64,000 nt of DNA from the NCBI RefSeq assembly GCF_019649055.1, contig NW_026570223.1, positions 1,240,001 through 1,304,000 on the forward strand, written 5' to 3'. The position numbers and the translations under genes are program-made. The notes beneath the pieces were generated by a model. It was given only the letters and a program-made list of their open reading frames with translations, was not told where the DNA came from and did not search any database. Shown in pieces: positions 1 through 64,000 of this stretch; position 1 is the stretch's first letter, and each line of letters starts with the position of its first letter. The DNA comes from Paramacrobiotus metropolitanus. Lineage: Eukaryota; Tardigrada; Eutardigrada; Parachela; Macrobiotidae.

Positions 1-2
1 AA

Positions 3-1947
3 AATAAGGACAACATCAAGACCAATCAGGAGCTGATCGCCCTGGGCTGTGCTCATCTGTTCGGGTCGTTTTTCTCCAGCTTCATCGTATCGGCACCCAT
101 GGGGCGGGGCATCATCAACCAGTCGATGGGCAGTCGCTCGCAATTATCGGCGCTCTTTGGCAGTGTTTTCTTGGGGATTATTGTGGCATTTGCCGGACCG
201 GCGATTTCTTATTTACCTCAAGTAGGCATTACAAACTGATAGTGTACTATCTTACTAATCACTTTTTAGGATAATAGGGAGTTTCGTATAACCGCGAGGC
301 CCAGTAGAGTATATCACCGAAAACTGCCATTTTCTTATCGATACGGATGACCAGATAGACATATGTTTAAACAAGGTCACGCCCTGCTATCGCGCTTTAT
401 AACGATGCTTTCTGTTTTCTAGTGCATAATTTCGACAACGATCGTTCTGTTCCTTGTGTTTTCTTTACGGGGATTTACCGAGCTGCCAAAACTGTGGAAA
501 TCTAACAAATTTGATGCGGTAAGGAAAGCGATAACTTTTTCTGTTTCCTAATTACAATTTTTCAGACTTGGGCGAGGGCTGATTAGTTTGCTGCTGCACT
601 TTAAATGCTACTTTGCAGCTTGTCTGGGTTTTGACCTTTGTCGCATCCGTTACACTGAATGTGCAAATCGGATTTTTACTTGGCATAACACTCTCCGTTG
701 TTGGCTTAACAATTCGTACCCAAAGGTTAGAGCGAAGTCGGGTTGTTTTTTTTAAATAGTTTCAATTCTTAATCTTGTTTATCGAATTCAAACAGTCCCA
801 AGGTACGCGTTCTTGGTCGATTAAAGAACTCAAATGGATTTGTGCCACTGAAATATTATAATAAGGTAAATTTCACCGCCCTACATTTCTATCATGATGC
901 ATGGGTTAATAATACAGTAATTTGCAGGCCGAAGAAATCGCTGGTATACGGATTCTGCAGATCAACTGTCCACTGCACTACGCTAATGCCCATTATCTAG
1001 TCCAGGATGTGCTCACGTTAGCCATGGAGCCGTTCGTCATTGCCAAGAGCAGCTTTACTAACGAGAGTAACCTGTTCAATGAAAGCGGGCATTCATTGCG
1101 CTCCTTCCTCGGCACGACATCGGTAATGCCAGTAGAAAACATCGGTATACAGTTATACAGTTATACTGTATCTACTGCTGAATCTGTGTTGATTCACTAT
1201 TAACTATGTATCAAAAACTAATTATATTTCACAATTTGTTCTCGAGATTGCAAGTTGATTCACATCCTGACTGTAGAACCCAAAACTGTACCGCTCCAAA
1301 AACCGCTTCGATAATGGTGATAAAACTGGCAGCGGTACAACGGAACGGCCGCGGTTTACAAGGAAGTTATCCAGCTCGCAACCAGAAGAGTTTCCCCCAT
1401 ATAAACCGCCAACATCCACGACACGCATTTCCAATGAGTTTATCATGATTGCCGGCAGTTCGACCAGTAAGGCGTCCCGCGTTATTCTGGATCTGGGCAC
1501 GGTTGGTTACATTGATGCCGTAGGAATTCGCGGTCTGGAACAACTGGCCAGTGACCTTAAGGTTAAAGCTATCGAGCTGATTTTGGCGCAATGCAAAGGT
1601 AACATCAGACTCCTTGCAAAACATTTAGACATTCAAATTTCTTTCCTGCATAAGATTAATCTAGTAGTAAATATCAGAAACTTCGAAATACGGCAGCTAT
1701 CTAGCATTTCGTAGGTTCTGTGCGCAAGCAACTACGGGAGCTGGAACTTGGCAAAATAGTGCCAGAGCGGAATATCTTTCCCAGCCTGGTGGATGCTGTG
1801 AACGAATCCAGTCGGCGCATCCGTATTAAGACAATTGAAGCCCAGGGCACGATTCGGGATCGAGAACGGCGCGATGTACGGTTTTGGGATTTTCCAGTGG
1901 CCAGTCGGATATCTGGATTGCCCCAAATCAATTATCGCAAAGATTAG
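3..1947 (+). CDS. SLC26-family anion transporter, C-terminal part (5' end outside window)
   Basis: SLC26 (SulP) proteins are membrane anion exchangers or channels for sulfate, chloride, bicarbonate or similar ions; a transmembrane core is followed by a cytoplasmic STAS domain. Seven exons join in phase: 3-221, 423-518, 619-725, 796-865, 928-1122, 1277-1598 and 1715-1947, with GT-AG borders at every junction. The first exon reads as late SulP membrane helices (SAPMGRG, GPAISYLPQ). The second and third give the family-typical FTELPKLWK stretch and a hydrophobic helix ending in LRTQ-like residues. The STAS domain begins in exon five (GIRILQINCPLHYANAHYL) and continues with the core strand-helix VILDLGTVGYIDAVGIRGL in exon six. 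A long insert rich in Ser, Pro and Arg separates the two halves of STAS, as is usual in metazoan members. The stop is at 1945-1947. Which SLC26 paralogue it is cannot be judged from this part. Confidence 0.85.
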
Positions 1948-2625
1948 ACTGGTTAAGGCGTAGCTATACTGACTGCTGCAAGATCTGCACCGATGAAATT
2001 ATTACTGTCCTTTGAGCTTGCTTTAATAATTTTACTGACTCTTTTGTGTGCAGTTGCGTGTACTTGTTGTAAACTCTGCGAGGTGGTACCTCTCAGAGTT
2101 CACCATGACCCTGATGCGTAAATTTTATCAACTACTGAACCATTTGATAATACTGTGCAAGATCCATTTCGTCAACGACATGTTTATACCAAATGTAAAG
2201 CACTGAAAAACATTGAAAACTAAATTGTAAGAATACGTCAATTCTGTGAGTTAATAATATTATGCACTTTACTGCCTTGAGCAAACTTGGATTCCCTTGG
2301 GAATAATTCCTGAGTTGTAGCTTTTGATGACGACAGGTTGCTTTACAGAGTACGGTTATTCAATACAACCAACAGAGTGCAGTATTAAACGAAGTCAAAG
2401 TTTTTTCGGGACTACATCGCAGGCGTTTGCGCAAACCTACTGACTCAAACGTTGCGCAGGAATTTTCGCCGTTACTTTCAGTACGTACTTGTTAATACAG
2501 AAAAGTAAGAGATAACATTAAACGACACCTGTGCATGCTATACTATCCCGGGTGTGATCATAAAAATAATTACTGAATGTGAGCGAACTCCACGGTGTAT
2601 CTGCAGATTTCGAGGCCTTCTCCGA

Positions 2626-4024
2626 ATGGCGAACTCTTCAGGTTCTTCTATAGAGGGCAACCAAACAGTTTTTATTCCAAATTCCACAACTACCGAGAGC
2701 ATGTCTGCGTATATAATCGGTACAGCGACAAGCATTATTTGCGTGCTCAGTGTTACCGGCAACGGACTGATTCTACTTCTTGTCGTTCGGAATAGGCAGC
2801 TCATCGCTCGAAACCCTTTCTATATTTTCCTGGTCAACCTAATTATCGTAAACTTCATCTATTCTGTGTGGGAAAACGTTTTCGATATCGGAGTTGAGTT
2901 TTATTCTAACTTTTGGCAGGTGTACAGTAATACGGCTTGTACGATGTACTTATACTCCAATTATACACTGCGTAAGTATTCTACCGTAATATTAGTAATA
3001 TGAATCTTTTTTTTGGTAAACCTATGACTGGATTTAATTTTACCTCGAGGCTCGATTTATTGTGAATGGATTTTTCTTCCTATAAGTATATATACACAAT
3101 TCATACATGCTATTGGACCTACTGGTACATGTATTTTGACATTGTGCATTCTGCCCGATTTATTTTGGTATACTCCAATTCGAACTTAGCAGTAAGTGAT
3201 TAAAATATTTAAGAACTAAATGTTGAAGATGCAATTTTTGTTAAAGTCGCCAAGTTTTAGTCGCAGCCGCAACAAATGCATTCCTGTTATTCTTTTCATC
3301 TATTTCTTGTGTTCTAGAAGGTGTAGCCTGCAACGCTCATCTGTTGATAACGTTAAACCGTTTGTGGGCAGTTCTCTTTCCGGTTTCCTATCGATCCAAT
3401 CAGAAACCGGCAGTCTTTCTCCTTATCTGTGTTGGGGAATGGGCGTATGTCCATATTGTCATGCTTTCGGGAATTCTCCTGGATGCCCTTTATTACCGCC
3501 TGGACATCCGCACCAACGGCTGCACTGTAAACAACTCCGTGTTATATACATGGAACATTTGTGTGCCGTTTTTCTTATACTTGGGACCTTGGTTGGTACA
3601 GATTCTGGCTTTACCGCTGATTATCCACAAACACCGCCTTCGCCGCCATGAACGACGCCGACTGGGACCTACAACTGATACCGAAGGTAGAGTCTCGTTA
3701 CCGCGAATTACTGCCGCCACTACAAACCGTCGTATGGACGATCGACAACAGCCTGGCCGTACAAAGGAGTCTCAGTCCATTGTACTGCTGACGCTGCTGA
3801 CCATCAGTGCCGTTGTCTGCTGGACACCGAATCACGCGGTCTACGCGGTGTACACCGTAACAACACCGCCGAATGATACTATGATATTCTCGGTTGTCAC
3901 TTGTTTGTTTGGCGTGCAGTTGTTCATGGATCCCATCTTGTTTTTTGTTTCTTTATCCGACCTTTCGTTGGCATTTCGAGAGCTGACGCGCAGTGTGTTG
4001 CCCATGTTCAGAGCGTATAAATAA
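2626..4024 (+). CDS. Rhodopsin-like (class A) GPCR, receptor 1 of the cluster, intact
   Basis: Two exons, 2626-2971 and 3318-4024, join in phase 1 to give 350 residues. I start at ATG 2626 because the paralogues at 6091 and 15000 begin at the matching place (MANxS/MANET). The N terminus has several NxS/T glycosylation sites. Seven hydrophobic segments follow, with LSVTGNGLILLLVV as TM1 (GN motif) and a Cys pair for the TM3-ECL2 disulfide. The D/ERY box is replaced by NRLW, TM6 carries CWTPN, and the NPxxY box is replaced by DPILF. The intron falls just after the TM3 start (YTLR), at the same place as in the other two-exon copies. The third cytoplasmic loop is basic. Ligand and G protein are unknown. 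The altered TM3 and TM7 switches are shared by the whole cluster, so they are a family trait and not damage. Confidence 0.85.
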
Positions 4025-4689
4025 GCAGCTTTTTACTCGTCAATACTGTGCAGCAACGCATAATTATTGTACGAGTACAACTAACGGTGCAAGCCATGGC
4101 CAGTAACCAGCAACACAATTCTACAGTCTTACGGGTGCAATTCGCACTGCAATTATGTTTGTTGTCCCGAGATAACATTTACTAACTTTTATCTTCATTT
4201 TCGTGATACATTTCTTTTTACAGTTTTAAAAGAACACACGAGTTGACGAATTGTGAACGCCTTTTGTCTGATACCAAGGAACTTTCACAGGGATCCAGAA
4301 TGGCAGCTAGCCGGTGTATTTATGAATTATCAGTGTTTATGTGGAGAAACGTTCTTTGTGGCGGCGGTATATAAAGCGTAAAATATGCATGAAATGATGG
4401 AATTAACTACAAAATGTTTCGCGAACATATATCTATCTATGTATATATTTGCCGAAGAATGGAGGAACGTTAAAAACAAATTTGGATACCTCGAAGCCCT
4501 TACCTGTAGCAAAAATAAGTCGGATGACATAAATCTTAAGGAAAAAGCAACATGGTAGATACTACCCGAGTAGGTAGATACTGTATGCCGTATTTGGCCA
4601 TATTAGCAGCAGATCGAAACATCTGGTACTAAGTCGTATCAATTACTGACGCTCATGCACTCTTCAGTAGCGATTTGCTGTCTGGAAGG

Positions 4690-4790
4690 GGTTTCTACAG
4701 ACTCCCGAACGGAAGGAGGGCAAATAAGGAGGGAACGGAAGGAGGGCAAACGGAATGAAGGAGGGAACGGAAGGAGGGAAGGCTCTTTCC
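4690..4790. repeat. GGAAGGAGGG minisatellite
   Basis: Irregular tandem copies of a purine unit close to GGAACGGAAGGAGGG, with interruptions such as CAAATAAGG and GAATGAA. The strand is almost pure purine over about 100 bases. Confidence 0.8.
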
Positions 4791-5164
4791 GGTAGTGGTA
4801 TTGTTAGCTTGATAGATCACAAGGCTTTTGCAATTTTGCAGTCTAATAAAGGTGATCCAAAAACCGATGTCTCAGCTAAATTATAACTACTCGAGACCGG
4901 TAACGGCGGCACGTCGCTGACTTGTGAGATAAATGGGTGCAACGCGGTATAATAATTATGATATTACGCAGTATATAACATGCTCTCATACGACCGTAAA
5001 AGTCTGAAAAGCAGGCAGTGCCACAGTTTTCGATGGGACTACACAAAGGTTTATTTTCGATTTGAATTGCTGACTCACTATGCCTAAACACTTTAACCAA
5101 TATTTCATAGACATGTGTTACGTAACACCACCGCACCCCCCTCAGCATTCAAATAATGGCAGTG

Positions 5165-5990
5165 TTGCTTTACTTAGTAAAAGTAAATAGTAAACCTTAC
5201 TTATTAAGCCGTTTTTGCCTTTTACTAATTAAGGAAAAAGTAAGTAAGCAGCAAAACGGAAAAGTAAAAGTAAAGTAAAAGTAAGAGCAGCCGAGGCTTC
5301 AGAAGTAAATAGTAAGTAAAAGTAGGAGGCGCGAAAAGGGAATAGTTTAATTAGTAAAGCAGTCTTTTTACTAAGCGTCCGCAACAGATAAAAGTGACGG
5401 CCATCATCAGAATTCTGCTGAACATGCTTTTTTCCATAGCAGTTACGTTTGGCCGTACAGGTTTTCTTCTGAAGCGCTAAAATTTCTGCACTGCAGATGC
5501 CTTCAACCGTTTAGGTGGGCGAGTTACGTGACTGCCAGGCGTATTAGCTAGTGCTGCTTCACTGCAACGGATACGGTGTAATGACTTTTGCTAATTTTTG
5601 TTAAAAAAATAAGTATTGTATTTTACACAGAACCAAATTGGTTCATTGAAACAAATTTCTGAGCACAAATTGAAATTAATCGGTGTGTACACTGTCGCAT
5701 AGTACAAGCAGTTATTTTTGTTTTGGATACGTTACCATCATCATACGTGATATGCTTAAGAAATGAATAATTATGGCAAAATTGAAAACTTTTGTTGCGT
5801 ACTGCGATTTTTCGCAAAACACGAATAGTAAATACTAGTTTACTAGTGATTACTAAGTTAGTAAAAATAAGTAAGGTTGCGATAAAAAAAGTAAAAAGTA
5901 AGTAAAAGTAAGGAAGAAAGATTATGAAAAGTAAATAGTAAAGTAAATAGTAAAGCCAATAGCCAGACGAAAAGTAAAAAGTAAGTAAGG
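5165..5990. repeat. AGTAAA-type simple repeat, two blocks
   Basis: Two stretches, about 5165-5340 and 5825-5990, consist largely of AGTAAA, AGTAAG and AAGTAAAT words. They are separated by about 480 bases of ordinary AT-rich DNA. The same words recur near 16600. This looks like an expanded simple repeat, possibly with one ancestral block split in two. Confidence 0.7.
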
Positions 5991-7431
5991 TTTTGGGGCA
6001 ATAGTAAATACAACACTGAATAATGGATGGCCTTTAAAGTACTTATTATCATCTTGTCTGCAATATGCGCTCACAATAATCCTCTTTCGAATGGCGAACA
6101 CTTCAATTTCTTCCTTCAACGGGAATCAGACAATCCTTAATAACAATAATTCCAGCATTACAGAAAGCACATCGGCATAAGCAATCGGTGTGGCAACCGT
6201 GATCATTTGCGTATTGAGCGTTACTGGCAACGGGCTGGTTTTGGTCATTGTCATTCGAAATAAACAGCTCATTGCTCGAAATCCTTTCTATATCTTCATG
6301 GTAAATTTGATTACCGTGGACTTCATCTATTCTGTGTGGGAAAATGTTTTTGATATCGGGATAAACTTTGATCCTAGCTACTGGCAGATACATAGTAATA
6401 CGGCCTGCACGGTGTACCTGTAATGCGGCTATACATTGCGTAAGTTTTTCGTTGTTATCGCAATGATATAATCACATTACAATTGTTAGAGTAGTCCATA
6501 ATTGTTGAAATTAAAGATTGCATTCAGCACTAAAGTTGTAGTTTAAGTCGTTCCCTTATGCTGAAATTGGATGTATACACTATACAGCTTGTAATCAAAA
6601 GGTCACCATTAGAAAATTCGTGGTCGACCACCCAGTGATACAATTAACCAGATCAACCCGTATTCGAAGTAGGTGATTCTAAATATTTGTGAACGAATCC
6701 TTTAAGCCGTTTCCCACATACAACTTTGCCGTATTACATTAACTGATCATTTTCTTTCGATTAATAAAAATCTTCCAATTTTTAGAAGCTGTGGCGTGCA
6801 ACGCCCATCTTTTGATAACTCTGAACCGTTTATGGGCGGTTCTGTTCCCAATTTCCTACCGATTCAATCAATAACCGGCAATCTTTGTCTTGATTTGTAT
6901 TGGCGAATGGGTGTATGTCCACGCTGTAATGCTGTGGGGACTGGTGCTGGATGCCCTTTGTTATTATCGCTTGGACATCCGCGCCAACGGCTGCTCCGTG
7001 AATACTCCCATGGTTTATGAATGGGCCGTATGTGTGCCATTTCTCCTGGCCGATGCAAATTCCCCTGGCCGATGCAAATTCTGGCTCTCCCACTGATTAT
7101 CTACAAACATCGCACTCGGCGCCATGAACGACGCCGTCTGGGACCGGTACTCATCCGGTCATCAACGCACACCGAAGGGATTGTCTCTGTACCGCGGAAT
7201 ACTGTGGACACTAACAATAGTCGCAATGACAATAGTCAGCGGTCCAGCGGGACAAAAGAGTGCAGTCCATTGTGCTGTTGACGCTGCTAACCATAAGTAC
7301 CACTGTCTGCTGGACGCCAAACACGATCGTCTACGCACTATACAGCGTGACCCCACCACCCGATGATCCTACGATATTTACCGTTGTGACCTGCCTGTTT
7401 GGTGTACAACTGATTATGGACCCGTTGTTAT

Positions 7432-9144
7432 ATAACTTTATTAATAATAATTGCACAGTTCAGGTAAGAAAGAAAGAAAAACGCTATCTTATTCACAACA
7501 GCAAAACTTCATTTAAACTATCCACTCCGTCCATTGTGCCAAGGATAGATGCTGCATTTCCACGCTGAATCTCCAGCGATATTCGTTGACGTAAAACTCA
7601 TGCGATCGACGCTCTCCTGTATGCTCTTGAAGTCTTTTGCCCAACTCCTTCACGATGGCGATAGCCGACGGGCCCCAGGGGCCCATCGTTTCAAAGGCGA
7701 TGGGAGAAAAGATATAACGCCCTTGCAGATACGCATACAGTCGGGACTTCTTATCTTCTGCTTGTACAGCAGCAGCTCCAGCCGTAACTGACGTCGATGG
7801 GAGATGGGAAAAGGCCACTGTGTCAACGCACGTCACATCCCAGGCCAGACACATTCCTCTTTTCCAGGCGAAAGTTGTACAACCGTCAGGGCGTTGATCT
7901 GTTGTGGAGGATGTACCGCGTGGTTCCAGCTTAGCGGGAACACCGGCTGAAACGCACGCACGACATACGATGCTGTTTAAACCTCCATGGCGCGCGTGCC
8001 TACCGGCCGAGTAGCTGCACGATAAGCCATGGTGTCCTAACTTGTCAACGCGCTTCTGGCATTTGGTACAGTTATGGGGCTCACAAATATCCGCTCCAAG
8101 ACGAAGACCGATTGAGATTTTAATCGTCTCATCGTCGAGGAGGTTACCGATGTGGGCTGCGGGAAGCGCATTCAACCAAATACCGGCTTCGGGTCGGGAC
8201 TGAGCGAGAAAACGAGCTGTATTAACGACGTCACCCCGAAACAGGTCCAATAAAACAGAAGCCGACACATTACAAAGCGGCAAGTCCCATGTCTTTTGGA
8301 GCTTCCGGAAACCAACTTCTGGAACTTCTGTTACGCGGGCTTTGGTTTTCCACAATTCCACTGCTTCTGAAGTGTTAACTGCCGGAAGGTGAGGAAGCAT
8401 CGATGACAACAAGTCAGATACGGAATGAATCGAAGCCAAGTAGGCTGGAAGTGCTAATTCCTCCGCACGACGTATGCCAAGACCTCCTCGACTGACCGGA
8501 AGTGTCGCTTGTCGCCAGCATGGATAGTCATCATGGTTTGCCCGAACGTTGCTGAGTTCTTGAAAACATGAGCGCAGTGACTCGTCGATTTGATAACGCA
8601 ATTTCGAATCTTTCCAGGCATTGCAACATCTGAGCACATATATTATCTTCGGTGCACCCAAGCAGTGTCTAAGTAGATACAGTGCGTGGTGGCGAGGAAG
8701 AAGTTGTAACCGTTCGCAGGCTTTCTTTATGGCGCTTGATTTTTCGGAAAGAGTTTCACCAATTGCATTATCCAGCACCGGGGCGCCTAGCAAGGTTAGA
8801 GTTGAGCTTGACACCACGCGGAGCTGGGGGTGGCGCGAAACAAATTCATCAACCACTGCTTGCCGTTCAATTTCGGAGCCTCCCGATACAAAAAGTTCAC
8901 ATTTAGCCTCGTTTATGTCCAGTCCAATAGCATGTGCGCTTTCGATGACTCGTCTGAAGTTTTCTGCAACAGTCACCGGCGTTCCGCCCAGGGTTCCGTC
9001 GTCTAGGTACCAGGCACTAAGCTCGGTATCCAGCGTGGCAATTACTCGGAGTAAAGCCAGACAAAACAGCAGCGGTCCCAACGGGTCGCCTTGTTGCACC
9101 CCAGACTCAGACGACATCACCATTTCATCAATGAACAAGGAACC
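7432..9144 (-). mobile_element. 5'-truncated non-LTR (LINE-type) retrotransposon inserted in GPCR 2
   Basis: The insert is bounded by a 10-base direct repeat ACCCGTTGTT (7422-7431 and 9145-9154), the expected target-site duplication. On the minus strand it starts inside a reverse transcriptase domain, just before SGVQQGDPLGP, runs through the ORF, and ends in a short 3' UTR with AATAAA close to the junction. There is no poly(A) tail. Truncation of the 5' end with preservation of the 3' end is the usual result of target-primed reverse transcription. Confidence 0.8.
7513..9138 (-). CDS. Reverse transcriptase fragment of the LINE-type insertion
   Basis: Open for 541 residues and truncated at its N terminus by the insertion boundary. 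It opens at RT motif 4 (SGVQQGDPLGPLLF) and contains the catalytic motif as WYLDDGTLGG about 30 residues on. The thumb region follows, then a long C-terminal part with a Cys/His cluster (NCTKCQ...LGHHGLSC, near residue 350) that resembles the zinc-binding region at the end of many LINE ORF2 proteins. The last 60 residues (GPWGPSA...W) form a conserved-looking tail. No endonuclease is present in the surviving part. The frame has no internal stop, so the insertion is not very old. I do not assign a clade. Confidence 0.8.
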   Translation of the reverse strand: MFIDEMVMSSESGVQQGDPLGPLLFCLALLRVIATLDTELSAWYLDDGTLGGTPVTVAENFRRVIESAHAIGLDINEAKCELFVSGGSEIERQAVVDEFVSRHPQLRVVSSSTLTLLGAPVLDNAIGETLSEKSSAIKKACERLQLLPRHHALYLLRHCLGAPKIIYVLRCCNAWKDSKLRYQIDESLRSCFQELSNVRANHDDYPCWRQATLPVSRGGLGIRRAEELALPAYLASIHSVSDLLSSMLPHLPAVNTSEAVELWKTKARVTEVPEVGFRKLQKTWDLPLCNVSASVLLDLFRGDVVNTARFLAQSRPEAGIWLNALPAAHIGNLLDDETIKISIGLRLGADICEPHNCTKCQKRVDKLGHHGLSCSYSAGRHARHGGLNSIVCRACVSAGVPAKLEPRGTSSTTDQRPDGCTTFAWKRGMCLAWDVTCVDTVAFSHLPSTSVTAGAAAVQAEDKKSRLYAYLQGRYIFSPIAFETMGPWGPSAIAIVKELGKRLQEHTGERRSHEFYVNEYRWRFSVEMQHLSLAQWTEWIV

Positions 9145-9235
9145 CGTTGTTGTTTTTGGCGTCTTTGTCTGACCTTTGGGCAGCTTTTAGAGAACTGACA
9201 TACAGTGTGTTGTCCATGTTCAAAGCCCACAATCA

Positions 9236-9476
9236 GGCGAATTTTCGCAGTTAGTACTGAAACGCCGTATGGAACACAAAGCTGCCACCCAGTACTTATG
9301 AGTGATGACAATGCATGCCACTTTTTAACCCCAATTAATCCTCTATGTCTCCTATGCAAATCGTGGCAGCGCGTGGGGGATAGTGGAGAAGCTGCTGACC
9401 GGAAGCGCGAGCAAGGTGCGTGAACGCGAGTGCGTTGGCCACCTCTGATCGCTCCAGCCGCACAGGCAACCCCAAA
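9236..9476. other. Spacer between GPCR 2 remnant and YR retrotransposon
   Basis: No gene seen. It should contain the 3' terminal repeat of the tyrosine-recombinase element that follows, but I could not match a terminal repeat to the other end by eye. Confidence 0.4.
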
Positions 9477-10414
9477 CTACCCCAAACCACTGCTCTGTCC
9501 GTAAGCGTCGAGGGCGTGTGTCGGAACAGCTGTGCGGACGTATCTTGCATAGCAGGAGGACTTCCATCTCCCAATCCTCTGAATCGTGGCTTCCGAAGCT
9601 CCGTGTGAGGCTGCTGTTGCAGCCGCACCGATGCGGAAACTGTGCGTTCCATACCGATGCTTTTCGGGAATCCCGCGCAGGTGAGTTAGAAGCCATCGGT
9701 CGACATGCGTTCTAGTGACAAATTGACCGTTCTCTTGAACAAACAGCGGCAGTGCGTGTAGATTGGAAGATTTCCTTGCCGCGATGTAGTTTCGTAGCGC
9801 GGTGACAGGGCAGACTGATCGGCCGGTTGCGTGCAGCGCGATCCTGTACCCGTGCCCAAACTGGTCTGTCTTGGATTGTCGGATCGTTAGGGTCATCGAG
9901 GGATCATTCTCCAGTATGTCGCTGATGAGCAGCGTGCTTCGCTCGTCATACTTGCTGGGCGATGGATACACAAACTCGCTTACTCGAAGCGAAGCAAAGA
10001 ACGCCGTCGTAAAGATGCACCAGATAAGCCGCTGCTCATAGTGGGATACGGCGGTCAATCTGATACTATCTTTCAGGTGCCGCATGATGTCCAGAGTAAT
10101 GGGAAGGCGGCGGTCTGACACTGTGGGGCAAATGCGCTTGCAGCCGTCGATGGCTCTGTTCACCGCCGACGACACAGTGGGGTTCGGCAAATTCGTTTCA
10201 ACATACGATTCCGGCCATGTAGACTCTGATTGTAGCAGGCGATATCTTTTTGAGATAAAGTTGAGCCACAAACCGTAGCACGGTTACATCTGTCGCTGGT
10301 AGAGACAGGGCGCCGTCGTTGATACAGAATTGCAGAAACCGTGACCAGCCGGCACCGTAAGGTCGTTCTTGTTGCAATGGCAAGATGGTGGTACTGGAGG
10401 TGTGCTACTGTCAC
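9477..10414 (-). pseudogene. Tyrosine recombinase of the YR retrotransposon (frameshifted)
   Basis: The catalytic part is open from 10271 to 9477. It has the first Arg in SLRVSEF, the HxxR box in HSFRIGAAA, and a final RWKSSCYARYVR with the nucleophile Tyr. The order R, H-x-x-R, Y is that of phage-integrase-fold recombinases, which here would integrate the cDNA circle without a target-site duplication. The N-terminal SAM-like segment (VYMAGI) lies in another frame at about 10383-10200, so one base has been gained or lost near 10205. Confidence 0.75.
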
Positions 10415-10455
10415 GTCTAGTCTGTCGGGAGATCGAAAGCGGTCCGCAATTCGGT

Positions 10456-12200
10456 TCAGATGTCCGAGGTGATTTCCGGGAGCTCTTTTGCGAGCGCTGC
10501 CAACTTCCGGAAGCGCGCTACCTGAAAGCGTGACAATGCGTCAGCGATTCCATTATCGCATCCGTTAATATGCACTATTTTCACAGTGAAATTGTGCAGG
10601 GCTGAGAGCGCTAACATGCGCCGCATTAAGTCTAGCACTCCGCTATGCTGTGAACCCAGCTTCTCCCACGCTTGGGAGGCCCCTAGGTTGTCACAATGGA
10701 GCAGTACTCGCATGCGGTATAGCTTCGGAGCCCAGATGTGCAGTGCAAAAAGGATGGCGGTCATTTCCAGGTATTCGATACAGGGTTTCCTTTCGATGAC
10801 CCACGCAGGCCAACGAGACTGAAACCACTCACCGTCACGGTAACCTCCGATGCCGCAGACGGCTGATGCGTCTGTAAATAGGTCAGTTACGTTCGGGCCG
10901 GACCACGTTGGATGGAGGAACTTGCTCGTGCCGTTCCATAGAGGCAAAAACTTTATCCACCACTGAAGGTCAAGGTGGAATCCGGCGCTTAGCTGTATCT
11001 GAGTAAGCGGCCGTTTATCGCAACCACTAATGAGCCGAATCATTCTTCGCAGGAACAGTCTTCCCGCCGGCACGCATCGGCATGCAAACTGCAACGTTCC
11101 AATTAGGCTTTGGAGATCGTGTAACGTGCATACAGTCTTCGGCTCGCAAGTGGTCATGAGTGACGTCATGTCGTTCAACTTGTCAGCTGGTAAGGAAAGG
11201 GTCTGAGTAACAGAGTCGATACAGATCCCGAGGAAGGTGATAACGGTCGCCGGTCCTTCTAGCTTGTTCATGGTTAGCGGTACACCGAGGTCAGCGCATA
11301 GATTCCTGAATTTACGAATTAAATCCGCACATTCTCTCGCGTTGTGAGCAATTATGAGAAAGTCATCCACGTAAACAACGATGGCAGCATGGCCGGTTTC
11401 GCGCTTGAAAATCCACAGAATCGCGTCAGAAAATTTGCAGAAAATGCCAGGAGAAGATCTGCATCCAAAAGGCAGCACTACGCCGTAGTAGTATTTTCCG
11501 GACAGCTTGTAACCGAGCAAATGGTGCTGACCTCCATGACCGGCACTAAATGGAACGCAGACTGGACGTCCAGTTTAGCCATCACAGCTCCAACTGGGAA
11601 GTCCAACAGCATCCGTACAGCATCGTCAACGCTGCAGAATCTTAACGGGGGATCGTCTTTGGGAATGTGCAAGTTCACGGAATCGGCCGCCGGGCGGGAA
11701 AGGTCCATTATCATGCGATGCCCGCCGCTCTTCTTTGCGCGCATGTTCAGGGCGTTGATTGTAAAATGCTTGAACGGAGGCGTAGCAAATGGGCCTTTCG
11801 TGTGTCCGAGTTCCACCTCCTGATCGATGGTGCTCCGTGCAATGCTCTTGTGGAGTGTTATAGATAAACTATTTGGGGTAAAACGAGAACGCAATAAACC
11901 GCTGTATTTCAAGTCGGCACCGTTGATAATACATGAAACTAGGTATGTAACGAATTGCTGATCGGGATGATCAGCCAGCCGCCGCGCAAATGCATCTGCC
12001 TTAAGCGGGGTTCTCCTGTTTGAAGCGGCCGCCGTTGCTGGAAGTGCCTGCTTGCCGGTGGACGTAGTCGCCGTGGGAGGCGGAGCCACAGGAGCTGGAG
12101 ACATGTTTGCTGTTTCCAGCGCATGGCGTTGAGCATATGCCGCGGTTGAACTTCCGGCAGATTTCTCCGTCTGCGGCGGAGTTGGTACGAAAAAACTCAC
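10456..12200 (-). pseudogene. RT-RNase H of the YR retrotransposon (one frameshift)
   Basis: The N-terminal half (12200-11478) carries the GPFATPPF box and the KLDVQSAFH catalytic-Asp motif of RT. The second half (from 11520) continues with GYKLSGKYYYGVVLPFGCRSSPG, the VVYVDDFLI active site, and RNase H with TDASAVCGIG, the E in EYLEMTAI, the D in HCDN and the terminal DALSRF. The halves are in different frames. The sequence reads smoothly across if one base is missing near 11510, so it was once a single polyprotein. The RNase H style (GYRDGEWF) is that of DIRS elements. Confidence 0.8.
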
Positions 12201-13215
12201 GATCGGGACAGTTTACCGCTATATGGCCAATCTCATGACACCGATTACATTTGGCGGACTTGTACTTATTGCTGCTCGTTGGGACTGTGCTGGCAACGGT
12301 GACAACAGGACTCACGATGGCATTCTGGAAGGATTCGTCATGTTTCTTGGTCCAAATTTCGGTGTCGTTGGGGTTATTCGTTGCGTAATTCTGAAATTGA
12401 GCGTCGTATTCTAAGACGTTCTCCAGCTTGCAACCGCGACTTGGATCGGCAAAAAGACTCATCATGCCCAGGTACTTTAGCATTGGCACCGTGAATTCCG
12501 GCGCGTCCAGTGTTCTGTATTGCATAAACACTCCAAAGGCGTGCGCCCAGGCAGTAAAGGTCGTGATTTGCTCTTTCTTTGCCGCGGCCGTGAAGGTGTA
12601 TTCCCCGGTGCTTTCGTCAAGCACCATGCGCGTGCCGGGAGCTGGCCGCTTGGATGGCGCTCGGTTTTGTGGCAGCAGGTCCGCCAGGTCGACGAACTGC
12701 TCGCGGTCCAATAGCTGATCCCTGATTTTCTTTGGAACAGCGGTTAGGTCCCTGTACTTGGACGGAATATTGTTGACTGGGTCTCCGAGCCTCTTGGCCA
12801 CCGGTCGGCGAGCTGGTAAAGGAACCTCTAGCACACTATCGGTGTCCTTACCTTGCGCCATGGTGACCCGGTTAGAGGACGGGGATAGAGAGCGCTGAGG
12901 CCTGGACCCGTCGACATGCAACGCGTTGCGGCTGGAGCTGTCCTGCTGCGACTCCAGGTGGTTTATTCGTTGCTGCATGGCCGCAATCTGGGACGACAAA
13001 GTTATGATCTGCGATGCAGAATTGATGGAGGACTCCGGGGGAACTACGACCGTAGACGCTATCCTTTTTGTGGCGGAAGTGCCGTCAGGATTGTCCGCTG
13101 GTCGTTTCCCACCGGTGTTGAGACCGGCTGCTGCGCGTGTCCGTGGCCCCCCGCGGATGCCGCGGGAGCTTGTGGCGCCTCGTGAGCGAATGCCTCTTCG
13201 ACCTCTTCCAGACAT
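12001..13215 (-). CDS. Gag-like protein of the YR retrotransposon
   Basis: 404 residues from ATG 13215. The N terminus is Arg/Gly-rich (MSGRGRRGIRSRG), likely nucleic-acid-binding. A short coiled-coil-like stretch follows (near residues 70-95), then a capsid-like middle region. A CCHC zinc knuckle CNRCHEIGHIAVNC lies at about residues 320-333. It overlaps the RT frame by about 200 bases, so RT is probably reached by frameshifting. The reading frame is intact, unlike the two downstream ORFs. Confidence 0.75.
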   Translation of the reverse strand: MSGRGRRGIRSRGATSSRGIRGGPRTRAAAGLNTGGKRPADNPDGTSATKRIASTVVVPPESSINSASQIITLSSQIAAMQQRINHLESQQDSSSRNALHVDGSRPQRSLSPSSNRVTMAQGKDTDSVLEVPLPARRPVAKRLGDPVNNIPSKYRDLTAVPKKIRDQLLDREQFVDLADLLPQNRAPSKRPAPGTRMVLDESTGEYTFTAAAKKEQITTFTAWAHAFGVFMQYRTLDAPEFTVPMLKYLGMMSLFADPSRGCKLENVLEYDAQFQNYATNNPNDTEIWTKKHDESFQNAIVSPVVTVASTVPTSSNKYKSAKCNRCHEIGHIAVNCPDREFFRTNSAADGEICRKFNRGICSTPCAGNSKHVSSSCGSASHGDYVHRQAGTSSNGGRFKQENPA

Positions 13216-14999
13216 TGTCCGCAGATGTACTCGTATGAACGATTACACAGTGAGTTGATAGGTACTGAAGGAGACTGTTTCAGTAGACTTGTAAAAGCTG
13301 TCGAATTTCTGTGAGAGCAAGGCCAAAAATTTAGAACCCGAAGCCAGAAATTTAGAACAAAATCAGCGACGTTCTGAACAAGAACTGAGCTAACGTAAAA
13401 TGAACACTCGTGGGGCGAGCATGCGAAAAGTGCCACAAGACAGCTCGAAAAGAGCGTGTGCAAAACGCTACAACAAAGCACGCGGCCGCCGCTGAGCCGT
13501 CAAAGCGTCCAAACGGCATCCGGTCTGAATGGTGGGCCGGCGGCGAAGGATAGCGGGCATCGCCGACGTAGCATTAACCTCAATTAACGCGTTAATTGGC
13601 AGGTAATTGGCAACTGTTGCATGGTTTGAGCACAAGGGTAAAGCTTGCTTTTACGGGAAACTATAAATTACCTTAAATTACCTTAATTTTCATTAGTTCC
13701 TATTCCTGTAAACCGACTGCTCCTAGATATAGAGTTTCTAGGAGAAGGGCATGTGTTTCCTTTTGTCTCGCTTAGCTAAGGATGTCCATACATAAGTAGT
13801 GATCTGAGTATCAATGAATGTGTTCGAAACTATTGCTGCACCCAATATCATCCTCTTTCTTCACTCTTCCTGGTGCATGGTCCCATGTGTGGTACTTTCG
13901 AAGAAAACAGAAATAATTTAGCCAATGATACATTTCACAGTATTGCGTTACGTCTATCAGTGTAATATCACTGACCGAGAGGGAATGCATGCTGCAAATA
14001 ATTTAACAAAGCTACCTATGAGACTAGTTCATTTTATTGTGCTGTCAATATTTATTGTGCTTTTTTGAAGAAGACAAATTAATATACTACTACTTCGAAG
14101 TATGTTAAATGCAAACGAGAGGATGCTGCGCTCGCCAGCGCCGGAAGGTTAATTACATGCTTTCACATGCAACCAGTTGATGGCGCTGGTAGACCATTAG
14201 GGTAAAAAAGATGCGACAAGCTATCGAAAAAAACAGTACACTCCCAAGTTTTACATCACACATGTGCAGAATTCTTATATAAATCGTGACAATAGATGTG
14301 TAGTGTGATCTTCATGGGCCGTGCACGGTACATATTTCCGTCTACAGATATTCTCAAGGAGAAAGTGCTTCCTGTGTGTCCATGTAAAAGACAAGATAAC
14401 GTCATTATTCCACGTACTTCGCTCCTGTGCATAGCTGTCTCATAATCAAATCTGGTTACGTGGAACAATCAAAATACTAGAGTAGCATAACATCCGCCAA
14501 TCATAAGAAAAAAAAATTATTTGGCTAGGATCACAAGCGTTTACTTACTAAATTATTAAGCGTGATAAGCAAGGCGCTCATTTCACATGTACAGCAAGTA
14601 GCAGATTGTGCGGCATCGGAAATGCTTAGAAATATTTATACCTGTACAGTATTGAACAATTCATGTCACTTATGCATACGGCATATGTTGGGTGTGGAAC
14701 TGTGGATATTGACTTACCGTGTCACGAAACCATCGCAGCTGCAAACCAAAATGATGACACTTTCCCATGCTCATCCAACTGCGTTTTTCCAGCACGATTG
14801 CGGCGGGATTACTACTTTGTACCTCACTCTGCTCGCGGTAATTGACCAGATTAGGGCGTTATGCGCACAGTCTAATTATCGATTATGGGTATGTTTTCGG
14901 AAGTCTCGCTACTTCCTTGGTTGGAACTTGGAATGCTTATTGTTTACCGCTACAGGTTAACAAAATCTGGATTAATTTGTTGCATGGTCTGTCTTTGAC
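13216..14999. other. Gene-free spacer upstream of GPCR 3
   Basis: I see no supported gene. The left few hundred bases should contain the 5' end of the YR retrotransposon; a TTAATTGGCAGGTAATTGGCAAC word near 13595 is suggestive but I found no partner. The rest is AT-rich. Confidence 0.4.
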
Positions 15000-16451
15000 A
15001 TGGCGAACGAAACACTTTTCGATCTCATCAGAAATCAGACATCGCCGAACATAACATTGACACCAGCATCGTATGCACTTGGTAGCGTTGCCTCTGTCCT
15101 GTTTGTTTTAAGCGTAGCCTCCAATGCGTTAGTACTGATAATTTTTATCAGAATCAGGAGCATCATCCGTCGAAAGCCATTTTATATTTTTATGGTCAAT
15201 TTAATTGTTGTCGATTTCATCTACTGCATCTGGGAAAATGCTTTTGACATCGGGGCTTATTTTATTCCTGGCTACTGGACTGTGCAAAGTGATGCCGTTT
15301 GCACGGTGTACCTGTACTGCAATTATATTTTGCGTAAGTTTTAATTGCAGCCAAATGCGTATTATTTACATTTTTTTATTTACATTTTTTTATTACATTT
15401 GCGTATTATTTACATTTTTCTTAGGAAAAAAACTGCAACAGAATGTCGAAGGAGATTTTCAAACGTTCTTTGAAAATCTTGTACTAACTACTATAAATCG
15501 GATAGTGTTATACTGCTTAAGTACTGCATTTTCCTTATCGGCTTGTTTTGTTGCTTCGGTACCTACTCTAGTTTATGCTTGCACTGTGATAATAATTAAA
15601 AGTTACAAACTTTTACTTGCGGTAATAAAAGCTTTTCTCTTAACAACCTATCTTCTCTGAGTTCTGCAGCAAAACGCTTTTGCAAGAAGCTGAATTTCTG
15701 CTATTTAAATTCAATTTGAAAAGTGTAAGTAACTTTTTTCTTAGAAGCAGCGGCCTGTAATGCTCACCTTCTAATAACTCTTAACCGTCTCTGGGCGGTT
15801 ACCTTTCCTGTCTCCTATCGAGCCAACCAAAAACCCAAAATCTTTAACCTGATCTGCATCGGTAAATGGGTCTATGTCCACGCGGTGATACTGCCCGGGC
15901 TGATTCTCGATGCGCTGTATTATCGGCTGGACATCCGGACGAATGGCTGTTCTGTCAACATGTCCGAACAGTACACATGGGCGATGTGTATACCGTTTCT
16001 CGTGTTCATTGGTCCGTTGCTCATCCAGTTACTGGCGCTGCCGCCGATTATATACAAGCATCGCCGACGTCGTCAAGAAAGACGGCGATTGGCGCCGCCA
16101 TCCGGACAATCAGCGATTGTCGTTTTTCCTCTGTCACCAAATGCCGTGACCGACATGCGGATAAATGAAGGTCAGCGCTACGCTAAGGCCAATGAATCTC
16201 AGCCCATATTAGTGCTGACGCTGTTGACGATTAGTGCGGTGATCTGCTGGACACCGAATTTGGTGGTATACGCCATGTACAGCTTTATTCCACCGCCTGA
16301 TGACTCGACAATTTTTACAGCTGTGACGTGTTTGTATAGTGTGCAGCTGCTGATGGATCCGCTGTTGTTTCTTATTTCACTGCACGATCTCAGATCAGCG
16401 TTCTGTGAACTTTTGCAAAATGCGGTGTCGGTTTGTATGTTCAAATCTTAA
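15000..16451 (+). CDS. Rhodopsin-like (class A) GPCR, receptor 3 of the cluster, intact
   Basis: Exons 15000-15333 and 15745-16451 join in phase 1 to 346 residues; the second exon has exactly the length (707 nt) of exon 2 in receptor 1. The N terminus has NxT/S glycosylation sites. TM1 has the SNALVLIIFI core, TM3 ends in ITLNRLWAVTFPVSYR in place of DRY, TM6 has CWTPN and TM7 has DPLLF in place of NPxxY. A basic third loop (HRRRRQERRR) fits a cytoplasmic G-protein-facing loop. A polyadenylation signal AATAAA follows near 16522. No frame lesions were found. Ligand unknown. Confidence 0.85.
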
Positions 16452-16521
16452 GCTTGACCTGTTCATTGTACGAATCTCTTGAGCTTGACCTGTTCAATGT
16501 ACGAAATTTTACCAAATTTAT

Positions 16522-16534
16522 TAATAAATAAACT
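16522..16534 (+). promoter_or_regulatory. Polyadenylation signal of GPCR 3
   Basis: Overlapping AATAAATAAA about 70 bases after the stop codon. Confidence 0.5.
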
Positions 16535-16628
16535 TTAATAGGCAATAGCCATCATAAGGATTAAGGTTCAAGCGTGGGCACACTACTTTACTGTCAAAAT
16601 AAGTAAGTAATTACCCTACTTACTACTA

Positions 16629-17233
16629 CAGTAAAACCTCCTCGTACGTACACTCCCAAGATACGTACACCTCTCAGTTAAGTACGAAAAATTCTGTACC
16701 GAAACTCTCCGTAGACTACAGTACAGGGGGGAACCTCTACGTGACGTACACCTCTACGATACGTACACGTACACTTTTTCTCTGTACCGCCTAAGCACTA
16801 AACTGTACGCAATCACCTCGAACATACGTACACTGGCGAGTCAGAATTTGATTTTTTAAAAAATCCGATGGGAAAATCGTAAAAAAACAAAGAAGCTAGC
16901 TCAAAATTGTAGGTTGTCTTTTGTTCTGAACTGATTCGGACGATGTTTTTTGTTCGAAGTGTGTGGGAGAAACTTTTCCGCCTGTTTATACATGTATGCC
17001 GTAAAAAGATAAAAATTTGTGTGAACTAACGCAACATATACATTTCAACAACTGCACGCTGTGTACAGTGCAGTTGCATGCATTATACTGAGCACTCCGC
17101 AGTGGGGCAGTGCCCTCATTATACAGTCGCCCCCCCAGGGGGGCTTGGGGGTGGCGATTCTATGTTACGTACACCTCTGAGTTACGTACGAAATTTTTTG
17201 AACGGAGGTGTGCGTATCTTGGAGGTTTCACTG
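16629..17233. mobile_element. pogo/Tigger-like MITE, 605 bp
   Basis: The left end begins CAGTAAAACCTCC and the right end, reversed, begins CAGTGAAACCTCC. Both are followed by repeats of TACGTACAC/TACGCACACCTC. CAGT-AAACCTC ends are typical of pogo/Tigger DNA transposons. No transposase frame is present, so the element is non-autonomous. Subterminal TACGTACACCTCT words recur several times inside both ends, as if they were transposase sites. A clean TA duplication is not visible: the left flank is TA, while the right flank is one base off. Confidence 0.65.
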
Positions 17234-18269
17234 GTATATGTATTTATCTCCTAAGGCACTTACTACCTAATTATTGATACAGTTCGTTATTAATGTGTTA
17301 CAGTTCTGTACTATGGGCAATGCTCATGTGGCCAGGTAAAACAATTATAAAATTACATGTACCGTACAGGTGCACAGTGCATCTTACCATGTAAAAAATG
17401 CTAATCGAATTTATTAAACTTAAGCATTAATGACGCTCCCGCTTTCAATAGTAAGGACGATAACGTATAAGTTTTTTGCATACCGCCTGACGCGATAATA
17501 GGGACGACATTCGCACAGATCGCGGTTTCACACGGAAGTATTCAGTTTAACGAGGGGCTTTGCATCCAGCATCGAGGATCGGATTGCCGAAATTTGACAG
17601 GCAATAACCGGATCTTCCTAATCTGAAGCGTGATCCCACGACAACGTTATCCTGACCCCCTCCTACACGACCGTATGCTATTGGAGATACCGGCACAAAT
17701 CACATTTAAACCGCGATACACTGGCTCAAAATATTCTTTTTCCGCCGATGCTTGCCTTGAGCACCTTACCGTATACTTAATATTTTTACAGTGCAGATCC
17801 TTTCAGGGTTGTTGTCTCGATTACCAAGACGTACTTTAATTTTTTCCTTGCTCTGATCTTCCAAGCAAATGTTCGAGCTACAAGGAATTTTTAAATCCGG
17901 TATGTTTACATTGATTTAAAAGGTCACAGAATGGTAATCCGCACAACCATTACCGGGAAGCCGAATAGCGTAATTATAAGTGGCCCAATCTTGGATTATA
18001 CGTCACTTCATCCGGGTTTATTTGGCAAATGCCAGCTGTGCTACTTCCCTAACAGCGGTTACAACTGATTCAGATTGGTTCACAACCTTCTATTCCATCA
18101 GCTTTTGAGTGTTAAACGTCAAAGGAATTTCGTTATGAATTTCGTTGTGTTAAACGTTCGTTACTTATTTGGACGTAGAAAGTTTTTTCCGTATAAAATT
18201 CCACGTGTTGCCATTTATTAAAGGTCCAAAACAGTCTAAGAGTGGTCAGTTTCGTATGAAGTATTCAAA
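17234..18269. other. Gene-free spacer
   Basis: No supported gene or RNA. Short open frames lack domain-like composition. Confidence 0.5.
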
Positions 18270-19539
18270 ATGATCAACGATACCGTCCTAGTATTTGCTG
18301 GCGCAAACCAAACAGCGTCCAACGAAACAAATGCAACGTCGACTTCAAACCTATTCGGGATCATCACAACCGTCGTATTTACATTGAGTATAACAGCTAT
18401 CTCGGTAGTCTTGTTGGTGTTTATCCGCATGCGGAGCCTCGTTATCCGGAAGCCGTTTTATGTCTTCATGGTTAATTTGCTCGTTATGGATTTTATTTAT
18501 TGCATATGGGAAAACATCTTCGATTTCGGAATTAATTTTGATCCTGACTACTGGAACTGCATAGCAATACAGCTTGCTCGCTGTATCTGTATTGCAACTC
18601 TACATTGCGTATGTGAACCTAAGACGCCTCTGAAAATTTGATGGAATTGTGTAAAAAAATGTTTCGTTTCTGCTAAGCATTGCCAAAATAGATTTTGTAG
18701 TGCAAGCGTAAATACAAACCCGATCTCATGTTTTTATTATTTAAGGCGGCGGTCGTAAATCAGGAAAATGCAAACAGCTGTCTAATTTATTGCAGAAGCG
18801 GTTGTCTGCATTTCTGCAACGCCCATTTATTAATCACGCTTAACCGTTTGTGGGCGGTTTTATTTCCCGTCTCGTATCGATCCCACCAAAAACCAGCGAC
18901 ATTCGCTCTAATCTGCATCGGCGAATGGGTCTATGTGCATGCCGTTATGGTACCCGGCCTGATACTGGATGACCTTTACTATCGTCAGGACATTATCACC
19001 AACGGCTGCTCCATCAACCTAGCCGCGTTGCATAACTGGTCCTGTGTGCAACTTTTTTGCTATTTATTGGCCCGGTTCTGTTTCAAATACTGGCGCTACC
19101 GTTGATTATCTATAAACAGTGAGTGCGCCACCAGAATAAACGTCGATTAGTACCAGCCGAGATCTTACCGTCACAGCGCGCAACGGTTATCAGTATTGCT
19201 AGCGTGCCGCCCCGCAACGCTACGGAAGCGACTAGCGCCGATGAACAGCTGCCGCATAAAACTAGAAATAAAATCTCGCAGCCCATTCTAGTCTTAATCC
19301 TTCTGACAACCAGTGCAGCTGTCTGTTGGACGCCTAATTTGGTGGTATACGCTCTGTACACTGTGTACAGTTTTGTTCCACCACCAGATGACCCGACGAT
19401 TTTCACAGCGGTGACCTGCCTGTATAATGTACAACTGTTTATGGACCCGCTGTTATTTCTTGTTTCCTTGTCTGAGCTTCGGTTGGCGTTGTACAAAATG
19501 CTGAGCAGAGCCAAATCTGTCTTGAAGCTCCAGTGGTAG
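18270..19539 (+). pseudogene. Class A GPCR, receptor 4 of the cluster: pseudogene
   Basis: Exon 1 starts at ATG 18270 and matches receptor 3 through TM1-TM2 (MVNLLVMDFIYCIWENIFDFG). After DYW near 18555 the frame is lost by one base, and the expected HSNTAC...LYLYCN residues continue in another frame. Exon 2 starts at 18796 and has a small insertion before CNAH, a frame change near 19040, and an in-frame TGA at 19121-19123. Its last part (19123-19539) is open and carries CWTPN and DPLLF. Several independent lesions make this a pseudogene. AATAAA near 19719 may be its old poly(A) signal. Confidence 0.8.
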
Positions 19540-19984
19540 TACTTATGTGATTGAGTGTTTCTCTAAAAGTTAATCTTAAAATTATTATTTTTTGATTCCA
19601 TAATTGTAAAAGCGTTGCCTGAGAGGATGGTTGAAGGTCACGACTGCGTTCGCAGTAACTGCGGCACATACTTTAAATTAACATCGTTCTTGTAACTGCA
19701 ATACGCATAGAAGTATGTAATAAACACAATACTGTGTAAGCATAAACAATGCTTCGTACCAGAAGGATGAACAGTCTAGCGTCATACAAAACTGCTTTAT
19801 TACAATAGTTACTGTAGGTTTCACAGCTGACTCGACTTCTGTAGCCTGGTCACTATCAAGTGAGTGTCAACTAAGTAATTATCAAATAACTAAGTGTGGC
19901 AGTATACTGTCCCTTTTCTAAAATAAAACCGGGGATGAGATCTTGTACTCGTGTTGTACAACGCATATTCTTCACATGACGGGT
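19540..19984. other. Convergent 3' region between GPCR 4 and the CAP gene
   Basis: It contains AATAAA on the plus strand near 19719 (GPCR 4 side) and AATAAA on the minus strand at 19801-19796, about 190 bases after the CAP stop codon. Confidence 0.5.
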
Positions 19985-20191
19985 TCAAGCGCACAAACAA
20001 TCGCCGGTAAGGCAACCGCTTCCAGTAGAACACGCTGAACACTTGGTTCCTTGTTTGTACGGGCAGTTTTGACCAGGGCTAACATTTCCTCTGAAACAAA
20101 AGAACGATACGTAATACGTAACAGCAACTCATACGATACGAAAGGTGATAGCAAATAATTACGCGGCACAGTAGTTGCACACTAAGACGTC
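19985..20191 (-). pseudogene. CAP/SCP gene 1, 3' part (severed by the giant retrotransposon)
   Basis: Minus-strand last exon 20090-19985 encodes GNVSPGQNCPYK, a Cys-rich hinge-like tail, and stops after DCLCA. It follows the intron 20162-20091 (GTAATT...TTTCAG). The next exon upstream is cut: 20191-20163 encodes DVLVCNYCAA, the CAP family VCNYxP-GN region, and then runs into the LTR. The remainder of that exon is at 44913-44976 on the far side of the element. Joined across one copy of the CGTC duplication, the exon is 89 nt and stays in phase. Confidence 0.85.
20188..20191. repeat. Target-site duplication CGTC, left copy
   Basis: CGTC directly precedes the TG of the 5' LTR. The same four bases directly follow the CA of the 3' LTR at 44913-44916. 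Four-base duplications are usual for gypsy-type integrases. Confidence 0.85.
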
Positions 20192-20775
20192 TGACGTGTG
20201 GGAGTAGGATCACACGCCGGGATGTACGTACGGATGCTGACTGTCCGCCTTCCACCTGCAACATAATGAATAATCTAGTCAATCTCCACTGTGATTTGCT
20301 GTTCTCTTTTACTAGCGGTGTATATGATGTCATAACGCGAAGTCTATATAAGTCGGAGTTGTCACTAATATCGGCAGCAGTCACTGATCAGTAGTCTGAG
20401 ATTTACTTCTGAGACTGTTTTCTAATTACGATTTCCCTGCGTTGTGAACTGTGGTGTGAATTGGATAAAGAGGCAGCAATACTTGTTCCTTCTGATGTAC
20501 ATGATCGTTCCCGGATTATTGCATAGAATACAGGTTTGCTCGTGACACAATCGTCCTAGCTCTTGCCGATCCTCACAGGACTTGCGACCGGAAGTTGTGG
20601 TTGGAGTGTTCCTGCTTAGGGATTCCTGATTCGTGTTCCTGACTCGCTCGTTGTTTCCGCCATAAGGATCTGTTACAGTTTGAGAGTACGAGTGCCTACC
20701 GACTGAGCATTACAGGCGTGGAAGAGTAAAGATGGTTCATGGAGCCCTAACCGGCGTGAACGCTTATACACGACA
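20192..20775 (+). repeat. 5' LTR, 584 bp
   Basis: Starts TGACGTGTGG and ends TACACGACA. A TATATAAG box at 20345-20352 puts transcription start near 20375-20385, so U3 is about 185 bases. Matches 44329-44912 throughout by eye. Confidence 0.93.
20345..20352 (+). promoter_or_regulatory. LTR TATA box
   Basis: TATATAAG in the 5' LTR; a TGATGTCAT motif, close to a CRE/AP-1 site, lies about 20 bases upstream. The same box occurs in the 3' LTR at about 44482. Confidence 0.6.
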
Positions 20776-20792
20776 TGGCGCCCACCGGTGTC
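20776..20792 (+). promoter_or_regulatory. Primer-binding-site candidate
   Basis: TGGCGCCCACCGGTGTC starts immediately after the LTR. The first nine bases (TGGCGCCCA) are complementary to the 3' end of eukaryotic tRNA-Lys(CUU), but the next eight do not fit that tRNA as I know it. The primer could be a diverged tRNA, or the PBS may use only the acceptor end. Confidence 0.6.
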
Positions 20793-21706
20793 TTTTAATT
20801 TTCCCGATGTAACAGAAAATTATTGGTGGAAAGTTTGGTGGTAATTTACAGTAAAAGTGGTCCGTATAGGAAAGGCGTCGAACCGCAAAGGTGCGCCGAA
20901 GGAGGTCAGCGTTCCTGATCTGGCCTAGTTTAATTTATTTTGGCGAGCTTCCTCGCAATTGTGAGCTTCCTCACTGGTGAGCTTCCTCACCAATTAAATT
21001 AAATTAATTTAATTGGACCGTAGGAAAACAGTCGAAACCTTAAAGGTCGACTGTGCGAATTAAGTGGTGTTTTGTGGGTAATTTACGGGTTGTCTGCGCA
21101 AAGCAGTAACTGCGGTGAATAAAGTGTAGTCAGCAGTGTCAGTGTGCCTGGCCTGCAGATCAATCAGATAGTGGGCACCGAGCCATTGACAGTGGCTAGG
21201 TGAGATAACGATCTCCAGCAGCTCGATAAAGGCAAGCCGCAAGCGGTAGCCAAAATCAGCAGCCAGAGATAGTTATCAGTGGAAAAGGTAAACACCGGCA
21301 AACGGTGATTGACCTGTAAGTTAAAATTACGGCAGCACGCAAAGTGCAGCAAAGTAATTTTAGCATCTAGTTCTTCAGTCGTAAACCGCAAAGGCCGACT
21401 GTGTTCAAATTTTTCACTGAGCAGTTCAAACCTCAAAGGAGGACTGTCTAGTGGAAACCGAATCGCATAATCGCAATATCAGAATTTTACGGGAAACAGT
21501 AGCACAATAGTTACTGTATCTATCGTAAGATTCATCCGCAAGTTAGAATTACAGCAGCACGCAAAGTGTGGCAGAGTAATTCTAGAAGCTATCCTTACAG
21601 TCAAACCGCAAAGGTTGGCTGTGATCAAAGTTTCGCGAAACGGTTCAAACCTCAAAGGAGGACTGTTTAGCGAAATTAAATTGCACAATCGCAATTTTTG
21701 AACCTT
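20793..21706 (+). ncRNA. Structured leader with repeated stem-loops
   Basis: The untranslated leader holds six copies of a stem-loop with core AAACC-NN-AAAGG flanked by complementary arms such as CAGTCG/CGACTG: 20874-20897, 21028-21054, 21376-21401, 21421-21447, 21597-21622 and 21641-21665. A block of about 225 bases is duplicated in tandem (starting about 21316 and 21541) and carries two of these pairs. Three GAGCTTCCTC units occur near 20945-20990. Repeated structured motifs just before gag could serve packaging, dimerisation or internal initiation; which of these applies is not shown by sequence. Confidence 0.6.
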
Positions 21707-21748
21707 ATGGTAGTCAGTAGCACAATAGTTACTGAACGCACCGTAAGA

Positions 21749-24700
21749 ATGTCTAATCCAGGAAATAGGAACAAGGCGTTAAGCCAGGTTCCAGAAGATA
21801 AGGTCATAATCGGCCCATATGAAGCAGCAGCGACACAAACCAGATTTAAATTCAAACCGGATGAAATTCCATTAGGGTTAATGTACTTCGCCTTGAACTT
21901 GGAGGCACCCAGTCAAACGAGGGCTTACTGTGGTAAGGCGTGGGTAGATTTCCAAGAATTAGGGAAGTCAGTTGATCCAAACAAGAAAGCTCCCTTTTAT
22001 TATAATGGATGGTATGAGACTGAACGGTGTATTCCAGAAGCTTATCTGGATATCACTGATGAACAGTTTAATGAAGCTGTTGCGAAGGCTCAGAGGTGGT
22101 TACCTGGGTACAAGAAAAACATGGAAGATCGCAGACAAGCGGCCATTATTGCGTTTGAAGCAGCTGCAAAAGTTGGAGTAAAACCAAAGGAGTCCGTTTC
22201 TGACGATCGACCCAAGCGAGCGGTGGCGGCAAAATCGAAAACTACCGAGAATACAGAACAAATTACTTGTAGTGAACCAAATAAAGAACCGCTTAAGCTC
22301 GTAGAGCCACTTTCAGAGGAAAGCCTTTTTAACAAGGAACAACCTCTTCCAGATTTCGATATGGATGAGGATAGCCGATCAGAGGATGATACGCCTATTC
22401 ACATGGCGTTTGGCGAAAATACGGAAATAGCTCTAGAAGCATCTGCAAGAAAGAAAAGTATTATGGGTGGAGCAATGTCTTTTCACCCAACACAATTGAA
22501 ATTACACGCTTTTGTTTCGGAGAAAGATTTCGAACAACCGGATGAAGAGTTTTTAACTAAAGCAAAGGAAGTTGATGATCTTCTGGCCCATACGCAAACC
22601 GACCAGGATGTGGGACTAGTCGCTCGGAAGACGATGCCCGTATTACTCCAGGGTCTGCGGACCTGGATAGCGACGACGAAGTTAAAGGTTGACGAAATGG
22701 GGAACTCTATGTCCCTGGATGCTCGTGTGGATGCGGAACGTAATCTGAAATTAAAATTTCAATCAGATTACAACGAAATGCGTATTAAATTTGAAAACGA
22801 ACAAACCGAGAATGACCGGTTAGTAAATGAATTGCGTATTGCGGCCGACAATTTGTCCCAATCAAGAGATGTCGGCAGGAACGCACAAAATGCTCTTAAT
22901 GCAATGAAGGATGAGCGTGATGGATTAAAGGACGCAAACCGGCATTTAGAAAAACAATTAGAGGAAGCACAGAGAGAGCTGTCGGCAGCGAAAACTACTA
23001 TCGATGGCTTTAAAGCCCAAACACTCCCTGATACGGCGAAGCAGGTCGCGGATTTAGACCAGAAATTATCGAAAGCCCAGCGGGACTTGAATGCGGAAAA
23101 AGACGCGCATAAGTTGACCAATAAAAACTTAGCGGATGCACAAAATCTGTCTCAAAAGCTTGCTAAGGATTTAGATGACGAAAAGAAGCGCGCTAAAGAT
23201 AGAGAGGATACCCTGCAGCGGGACCTAACTAAAGCAAATGTACAGCTTAACAAATTGTCTACGGTTGGCCCAATGCATATTCCTAAGGAAAAGAATGAGC
23301 AGTCTCAAAAAGAGATTGAACGGCTCGAGGGACTATTGGATACGGAAAAGGAAAATAATCGCAAAGTCCAGAAGGAACTGAGCGATATGAAAAATAATAA
23401 CAAATGCGCAAATTGTGAGAAAGCGATCCAAGCAAGGAAGGAAGCACAAGCTGCCGCCTTCGAGAAAGATCAAAATTGTAACCGTTTATATGAAGAAAAC
23501 AAACAGCTTCGTGATGAATGGTACGAAAAACAAGACCAACTTACCAAGTTGGAGGAGGAATTTAAACAAGCGTGCAGTGAGCTCCTCCAGTTTAGAAATG
23601 CAGACGTTGCCCTTGGAGGAGGTCATAGACAGTTTCAAAGGGAAGCCCCAGTAGCGACAGGAGATGTGTTGCGGTCCACTCCACTTTCCCTGTTTGACCC
23701 CCAGAACTTCTCGGTGTCTAACGAACAGCCATCAGCCCCTGTAATAAATCCGGCTGGCATCCTTCGGAAGCCCAGACAGGAATCACGAGTGGGATTTCAC
23801 GAGGCACGTTCGTCCTCGGAAAGTCAGATTCCCAAGGAGACGGTGTCGCCTATTCAAAAGAAAAATCGACCAACAGATTTACGTCAGGAAGTGTTTAAGA
23901 GGGCGTCCGATGACGCTAGTCGTCATGCACGCAGATCTGAAACTAGAGACGGTTCTGATACGGAAAATGAATTAATGGACGACCTGCCTCTGGAGGATGA
24001 GCATCGGCGTCCCAGTAGCACAGCCAGTAACGAATCTACCTCCAGAAATTTAAACCTGGAAGAATGGTTAATTAAGCAGACACAAATATCGGACAGAGCT
24101 GCACTTACACAGGAATGTGTTGTTGAATTAATTACGAAGCTTGCCGAAAAAGGAAATGATAAAACCGAAGGCAGTATGAAACTGCTTACCTTCGATGATT
24201 CACATCCCGAAAAGATTCAGAAGTGGCTCATGAATGTGGAGCAGTGCCGAACCACAAATAATTGGAACGATGAGGTCACGTGTCGCAGAGTTACTGGCGC
24301 ATTTACGGGAGCATCCTTTCAATGGTTTGAGAAATTCTGGAAAGATAATAAAGGTAAATCGTGGGCTGATTTCTTTAAACCGGCAATTATTGAGCACTTT
24401 AACGGCTCCCTTTCTAAAGCCGACATTCGCAGAAAAATGAATAATCGCAAACTGGACTTTTTCGAGCCGGTTCGTGCTTACCTGGATAGTTTCCTCCCAT
24501 GGTTTGAGGAGCTGAAAATTTCAGACGAAGAACAGGTTGAAGCGCTCTTGGAGGGTGTACAAGATCACCGGCCAGCATGGTTCAGGGAAATCTATAATGC
24601 GTCACCCAAGAATTACTCAGAATTTGAAAAGAAACTCCAAGATTGTGAGAAATTGTGGAAACGAATGAATAAAGATAAGAAAGCGCCCGAAACTACCCAA

Positions 24701-26089
24701 AGGAATATACCGACAGAACCAAGAAGTGCAGGCAGTAATAATAATAATAACTCAAATTACGAGAATAGAGGCGGCCGCGGTGGCTCGTCCCAAAGAGGAA
24801 ATTATTACTTGAATAGGGGAGGCCGTGGAAATTACGGGAATAATCGCGGTGGATATTCTCGTTCGTATACTGAGACGGTAATTCCACAACAACAGAATAC
24901 AGTGGCCCCGGTCCAGCCTGTCCTGAATGTTCCCCAGCCACAGTTCGTTTCGGTTCCGGTATATCAGCAACCGCAATTTGTCGAGCAGCATCCAGTACAA
25001 TTTGCGCAGACATTCCAGCAGCCCATCCCGATGCAAGCTGCCATGCCTGTTCCTATGCAGATGATGAATCCGATGATACCGGTAATGCAACCCCAATTTC
25101 AGCAGCCGGCCCAGAATTTTGATCCGCAGTACCAACAGGATGGCCCTGTGAATAATAATAATTATAACGGCAGTGGCAATCATGGGAATTACCGAAATAA
25201 TAATAATTATCGCGGACGTGGCGGTTATAATAATAATAACAATAACCGTCAACAAAACAATTTGAATTACCAGAACCAGAACTCCCGACAAAATCAGCAG
25301 GCTAGCAGCCAGCCTCCGTTCGACGAGCGTAACATTTTAAAAGATAAATGGCGAACAAACCGCGGAGTTGAGATTTGTTTCCGCTGCCATGGGTTACACC
25401 CGGCAGCAGGCTGTAAGAACCAGTTCGTCCTTCCACGTCAGTATGAGCCGTCTGCAGAGCTATTGGCAAAATATAACAACCCGCAGCAGCAAATTAATAT
25501 GATGGAGTTAGACTTACCGGCAGGTTTGTCTTCTCCGATGCCTCAGTGTAATAAAATGGAACTTCAGGATTTTTCGCAGTATCCTCTTGCGGATCATGTC
25601 TGTCTGTTGCCGACGCTGGATGCCCAGGCTTGGTACTCGGTGATTGACATTAATTACCAGAAAGTAAAAACGATGTTGGATACGGGTTCTAGCATCTCCG
25701 TGATGTCGTTAAAGATGGCGAATGATCTGAAACTAAATATTCACCGCTGTCCTGATCATATTAAAGGTAGAGTTGTCCACACAGCTTACCAGGGAAGACA
25801 GCTGATTGAGCCATTGTCGGTGGTGGTTACCATTCATGAATTCGGGATGGCTTTTGAGCATGCAGTCCTGGTGAGCTCCACTTTCGACAGGGACCATGTT
25901 GTTTTAGGTTTGGACTTTTTAGCTACAAAACCATTTGTCTTAGACATGAACACGATGACGTGGCGCCTTTCGCGCAGACCGCCTGGCGCGCCAGTATTTT
26001 TACGTCGTGAAACTCACCTAATGTCAGATGTTATCCGCTCACACGACTTTGATCCTTTAATTCCCCGGGAGTTAAACCGTCTCCTTTGA
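21749..26089 (+). CDS. gag: Gag-protease polyprotein of the giant retrotransposon
   Basis: About 1446 residues from ATG 21749; ATG 21707 is an in-frame alternative. It forms the particle and cleaves the polyprotein. In order: an unrecognised N-terminal domain (to about residue 140); an acidic linker; a long heptad-rich coiled coil (about 22700-23620); a retrotransposon-Gag capsid-like region (24190-24700, with WLMNVEQC...FQWFEKFW); RGG/GAR repeats (24760-24880); a Gln/Pro/Asn-rich tract; a zinc-knuckle variant CFRCHGLHPAAGC (about 25376); and an aspartic protease with DTGSS at 25679 and a downstream VVLGLDFLA flap-like strand. The coiled coil makes it about three times the usual Gag length. 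The stop at 26087-26089 lies ten bases after a GTTAAAC slippery candidate, so pol is probably made as a -1 fusion. Confidence 0.88.
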   Translation: MSNPGNRNKALSQVPEDKVIIGPYEAAATQTRFKFKPDEIPLGLMYFALNLEAPSQTRAYCGKAWVDFQELGKSVDPNKKAPFYYNGWYETERCIPEAYLDITDEQFNEAVAKAQRWLPGYKKNMEDRRQAAIIAFEAAAKVGVKPKESVSDDRPKRAVAAKSKTTENTEQITCSEPNKEPLKLVEPLSEESLFNKEQPLPDFDMDEDSRSEDDTPIHMAFGENTEIALEASARKKSIMGGAMSFHPTQLKLHAFVSEKDFEQPDEEFLTKAKEVDDLLAHTQTDQDVGLVARKTMPVLLQGLRTWIATTKLKVDEMGNSMSLDARVDAERNLKLKFQSDYNEMRIKFENEQTENDRLVNELRIAADNLSQSRDVGRNAQNALNAMKDERDGLKDANRHLEKQLEEAQRELSAAKTTIDGFKAQTLPDTAKQVADLDQKLSKAQRDLNAEKDAHKLTNKNLADAQNLSQKLAKDLDDEKKRAKDREDTLQRDLTKANVQLNKLSTVGPMHIPKEKNEQSQKEIERLEGLLDTEKENNRKVQKELSDMKNNNKCANCEKAIQARKEAQAAAFEKDQNCNRLYEENKQLRDEWYEKQDQLTKLEEEFKQACSELLQFRNADVALGGGHRQFQREAPVATGDVLRSTPLSLFDPQNFSVSNEQPSAPVINPAGILRKPRQESRVGFHEARSSSESQIPKETVSPIQKKNRPTDLRQEVFKRASDDASRHARRSETRDGSDTENELMDDLPLEDEHRRPSSTASNESTSRNLNLEEWLIKQTQISDRAALTQECVVELITKLAEKGNDKTEGSMKLLTFDDSHPEKIQKWLMNVEQCRTTNNWNDEVTCRRVTGAFTGASFQWFEKFWKDNKGKSWADFFKPAIIEHFNGSLSKADIRRKMNNRKLDFFEPVRAYLDSFLPWFEELKISDEEQVEALLEGVQDHRPAWFREIYNASPKNYSEFEKKLQDCEKLWKRMNKDKKAPETTQRNIPTEPRSAGSNNNNNSNYENRGGRGGSSQRGNYYLNRGGRGNYGNNRGGYSRSYTETVIPQQQNTVAPVQPVLNVPQPQFVSVPVYQQPQFVEQHPVQFAQTFQQPIPMQAAMPVPMQMMNPMIPVMQPQFQQPAQNFDPQYQQDGPVNNNNYNGSGNHGNYRNNNNYRGRGGYNNNNNNRQQNNLNYQNQNSRQNQQASSQPPFDERNILKDKWRTNRGVEICFRCHGLHPAAGCKNQFVLPRQYEPSAELLAKYNNPQQQINMMELDLPAGLSSPMPQCNKMELQDFSQYPLADHVCLLPTLDAQAWYSVIDINYQKVKTMLDTGSSISVMSLKMANDLKLNIHRCPDHIKGRVVHTAYQGRQLIEPLSVVVTIHEFGMAFEHAVLVSSTFDRDHVVLGLDFLATKPFVLDMNTMTWRLSRRPPGAPVFLRRETHLMSDVIRSHDFDPLIPRELNRLL
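26071..26077 (+). promoter_or_regulatory. Candidate -1 ribosomal frameshift site GTTAAAC
   Basis: G TTA AAC is in the X-XXY-YYZ register of the Gag frame, ten bases before its stop. GUUAAAC is a slippery heptamer known from arteriviruses. The pol frame is exactly -1 and opens at 26053 after a TGA. The downstream region around CAGCGCTG can form only weak hairpins by eye, so a strong stimulator is not established. Confidence 0.65.
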
Positions 26090-29000
26090 TCCCAGCGCTG
26101 ATGTTGACTGAGCGAATTGGCGTCGCTAAAGAAGCAAAATTTGTACCATATGAGTCTGCACATTTAATTTTGTCAAAAGCTGCTCCAGAAATTTGTATTT
26201 TACACTTACAGAAAGCCAAACAGTCATGGCCTCGTCCAGTTCAATCGCCACCGGCGATAAAAGTTGCGGACGCTCCTATCAAACCGGAAATTGAGGAAGT
26301 TGTGCCCGTACAGGCGGCACCGTCGAAGAAAGGATCCGATCAACGTGATGAGGAGTTTGTCCGTAGTGTAGTTCAGGAGATGATTCGTCAATATCTCCCG
26401 AAAGCGGCTTCCTTCGCTGACGAACCAGTCAAACCTGTAATTAAAAAAGAAATTAAGACAGAGAAAAACCCAGAACCAAGTCAAGTTCGTGGGGGAGGCG
26501 GTGAAATAGTTGTAAATAACATGCAGTCAAGTTCGCGGGGTGGAGAACAAGCCTCTGTTCAGCCGCCATTTAAACAAGAAAAAACTAGTCAGCCGTCGCC
26601 GGCGAGCAGCTCGAGTACCTCGTCTTCGGTATTGGTCAGTCCCGTGCCCAACCCTGGCTCACGTCAAGTTCGTGGGGGTGACGATTCCTTGCAACTTCCG
26701 ATCCAGATTTCATCCTTGGATGCAGTTTTACAACAGCATCCTGCAGCAAAATATTTGTATTTGGGTGTTTTGGAAAAATCCTCTAAATCGGTGGAATGTC
26801 TCAGCATGGACAATAAGTTATTAAATGTTATACCTGTTGAACGTGACCGCAGAGACGTTGATGAAGTCCACGACTATCCGTCGTACATGGCACGGAATCC
26901 AGAGCTAAAAAGGTGGATGTCACCGATGGATAGGCCGCAGGATAAAGGCTTGTTTCCTACAGAAAAAAGGTTTAGAGATCCACAATTCTGGAGGGAAACC
27001 CAACAGATATGTGTGGATAGTCGGATGTGGTACAAAATGTATAAGAAACCGTCGCACGCTAATACCAACTTCACCAAGTACGAAATTAATCGGATGATAA
27101 TATGTGAAGGAATTTTGTGCAGGGTGCCCGATCATAACGGCGCTTGTCCGAGGATTTATGTGCCACATCAATGGCGGCAGAAATTGATAGCGTGCTTTCA
27201 CGATATTTTAGTGCATAAGCAGGTATATGGCCGGTGCGAAAAATTATATCCGTATCTTGTTAAAGTTTTCTATTGGCCGGATTGTATAATTGAAATTGAG
27301 CGCTATGAAAAGAACTGTGACGTTTGCCGAAATTCAGTGAACGATCGCCGGCATTTCGAAACCCTGAGGCGTACCGAACAATTACATGCACAGGAAGCCA
27401 CAGGCAAACGCAAGGTTACCTTTTCTGTGGATAACCCTGCACCTGCTGGTGAATTCGAGGATGGTAACTTCATTCCTGCGGACGGTATGAATCCCATTAA
27501 TATCGGTCCCTGCCCGGTTTCCTACGAGGATAAACAGGCGGAGAAGCAAAGAGTAATAACTTCTCAAACGACTGATAACTCACCGCAAGAATACGCGTTG
27601 ACGAGTCAGCATATGTCCGATTTGGTACCCTCGGCCGTCAGAGCAACATATGATACGCCTACGAATGTGAATATTAATGAACAGTGGGCAATCTGGAACG
27701 AAATTATGGAACAGAAAACGTCAAGAGAGTCTACAGGTGCTAATTCAGCGCAACCTACCGTGGGAAATATTGAACAATCACTGGAAAGTTCGGAAAGGAG
27801 TTCTCCCAGGCGAAAAAAGTCCAGTTACAGTCGCAGAATTAAGCGCGAATACGCGGAAAGAGAGGCGGCAAGCCAGATGTCCGCAGAGACAGTGCAGCCG
27901 GCACCGGTGTTACAACAACCGACGGCTAAAGACTTACCGAAACGGTCTCAGGACGTCCGAGAATCCACAGATATCCCGGCATGCGTGTATACAAAGGATG
28001 TCATCGAATTGGCGTACAGGGACGCCCACCTGAAACAAGCTCAAGCACAGACGGAAGTAAATTTAGCAGAACAGGATATTTACCGTTTTGAGCCTGAACC
28101 CGGCCCAATTGATTGCTTCAAAATGGAGCTTTTTCCAGCTTCTCCTGTTATAATTCAGCCCCATTCGCAAGGCATTATCCGTGCAACGACGTTTATGTCT
28201 GATGAACAATTCATGGAATTCCAGGATGAGTATTTATATACTCAGCCATTTCTCTACGAAGGAAAAATACCTGAATCGAATAAAAATGCGGTATTACTGG
28301 ATGGCGTCCTGACGCTTAACGAATATGGCAATTGTCGAGTCTGCGTCGTGAATGTTTCGGATAAACCACTCTTATTAAACGAAGAAACTAACCTTGGCGA
28401 AGTTGCGCTCGTCGATGCAGTGTATCAGACGGACTCTCCGGAGTTCCACGAAATTTTACACGACGAGTCCGGTAATGTTTTACGCCAGGAGGAAGGCGTC
28501 CCAGTCTCGGACAAAATCAGTGAATGTGTCGCGATGCAGTTGCAGCCTCCTCCTCCCAGCCCTGTCGACCCTGAAACAGAAGAAACGTTTGCTAAAATTA
28601 AAGTAGGAGATATTTGCCCAAGCAAAGAAGAATTAAAACAGATCTTTTATCAAACAAAGTCAGTCTTACCAACGAAAGCTCGTCCAGTCGGATGTTGCAC
28701 TATTTACGAGCACTCGGTGGACACTGGAACGAGTTTGCCGGTCCGAACTCCTCCGTATCGCACATCGTTCGAAGACAGGAAATGGCTCCAGGCTAAAACA
28801 CAAGAAATGATCAAGGATGGGATCATTGAGCCGACTAATTCGGCATGGGGAAGTCCTATTTGTATGGTAAAAAAGAAGGATAAATCCCGGCGACTAACTG
28901 TCGATTTTCGTAAATTAAATGAACGATTAATGGGCAGCAGTTACCCGCTCCCTAGAGTTGACGATATTCTCAACGCCTTGGACAAGGCTACGGTGTTCAG

Positions 29001-32000
29001 CAAGATTGATTTGAAAAGTGGCTTTTGGCAAATAAAGATTAAGCCGGAAGACCGTTGTAAAACTACGATGGTCGGAGAAGAGTTTACGTTCCAATACAAA
29101 GTCTTGCCGTTTGGTCTAAAGGACGCGCCTTCTGCCTTCCAGCGTGCAATGGACTTGACGCTTGCGAATATGAAATGGAGGAACGTTCTTGTTTTCATAG
29201 ACGACATTATTGTCTTCAGTAAAAATCTAGCGGACCACATGCGGGATTTGCAGGAGCTTTTTCTGAGGCTCCAGGAGTGCGGTTGGACCATCAACCCTGA
29301 AAAGACGGAACTGTTTGTCAACTCGATTACATTTTTGGGACATACCGTAGATCAATTTGGTATCAGCACGGATCCAGAGAAAATTCAGGCGGTTAAGGAA
29401 TTCGGCCCTATTAAAGATAAAACAGATATACTGCGCTTCTTGGGCATGGTAGGATATTATCGTCAATTTATTAAGAACTTTCAAGAAATTGCAGAACCGC
29501 TTCAAAAACTTATTCCTAAGAAAGTTACCTTTGAATGGGGAACTGAACAGTGTTGCGCAGTTGAACAATTGAAGGAAGCATTGGTGACGGCGCCGGTCTT
29601 GGCCCGTTATGATCCAGAGGCTTTATCCCGTGTTGTGGTGGATGCCAGCACTATCGCTGTCGGCGCAGTACTCATGCAGTGCCCTCGGAATACGCCGACG
29701 GATGTGCCGACGAACTGGAGGCCTATCGCATATTTAAGTCGTAAGTTAACGGAAACACAGAAAAGGTTGTACTTTCCTACAGAACTTGAAGCTTACGCAG
29801 TCATTTGCGCCTTAAAGAAGTGGAAACATTACCTGTCTGACTACCAGTTTGAAGTCCAGACTGATCATCAGGCTCTGGTTTTCCTTAATAATATGCGCGA
29901 TGCCGCTGGCCGACTTGGGCGCTGGGCGCCCAATATCCAGCAGTTTAACACTAAACCAGTCCACATTCCTGGAAAAGATAATGTAATAGCTGACGCTTTA
30001 AGCAGAAACCCTGGAGAACAACCGGAACCTGACTCTGACGATTCGGATATCGAATTCGATTATCGGCAGACTTACCCTTTTGCCGGTGATGCAGCAATGA
30101 TCGAGTGCTGTTTTGCGGTTTTGGAAAGAGACTATGCGGATATCCGCTTTGAGATGATGTCAGCTGAAGTGAAAGCCATTTCGGAGGAAGATATGAAAGC
30201 CTTTGACGCAGATAAAGTGCAGAAGTTGATTACAGATGATAAAGCCTCTTACTGGGCGGAAGAGCAGTCTCGGGATGCGCGCATTGTCCGATGGAGGTTG
30301 CTCCTAGAAAATAAAAAGGAAAAAATGTCAGAACACGAGCAGTTGCATTTAAATAAGTTCGTGGTTAAGCAAGGCGTTGTATACTATAAGTTCGAATTAA
30401 ATCGCAAAATCTATTATTGCATGTATGTGCCCGTTCACTGGCGTCTACAGTTTTTACAAGATAATCACGACTCACCTTTAGCAGCACATTTAGGAGTTTT
30501 GGCTACTTACAAAAGGATGTACAAGTACTTCTATTGGCCACGGATGTTCGAGTCGGTCAGAAATTACTGTGCATCCTGTGCGGCATGTCTCGCTCAAAAT
30601 GTCCCTGCTACAGCTCCGGCTGGCGCCTTGCAGTCAAATCCGACTGTTACTCCTAGATTAGTGTGGGCAATCGATGTCGCCCCGGCTCTTCCAACGACGG
30701 AATCTGGAAACAAAAATATAATTATTGCAGTCGATTATGGGAGAAAATACATAGTAGCTGAAGCTGTTGAAAGAAATGATGCTGCCACATTAGCGCTATT
30801 CTTTTACCGGCGTATTTTGACAGTTTTCGGTATGCCTATACACATTACATCAGATCGCGGAAGTAACTTCATGTCAGAAATGTTTCGTGAACTTCTTGCT
30901 CTTGCGGGTGTTGCCCATGCGCCTACAGCGTCTGGACACCAGCAGGGCAACGGACTTGTCGAGAAACGCGTAGGGGAAATCAAAAAGGCGTTGGCGAAAT
31001 ACGTTAACGAGCAGCAAAGTGACTGGGATATCTTTCTCCCAGCCCTTTGTGCCGCCTTTAACAGTAAAGTTGTGGAACGAACGGGCCGCACACCATTCTT
31101 TATGATGCATGGCACCGAGATGCGCTTACCAGTAAATAACTTCTTGCCATTTGAAGAGGATTTCGTGATTCCCGCTCACGTCTATGTGCAGCAGATGCAG
31201 CGTGGCCTTGGAGAGGCTTTGGATTTGGTAAATGCAGAGGAATTTCGCCATAAACTGAGGGACAAAATTCGTTACGACGCGAATGTCTCGTATGTTACTT
31301 ATAAAGCCGGAGATCAAGTCTTGGTTTACGTACTTCACCGGAAAGTGGGGAGAAATCCATCACTTATGCCCCGTTGGACTGCTGGATGGGAAATCGTTCG
31401 CCCGTCAGGGCCGGTGCATTATGTGGTTAAAAGTAATCGGCGTGGGAATGTCAAAACTGACACAGTTCACGTTAGTCGCCTAAAACCCTATAATTTCCGC
31501 GACGTTGACACTATTCTACAAGACGAGCACTTACCTAAATTGCTCGATTGTGTGGAGAAGGAATGTCCTGATGAAATCGTTGAGGCACCTGCGCCGCCGC
31601 CGGTGATTCCGTCCGTTGACTCAGCATCGTCGCGCCTTGATGCTGAGTATGCAGAATATTTGGATAGACAAATGGATGAGGTACCGCTTTTAAAGACCCG
31701 CTCTGGGCGTGTGGTCAAGCCTGTGGACAGATTTATAAATCAAAACAACGACAAAAAACGCAAGAGGGATCCATCTGTTGATACTAAAAAGCGTTTGGTT
31801 ACAAATAACAGAGATCCGGTTACTCTGAATGTATCCCAGCCTGGGGAGAATAATCCCATACCGCCTGAAACATCTGCAAGTAATACACTGATTACTTGTA
31901 ATGCTATGGAAATCGTGCCGGTACAACAAATGAAAATTCCTCCGGTACCTGTGGTAACTTCAGAGGAGAAAATCATTTCAGCCCCGGCTTGGGCGCGTCC

Positions 32001-32424
32001 GGTTGAGCAGTTTTGGCCTCAGGGTGTGATCACTGACGATATCTTGGACAAACAGGAGTTTTGGAAGTATCGACAAACGGAGTGTAGCGACACCATGATT
32101 TGGGACCAAGTCATAGACGGAGATTGCACGCTGGAAGAATCCCCTTATGCGGCTCGGCATCTTCCTTTAGTCCTAAAAATCAACGACGTTATCTGTCATT
32201 ATGGAGAGGAAGAGGATATTGCAAAAAGGATTCCTAGAATATTAATTCCCTTTCAATGGCGTAAAATTCTAATTGAGTCGGTACATCGCCGATTGCTACA
32301 TAAATATCACAGCGCCATTTCTCCGTACGATTATCTGTATTATAAGTTTAGGCTATTTTGGCCGGAAATGCGTCACGAATTGCAGAAGTTTTGTAACATC
32401 TGCACTCTATGCAATAATGGCTAA
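26086..32424 (+). CDS. pol: Pol polyprotein: RT, RNase H, integrase, plus two extra H2C2 modules
   Basis: About 2112 residues, probably expressed by -1 frameshift from Gag; no ATG begins the frame. In order: a disordered linker; an H2C2 zinc module (about residues 365-415, HxxxH...CDVC); a Ser/Pro linker; the gypsy pre-RT beta region (about 685-790); RT with KIDLKSGFWQI and FIDDIIVFS (about 940-1050); RNase H with VVVDAS, TELEAYA, QTDHQ (about 1180-1310); integrase HHCC (about 1460-1500, HDSPLAAH...CAAC); DD35E core (D near 1528, D in TSDRGSN, E 36 residues later); a GPY/F-like segment; a basic tail; and a third H2C2 module ending in CNICTLC at the C terminus. All catalytic residues are present. 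It reverse-transcribes and integrates the element. Confidence 0.92.
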   Translation: MIPALMLTERIGVAKEAKFVPYESAHLILSKAAPEICILHLQKAKQSWPRPVQSPPAIKVADAPIKPEIEEVVPVQAAPSKKGSDQRDEEFVRSVVQEMIRQYLPKAASFADEPVKPVIKKEIKTEKNPEPSQVRGGGGEIVVNNMQSSSRGGEQASVQPPFKQEKTSQPSPASSSSTSSSVLVSPVPNPGSRQVRGGDDSLQLPIQISSLDAVLQQHPAAKYLYLGVLEKSSKSVECLSMDNKLLNVIPVERDRRDVDEVHDYPSYMARNPELKRWMSPMDRPQDKGLFPTEKRFRDPQFWRETQQICVDSRMWYKMYKKPSHANTNFTKYEINRMIICEGILCRVPDHNGACPRIYVPHQWRQKLIACFHDILVHKQVYGRCEKLYPYLVKVFYWPDCIIEIERYEKNCDVCRNSVNDRRHFETLRRTEQLHAQEATGKRKVTFSVDNPAPAGEFEDGNFIPADGMNPINIGPCPVSYEDKQAEKQRVITSQTTDNSPQEYALTSQHMSDLVPSAVRATYDTPTNVNINEQWAIWNEIMEQKTSRESTGANSAQPTVGNIEQSLESSERSSPRRKKSSYSRRIKREYAEREAASQMSAETVQPAPVLQQPTAKDLPKRSQDVRESTDIPACVYTKDVIELAYRDAHLKQAQAQTEVNLAEQDIYRFEPEPGPIDCFKMELFPASPVIIQPHSQGIIRATTFMSDEQFMEFQDEYLYTQPFLYEGKIPESNKNAVLLDGVLTLNEYGNCRVCVVNVSDKPLLLNEETNLGEVALVDAVYQTDSPEFHEILHDESGNVLRQEEGVPVSDKISECVAMQLQPPPPSPVDPETEETFAKIKVGDICPSKEELKQIFYQTKSVLPTKARPVGCCTIYEHSVDTGTSLPVRTPPYRTSFEDRKWLQAKTQEMIKDGIIEPTNSAWGSPICMVKKKDKSRRLTVDFRKLNERLMGSSYPLPRVDDILNALDKATVFSKIDLKSGFWQIKIKPEDRCKTTMVGEEFTFQYKVLPFGLKDAPSAFQRAMDLTLANMKWRNVLVFIDDIIVFSKNLADHMRDLQELFLRLQECGWTINPEKTELFVNSITFLGHTVDQFGISTDPEKIQAVKEFGPIKDKTDILRFLGMVGYYRQFIKNFQEIAEPLQKLIPKKVTFEWGTEQCCAVEQLKEALVTAPVLARYDPEALSRVVVDASTIAVGAVLMQCPRNTPTDVPTNWRPIAYLSRKLTETQKRLYFPTELEAYAVICALKKWKHYLSDYQFEVQTDHQALVFLNNMRDAAGRLGRWAPNIQQFNTKPVHIPGKDNVIADALSRNPGEQPEPDSDDSDIEFDYRQTYPFAGDAAMIECCFAVLERDYADIRFEMMSAEVKAISEEDMKAFDADKVQKLITDDKASYWAEEQSRDARIVRWRLLLENKKEKMSEHEQLHLNKFVVKQGVVYYKFELNRKIYYCMYVPVHWRLQFLQDNHDSPLAAHLGVLATYKRMYKYFYWPRMFESVRNYCASCAACLAQNVPATAPAGALQSNPTVTPRLVWAIDVAPALPTTESGNKNIIIAVDYGRKYIVAEAVERNDAATLALFFYRRILTVFGMPIHITSDRGSNFMSEMFRELLALAGVAHAPTASGHQQGNGLVEKRVGEIKKALAKYVNEQQSDWDIFLPALCAAFNSKVVERTGRTPFFMMHGTEMRLPVNNFLPFEEDFVIPAHVYVQQMQRGLGEALDLVNAEEFRHKLRDKIRYDANVSYVTYKAGDQVLVYVLHRKVGRNPSLMPRWTAGWEIVRPSGPVHYVVKSNRRGNVKTDTVHVSRLKPYNFRDVDTILQDEHLPKLLDCVEKECPDEIVEAPAPPPVIPSVDSASSRLDAEYAEYLDRQMDEVPLLKTRSGRVVKPVDRFINQNNDKKRKRDPSVDTKKRLVTNNRDPVTLNVSQPGENNPIPPETSASNTLITCNAMEIVPVQQMKIPPVPVVTSEEKIISAPAWARPVEQFWPQGVITDDILDKQEFWKYRQTECSDTMIWDQVIDGDCTLEESPYAARHLPLVLKINDVICHYGEEEDIAKRIPRILIPFQWRKILIESVHRRLLHKYHSAISPYDYLYYKFRLFWPEMRHELQKFCNICTLCNNG
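26668..26683 (+). promoter_or_regulatory. Internal copy of the PPT/3'-LTR junction sequence
   Basis: GTTCGTGGGGGTGACG matches 44318-44333, the polypurine end plus the first five bases of the 3' LTR, at all 16 positions. A second partial copy (GTTCGTGGGGG) is at 26485-26495 and a weaker one near 26530. All lie in the linker of pol and encode repeated VRGG residues. Confidence 0.5.
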
Positions 32425-32789
32425 ACCTGAGCGGCCGCGTATTAGTGTGTAATTATTTGAATTTTGAAGTTTAACTTATTAATATCTTACTCTTCTACAT
32501 GTACAAATTGTTCGGAAAATTCCCAAAGTTTTCTCCGTACGTACTCGTGTTGCGGAACAGTTTTGCCATTGGCTATTAGCTGATGACGTCGGGTTTGTTG
32601 CTTCCGCACAGGCATAACCGGGGCGAAGTGGCTTGATGAGTAGACCAAACAATTAAGAGCCTCGCCTGCAACATCATTATCAGTTTTTCGGATTCACAAA
32701 TTCCCCATTTCTATTTATCAGCGGGTCTCTCCCTGTGTTTTGCTGGTAGTACTCTCACCTTTTCGTGGCATTCACAGTTATCTATTACG
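32425..32789 (+). other. Spacer between pol and first accessory ORF
   Basis: No gene seen in 365 bases; may hold a splice acceptor or promoter for the next ORF, neither of which is clear. Confidence 0.4.
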
Positions 32790-33605
32790 ATGCATCGCCC
32801 GAAGATGCCGTCATATCCTTCCTATCAGCATGATGATACCACCAGTTCTTCGGAAGATTCCGTACAAGTTTTGGCAGATGTTTCAGCTGATGTTCAGCCG
32901 CCAATGTATCCTGATCCTCATGTTGGATGGCCAGAACCGATGTTTGAATGGTCGACTCGTATGGTTGATTGTGGCGTTCCGCCGTCGCCACATGATTATG
33001 CTCGTGGAGGGATGAGCTACATTCCTCCGTCTGGATTAATTCACTGCCCCTACAATCCAGACACTGATTACGTTGAGTTACATCCGGAGACCCTATTGCG
33101 TTTCCGTAGCAGGATTTATCAAAATGGATCGCAAATGACGCTGGACAAATATAACCGCTTCGTCCACACTTTGGATCTGTCGAAGGATGCACATTATGCT
33201 TTACTTCGTTACCTGCGGGTGGACTTCCGTCAAGGATGGCTTATCGGACAGATTGTCTGCGAACTTCGTCGGAATTACGGCATTAATGTTGTGCGCAGTC
33301 CTGTCCACTTTCTCACTGCGTTGGACTACGCCCCGGGCGAACTTGGTGATCGCGGTGCTGTCGTCACTCTCGTGGACGTCTACAATCAACATGCCAATGA
33401 TCCTGTTTCGGACATCGACTTTGAGTTGCAATTAGAGGCTGAAGAACGCTGGCACTCGGCCCACCGTCGTTCGGATTACCTGCAGCAAGTTCGTTGGCTG
33501 ACGAAGGGGCAGGAGAAACGTGGCCCGGGCAAGTTGGATGACTTGATCGCTAAACGCCACCATCCTGGCCGAGATGATGATGACGATATGGGCGCCGCGG
33601 TCTAA
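32790..33605 (+). CDS. Accessory protein A of the giant retrotransposon (271 aa, unknown function)
   Basis: Starts at ATG 32790. I recognise no known domain. The protein has an acidic Ser-rich start, a GGxxYxP motif followed by CPYNPD (about residues 88-103), and a helical core with RIYQNG near 115 and DLSKDAHYALLRYLRVDF near 135-155. It ends in an acidic RDDDDD tail. The GG-Y-P/YNPD, R-x-Y-x-NG and D-A-LR-YL pattern recurs in the same order in the spliced accessory gene at 40886-42364, so the two are probably diverged duplicates. No signal peptide or membrane helix, so it is not an envelope protein. Confidence 0.65.
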   Translation: MHRPKMPSYPSYQHDDTTSSSEDSVQVLADVSADVQPPMYPDPHVGWPEPMFEWSTRMVDCGVPPSPHDYARGGMSYIPPSGLIHCPYNPDTDYVELHPETLLRFRSRIYQNGSQMTLDKYNRFVHTLDLSKDAHYALLRYLRVDFRQGWLIGQIVCELRRNYGINVVRSPVHFLTALDYAPGELGDRGAVVTLVDVYNQHANDPVSDIDFELQLEAEERWHSAHRRSDYLQQVRWLTKGQEKRGPGKLDDLIAKRHHPGRDDDDDMGAAV

Positions 33606-34155
33606 TAGTTGTCTGTAAAATACAGTACATAACGTTGGCTTTTATGTTTTACGATCCTTCGGCTGCTATGTCTCCTTATTCTAAGTGCCGTTATTTTCCT
33701 GGCCGAGATAGTCTTTTTTAGTTTTAAATTCTTGTACAGAACTTTTCTTCTTAGTTTACAAACAGCTTGTTGGCACAATTTTACGATGTAACTAGCTCAC
33801 CGATTAGTCCTTTGGAGCTTAGCGGCTGATGTTCAATAATAAATCCGCTGAATAGGCCCGATAAATTCCTTCTAATTTGCAATTCTGTGAAAATCTGGTG
33901 GAAATGATTAGAATAGTCATAAAATGTGCAAGTCTTGCAAGTTTCAAGAAAAACTCAGGCTTTCACGTTCCAGTTTGCAAACAATAGTACTGTGGTGGCA
34001 ACCGCCCGTGTGTCGTTAAATGTTAGGGCAGAGCCGGTTTGGGGCGCTCAGCTGTTTCCGGTTGTTGCAGTGCGTCAGCAGTTTTCCTGCTTCAACTCGT
34101 CGACATAATTCATTCTTCTTTATCTGACTTTCATTAGCTAGTTTTCTTGTTCAAT
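33606..34155 (+). other. Spacer inside the giant retrotransposon
   Basis: 550 bases with AATAAA at about 33838 (possible poly(A) site for accessory protein A) and no gene that I can support. Confidence 0.4.
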
Positions 34156-34962
34156 ATGGAGATGGAATTTTATAAAAGTGAGCGTGGGCGCATGATCTGT
34201 GCAGAGCAGGATGAAAAGAAGCGCCGTAAGTTTGTGGAATTTTCTGATGTGGTGTCGTACTTAACGGCGAACCAAGAACATATCGTGAAGTTTGTTTACT
34301 TTTGGCGTTCTCTGGTCGCTCCTTATACCTCTATTAAGGAGCTGTGTAAGCTGTCCAACTCTGAAATCATGGCCTTGAACTTTGCAGAAGTTGAGCCATT
34401 GGATTTTGAGGCTCAGGTGGCTTTAGCCATTGCGGATATTCGTGCTTCGGAGATGTTGCTGTATTACGTGAAGGTGGGCTTTGTGTTGTCCCCTGACACT
34501 CCGGTTCGCCGTGAAGCTGTTGAGCGAATCCGTGCGGAATTCGGCTTGCCGTCTCTGTTTAATCCACCGGAATCTCCGCGTGCTCGCCGTCTTCGCCGAC
34601 AAGCTGAAGAGAAAGAACGCATGGAGGAGGAACTCTGTTGCGTTGACTGCGAAAATTTCGGCCCAGGTACCTGTGGTCGTATTCGATGGTCTGAGCCAGA
34701 AGTTAAGCAAGCAGCCGAGCCAGCGGTCGAAATCGATGAACCAATTCCGAACATCTGGGGATCTGACGAGCTGGAGAACTGGAAGGATGACTGGTGGGAA
34801 CAGAACAAGCTGGATTTTCCAGACCCACTGAAGGTTTGGCCGGAAGATGCGTTGTGGGTGGACGAAAAACTCGGCATTGAGCAGACACCCAGGCAGAAGC
34901 GTAAGCTCATCGTTGTGCAGCGACATTCCTTGCGCGGAATTCCTTATAATTACTGGAAGTGA
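34156..34962 (+). CDS. Accessory protein B of the giant retrotransposon (268 aa, unknown function)
   Basis: Starts at ATG 34156. The helical N-terminal half contains SDVVSYLTANQEHIVKFVYFW and a hydrophobic helix with ASEMLLYYVKVGF. A basic segment PRARRLRRQAEEKER (about residues 140-155) could be a nuclear signal. It precedes a small Cys cluster CCVDCENFGPGTC, which could bind zinc. The C-terminal third is Trp- and acid-rich (WKDDWWEQNK) and ends basic. No known family recognised; no membrane segment long enough for an envelope protein. Confidence 0.6.
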   Translation: MEMEFYKSERGRMICAEQDEKKRRKFVEFSDVVSYLTANQEHIVKFVYFWRSLVAPYTSIKELCKLSNSEIMALNFAEVEPLDFEAQVALAIADIRASEMLLYYVKVGFVLSPDTPVRREAVERIRAEFGLPSLFNPPESPRARRLRRQAEEKERMEEELCCVDCENFGPGTCGRIRWSEPEVKQAAEPAVEIDEPIPNIWGSDELENWKDDWWEQNKLDFPDPLKVWPEDALWVDEKLGIEQTPRQKRKLIVVQRHSLRGIPYNYWK

Positions 34963-35545
34963 GAATGGTCGCCTGTTGCATTTTTCGATTACGGCGTGAT
35001 GATTTATATTGTACAGGTCTTTTTCTTTGATCCTTGCCGTTGTTTTTCTTGAGCGTCGCGTGGCTTTCACGGCGTATAATGGTGGCAATGCTGCATCTTT
35101 AATGTTTAAATGAGCGATGATCTTTTTCTACAGTTGTGATCAAGCCGCATTGTTATGGCTTGTCTTTTTGTGAATCTTGTAGTGATTAAATGATTTTGCC
35201 TATTTTGTAGTAATTTTATAAGTTTGTAAACGATGCTGGAAAGGAATTAAAATCGTCCATGATATTGTCAGTGCAACATTATCAACCTAATTTGATGCGT
35301 GTATATTACCTTAGTATATTCACTCTACTGAACATGCTGACAGAGTCGGAAAGTGTTGCTGCACTCCGGCAATATACGCGCTCTGCTGTACTTTCACACT
35401 TGATAGTTGTGTCACCGCACTACGTTCGGTCCTGAATATATCCCAGCCCTTATTCTCTTTATTTTTGTGTTTATTTCTCCTTAAAACTACCTTGGGATAA
35501 GTCTTGTTCTGTTTTATTGTCACCCTTGTGACAATTTCGTTCACT
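34963..35545 (+). other. Spacer inside the giant retrotransposon
   Basis: 583 bases, AT-rich, no supported gene. Confidence 0.4.
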
Positions 35546-35728
35546 ATGACTCCCCCTGCACGTGAGCAGAAGGAAGCGGTCAGAGAGGCGCTGGAAACCC
35601 GTGTTACGGCGTGGACGATGAGTGTGGCGCAGAAAATGGCTCTACGCACTGAAGCCCAGCACCGTTTCGAACGGAAGAAGACTGCAGTGAAGGAGGCTGT
35701 TTCCAAACTTCCGCTGAAGAACCCGTAG
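35546..35728 (+). CDS. Small basic accessory ORF C (60 aa)
   Basis: From ATG 35546: 60 residues, Ala-, Lys-, Glu- and Arg-rich, predicted as one or two amphipathic helices (EQKEAVREALETRV and FERKKTAVKEAVSKL). It could be a small regulatory protein or one exon of a larger spliced product. Composition is unlike the AT-rich flanks, which supports coding. Confidence 0.4.
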   Translation: MTPPAREQKEAVREALETRVTAWTMSVAQKMALRTEAQHRFERKKTAVKEAVSKLPLKNP

Positions 35729-36260
35729 TGTTTCTTGGACTCAAGGGAGTCGTTGAGTGGGATTCTGCTGTTTATGCTCCAGTATGGTAAACATGCGGGC
35801 GTTTTGGCCTCGGTTTGTCGAGTATACTGTTCTCGTTTGTTTGACTGTTCGGTTACAACCTCGCTGTATATTTCCTTTGTGATCTCATATTTCTCGGGTC
35901 TCTTTTAGAATTTATCTTTTAGTTGTGCATATAGTTATGTCTGTTTTAGTTCTGTTGCGTGAATTCTGGTCATACTGTCCTTCGTGTAGATAACAAAATG
36001 GCTCTTGCGTTTTGCTTTCCTCTTCGTTCAAACGTTCGGTTATTACGCGCACTGCGAATTCAATAAAGTTTATGTAGCTGCCGTTACGATGTTGTTGCTA
36101 AATCTGGAATGCTGTAGCTTGCAACCGCACAATCTCGTGCTTACGTTACTTTCCCTCTGGGCTAATCATGAAGTTCTCCACTCGGGCAGGTAGCCGATAT
36201 GCATGTTGCCCATTTCTCGCTATGAGCAGCGGTACGTTTTAGGCGCTGCCATTTATTTTT
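35729..36260 (+). other. Spacer before the tRNA-like array
   Basis: No gene that I can support; AATAAA occurs at about 36061. Confidence 0.35.
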
Positions 36261-36695
36261 ATTTTTGCGTAGAGCGACCCCGCTGGTGTAGTAGTGGCTC
36301 CCGTTACTGCCTTCGTGCTGGTCGGAGGTTCTAATCCATATAAAAATACAATTTTGTAATTACACCTTTTTTTTTGGTTTTATTATCATATGCTTTCACA
36401 TTTTAAGGCACTGGATTAAATAATACGAATTATGGCCTATTCTACAGTGAGAGCCATCGCTACGAAAAACCGGAAACTTCAATGGTGTCAACTGTACGAT
36501 ATTAGATGGCAGCAGTTTTGTCGATGCCTTGCGTAGCGTAGTGGTCTAGACAAGAAGACAATACTAGGCGACTCTCCGCTAGGTATGCCTTGCGTATTCT
36601 CTTCGGTGGTGCTAATTTTATTCTAAGCATCGGTGGGCGGCGCACAAATGTACAATCCCTTGCGTCTTGGTTATGTTGTTTTCGTTGAAACACGT

Positions 36696-36770
36696 CGTAG
36701 TGTAGTGGTCGTGTAGCCAATTTCTGCAACCACCCGGTCAATTTAAGGTTTTGGGTTCAAACCCCCACAG
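36696..36770 (+). ncRNA. tRNA-like module with good A and B boxes
   Basis: TAGTGTAGTGG followed by GGTTCAAACCC at 36754-36764, then T-runs near 36790. One of the best-preserved units of the array. No acceptor stem. Confidence 0.45.
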
Positions 36771-37189
36771 ATAAAGCATATTTCATTACATCTTCCTTTT
36801 TTGATTCTATATTTTTATGGTCTCGTGTATTAATATTTTGGTGGGGTCGGTTTGAATTTTGCTGTCACGATGAATGAGCAATAATGTTATACTCGGGAAT
36901 TCCGTACGGCCGCGTCGTTACTATAGGCGTAATATTGTGTATTTCCGGTGTCAGGTTTAAATTCCTTTTAGTGGAGGATATTCCATGGTGTAGTGGCTAG
37001 ACCGACAATCCACACTAATCAGCTGTGTCGAGGTCTAGAGTTCAAGTCTCTAAAAATAAATTGTGTATTTCAGAATTTTCTTTTTGGGTCTCAGATTCTT
37101 ACATTCGTGCTAACAAATGCGTGTCTCTGAGGAATACAATTTTTCGATCATCTCCGATAGAAGAACTAAAAAATTAACATCGTAGAACG

Positions 37190-37275
37190 CCGTAGTATAG
37201 TGCTAATCAGTCGGTGGTGCTTGACCTGTTGAACGACGACAATGGTGAATTGGAAGGCTTCGGGTTCGAAACCCT
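37190..37275 (+). ncRNA. tRNA-like module with a near-perfect B box
   Basis: TAGTATAGTGCTAATCAG, similar to tRNA-Asp/His D arms, followed by GGTTCGAAACCC at 37263-37274, then a CTTTTTGG terminator-like run. No acceptor pairing. Confidence 0.45.
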
Positions 37276-37677
37276 TTACAGTTAAACTGCAATTTTAGAA
37301 AACTTACTTTTTGGTTTAGATATTTTTATTGGTGCCTTACCTAAGATATTCGCAGTGGCGATTTGAATTTTGAGATTACTACAATGGAGCGGTTCTATAA
37401 ATCAACTGCACATTATACTGATAGTTGTATGTATATGAAGCCTAATCCCTCAGTTCTGTGTCTCTGGTCGGATGATTTCGTAGTGTGGTGGCCGAGCAAA
37501 TAATCAAGGAAATTACTTACTGAAGTCTCGGGTTCATTTGTAGTATAGTGTCTCACTTGCAGAGCCACAAGAAGGAGCTAGTCCACACCGTTTAATCGAA
37601 ACTCTTTTGAATTTGTACTTACAAAATTTTTGTTCTCGCAGTATTTCTGAATTTAGCCACCTGATGAACTGTCACAT

Positions 37678-37706
37678 ATTATACACGACATGGCGCTTCC
37701 GGTGTC
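37678..37706 (+). repeat. Degenerate copy of the LTR-end/PBS junction inside the array
   Basis: TTATACACGACATGGCGCTTCCGGTGTC matches the junction at 20764-20792 except for a small indel/substitution in the middle. A weaker copy (TATACGCATGGCGCTTACGGTGTC) is at 38423-38446, and the fragment TTTCCGGTGTCA is at about 36941. The first two lie about 45 bases before an A box. Confidence 0.65.
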
Positions 37707-38560
37707 AAAGTTAACTGGGCCTCTACGTAGAGCACCTCGTAGCGTAGTGGCTAGACCGGGAATTCTCGTTCTCCAACTGCTTCAAGGTCTAGAGTTCAAA
37801 TCCCTAAAGTTAAAATTGCGAATGTTGAAAACCTCCTTTTTCGGATTTATATTTTTATGATAATGTAGAATAATGTGTTGACATTGTCACAGATAATTTT
37901 GCAATCGTTTCCGTTGAGCAACTTAGAAGTTACCGTCGTAGAATGTTGTAGTGTAGTGCTTTGCACCGTTGAACTACTGCAACGGGGAAACTAAAAAGTT
38001 TCGGGTTCAATCCCTCACTATTAATTTGCATTTTCTGGGAAACTTACTTTTTCTTGTTCTATATTTTTATTACCGCCTTGGAAAGGTACTGGCAATATTC
38101 CCTGGAATTTCAGAATTAGAGTGGAAGAGCGGCGCATGTATGCGTATATTCTTCAGGTGACAGTGCGTATGCTCGTGTCTTCACTTGCAATTGAATGACT
38201 TCGTAGTACAGTGGCTGGGAATGATGGCCATTCATTACAATTACTACCTCTTTGATAATCTCAGGGTTGCATGTTGCATGTCAGGACTCTCCTTTTTGCG
38301 TTCCCTTTTCTATATTTGTATATATTTCTGAAACGAAATTATTTCAGAGAAGAATTCTGAACTCGGTGATTCGGTCGCAAAAGCAACGTATAAGTTCAGT
38401 GCTTTACTGTAGTCATATATTATATACGCATGGCGCTTACGGTGTCTAGATAATTGTTTGGAAATGTGCGTAGTCACGCTAGCGTAGTGGCAAGAACAGG
38501 ATGCAGCTGTGCAGCTAGACTCCAGGTTCAACTCCACGTTAAGCGCAATTTTGTGGGTTA

Positions 38561-38904
38561 GAAAATTTCTTTTTATCTCTTTTTGGTTTTTGTTGATGCT
38601 GATTTATGCGGATGTACTCTGTCTTCGGAAATTAAATTCATACCGATTGCAAACTACGGCTAAAATTCTTTTAATTGATTCCGGCAACATTATTACGACC
38701 GGCAATTACACCCTCTCGATAAAAGTTCATGTTAAACTCAAAGGATGAGATCTGTACGACCAGGATAATCAGAAATTATATGAGCAAAATTGGTAAATTT
38801 AAACTCAGATCCAAAGTTAAAATACAACCAGGATACAGGAAACACCGGCTGAATTACCAACGAATTATTTAGACAGCCACCAGAGATGTATAAAACACTA
38901 GAAT
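38561..38904. other. Spacer between the array and the antisense gene
   Basis: No gene that I can support. Confidence 0.35.
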
Positions 38905-40288
38905 CTAATCTAAATCCACGTCTTCCTTGGCATTGTTGATATTGGCTACACGCTGTTCCAAAGCCTCGCGCACATATTTGATGTGATCGATGCCGGTGTA
39001 CACGCGCGCTTTTAAAGTGTTCACCAACGCCTTACAGTTCTTCATGATGCTCTGCTCACTTTCGACCATCCTCAGTAGTTTATCGATGTCTTCGGCGTTA
39101 TCATCGCCTGGTTTTTCAGCCTTGGCCTTAGCTTTTTCAGCTTTGGTGGCCCCACGCTCTTTATTTTTCTGGGTCTTTTCTCGTTGTTCATTCTTTTTCG
39201 CTACTACATATCGCGGGCGAGCATTCATCTCTTTTAGTTGACTTAAGGTGATAATTGGCTCTCGTTTAATCCGAGCACCTTTGTTGGAGCGAACAAGCAG
39301 GTTGGCTCCGATAGTGTTGTTTTTCGCTGGCTCGATGGCGTCCAAACGCTCCATCACCCCGTCGATGATTAGCTCGACGTCTTCGCCCACATAGCCGAAA
39401 CTGGCGTCGGTCACTTGTTGTTCCGATTCTGCTCCGTTCTTTTCGATCTTTAGACTGGCCATCTTCACGTCTGCAAATCAGTCTAGTTATACAAATGTGC
39501 GGAAAAGTCACGCTATGTTTATTCTACATCTCGTACAATTGTACACAGCTTGCTTACAGTTCTATGATTTTGAAATTACAGTATGCGCTTCGATTTGTCG
39601 CTAGTAATCACACAACATACTTACTGATTGTTTGAGCCAGAGTGTCGCACAGACAACAACCGCGAATACTGCGCAGCCACAAGTCTATGCAGCTGTGGAC
39701 ATAAAGATTCCCATAAACCATCACCACTTGTTTCTTCTCAAGGAGCCGATGTAGGCCGCGGTTGAACCAGTACTCGTAGTTTTCCAACTGTAGGTCGTAT
39801 GTCCCGGTAGCCCACTGTTGAATTTCTGGCCGGCTCATGGCGTAGCGTGCGTGGTAGAGAATTGCGCGAATCATACAGCGAAGTTTGCTGTAAGTATCCA
39901 CCAGTTTCACTTTGCGGTTGTTATACACATCTTCTGCGACTTCCAAAACGAAGCGCCCGTCGCGCGACATTTTCTTCAGTAAAATTCCAGCATTAATCGC
40001 GTCCTCCAAGAAAACTTCGACGCGATCCGCGGTGAAGTCCGTGTGCATATCCTGTACGAACTGTTTAATAGCTGCAATATCCACATAGAAACCGGTAATA
40101 TCCGCTTCGAGAATGCAGGCGTGCGCGGCTGTGTGCATAGCCAGTTGACGACGGTTTTTAGCGGTCTCGTTCTCCATCAAAGGCGCATCCATGGCTAACT
40201 GCACAGATTCTCGTGTGCGCTCCTTCCAATACCGAGCGTGTTCAATCGCATCTGTCTCTGCCGATGGTTCTCCGGGTAGTGCAGCCAT
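38905..40288 (-). CDS. Antisense two-exon accessory gene of the giant retrotransposon (409 aa)
   Basis: Encoded against the element. Exon 1 is 40288-39625, the intron is 39624-39471 (GTAAGTATG ... TTTGCAG, 154 nt), and exon 2 is 39470-38905; the join is in phase and gives 409 residues. Exon 1 begins at ATG 40288 and encodes a mixed helical domain with EADITGFYVDIAAIKQFVQDM and a Cys pair at its end (GCCLCD). Exon 2 has a very basic central part (KKNEQREKTQKNKERG and AEKAKAKAEK) followed by an acidic coiled-coil-like C terminus. I recognise no family. A basic plus coiled-coil antisense product recalls the antisense HBZ gene of HTLV-1 by position only. It needs its own promoter, which I could not identify. 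Confidence 0.7.
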
Positions 40289-40885
40289 TACACTATAAGA
40301 TTGGTTAAAATACGAAATGAAATAAATAAAAGAAGGATAGTAATAAACAGAGGAAAAACCGTCACCACAGAAGAATAAATATCGTAGGGTTCTTCACTTT
40401 TCGCGTATGAAGTAATAAACAGCTGATATTTGTTGCGCTTGCGATGCGGCATTCTGTCGCTTGTCAGCCCCTCTGAGGTGTCAGCTAGTGCGGAAACTAT
40501 GCAGTTTCCGGTCTGTGTTCCGAATATTTCCCTGCCGCGTGTTCCCTCCTTGCTTTAGCGTTTTTAACTATCCGTTACGCGGTGCAGATGTATATTATGG
40601 AAAATTCTAGTTTTTATACTTTTATTTTATAAATCCTTGGTCGCCAAATCAGTTGAGACTTTTATTCAGAATAAACGTTTGAAGTATTGGAAACTTGGTG
40701 AAATTCGGTTCGTCGCCTGTCAACCGCTGTGTGGTTGACTACTTGTGTTTTCAACTTCCGGTGGCGGTGCCGGATTAACCGTATTACCGCCTGGTCACTT
40801 TTGTTGTGGTTTTTCGCCTCGTGCATATTTCTGGATTTTTGCCTTTTTCTGGCATTTTTCGTTCTTGACGCTAAGAGTTGTAAAA
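40289..40885. other. Divergent intergenic region inside the element
   Basis: Separates the antisense gene from the next sense gene and so probably holds two promoters. No definite TATA box on either strand. Confidence 0.4.
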
Positions 40886-42364
40886 ATGTCTTCCACTCCG
40901 AAGAAGCCTACTGCGGCTGCGCGTAAAACGGTTACACCTGTGGCTCGCTCTCGCAGAGAAGTGTCAAGCTTGTCGTTTGGTTATTCGCCTGACAGCGATG
41001 AAGCTCGTTCCTCCAGCAGAGTCACTCGATCACAAGTTTCTCGGCGTACGTCGTCGCAGCCAGCGTTTTCTGCCCAGTCGGCTGAGCCATCGGGAAGTAG
41101 GACCGCAGCAAAGAGTCCTAAACCTTCAACTAGTAGGACGGAGGCGATAGTTGGCGCGCTGAAGAACCGTTATCGCGAAGCAAAGCGACGAACTATTGCT
41201 CGACGCAATGCGGCTGTGGTTCGCTGTCGTGATCGCCGCGGATCATTTCCTGCTGATCCTGACGTCGAAATTCGTCAGCCGTCACCGAAGAAACTGCAGA
41301 CGCAGGCGGAGAAACAGTTGGGCACTCCAGATCTCTCTGAAGAGGAGCCATCATCGTCCGAGACTCCGTCTGTGCGAGCAAAGCAAGGTATTGTGTAGCC
41401 CGTATTTTGCTTAGCCCGTGTTGGTTTGGTAATTGCTAGGCTTACATTCTGCTTGCTTTTCACTACTTTCCCTCGCTTTTGCACAGCTGTAAGGTGTTGT
41501 TTACAAACCTGGTTAAGACCTATCGTCTAGGCTCTATTTATGATAATCGCTGGCTTTTGTTCAATGACAGATGAAGAGCATCTGCGCAAGGGTGGCATCC
41601 TTTATGTCCCGTATAACCCGGATGCACCGCGGCCGATTTATAAGACCAAACAGACAGCCCGCAAGCGTGCGTCCTCGCCTGTATTTCCACGAATGGCTTT
41701 GGCGGATACGCGGGGTGAGCATCAATTAGTTATTACAGAGGCTTATTTTCCCGGCCTGAATCGGTTCCATCGCTATTATCCGCGTTTATATTTGTCTCGA
41801 TTTTTGTATCGCAATGGAGCTCTCATTAATCGTTTTGATCTATGTATTATCACTCGTTCATTGCCTACGGATATTGCTCTTGAGTTGCGTCGTCAGTACC
41901 TTTATTTAAATCCTGTTTTTCTGGCCTTATTTGAAGCTATCGGAAAGCATCAGCAGGCAGATGCGCTTGCCCGTCAAGTGTCTGTTGTGGCTGGAAATAT
42001 GGAAGATGCTGAACCATCCACTTCAGCGGGGCCATATTATCTTCGTTCTCGTGGCCAAAAGCGCAAGTACAAGGAGGTCTCGCCGTCCTCGTCTTCACCG
42101 GAAAGCGAAGTCTCGGTTTCGGATAACGATGACAGCGACGATCCAGCTCCAGTGCTCTCTGCTGATGAAAATGCGGACGATGAAGCCGACTGTGACGAAG
42201 AGAATCATATCGATGGATCCGATTTGGAGAACATGGACGTAGATCCCTTGCCGTCCATGCAGCCAGTCGCTCTTGCTGTCCCAGCTATTGTCCATGAAGA
42301 CTCGCCTGAATTTCCCGAACCGGCAAATTACGACCAACCGCAACCACATTCGGAGGAATTGTAA
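40886..42364 (+). CDS. Spliced accessory gene D of the giant retrotransposon (431 aa)
   Basis: Exon 1 40886-41387 and exon 2 41571-42364 join in phase across a 183-nt intron (AAG|GTATTG ... TTTTGTTCAATGACAG|AT) to give 431 residues. Exon 1 encodes a basic, Ser-rich, histone-tail-like region (MSSTPKKP..., RSRREVSSLSFGYSPDSDE, RYREAKRRTIARRNAA). Exon 2 begins DEEHLRKGGILYVPYNPD and carries the pattern shared with accessory protein A (R-x-LYRNG, then D-x-ALELRRQYL). It then has a basic RSRGQKRKYKE signal and a long Asp/Glu/Ser-rich tail. The combination suggests a nuclear or chromatin-associated protein, but no known domain is recognised. ATG 40886 is chosen because the upstream frame is low-complexity. 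Confidence 0.65.
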
Positions 42365-42879
42365 TTGCGGTATTGTCTTATCATTTTTTGTTATGATTTC
42401 TTCCTTTTTTTCGTATTGTGCTGACCTCTTTTGTTAATACATTTTCAATTGTATTTTGCATTATCGAGGATGGAAGGAATTGTGTGCCTTATTTTCTTCA
42501 ACTTTTATTTCCCCATTTTATACGCTTTGAGTCAATGAACTGGTCGTTGTACGTACTATGTAGTTGTGTAAGCGTCACTGCCGAATCTTCCGTTGTGCCT
42601 AGATTAGATCTGATCTCTTGATTAAGTTGAATTAAAAGGATATAGCGCGAAGCGCTGATTGGTCGTTTCTTTTACCTGTGGAATCTGCCGCACTTTAAAT
42701 TTTCGCGTCGACCGACAGGTATAAAATCATTTGCGTGTAGCGTGCAGAAATCGGCATTGTGGATTTTTCGTTTCGGCCTTCTGGCGTGTCTGATTTTCAG
42801 TATCTGTAGACTGCGATTTTGACGTTTTTCTCCTTACATTTTTTAGCGTTAAAGGTCATTAGTTTTCTTTAGTTTGGGC
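42365..42879 (+). other. Promoter-containing spacer before the RGG gene
   Basis: 515 bases without a gene; contains the TATA box at 42720. Confidence 0.45.
42720..42726 (+). promoter_or_regulatory. Internal TATA box
   Basis: TATAAAA in a GC-richer context about 155 bases before the ATG of the RGG-box ORF; transcription would start near 42750. Indicates that some accessory genes are transcribed independently of the LTR. Confidence 0.6.
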
Positions 42880-43662
42880 ATGCCGCCTATTGATCCAAAC
42901 CGTGCCTTTGATAAGTTGGTAGACGCCATTTTTCACTCGTCTTCCAACCAGCAGCAGAATAATGCCGGTTATAATTACCGAGGAAGGGGTGGAGGCCGTG
43001 GCTCTTTCCGTGGCAACTTTCGTCCGTACGGCAGAGGAAATCATAGGAATTTTGGAGACAATAATCTCCGTCGCGGAAACAATCACTGGCGTCGTAATGG
43101 CCGACATCTGGGCGCACCGGAGATTATTGAAATACCTGATGGAGCTCCTCACGCAGCTGCACCAGTGGAAGCTCCCGCCGCAGACATGGAGGTTGATCTC
43201 CCGGGAAACCAAGCGCCGCATGCGCAGGATCCGATCCAAGGCAATGGAGCTGTGGTTGCAGGTCAGCCCCATGGTGTCGACCCTGCTGTCAATTTACCTG
43301 GCCCGCCAGCCCTGAATGTTATCCCTCCGGCTGTTATTCCGCCCCTGCAGGCCCAAGTTAACGCTGAATTTCCGGGTTTGCCGCCGAATGTTGTACCGTT
43401 ACCCGAAGTGCCGATTGTCCGTGATGCCCGTGACCGTTCTCCAGCTGATCGTCCACGCGCGCCGTCTGCGCCCTCCGGCCCCGTTGGTTCAGCTGAGCAC
43501 AATTTTGTGCCTGGATATTTGGCTCAGCAGCAGCAGCGTGAATTGGATGCAGATCGTCGCCGCCAGATGGCTGCGGATGTTTCTCGCCGTTTGGATGCCG
43601 CTGCAGCATCTGGTTCTGGTATCACTGGATTGTTCTCATTGGCTCCTAATGCTGGCAAGTAA
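42880..43662 (+). CDS. RGG-box accessory protein E of the giant retrotransposon (260 aa)
   Basis: Starts at ATG 42880. Residues 28-75 form an Arg/Gly/Asn-rich RGG box (YRGRGGGRGSFRGNFRPYGRG), typical of RNA-binding and phase-separating proteins and similar in style to the GAR tract of this element's Gag. The middle is Pro/Ala/Val-rich and disordered. The C-terminal 50 residues form a helix with QQQQRELDADRRRQMAADVSRR. No catalytic domain. It has its own TATA box upstream and AATAAA downstream at 44009-44014, so it is probably an independent transcription unit; a nucleocapsid-like or RNA-chaperone role is a guess. Confidence 0.65.
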   Translation: MPPIDPNRAFDKLVDAIFHSSSNQQQNNAGYNYRGRGGGRGSFRGNFRPYGRGNHRNFGDNNLRRGNNHWRRNGRHLGAPEIIEIPDGAPHAAAPVEAPAADMEVDLPGNQAPHAQDPIQGNGAVVAGQPHGVDPAVNLPGPPALNVIPPAVIPPLQAQVNAEFPGLPPNVVPLPEVPIVRDARDRSPADRPRAPSAPSGPVGSAEHNFVPGYLAQQQQRELDADRRRQMAADVSRRLDAAAASGSGITGLFSLAPNAGK

Positions 43663-44328
43663 CCTTGAATAACCTTTCGATGATCTGTTGTTGTTTCCTT
43701 TTGATCTCACCGGTATTACTGGTTATTGTTCTGTTTTGTATATCACTTTAATGCATTGGAGCTGCATTACCTTCCGTTGTTGTTGCTCTTTTATTGGTTT
43801 CTACCTTCGTGTTGGTTGACCCATATTATGCACTTATGATCTTTATGCCTAGCTTGTTTGTTATTGTTGACAGTTGTTACTGGATGATGTAGTACTCGAG
43901 AATTCGTAAGAATACTACTCGTTGCTTGGTTCAGTCCTTGTGCTCGTTTAATGCATAATTTTACAAAATCGCACACAATTACATTTTAAGATTTTAGATT
44001 TCACAATCAATAAAGCTTTATGCCGTACGCTATACATATAGTCACACCATCTAAAAACTGCACATGCAGTATCAGTAATTCATAGTTCCGCCTTCCTGGA
44101 TCCTTTGGACCTCCGCCCTGCCAAACCCGTGGACTTCCGGATGCCTTTTCGCCAAGGATTCCACACACTAACTCATTCGGAATCGCGGCGTACAGTCATA
44201 TCGGGCATCGGATGGACACGTGGATTGTGCGGTGGATCGGGATCGGGATGGATGGAAGTGCACAATCGCACTGGGATGTTGCGGGATGGATTGTTTATAT
44301 TGGCACGGCCAAGCATCGTTCGTGGGGG
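43663..44328 (+). other. 3' untranslated region before the 3' LTR
   Basis: Contains AATAAA at 44009-44014 and a purine-rich stretch at about 44228-44262. The LTR is preceded directly by GTTCGTGGGGG (44318-44328), the likely polypurine tract. Confidence 0.5.
44318..44328 (+). promoter_or_regulatory. Polypurine tract candidate
   Basis: GTTCGTGGGGG abuts the TG of the 3' LTR. Short for a PPT, but the G-run is in the required position for plus-strand priming. Confidence 0.5.
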
Positions 44329-44912
44329 TGACGTGTGGGAGTAGGATCACACGCCGGGATGTACGTACGGATGCTGACTGTCCGCCTTCCACCTGCAACA
44401 TAATGAATAATCTAGTCAATCTCCACTGTGATTTGCTGTTCTCTTTTACTAGCGGTGTATATGATGTCATAACGCGAAGTCTATATAAGTCGGAGTTGTC
44501 ACTAATATCGGCAGCAGTCACTGATCAGTAGTCTGAGATTTACTTCTGAGACTGTTTTCTAATTACGATTTCCCTGCGTTGTGAACTGTGGTGTGAATTG
44601 GATAAAGAGGCAGCAATACTTGTTCCTTCTGATGTACATGATCGTTCCCGGATTATTGCATAGAATACAGGTTTGCTCGTGACACAATCGTCCTAGCTCT
44701 TGCCGATCCTCACAGGACTTGCGACCGGAAGTTGTGGTTGGAGTGTTCCTGCTTAGGGATTCCTGATTCGTGTTCCTGACTCGCTCGTTGTTTCCGCCAT
44801 AAGGATCTGTTACAGTTTGAGAGTACGAGTGCCTACCGACTGAGCATTACAGGCGTGGAAGAGTAAAGATGGTTCATGGAGCCCTAACCGGCGTGAACGC
44901 TTATACACGACA
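44329..44912 (+). repeat. 3' LTR, 584 bp
   Basis: Direct repeat of 20192-20775, same length, no difference found by eye. Ends CA, followed by CGTC. Confidence 0.93.
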
Positions 44913-46823
<1,911 letters not shown>

Positions 46824-49800
46824 TTTTGGCAACGGTCACTTTCCACGCATCAAGTACAATTTCTCACTTTAAAAGTTTGAATAATTTCAGCGGCCACAGT
46901 TTGCCAGTACATATACAGATACGATATCAGATTAGATCAAACTTGATGCGGTATTGAGCGACACGCGCAAACAGCTTAAGGTTTTGTTGTTTATCTACTG
47001 TCTGCAAAAATTGCCTTTGGAAATTGTGAGTAACGAGTCTTTAGCTTTTATTGCTGCTCTGAAAATTTACACATGCAAGAAAAATATACCCCAAAAATAG
47101 AGTACAACAATAAAAAGTGGTGCGTATATTAAAGTATTGTAGTTTGTTGGCCTGCGGGTTTGCTGTTGACAGCAGAATCCTACTCTTCCATAACTCATAC
47201 TAAAGCATCGCTACTTATTTTTTATTGCGGATGTATAACGAATGCTGTCACATATTAATTATAAAACAGTTAACCGAGTAATGCGACCTAAAATTATGTT
47301 TCGAATATGTTGCGAATACTCCCAGACAAGAGGAAGCAGAAGCATCTAATTAAAGTTAAGCGTAAGACTTGATAAACGAGACGTGCTACGTTTTTTGGAA
47401 CTGACAAGCTGTCACGTCGGCTGTGGTAAATCCGAGCATCACCGTCAACGCCCTAAAGTTTGTTGAATTCATTATTATGCAGCACACGTTTGCTTTCGCT
47501 TTAACAGCATACTCTATCGTAACTATGTACTACAATTTAATTGCCATTGACTGCCTTCAGAAACTGAAACGTATCTCAAAAAGCAACTGATGACAGGTTT
47601 CAAGTGACGCTCGCGATTTGGGTCAGAAATAAATCAGTGTGAATTAATTATCAGTCAACGTTACTACGAGTATCTGTCTTGCGCTTTTTTCGAGAGTGCA
47701 CTGAGCCGAAATTATGACCAGCTGTCGACTGGACACTTTGACTGATGATTGCAGAAACCAACTACTACTTTTCTCTTTTTTTATGCCTCCGTTCTATGTT
47801 TTGCCAAAGAGTTGATTGTTTTGCGCAGCAGGGAAGCGGACCATGGGGCGACTTGTGCATGAAAATTCACGTAATGAAGTTCTTTACTGGGTGTGACCAA
47901 GTGATGGATGGCTGCTGCACATTACGACTTAAATTTCCTGTTTTAAATGGTGCTCTAATTTTTAGGAAATCTTGTTTGAGTCTTGTCATGTTTTCCTGAG
48001 CTTTTATTTAAACGGTTATATGGAATACGTTCCAGAGTTTTTTTTTAGGTACTTACTCTGTAATGGCTGATACAGCTTGTATATTATTGCGTTAATTATT
48101 GGCATGAATGTTAATGCTTAACGCGAGGTTCCCAGTCGAAATTCATTTTGGGGTTTATAGCTCACTGTAAAGAATAAAGTCTCCTCTATCAGAATATGGC
48201 ACTATCATGTGTGAAAAAATTGTTTACGTTAAAAAACAATTTTCCGTTATGAGTGTCGACGGGGGAAGCGCTGTTCAACAGAGAGAAAGCGGCTAGCGCT
48301 GCTTTTAGGCAATCTGGGTTATGAATCCGATCTTTTATGGTCAAGAGCGATGGATGGGATTCTGATCCAAAACTATTTCGGAATTTGCGATAAGCAAGCG
48401 GCCACTACCCATGCTATAGATACCATGACTCGGAGGCACCGCGTCATGCGTCTAAAAGGGATGCTTGCCTCTTTCGCCTTGCGAAAAACTGAACGCGCGA
48501 TGGACTGGCCACGGGTAGACACAGGGCAGACCAAATTCTCCCTTCTCCTGTGTTTCATCCATCGTTTTACCTCTCGCATGTGCATGTGCACTTGCGGCCT
48601 ACCGATTGTCGCTTTTGGTAGTCGGGCCCGTCTCTCTGTGACCATGCCTGTTCCTAGTAAGCACAGTCTTAATTGCTTTTTAATTACATTTTATGACTTG
48701 TGCTCGCGATTTTCGGGCATGTGTACTAGTCCGGTTGCTTATCGCAAATCAGGTATTGTTAGCGCATGTGAAGTAATCAGCCGTTTCAAAGGAATGCTGA
48801 GCCAAAGCAATTAGTGACAGGATGGTGTGATAACTTACAGATAGTTGACCGACGGCTATTGTCTTTGCATGCGGCTTGCGCGTCTGCCGTCTCCAGCCCT
48901 GCTGTCTCTGCATTTGCTTTACTCAGCGTTCCAGCTGAAGATTTTCTGTAGTGAAGATAGCGCAACAAAACACGGTAGACTTTAAACGTGTTTTGTGAGA
49001 AATTAAACTTAATTTCACAACAAGTCAACGCGTTACCAAAAAATTACTCAAAAAGGTTCAATAAATCGAACACTACCTGCTGAGCTTGTTACACATACCG
49101 TTTTTCGATATCATGTAAGCTTTAAGAGTTATAGCAGAAAATGTTCAGGGGCGGCACCGCCCCACCACCCCTAATTAATTTACAGTGAGTAAAATAAACT
49201 TTTTTCTAACGCTGTAGGGTAGAAAAATCATTTTCCTGATGTATCTTCAAGTGAGTTTGATATGAAGTCGTGTTATGACTGTGTTATATGAGTTGCCGCA
49301 AAGGGACCGTACCACTGGGAACCTCGCGTTAAACATTCTATTTTTCGACACATCTTTACGCCTTAACAAAGCAAGCTTCAGCAAATTGACAACGGTACAA
49401 TCGCTAATGAGGTGTGATTTCGGCTCTATTGTGTCATTTGGAATGAGACATTCCGCAAGGTTAAGCATATGCGTCTATGGGAAAAACATCAGTGAAATCC
49501 ACATTGCAACGAGTATACCCTCTTCTACCTGTTTTTTTCTAAGTACGATCAAAGAGAACTTATTCAGCACAAAATTTACTACAAAACTAAACTAATCTTA
49601 ACAATTTTAGCAATAATAGTAGAATGTCACACTCCGTTTTCTGCAAAAGCAAACAATGTCCCAAGTTATAGCTCTTGCCATATACACGTGGCCAGGGCGG
49701 CGACTTCGCTGTACTTGAATGGCTTTCGATCTACTCTTGTACAGAACTTGTGATATGTGAGCGTCGTTTATTTGTCGCTACAACCTTTGTGAAAAACGAT

Positions 49801-51459
49801 TTATGACCAGTTTTTACTTTTTAGCAATAACATACATACGTTCACTTACAGTTGTTAGAAATATTAAATTATATTTACGACTTATGTAATATATTAGCAC
49901 TTTTCTACGATTTATTACCCATTTTTTAAATTTTATACAAAACTGAACTAGTTTTGAGAATTTTAAGCAGATTGTTAGAGTGTCGAGTAGTAACAGCAAG
50001 TACTAACATGACTCTGTAACATTAAGTACTGGATATCTCAGTCATAATCAAACTGGCTAATACAACCAAAGCTAAAAACATCGTCGTTAATTCACATTCT
50101 GTTTAGAAAATTTACTGGAGCATACTTACTTACTGTAAGCACAATTCAAAAATACGACAACAGATTTGCACAATGTCAGTGCAGAAGCATGGTTAGATTA
50201 CTTCCATACATATGGAAGTATAACTTATAGTAAACAACAATAAATATGTTGTTATAGTAAACATAGTTGTTATAGTTGTTATAGTATATGTTGGACGCTG
50301 TTGTTATAGTAAACAACAATAAATATATATAATTAAAAGGAAAACGACATTAAGCGAAGTTGTTTGATCTGATTCCGAATGAAGTTTTGCATATGCTTGT
50401 AAAGCAGTCCTATATGTATCGCGCTACTGTCTCATTTCAAATGACAATGGCTAGGCACGCTGCGCCTCGTATACCCTCGGCACGCCTGATTGTACGGTTG
50501 TCAATTCAACGGTGTGTAATTAACCTTCAGAACATCCGCCCTCCTCTTCACAGTCAGCACTTACACCGACTGGCGGTTAACGAGCATCACGTAAACCAAA
50601 ATGCCGTACTTCGAATACTGCCTTATATGGGCTCCCCTTATATTACTCTCCCTTATCTGGGCTCCCGGCTAGTTTGCAATACCCGTCAAATTTAATTTAT
50701 CGGATTTATAGCAGAAGTTGACTGCAGAACCCTTTTGTACTTCTTTCAATCGGATTTACCAGTGAGCACACCAAAGAATTCCGAAATTTCACATCCGAAT
50801 TATATTTATAAATATTATTTATATATATTTTTCATTAATTTCAACCGGATTTGCCAATTAACAAACTGAAAAATGCTACAAAAGTACTGGCAAAATACGT
50901 ATTTTAAATAAATAAAAATTTTCAGTCAGTCATAGCAGTTAACACTGATAACAACTGCGAAAGTGCGAGTAATAACGTAACCGCCCATGTAGAGGGTTGC
51001 TCATATTGCTCGGGAGCCCAGATAAGGGAGAGTAATATAAGGGGAGCCCATATAAGGCAGCATTCGAAGTATATACCTGAACGCATATGATTAACGCATC
51101 TAGATTTCAAGAATCTTAAAGACGAAGTAATTCATTACTTCAATACATTAATGCAACAGCTGATCGCAGACGAATAACGCATCTAGATTCAATAATCTTA
51201 AAGACGATTATATAAATTATATAAAACGAATATAATATAAATTGTTTTCGTTACTGCGTTGAAGCCGCAACCACAGAGTAGGTCTTTTATTTTTGTGCAA
51301 TATACGTACACAATTACCCGTTTACCCGTTTTTGTTCTGCACAATTACCCGTATTTGCATGATGCCGGAACAACAGTAAAAAATTCATTTCTCGTTTGAT
51401 AAGACGCAAAGCATTCCACATCAATTTTTATAAGAGCCATAATTTTAATAATTATTAAA
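46824..51459. other. Gene-poor interval with repeats
   Basis: 4.6 kb in which I can support no gene. Open frames near 48350-48814 and 49247-49595 exist on both strands at once and lack domain-like composition. A repeated GTTATAGTAAACAACAATAAATAT unit lies at about 50215-50340, and a 60-base inverted repeat at 50608-51070. A direct repeat (CGCATCTAGATT...AATCTTAAAGACGA) starts at about 51097 and 51178. Confidence 0.5.
50608..51070. repeat. Foldback element: 60-bp inverted repeat
   Basis: Arm 50608-50667 is the reverse complement of 51011-51070 with one mismatch, separated by 343 bases. The arms contain internal copies of a CTTAT-TGGGCTCCC word. Could be a foldback/MITE relic or a hairpin RNA source. 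No transposase. Confidence 0.8.
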
Positions 51460-52082
51460 TCACTGCGGACGTTTTCTTGGTTTTCTAATTCGCCTTTCTC
51501 TGTCAACAGTTCTGTTTCTCTTCTGCAAAATAACCCGTAGTATAAAATTTGAAGCGAAGATGTACAACGTGTGTATCAATTTTTGCGGTGCTCTTAAAAC
51601 ACTATTACATGTCCATACTTGTCGCCGGTGATTTCTAGCGGCCATCTGGACAAATCTTGCCTTGACTGACGGATTGGCCTCTCTCCATAATCTGGCCAGT
51701 TCTTCGTCAATTTGCTCGGAATCCATCGCCGGATTATTGACTATCACACCGGGACGCTCTGCTACACAGAACAGCGAAAACGCTGATCTAAAGAACACAT
51801 TTATGTACAATTCACACTTCAAGGTCACTGCAAAAGGCTGCCATCGTACGCTGCATATGTTGGATCCGCCGTTGTTCTTCTCAGACCGGAACTGGTAGAG
51901 GGATGATTCTGCAATAAATCACGGTCATGTTAAGACGTTAACTGAATCTACCGGAAATGCCTTGCAGCTCATACTTCAATTGGTGACGGCGTGTTCTCGC
52001 GGGGCCCTGGCTGAGGATTGTGATAGCGAACCGGCCGGCATACGGCTTTAATAGCTAACTGCCGATACTCTCTAGGAGCCAT
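51460..52082 (-). CDS. Small HMG-box protein, four exons (132 aa)
   Basis: Minus-strand exons 52082-51975, 51908-51850, 51787-51619 and 51522-51460 join in phase (399 nt). The start is ATG 52082. Residues from about 56 form an HMG box: SAFSLFCVAERPGVIVNN, then a SEQIDEELARLWR helix and VKARFVQMAARNHRR. This matches the pattern AF-LF---RP-V---NP-----I---L---W of the family, but the N-terminal KRP entry strand is missing or diverged. The last exon is a basic tail (RRIRKPRKRP), as in SOX and HMGB DNA-binding proteins. It would bind and bend DNA in the nucleus. Very short for an HMG-box gene; it may be a lineage-specific derivative, and expression is unproved. Confidence 0.6.
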
Positions 52083-52199
52083 GTTAGCTTCGTACCAGTC
52101 AACAAAACGAGGGATCAGACACAAATAACAGGAGACTTTACTTAAAAAATTTTGCAAAAGGCTTACGTACTTATTTTGATTTTCACCTTTTTGCCAAAA

Positions 52200-52400
52200 C
52201 CATCCAAGGGCAATCTTAAACAACCATATACACGATGATTTAAGGTCCAGGTTGTCCTATATACAAGTAGCGTCCTTAGCAACTGAAAGCTATTATTACA
52301 AGTAATTATTTTCACTATTAAGCTATTATTACAAGTATTATTAGCACTATTAAGCTATTATTACAAGTAAGTAATTATTACAAGTATTATTTTCACGAAT
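52200..52400. repeat. AT-rich tandem repeat
   Basis: AGCTATTATTACAAGTA(TTATTA) units repeat about four times between about 52285 and 52395. Confidence 0.6.
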
Positions 52401-52582
52401 ATCTATAATTGGTGGCACGTTTGTTGGAATTCACCATTGGTCTGGGTTGAAAATTCCAGCATTCCATTATTATATATTTTTGAAATTACTGTAAATTGGC
52501 AAATTATCACTATGAATGTTATTTACAGTGAAATTTTAGTGAAGCAGTGCAGTTCTAAATGGTTAAAGTATGTATTTTGTAG

Positions 52583-52847
52583 ATGGTCGTCCATACCATC
52601 TTCTTATCCAGATACTATTGAAAAGCCATCTCGCCTCCAGGAAACGTACTGGAGCGGCGCCACGGATGTAGTAGACCGGTTAGCTGGATTGTGCGCCACT
52701 CCGACATTGTGCGAGTTCATGGCCGACAAAATTCAACAAGCCGGGCACTGTAACAACGGCACCATCCAGATGAATTTAAAACCCGCTTATTTACGCATTG
52801 CGCAGCAAATCCAAATAAACTTTACTGATAAACCGAAGGATTTTTAA
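52583..52847 (+). CDS. Possible terminal exon of an unidentified gene
   Basis: Open frame after an ATTTTGTAG acceptor. It contains ETYWSGATDVVDRLAGLC, three more Cys, and a polar C terminus ending KPKDF. Composition and codon spread look coding, unlike the AT-rich flanks, but I found no upstream exon and recognise no family. Confidence 0.3.
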
Positions 52848-53404
52848 AGAGATTTTCACAGTGCAGTAGAGTGCATGCAGTAGAGTCATAACTTGATGTG
52901 ATATTGCCACATGAAAAGCTGATCACTCCTTGAAGCGCTCAGATAAAGTCATACGGACATCATCGGTCGCTTACACATTCATGCGCACCCGCATGGATGG
53001 AACATCCAGTTCCCTGAGTGTTATCGTAATACCGTAGGAACCGAGCCTACCAGCATTACAAACCGTCGAACTTCCAGTAAACAAACCATACTGCGGTAGT
53101 ATCTGCACTTCAGATCAGGCATTTACTGTTCACCGTACAGATTGCAGAACCATCTGTGTTTTTAAAGTGCGATGAGGTCATTATCGTGACTAAGATATCT
53201 TTCAAAAAGCCATTATCGTTAGCCAGATTTTCACAAAATAAGATATGAAAACCCAAAGCAAGCAGTTTAGTATATAAAAACAGCATCCGACTGGTAGCTG
53301 GCAGATTTGCAGTAGTCTGATTTTCGATTCATTTCAACTTTCTTTTCTGGAACAATTTTACATTTGGACCCAACCAGTAATTTCGTGGATATTCTGCCTC
53401 GAAA
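52848..53404 (+). promoter_or_regulatory. Upstream region of the VIT gene with TATA box
   Basis: No gene; TATATAAAAA at 53271-53280 is 125 bases before ATG 53405. Confidence 0.5.
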
Positions 53405-55568
53405 ATGGAGAACTCATGTTGTGGATTGTTTGTTGTCGAATCGAATAAACCGATTCCGCTGACCGCTATTGATTACGATGTCGATGTGAAAGGATTTGCC
53501 GGTTCATTCACTATTAACCAGACATTCCAGAACGTCGAATCTACGGATCTGGAAAGCGTGTACGGATTCCCGATGAACGACCAAGCAGCTGTCACGGGTT
53601 TCACCGTGAAGATCGACGACCGCACACTGAGCAGTCAGTTCAAGAAGAAGGACGAAGCCTTCAAGGAATACAACGCCGCGCTGCAGCGCGGAGCCGGCGC
53701 GTATCTTCTGGACCAGGCGGATCGCAGCGACGACACCTTCGTGCTGAGTGTGGGCAGACTGCCGCCCGGGAAGGAGTGCGTGGTCAGCATCAACTACGTC
53801 TGCACACTGGACAGCGTCAGCGAGACGAAGCAGCGACTGCTCATTCCCATGGCGCTCTTCCCGAGATACAATCCCAGTCCGGAACGCACGGTTGGGACAA
53901 CGGCGCCACCGGAGAGGTATGCTGCAACGGTGACGTATAAAGCGACGCTGGATGCCAAAATTGAAACGCTGGATAAAGTGAAATCCGTGTCGTCAGTGTC
54001 GCACCCGATTGCTGTCAGCATAACTGGAGACAGTTTCGTTCAGGTAGGTAGATTACAATCCGAAGCCTGAAGTAAACCTATTAATTTTATTGATCACGTC
54101 AACCTTCGATTTTTTATTTTGTAGCTGTACAAATGTATTTTTATGATAGCGATTTATTTGTAGTGTTTAATTTGATGCGTATAAAGGTATTTCAGTACGA
54201 ATATTTCAATTCCGCGTCTTAGCTTAAATTCAGTTGTACCTTCTCTGGCTACTCTAATTCTTGTTTCAGGTCACTTTCGGCGCCCAGCAGCAACCAGTTG
54301 ACCGCGATCTGGTAATCGACATTGAGATCCAGAAAATCCAGGGTGTTCTCGTTCGGCATCGGTGGCAGCTGCAGTCGCTCATTGGTCAACGGAATCGCGT
54401 TGGTCGGCAACGGAAAATCAGAGTACTGTAAACACGGTGAAATACTAGAAGACAAAATCGGCCGCCATCTGGAGCGAGCGTTGCAGCCTGCCGTTGTACA
54501 AGCGAGTGTTTTGTGGGAAGGAGTTAAAAACGTGCAAAAAGTGCCGTACGTGTTACCGCCCGTATTCCGCGGTGACCGGCAAATTGCTTATGCGTTCTTC
54601 GAAATTGGAGAGACAGGTCAGACTCCCAAAGTCGTTTTGCAGCTGAAAGACAAGTTGAAGAAAGAAACAGATTTTGCATATCCCATCAGCTCCGAAAAAA
54701 TTCAAGGCATTTCGAATTGGCAGCGAGAGCTTTAATTAAGTATTTGGAAACCGCTCCAACCGGAACAGCTTTTCTCGGTAGTAGTGGATCGTTACCAAAG
54801 CGAAATGCGGATTTGTCTGATTCAAAGAAGGAAGAAACTGATACGGACAACAAAAATGCGATAACGGGCATTTCTTTGAAATATGGTGTGATGTCAAAGT
54901 ACGTTTCGCTCCTGGCGATTGAAAAGCGAGAAGGTGGACAAGCGAAAGAGATGCAGTTACGAGAGATTCTTGTCCAGGTGTCCGCGCCGATGCGTCATAC
55001 GCCGATGTACGGAATAAGGATGGCGCAAATGGCTTGCGCCTCAGTGGCTCCACCTATGCCACTTGGCGGTTCTCTGAAGGAAAGCAGAGAGTCTGGAAAT
55101 TCTTCTAGATCGCGGAAAACTGAGGCATGCCACTTGGAATACATGGACTTGAACGAATTCTTGGAGGAAAATCCATTGAACCAAGAAAAACCAGGTTCAA
55201 GAAAAAAAATCTCACGTAGTCCCAAAACTGAGTCTAGAAATGAGAATTCAGACATGATCGATTCCACTCGAAAGCCGGTTCTAAATCAAGTGTTAGATCT
55301 GCAATTGTGGAATGGCAGCTGGGAATTTTCAGGGAATTTGGAAATCGTTCTGGGCGTTACTAAGGATGTTGCAGAACAAAAAGCCGGGGAAAAGCTGGAT
55401 CTTGTTGTCTTGGCCACTTTACTGGTAGTGGCTTATTTGAATGCCAAATATGCCGGTCAAGTGCAGATTTGGCAAGCCATTGCTAACAAAGCATTGACGT
55501 TCGTCCGGAAACAGATTACGTCCGACCAAGAAAACACTGTACTAAAAAAGTTCAAATCTTTGTTTTAA
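53405..55568 (+). pseudogene. VWA5A-like VIT-domain gene, VWA domain deleted, probable pseudogene
   Basis: Exon 1 (53405 to about 54042) encodes a full VIT domain (IDYDVDVKGFAGSFTINQTF, VYGFPMNDQAAVTGF, FVLSVGRLPPG). Exon 2 begins at 54270 after TTGTTTCAG with a match to the family's post-VIT DRDLVIDIEI. At about 54320 it jumps directly to FSFGIGGSCSRSLVN, which in VWA5A proteins is the end of the VWA domain: about 150-200 residues, including the MIDAS metal site, are missing. The junction also shifts the frame (frame 0 to frame 1), and a second shift occurs in an A-run near 54700. The remainder (54717-55568) resembles the VWA5A C-terminal region. The VIT exon itself is clean. An untraced alternative splice could rescue part of it. 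Confidence 0.75.
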
Positions 55569-56756
55569 TAGGATGCTGAACCTGAGAGCTTTACCCCCTT
55601 GTTTTCGGACATTTCTTTTTTTTTGTTTTTTATCCTGCAGTAACGAATCAGAGGGTTGATTAGAGTCAAAACATAATTTCAGCACCGCACAAAAGATGAT
55701 TTAACGCACGTTTCAGTTTTTACTTGTTCGCCTTGATATGAAGCACCGCAAATGAATGCCGGTTTAACAAGCACTTAAATATTCCTTGAATTAAAATAAA
55801 AAAACAAAGCAATTCTATGTTCTGATCCACGAATCCACGAAACACAGCATAGAACTGGCAGACAATTTTGTAAGCACTTCTTAGAGTAACAAATCAATGT
55901 TGGCAAAATCTCTAATACCAGTTACTTGCAGAGTTTATAGTGGGCTTTGACTTAAAAATGCAACAGGCGTAAAATTCTTTCGTGCATTATGATGGCACGG
56001 CTGCCACGCTTGCGTGGAAGACTTTTCTGTTACAGTATTTTATTTTTGTTATGTAGCTATAGTATGTACTATGTATTGGCAGTTGTTGTGATCGGTAACA
56101 TGCGGTTCGCTAACCCGAACACCCAGCGAGATTTGGGTGGGCATTCAAAAATAACCACAATGCCCAGTATACCAATGCAGTGTCCGTTCATATTATTAAA
56201 TGCTTCAAGAGACTATTCTTCGAAAGAATTTGTCAACAGTTCGTATCTCAAGCCTTTTTAATTCGCCCCAGAAAGCATTATACACCGTTTTGTACACATA
56301 TGCGAGATTGTCATTGGATTTTTATGAGTAAATAAGGAAATTTTCGTGTACTCTGTACGACTGTACCCATTTTTAATTTGATCAAAAAGAAAGCAGTGTA
56401 CACATTATGCAGTAGACGTGCAGTACTTGTACTGTACACTGTACCTTTTGTAAGTTTGTACACTGTAAGTATGTTGGTAAGTCTGCATACATAAACTGTA
56501 CTCGATTCTAAAATGCGATTACCTTGTACTTTGCAAATTCCGCAATGCCGAAAGCGTTTTTGATGGGGATTTTGCGGTTTGCTGGACCAAGTTCGTTAAA
56601 CGTTAACGGGTGGAAACAGCTAACATGAACATTAACATAGCTTCGACTGAATCGCTGCGACTTATTTGGTTTTTATATGGGGCAACTTTGGTGCGGCGCT
56701 TTCTTGTTTTTAGTTTTAAGTAAGAGTAGAAAATCGAGCACATACAACTAATATCA
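55569..56756. other. Gene-free spacer
   Basis: 1.2 kb with no gene that I can support. The open frame at 55989-56261 has a hydrophobic start but no other sign of coding. Confidence 0.45.
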
Positions 56757-59662
56757 TTATGCACATAAACAGTCGCCGGCAAGACATCCGTTTCCTGTTG
56801 AACATTCTGTGCACTTGGTTCCCGATGCGCCTAGGCTGTACGGACAGTTCTGGTTGGGCAAAACATTTCCCCTAATAAGACCACCAAAATATGAACACTG
56901 TAATTCAAAATATCGAACAGCTGATACGCAGGTTATTAGTGACTGTAATTATTATTCCGTTTTTAGCGCGAAAACTTACGGTGTGCAGTAATTGCAAACG
57001 TAGACGTCACTTCCGCTGCAAGTAGCTTTACCGCATCCAATTAGGGAGGTTTCTGCCCACATTAGCTGCAAATGTGATTACTGTAATGTAAACCCGTGAA
57101 CCAATGACCGAACGATCATGCAAATGCCCTTAATTCGGCTCTACTCTAGAACACTGCTAATTTGGTAAGTATGATTACGATATTTATTTTACAAATTTAA
57201 TAAATAGCTGTTGATACCCGTACACGCCCCTCTCGAATAAATTTCAGTGCTTACCTGCGTATAATGGCCAACCTTGGAAAACACATTGGCGGTGCTACAG
57301 TAGGTGAAATCTTTCACTTCATTATACCAGGCATCAACCGCTGATTTCCATGTGAAAAAACCGCTGGTGCCATCGAACCTATTTTGACCACATCCGTTCG
57401 GAAAACCTGTGCAAAATGAACCAGTGACCTTTGCATGTTGGCAAAACTAAAAATTTAGGCGCTGACTCTTCCATCCGAACGAACGGATCTGCGTATTAGC
57501 GGTAAAACTACAATTGTTAGCGAATCGTCAGTCATATACCTGGCGCTTTGCGGGCCGTATTGGCGTCATGAGGAGTAACGCTGGGATTGGTGCACTGATT
57601 GGCCCATGCTTGGGCGCTACTGGCCAGACAGGGATTCCATGTCAGCTTCCGCATATTCTTGGCATCGACACCGCGACGGTAACCGTTATGCCAGTCCACA
57701 ATGCTGGTGATGTCGGCAGCCGACACTTGCGACGCGGTGATGGGATAGCCCAGATCGGATGGGCTGGCCGTGCAGGTCGTGGGGCCGTTGTAGGTGGGGC
57801 TGGTAGCGGCAGCGCAGGTTTTTGTGCCGGTTCCAGTTCCCGTTCCAGTGCCCGTTCCCGTTCCCGTTCCCGTTCCTGTTCCCGTTCCTGTTCCAGTACC
57901 CGTTCCCGTTCCCGTCCCTGTCCCAGTCCCAGTTCCAGTCCCTGTTCCGGTGCCTGTGCCAGTTCCTGTACCTGTTCCACTTCCGGTACACAGCGATGAC
58001 GTACAGGGAACTACCAAAATAAATTTAAGTGAATGTGACCGCAACGTAAATCACATACAGATAGTGGTGTCCCACAAGTAAATTTCATGTGTTTAAGTAC
58101 TCTGTACAGTAGTTTTATAACAAATAAATTTTTGTCTGAAGCAATCCGCTTGGATGCAAGTTAGAATAGAATGGACCAAATAAAATTGTAATGCTAGAGG
58201 TTCTGGAATTTTCCGTACCGATAGCACATGTGGCGGAGCACTGATACATTAAGCTCAGCAGTTTGCAGTCGGTTTGGCTGATAGTGCTCTGTCTGGGAAT
58301 GCAGGTAAATGGTGCTTTGATGGTAAACGCTGGTTGTCCGTTGGTCCTTGGGAATTCGCTTGGTTGATTGTGCTATAGGGAATAAAACCGGTAAAATTCA
58401 TGTTGGGTCAGATATGGCTGTTTAACGCTGTTTACTGAATTGCTATTCATACCGTAATACTGCAGTAGTCATAAGGGAACATATCCCAGTAGGCTTCTGC
58501 TCCGCCGTACAATCGATAGGCAGCCTAAAAAAGGAATCGCGTAGATGTTACAGTATTTTGTTGAGAATCTGTATTCCACCGGCACTGGTTAGAAATTCAG
58601 ATTCAAGGGCATCCTTACCGCAACGGCAAGCAAATTATCAGCAGCAACAGTAATAAAATTTCCACGATCTCCACGTTGATGTTCATTGCGCTTGCCCATT
58701 GCGATGACCAAGTATTTCAGGACGCACATTGGATTACTGCTGCATTGTGCGGCATCGCGAGCTACACTGATGATCTGCTCGTTGAGATTGGTGGTGGTCA
58801 GTAGGTTAGTTTGCAGAACTCGGCCAGGAAAACTGGAGGAATACGACTGCGCACTGCAACATAGTATCGCTGCAATTTAGCAATACCCCAAACCATTGGC
58901 GTTTAATCTGTATAAAGTCGCCTGTATCCCGTTTATTAATAATCATAAATACTGGTTCGCCAAGCTAGCTGTTATACACAACGCTAACAAAAAATGTTGT
59001 AGGTCACTCTGAAACATGTACTTCCGGTACGCGTACTTGTGTTGACAGCTAAATGTAACGCCACAAATTATTAATAATAACAGTTTTTCTAGTTATCATT
59101 GCTATTAAATTTTGTAATATGTTTTGGCGAAATATTAATGGAACAGCCGATAAATACACGTAGATAAGGTCATAACAGTATTAGAGCTGCTTAATATACA
59201 GTACGATGCAGTACGTACGTGGTAACGGTGAACTTGAGATGGTACTCCGTCGAGGAGCAGTCCACTAGCGCTAGGTTTATACAGTTAGGGAGCGAGTTTA
59301 ATAACGACGTTACGGCGGTATTTACAGCCGTCCGTTCCGCTGATGCTGTAATTTGAATACCCATCGTCAGGCTACTGTTAGCATGTGGTAAATATGCCGG
59401 ATTCGACAGGAAGGAAAAGCATATCATTTACTGAGTATGGAATCGATGCAGTATGGGATACGATTCTTATTCCATCGTGAGAAGCGAGTATCCACGTTGA
59501 CAGTTCCTGCCAGACATAAAATATTACTGAAGTTTTTAACGATAAACTGGCTTATGAAATCACCAATGCTGTGCCACAATAAGCAAAGAATTATACCACT
59601 GTTTTACCGTAGCAGGCACCGGCTGCCAGTAGCAAAATTAATAAATACCCCGGTACGACCAT
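56757..59662 (-). CDS. CAP/SCP gene 2: secreted CAP-domain protein with (Gly-Thr)n linker
   Basis: Minus-strand exons: 59662-59608 (signal peptide MVVPGYLLILLLAAGACY), a second exon starting at 59345 whose end is uncertain (59216-59290), then 58869-58619, 58524-58453, 58372-58219, 58010-57540, 57406-57255, 57065-56980 and 56871-56757. The last six junctions are in phase. The N-terminal part is a Cys-containing region of unknown type (LDCSS-like; CSSNPMCVLKYLVIAMG; TCIPRQST). A (Gly-Thr)n linker of about 50 residues leads to the CAP domain with DWHNGYRRGVD, NPCLASSAQAWA, GHYTQ, WAETSLIGCG and VCNYC, then the Cys-rich tail PGNVLPNQNCPY...CLCA. Exon lengths in the CAP part match gene 1 (152, 86/89). 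The N-terminal modules differ from gene 1, indicating exon replacement after duplication. Confidence 0.8.
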
Positions 59663-61439
59663 TTTCGTAGATAGAGAACTAAAAGCAAATAGCTACCCAC
59701 ACTACCCACTGTACAAATCATAAACGTCTGTACGGTGTTTTATATGCTAAGTATTTTTATGGTAGGAAGGAATGTTGCTTATAGGTAAAAATAACGTCGG
59801 TTGTCCCACAGTCTGGTATGCTGCATCGGCATAAATATTTTGCTAATTTGGGAAAATCTTGAGTTGTGGTCTACCGGGAAATGAAAGCTTGTATTTTACA
59901 GTTTCTTTGAACCTATTAACATTTTACCGACATGTGTTGTCTAGTTGAATATTTGTTAACGTATTGCGAATCAGTAGTATTAATGGGGAATATAAAGATA
60001 TTTATAGTGACTGTGTATTTGAAGTATATTTAACAAAATTTGAATGAAGGGGGATCCGGGTGGATCTAGTGTCGATACATACGATTTAGGTTTTGTTATT
60101 TATTATAACGTAAACGAAAATCGGCCATATGGGTCATGTAGTACAATAAATATGTTATACTATTATTCAACAGACCTATCGCTGCATTTGCACAACATTT
60201 TATTTTTATTCAGTACACTAAACTTTGCCGATTTTACAGATTTACCTGTTCTGTATGCGTGCGGGCAGTGGCCCATTTGGCGTCAGCGTCGATCAAGCGT
60301 ACGTTTAAACAGTTATTCAAACGCTACGTGGGTCTCTGGAATTTCATGTAATGTCAAAAAAGCCCTTGCACGTATTGCAGAGGCATGCCAGTTTGCGAGT
60401 ACCACTTGAAAGTTGCTTTCTTTTAAAGATAGCGACACAGCTCTTTTCAAGCACGTTTACGTAGAAAAGATAGTAATTACCCTTTTTCGTTTAAGTCAGT
60501 GCGTCATTTTGGTCGTGGCTTTGACAACGCAATTATGCCATGCGCATATTTAGTAGAGCATGCCCATGGCATAAATGCGTTCGTTTAAGCTAATGGCGAT
60601 TAACCACATAAAAAATATTTACGGTTGCACATTAAAACAATAATAATAATCTATCGTTTGCAGTAGCAGACGACGTAACTTCTCGTACAACATCTGTTTG
60701 CGGTAGCCACAGCGATACTGCATGTAGCTATAGTATACTGGCGACTGGCGAGCCTTTGGTCACGTACGTTATCAGTTTACCTTCGTCTGCAACGATGAGG
60801 TATATTTTGTCGACCTTGTAACAGAGAGTCAATAGTGATTTACGTTGCTCTTTAGGAAAACATGGTTACTGAATTCACTGAGTAGTCTTTGCACAATAAC
60901 GTCACGAGCGGTAATATCTGTACAACAACATCACTCCCACCACAACAACGAAAAAACTCCAATCTGCATCCAGAATTCGGGCTAATTCCCAATTAAAAAG
61001 CCGTCATAACCTTACAGACAAATCCCTGTCTGATTTCTAAGCGCATCTGCCGCGCACCGTATTCGATACGCTATGCCGGCACAATACCCAGATTAACATT
61101 TTATTTCACATGATACTGTTTCAAATCCCTAATCCAGTTATTGATCTTGCAGGCTACATATATTATTAAATAAACTGCACAGTGAATGCATACCGTTGTC
61201 ATTACGTATTTACAATTATCTCCTACACGATGCTAAACCATTCCCGCTCGATTAGAGTCGTTTAGTGAATATCACGTACCTTTATCAACTATGCAATAAC
61301 TGCTTAATAAATGTTGCCGCGGTGGGTTTAATTTGACGAAGGCGTCCCTGGTTTGTATATTTCTGGTTTGCACAAACAGAGCAAAGTATAAACTGATCCC
61401 TTTTCCTGTGTCGTCGATACGAAACCCTTTATTTTCAAA
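59663..61439. other. Gene-free spacer
   Basis: 1.8 kb, AT-rich. The open frame at 60044-60409 is not supported by domain-like composition. Confidence 0.45.
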
Positions 61440-62462
61440 ATGGACTTTAACGTGTCGCGCAACGAAACTATCGCCAATAAAAGCGTCAATATTAACGGTT
61501 CAACAGCTGTAACGGGCATCTCGTGGTCATTTCCATCCATCAGCGATATGGTCATCTTCCCGTCCATCGTCATTTTCAACGGCTCGGTACTGTTCATTTT
61601 CATCTACCAAGGCTTACTATCGCGACCCTTCTACATTTACCTGGCCAATCTCCTCTTCGCCAATCTGGTATTCGCCATCATGAACAATCCGCTGGACATC
61701 CTCAACCTAATCTATCCATCCTGGTGGTTGGGTAATACCGCCTGCACCGTCTACCTGTACTCCATGTATGTCGTTGACGGGATCATGATGCACGCGCACG
61801 TTCTCATCGCTATTAACCGCGTCTGGGCCGTGACCTTCCATATCTCGTACACCCGTCGCAACACGGTGCGCACGGCGCTTTACTGCTGTTTGGCTTCGTG
61901 CATCTACGTGCACGCGGTGTGTCTGCCATACGTCGTCTTGGATGCGCTGTACTACCGGCTACCTATCGAAACAGCCGGATGTCTAATCAACACGGAGGCG
62001 TTGCAGTTCTGGAGTCTGCTAACGCAGTTCCTGATTTACACGCTCCCCATCGTCTTCATTGTCGCAGTGTATCCGTATCTGGTGTATAAGCGTCGGGCCC
62101 GTCGAATTGCAGCGAATATTGTCGCCCCGGAAACTGATCAAACACCGGCGTCGGAGAAGGTCGAAGCCGGGACAGTGGAAGTGCTCCCGAAAAATGGGAC
62201 ATATAATGCAAAGGGGGGAAAACGCGGATTCCGGGTGTTGACGGCATTGACCTTTAGCGTAACTCTGTTGTGGACGCCGTCGTGCATCTTCTTCAATGTC
62301 AACTGCTTCATCGATATCAGCGACCAGACGCTGCTGATGCAGATCGTGTTGGTTATGTTCGCCTCGGAAGCGGTGCTGGATCCATTGTTGTTTGCCCTGG
62401 TTTTGGATGATGTGCGGGATTTTATTGTCGGTTTGGTTCGAGCGCTCTTCAAAAGCGCGTGA
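61440..62462 (+). CDS. Intronless rhodopsin-like GPCR, receptor 5
   Basis: Single exon of 340 residues from ATG 61440. Four NxS/T sites lie in the N terminus, followed by seven hydrophobic segments. TM2 region YIYLANLLFANLVFAIMNN aligns with the MVNL...DFIY stretch of the cluster. TM3 ends in IAINRVWAVTFHISYTR, again with NRxW in place of DRY. ECL2 has DALYYRLPIETAGC, almost the same as the cluster's DALYYRLDIRTNGC. TM6 has LLWTPS and TM7 DPLLF. It is therefore a diverged relative of receptors 1-4 that has lost, or never gained, the intron, some 42 kb away. Its GC-richer codons differ from the AT-rich flanks. Confidence 0.85.
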   Translation: MDFNVSRNETIANKSVNINGSTAVTGISWSFPSISDMVIFPSIVIFNGSVLFIFIYQGLLSRPFYIYLANLLFANLVFAIMNNPLDILNLIYPSWWLGNTACTVYLYSMYVVDGIMMHAHVLIAINRVWAVTFHISYTRRNTVRTALYCCLASCIYVHAVCLPYVVLDALYYRLPIETAGCLINTEALQFWSLLTQFLIYTLPIVFIVAVYPYLVYKRRARRIAANIVAPETDQTPASEKVEAGTVEVLPKNGTYNAKGGKRGFRVLTALTFSVTLLWTPSCIFFNVNCFIDISDQTLLMQIVLVMFASEAVLDPLLFALVLDDVRDFIVGLVRALFKSA

Positions 62463-63311
62463 TCATATGAAAAGTTATCAATTTTACGAGATCACTTATT
62501 GGCGCTGACCGTGCTTTACTGTAGACCTATGGGTAAAAAACAGTGGCAGTCAAATTATTTTTACACTGTAGATGATTTAAGTATTTTCAAAGCATGTTCC
62601 ACAAGATTCTGAGATTGTATTTTCTATTGAATCTGTTGATCAAAGCCACACAGGGCGATGTACTTGTATATGCTGAGGTTTTATTGTGGTCTCCGAATGC
62701 GTTGGTTTGTATAGTTTGTGCAAAATTGTCTCAGTAGGTCATACATTATATGACATAAATTCCCCATGGAAGGCTTACCCATAATATTGTCTTCTCTAAG
62801 GCATTTGTTCTTTATTTTTCTACTGGCCCTTGAAGAGAATACAACGATTTAACTGCGAAACGGAAATAGTTGTAAACTCGACCCTGGGAATTCCCGCTGC
62901 ATGATCACGCACGAGTAGAAGCAATTTGGAAATCCTCGAAATGCCGCAGAGGATAAATGCACTACTTCGAAGTATCATATTAAAAGTGTGCTCGTTGTTG
63001 CTCGAATAATAAGTAACATATTCGATGTAATCAAAACGATCATTTAATTTCTCACATGATCAATGATACTGTTACTATTTAAGAAGTACAGTACTGCACC
63101 GTGGACCCAGTCTAATGACAGTAAAGCAAGAAAATAATTATACAAAAAACCACGCGTCGTGTTGGTGATCTCACTTTCACTTTTCGTGCTTGATGGCAAG
63201 CGCGTAAAACATGTACAGTATAATATTTAAGTTCGCCTTTGTTCTGCTTCTGCAAGTTACACATGAACTTCTCAATAAATAAGTACTTCTGTTCCATTTC
63301 CGCACTTAATC
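62463..63311. other. Convergent spacer between two GPCR genes
   Basis: No gene seen. AATAAA on the minus strand near 63283-63278 precedes the poly(A) side of the next gene's stop region. Confidence 0.4.
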
Positions 63312-64000
63312 TTATTTACCAAGTTGTAAAACTGCATCCCTGAGATATCCAATAGAAACTACAAATAATACCGGATCTAATACAGAATGAATTAATTTAA
63401 ATATGTTCATAACTGAAAAAAATACAAAACTCTGCGAGCGAATCCAGTAGTAAACATTCGATGGCATCCAGCAAACCGTGACACTAACGGTTACCAGTGT
63501 AAGCACAGCAAAGGAGCGCGTTCGGTCTCGCTGTGTCTGGTCACCTTCTGCACCTGGACGAATGGCGTTGCGTTTCACTTTATACACCAGAAAAAGCGGA
63601 TAACTCAGCGTCACTACCATCTGCGGAATATTGTAGAATACCGCGCCACAGATCAAAAGCCACTCTTGCAATCCTGAAGAATTAAATACGTAGACTTGCA
63701 GCGAACAGTCTTCGTTGGCTGCTGGCGTCCGGAAGTATACGGTGTAAACACACACTCCTGGGACAGCGAAAATGACAGCCAAAAGGATTAGCATTATATT
63801 AATACACCACGCGACGTTTTTGCTGTGGTATCGCCGATAAAAAAACGGAATAGCCAAAGCGCAGATTCTATTTAAACAGATCAACATGTGGGAAAACGGC
63901 AGGACCAAACCAACCGGCATACGCAGTAGTAAATGGATAAAACAAAAAGTCGGTAATAGTGTAATAGGTAGTAGATCTTTTATTAACAGAGACACCGGGC
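63312..64000 (-). CDS. Rhodopsin-like GPCR, receptor 6, partial (5' end beyond window)
   Basis: Open from the window edge to the stop at 63312; about 227 residues, covering TM3 to the C terminus. TM3 ends in MLICLNRICALAIPFFYRR (NRIC in place of DRY). ECL2 carries a Cys in NEDCSLQVY, TM6 has VCWMPSNVYYW, and TM7 has DPVLFVVSIGYLRDA. The family signature (NRxx, CWxPS, DPxLF) is that of the cluster, but sequence identity is lower. It is orientated opposite to receptor 5. Confidence 0.8.
   Translation of the reverse strand, partial: PVSLLIKDLLPITLLPTFCFIHLLLRMPVGLVLPFSHMLICLNRICALAIPFFYRRYHSKNVAWCINIMLILLAVIFAVPGVCVYTVYFRTPAANEDCSLQVYVFNSSGLQEWLLICGAVFYNIPQMVVTLSYPLFLVYKVKRNAIRPGAEGDQTQRDRTRSFAVLTLVTVSVTVCWMPSNVYYWIRSQSFVFFSVMNIFKLIHSVLDPVLFVVSIGYLRDAVLQLGK

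Follow-up and report, generated by a model that had tools for sequence, protein, structure and literature searches.

A Ty3/gypsy LTR retrotransposon of 24.7 kb lies at positions 20192-44912 of the stretch of Paramacrobiotus metropolitanus DNA analyzed here (64,000 nucleotides, hereafter the window; coordinates refer to it, and features are on the + strand unless otherwise indicated). No N occurs anywhere in the window. The 5' LTR (20192..20775) and the 3' LTR (44329..44912) are each 584 bp long with TG...CA ends and show 0 mismatches to one another, and the unstranded target-site duplication (TSD) CGTC is found on either side, at 20188..20191 and 44913..44916, as an earlier note on this DNA had described. 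The primer-binding site (PBS), TGGCGCCCACCGG (20776..20788), is complementary over 13 nt to the 3' end plus CCA of the host tRNA-Lys(CTT). A leader containing a 218-bp direct repeat in 1.9 copies (21318..21734) overlaps the beginning of the gag ORF as listed, and the polypurine tract core, CGTGGGGG (44321..44328), is located immediately 5' of the 3' LTR, as it is in other copies; in copy L017 the tract reads CGTGGGGT. LTRs, TSD, tRNA PBS, polypurine tract and the order protease, reverse transcriptase (RT), RNase H, integrase are thus all present, which identifies the element as a member of the Ty3/gypsy class. The internal region measures 23.6 kb, of which 11.9 kb separate the pol stop from the 3' LTR and hold five larger sense and two antisense ORFs, in agreement with the claim of at least five further genes within the LTRs.

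The gag gene, followed by an aspartyl protease (Pfam PF13975, 7.5e-7), occupies 21698..26089 and, read by eye, encodes long coiled-coil-like and RGG/N-rich parts. Domain search identified RT, RNase H, H2C2 and rve integrase domains in pol (26086..32424), whose relatives are gypsy-type with 29-43% identity, some of them named 412, Ty3-I or K02A2.6-like (120 listed of 893). Two extra HHCC (H2C2-like) zinc modules were found in pol, one N-terminal (residues 372-414; 27199..27327) and one C-terminal (residues 2067-2109; 32284..32412); the N-terminal module matched the C-terminal one at 6e-14 and the integrase module at 2e-8 in BLASTP, E values that refer to a pairwise search space without composition correction. 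A similar C-terminal HHCC module is readable in L032, a copy of family B. In the window copy gag and pol are in two separate frames, and in five of 38 close RT matches the RT lies inside an open frame of 3,218-3,538 codons, implying a single gag-pol frame in those copies. The element had been called complete; this holds for its structure but, with gag and pol in two frames, not necessarily for its function.

Downstream of pol, accessory ORF1 (271 aa; 32790..33605; 86 genome matches) and ORF2 (271 aa; 34147..34962; 70 genome matches) both showed a dN/dS of 0.12, for ORF2 over 247 codons. ORF5 (40886..41398, counted from the Met where conservation begins) is basic by eye; for the ORF as listed, from 40745, 174 codons gave a dN/dS of 0.12. 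ORF5 shares its frame with ORF6 (274 aa; 41540..42364; 91 genome matches; dN/dS 0.09), which in copies C37, C156 and C52 forms part of an open frame 481-534 codons long. On the - strand lie as1 (187 aa; 38905..39468), with pN 0.23, pS 0.77 and saturated dS, and as2 (226 aa; 39608..40288), with 125 genome matches and a dN/dS of 0.06; 37 of the first 47 antisense-gene matches were stop-free. The antisense gene noticed earlier is borne out and consists of two reverse-strand ORFs, as2 with this low dN/dS and as1 with pN far under pS. Codon periodicity together with dN/dS supported coding for ORF1, ORF2, as1, as2, ORF5 and ORF6. The values of 0.06-0.12 in five cargo ORFs come, like those for as1, from comparing the window copy with one other copy, and are rough since dS is high (0.96-2.7). 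ORF7 (260 aa, RGG/Pro-rich; 42880..43662) could be aligned at all 10 tested 3' LTR loci, with 77-99.6% over the longest piece, and is damaged at two of them, by stops in L016 and a frame break in L007; its dN/dS was 0.16-0.28 in nine of 10 compared copies, the tenth being nearly identical. The cargo ORFs thus appear to be under purifying selection (dN/dS about 0.06-0.28), of which all seven accessory ORFs show signs.

Pfam searches with ORF1, 2, 5, 6 and 7 gave no readable function, and none of the cargo was recognisable as a captured host gene. Paralogy of ORF1 and ORF6, which look similar by eye, was supported by neither hhalign nor BLASTP. For as2, a linker-histone-like winged helix is possible: it matched the linker histone profile PF00538 at 2.6e-4 (21.6 bits, cut-off 22.4; one of three members matched), and a PDB profile search returned histone H1 at E 0.5. 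AlphaFold models of the whole protein and of its C-terminal part were unusable (pLDDT 39 and 41). A search of candidates taken from 5.8 billion proteins yielded no as2 homologue with an E value of 1 or less, and none was found in viral contigs; as the window's own as2 protein was also missing from the protein search, that result may reflect annotations in which transposons are masked.

The genome contains many copies of this arrangement. Searching with the LTR gave 40 scored matches of 184 candidates, among which eight other LTR pairs spaced 23.4-24.4 kb all enclosed the cargo. Of eight LTR pairs examined at their ends, seven showed a 4-bp TSD and seven had 0-2 LTR mismatches. At 57 antisense loci (window included), ORF1 was present at 53, ORF2 at 54 and ORF6 at 55, all three together at 51 and none of the three at 0, and ORF1 lay downstream of RT in 37 of 38 close RT matches. 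Among ten RT matches at 86-89%, ORF1 was found in eight and the antisense gene in eight; without C333, which carries a main-family ORF1, these figures are 7/9 and 8/9. Two older families were also recognized. In family B, the LTR-bounded copy C9 resembles the window element in as2 (38%), ORF1 (31%), ORF6 (40%) and ORF7 (1e-10). In family C, as2 retains 28% identity (E 5e-15), LTR-like repeats are present in C292, four tRNA-like units were seen in the one array looked at, and at least three of 15 RT matches had the antisense gene among the matches listed. The downstream ORF of family C is weakly linked to family B ORF1 (2.8e-5; window ORF1 0.25, ORF6 7.4), and BLASTP gave no support for ORF7 in that family, although both proteins are RGG-rich. 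Homology of as1 between families A and B likewise found no BLASTP support, and HMM matches of as1 and as2 across families are circular wherever the profile contained that sequence. Retention of the antisense gene, the tRNA-like array and an ORF1-like gene in both older families indicates that the module is old. The one stretch of family D inspected, L044, contains mixed ORFs and neither array nor accessory module.

In family A, and in the one copy each of families B and C inspected, a tRNA-like array separates the sense genes from the antisense genes that converge on them; in the window it spans 2.3 kb (36274..38582) and comprises by eye about ten units with A box, B box and T-run. Seven of them meet strict criteria and three have no clear B box. 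Twelve family-A arrays contained 4-8 strict units each, whereas shuffled sequences averaged 0.09-0.25 (at most 3 in any one shuffle) and the opposite strand of these arrays had 0; in 14 of 14 arrays strict units were confined to one strand. The first T5 followed at 38-50 nt from the B box in 59 of 66 cases versus a background of 6.2%. The A and B boxes are strongly conserved, and units were more conserved than spacers in all four tested pairs, the smallest contrast being 0.856 vs 0.834. These observations give substance to the small-RNA-like array of the earlier note, as a one-strand row of tRNA-like units with boxes and T-runs at fixed spacing, and the layout of boxes and terminators makes the units candidate type-2 RNA polymerase III (Pol III) transcription units. 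By contrast, folding of seven units was no better than that of shuffles (z -1.9 to +1.0) and covariation was slight, so that RNA-structure support for the predicted array products is weak; stable, hairpin-forming RNAs resembling miRNA precursors are unsupported on both counts. ARAGORN and Rfam detected no tRNA cloverleaf and no known RNA in the array. A higher-order repetition of about 740 bp is visible by eye. The array also repeats the LTR-end/PBS junction (ACACGACATGGCGC...CCGGTGTC; 37683..37706), whose 14-base core recurs with 0-1 mismatch in nine of the 12 family-A arrays and in all 12 when up to 3 mismatches are allowed, a tolerance at which pol and L044 also give one match each.

Several alternatives to a functional array of small-RNA genes were weighed. 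The array might act as DNA only, its TFIIIC-bound B boxes insulating the sense genes from the antisense unit without any functional RNA. Strongly conserved boxes, units of ordinary folding stability and weak covariation, and the position of the array between convergent genes in three families all suit such an insulator; terminators at a fixed distance in 59 of 66 cases would however be superfluous for TFIIIC binding alone, and we regard this explanation as unlikely, if worth serious consideration. Less probable still is an array without function, made up of tRNA-derived SINEs inserted long ago or of tandem duplicates in decay. Uneven unit quality, with three of ten window units wanting a clear B box, and the higher-order repetition would fit such decay, but strict units are one-stranded throughout and outconserve their spacers. 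Moreover, a search of the genome with one array unit returned 40 scored matches (46 candidates), every one within an element copy. Of these, 39 lie 1.4-2.6 kb ahead of an antisense gene and the 40th is 5.6 kb from one; without dispersed scored matches of this unit outside element copies, a SINE origin is disfavoured.

Other explanations concern the element as a whole. An assembly join, or a nested insertion, that brought unrelated host genes in between the LTRs is ruled out for practical purposes by independent copies on many contigs: the eight other full-length LTR pairs have the same content, plus TSDs, and the three other genes are in place at 51 of 57 antisense loci. The genome search proposed in the earlier note thus returned full-length copies of matching content, and the case that would have counted against it, gag-pol-only copies with the cargo elsewhere, was not seen; together these observations argue against a join and place the cargo, common to dozens of copies, inside the element and not beside it. 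The element could also be an endogenous errantivirus-like retrovirus whose env was lost or is hidden among the accessory ORFs, since these occupy the usual env position and giant planarian Burro elements show env-like homology in the part of the source available (PMC6431247). This is very improbable: the cargo ORFs, taken unspliced, gave no Pfam env match and no transmembrane-like hydropathy (the 19-residue Kyte-Doolittle maximum, 1.41, falls before the conserved part of ORF5).

We therefore favor, with a probability of roughly 0.7, a recently inserted copy from a lineage of giant Ty3/gypsy elements in tardigrades, with an old, co-inherited 12-kb module whose likely role is to regulate the life cycle of the element itself. 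Transcription from the LTR would yield a genomic RNA for which host tRNA-Lys serves as primer and the element-encoded integrase carries out insertion, and spliced mRNAs, or mRNAs with internal starts, may supply the sense accessory proteins. A separate promoter would serve the antisense pair, which could encode a nuclear DNA- or chromatin-binding regulator. Pol III transcription of the array would give RNAs about 100-130 nt long, which may act on host silencing or translation; alternatively, bound TFIIIC may separate the convergent sense and antisense units. More tentatively, and at slightly less than even odds, these elements might form an animal retrotransposon clade with its own regulatory system of about ten Pol III tRNA-like RNAs, an antisense chromatin-type regulator and further proteins; they would then be giant metavirus-like elements of a 'complex' type and, among LTR retrotransposons, the first known to have a Pol III small-RNA array of their own.

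In the usual view, gag and pol suffice for LTR retrotransposons. Here, further genes and a tRNA-like array have been kept together despite strong divergence in a young, copy-rich lineage, and so presumably serve the element. It offers a natural test of the role of accessory genes without env, and bears on whether retroelements in general make use of Pol III RNAs, as well as on how a 24-kb genome is reverse-transcribed.

Complex retroviruses produce accessory proteins from spliced subgenomic RNAs, and the likeness to them drawn in the earlier note stands as regards accessory content; it fails in that nothing env-like or strongly hydrophobic was found among the unspliced cargo ORFs. The TMERs of murine gammaherpesvirus 68 consist of a tRNA-like part followed by strong hairpins, and bovine leukemia virus makes Pol III miRNAs. 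The array resembles both in being a series of tRNA-like units, with the A/B promoter internal and a T terminator at the end, carried by a mobile or viral genome; unlike TMERs, its units fold no better than shuffles, and host and element class are different. HTLV-1 has, close to its 3' end, the antisense regulatory gene HBZ, which as1 and as2 resemble in placement; an antisense promoter is mentioned for HTLV (PMC7264820, in part). A paper on tardigrade transposable elements covers, in its available portion, two other species (PMC11071193). In a literature search with thin coverage of subscription journals, no report of this element and no tRNA-like array in any LTR retrotransposon were recognised.

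The element compares more closely with giant LTR retrotransposons and with the Retand-type elements of plants than with a complex retrovirus. According to the partial text of one source (PMC6431247), plant Ogre elements are gypsy elements of 16-25 kb with extra ORFs and LTRs of 1.9-6.5 kb, and in the gypsy-like Burro elements the internal region can reach 25 kb, with accessory functions encoded for the most part within a single giant polyprotein that includes env-like, BIR, ankyrin and BCL2-like parts. The size of Ogre is largely LTR, whereas here the LTR is 584 bp and size comes from cargo and a long gag-pol. Like Burro, the present element is a giant animal gypsy-type element with accessory content; unlike Burro, it has separate genes after pol, antisense genes and a tRNA-like array, and Pfam found no Burro-type domains (BIR, ankyrin, MATH, BCL2-like, env-like) in the window element. 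Retand, a Ty3/gypsy element with recently active copies and an internal region of 7.4-12.9 kb, has, in the sections of its description available (PMC11963269), a long pol-to-3' LTR region with repeat arrays and an antisense ORF for a predicted DNA-binding protein with domain TRP28, as the window element has antisense ORFs and an array in this region; recent activity of copies is a further point in common. It differs from the window element in its plant host, in internal length (23.6 kb here) and in its arrays, which those sections do not describe as tRNA-like; Pfam did not find TRP28 (PF04195) in the window antisense ORF. The parallel nevertheless suggests convergent acquisition, between pol and the 3' LTR, of antisense and possibly DNA-binding genes together with repeat arrays.

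The cargo lying between pol and the 3′ LTR, namely sense ORFs 1, 2, 5, 6 and 7, antisense ORFs as1 and as2 and a tRNA-like array, is part of the element at 20192–44912, as the earlier note had proposed. The assembly searched comprises 169.8 Mb in 533 contigs (170 Mbp has been reported for the Paramacrobiotus metropolitanus genome; PMC11191345), the window being C3:1240001–1304000, and yielded 125 matches for as2, 86 for ORF1, 70 for ORF2 and 91 for ORF6. Linkage was counted at the 57 as2 loci assigned to the main family, window included; additional fragments of a locus already counted were set aside, as were weaker ones, and weak rows were omitted from the underlying ORF match lists. ORF1 accompanied as2 in at least 53 loci, ORF2 in at least 54, ORF6 in at least 55 and all three in at least 51; no locus lacked all three. 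Linkage was also assessed from 38 complete or nearly complete reverse transcriptase (RT) matches of at least 93% identity, window included. ORF1 was found 2.7–3.4 kb downstream in 37 of them and as2 within 13 kb in 32; among the remaining six, those on C23 and C11 are at most 6.3 kb from a contig end, and on C50 as2 lies further away.

The window element has identical LTRs of 584 bp and the target-site duplication (TSD) CGTC. Searching the assembly with the LTR gave 184 candidates, of which 40 were scored; these included eight further LTR pairs spaced by 23.4–24.4 kb (C213, C94, C69, C78, C156, C136, C38 and C52) and an internally deleted copy with a spacing of 9.5 kb (C224). All eight long pairs contained matches to ORF1, as2 and ORF6, as2 being broken in C69. 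Comparison of the ends of eight pairs revealed no LTR mismatches in the window, one in each of C69, C78, C156 and C136, one plus one gap in C213, two in C224 and nine in C94, and 4-bp TSDs in all but C94, where none was found. Near-identical LTR pairs and TSDs indicate that the lineage was recently active. Six lone LTRs (L004, L008, L010, L019, L020 and L022) were flanked by 4-bp TSDs, as expected for solo LTRs. A copy at a contig end (C73:1468–5051) is 99.76% identical to window positions 42829–44915, from before ORF7 through the 3′ LTR, and its ORF6 protein is only 82% identical to that of the window; it is a mosaic, which suggests template switching or conversion between copies. In one copy on C50 (466141–471577), ORF1 and ORF2 are present twice, about 3.2 kb apart, which is a local duplication.

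The primer-binding site (PBS), TGGCGCCCACCGG, comprises 13 nt complementary to the end of tRNA genes with the 3′ part GGTTCGAGCCCCCCGGTGGGCG, CCA being added at the tRNA 3′ end; the two such genes examined were identified by ARAGORN as tRNA-Lys(CTT). A 218-bp direct repeat of 1.9 copies (21318–21734) lies between the PBS and the start of gag. According to Pfam, the first ORF ends in a gag-type protease, and the second contains RT, RNase H, H2C2 and rve domains. Pol (26086–32424) contains two extra HHCC integrase-type zinc modules, one upstream of RT and one C-terminal. BLASTP, run in a pairwise search space with no correction for composition, detected similarity between the two (6e-14) and of both to the integrase module (2e-8 and 4e-8). 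In family B, a more diverged family, a comparable HHCC module is readable at the C-terminus of pol. In the window copy, the overlapping gag and pol ORFs occupy different frames; in 5 of the 38 close RT matches RT lies within an open frame of 3,218–3,538 codons, implying a single gag-pol frame in those copies.

Comparison of the window with C94 gave dN/dS ratios of 0.12 for ORF1, ORF2 and ORF5, 0.09 for ORF6 and 0.06 for as2, which are rough because dS is high (0.96–2.7); for as1 dS was saturated (pN 0.23, pS 0.77). ORF7 could be aligned at all ten 3′ LTR loci, with 77–99.6% identity over the longest piece; it is interrupted by stops in L016 and broken in L007. Its dN/dS was 0.16–0.28 at dS 0.27–0.44 in nine of the ten copies, the tenth being nearly identical. 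Low-change codon positions moved with frame and strand, matching the ORF predictions.

Families were delimited by RT identity to the window (1,559 candidates, 109 scored): A at about 93–100%, B at 86–89%, C at 65–69%, D at 56–59% and others lower, with a few fragments or decayed copies between bands. Eight of the ten RT matches assigned to band B had ORF1 and eight had as2; one of them, C333, is a main-family copy, since its ORF1 is 88% identical to that of the window, and without it the counts are seven and eight of nine, respectively. Twelve as2 loci at 30–36% identity were accompanied by ORF1 in nine cases, ORF6 in eight, both in seven and neither in two. The family B copy on C9 has LTRs identical over the 468 bp compared, 25.5 kb apart start to start, and is 89% identical to the window in RT, and over matched parts 38% in as2, 31% in ORF1 and 40% in ORF6; its ORF7 matches that of the window with E 1e-10. 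A further ORF (L050:3487–4308) is present between its ORF7 and 3′ LTR, none being seen in the window. In band C, direct repeats resembling LTRs, about 0.9 kb long and 93% identical, are present in the C292 copy (RT 68%). A C50 copy, assigned to this band on the near identity of its downstream ORF to that of C292, carries four tRNA-like units in addition to as2 (28% identity, E 5e-15) and a downstream ORF1-like gene (2.8e-5 against ORF1 of family B). As2 was found in at least 3 of 15 band C RT matches, among the matches listed, and neither module nor array in one 10-kb stretch examined from band D. These comparisons indicate that the accessory module is old, that its proteins diverge far faster than RT, and that place and order are kept wherever the module is kept.

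The 2.3-kb array (36274–38582), between ORF2 and the antisense genes, contains about ten units built on an A box, B box and T-run plan, all on the sense strand. Under strict criteria seven units were counted in the window and 4–8 in each of 12 family A arrays, versus shuffle means of 0.09–0.25 (at most 3 in any single shuffle); the opposite strand of these arrays had none. One family B array had three and one family C array four. The first T5 lay 38–50 nt from the B-box start for 59 of 66 B boxes (at most one mismatch, 12 arrays), compared to 6.2% of random points. Units were better conserved than spacers in all four pairs tested of 11 possible (0.885 versus 0.825, 0.861 versus 0.771, 0.856 versus 0.834 and 0.809 versus 0.738). 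A one-unit probe gave 46 candidates in the genome, 40 of them scored; 39 precede as2 genes by 1.4–2.6 kb, and the remaining one belongs to a C50 copy, at a distance of 5.6 kb from as2. Solely from promoter and terminator anatomy, these are predicted Pol III units. Folding z-scores of seven units (−1.93 to 0.96) and the scarcity of compensatory changes count against a structured RNA, as does the lack of any Rfam or ARAGORN match in the array. The core of the LTR-end/PBS junction recurs with 0–1 mismatch in 9 of 12 arrays and with at most three in all 12; at the latter threshold single matches occur also in pol and in L044, and the 39 kb of host DNA searched on the flanks contained no match. In the window array, copies of the junction lie at 37683–37706 and about 38421–38447, where by eye a short hairpin is possible.

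Elsewhere in the window, minus-strand ORFs at 7513–13481, two with RVT_1 matches and in higher G+C, are probably the remains of another retroelement. Rhodopsin-type GPCR genes, a very large family in this genome, are located at 15885–16448, 61440–62459 and 63315–63995; for one of the window's GPCR genes, the top-ranking homologue with a species name is a P. metropolitanus protein, which aligns to C54 with 99% identity across residues 1–171 and 91% across residues 163–281. An inverted repeat at 50607–51071 has 61-nt arms, 98% complementary and 343 nt apart.

The cargo ORFs had no Pfam match above cut-off. For as2, one of three members showed a sub-threshold linker-histone match, and a PDB profile search a weak match to histone H1 (E 0.5). 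The cargo showed no transmembrane-like stretch, and thus no env was seen. Gypsy elements of giant size are already known, as are extra ORFs in antisense; the literature searched yielded no report of the combination in an animal, nor of a tRNA-like array within an LTR retrotransposon. Plant Retand elements are comparable: their antisense ORF codes for a predicted DNA-binding domain, and about half of them carry repeat arrays at the corresponding place (PMC11963269; also PMC7264820). By analogy with them, we read the module as putatively regulatory.
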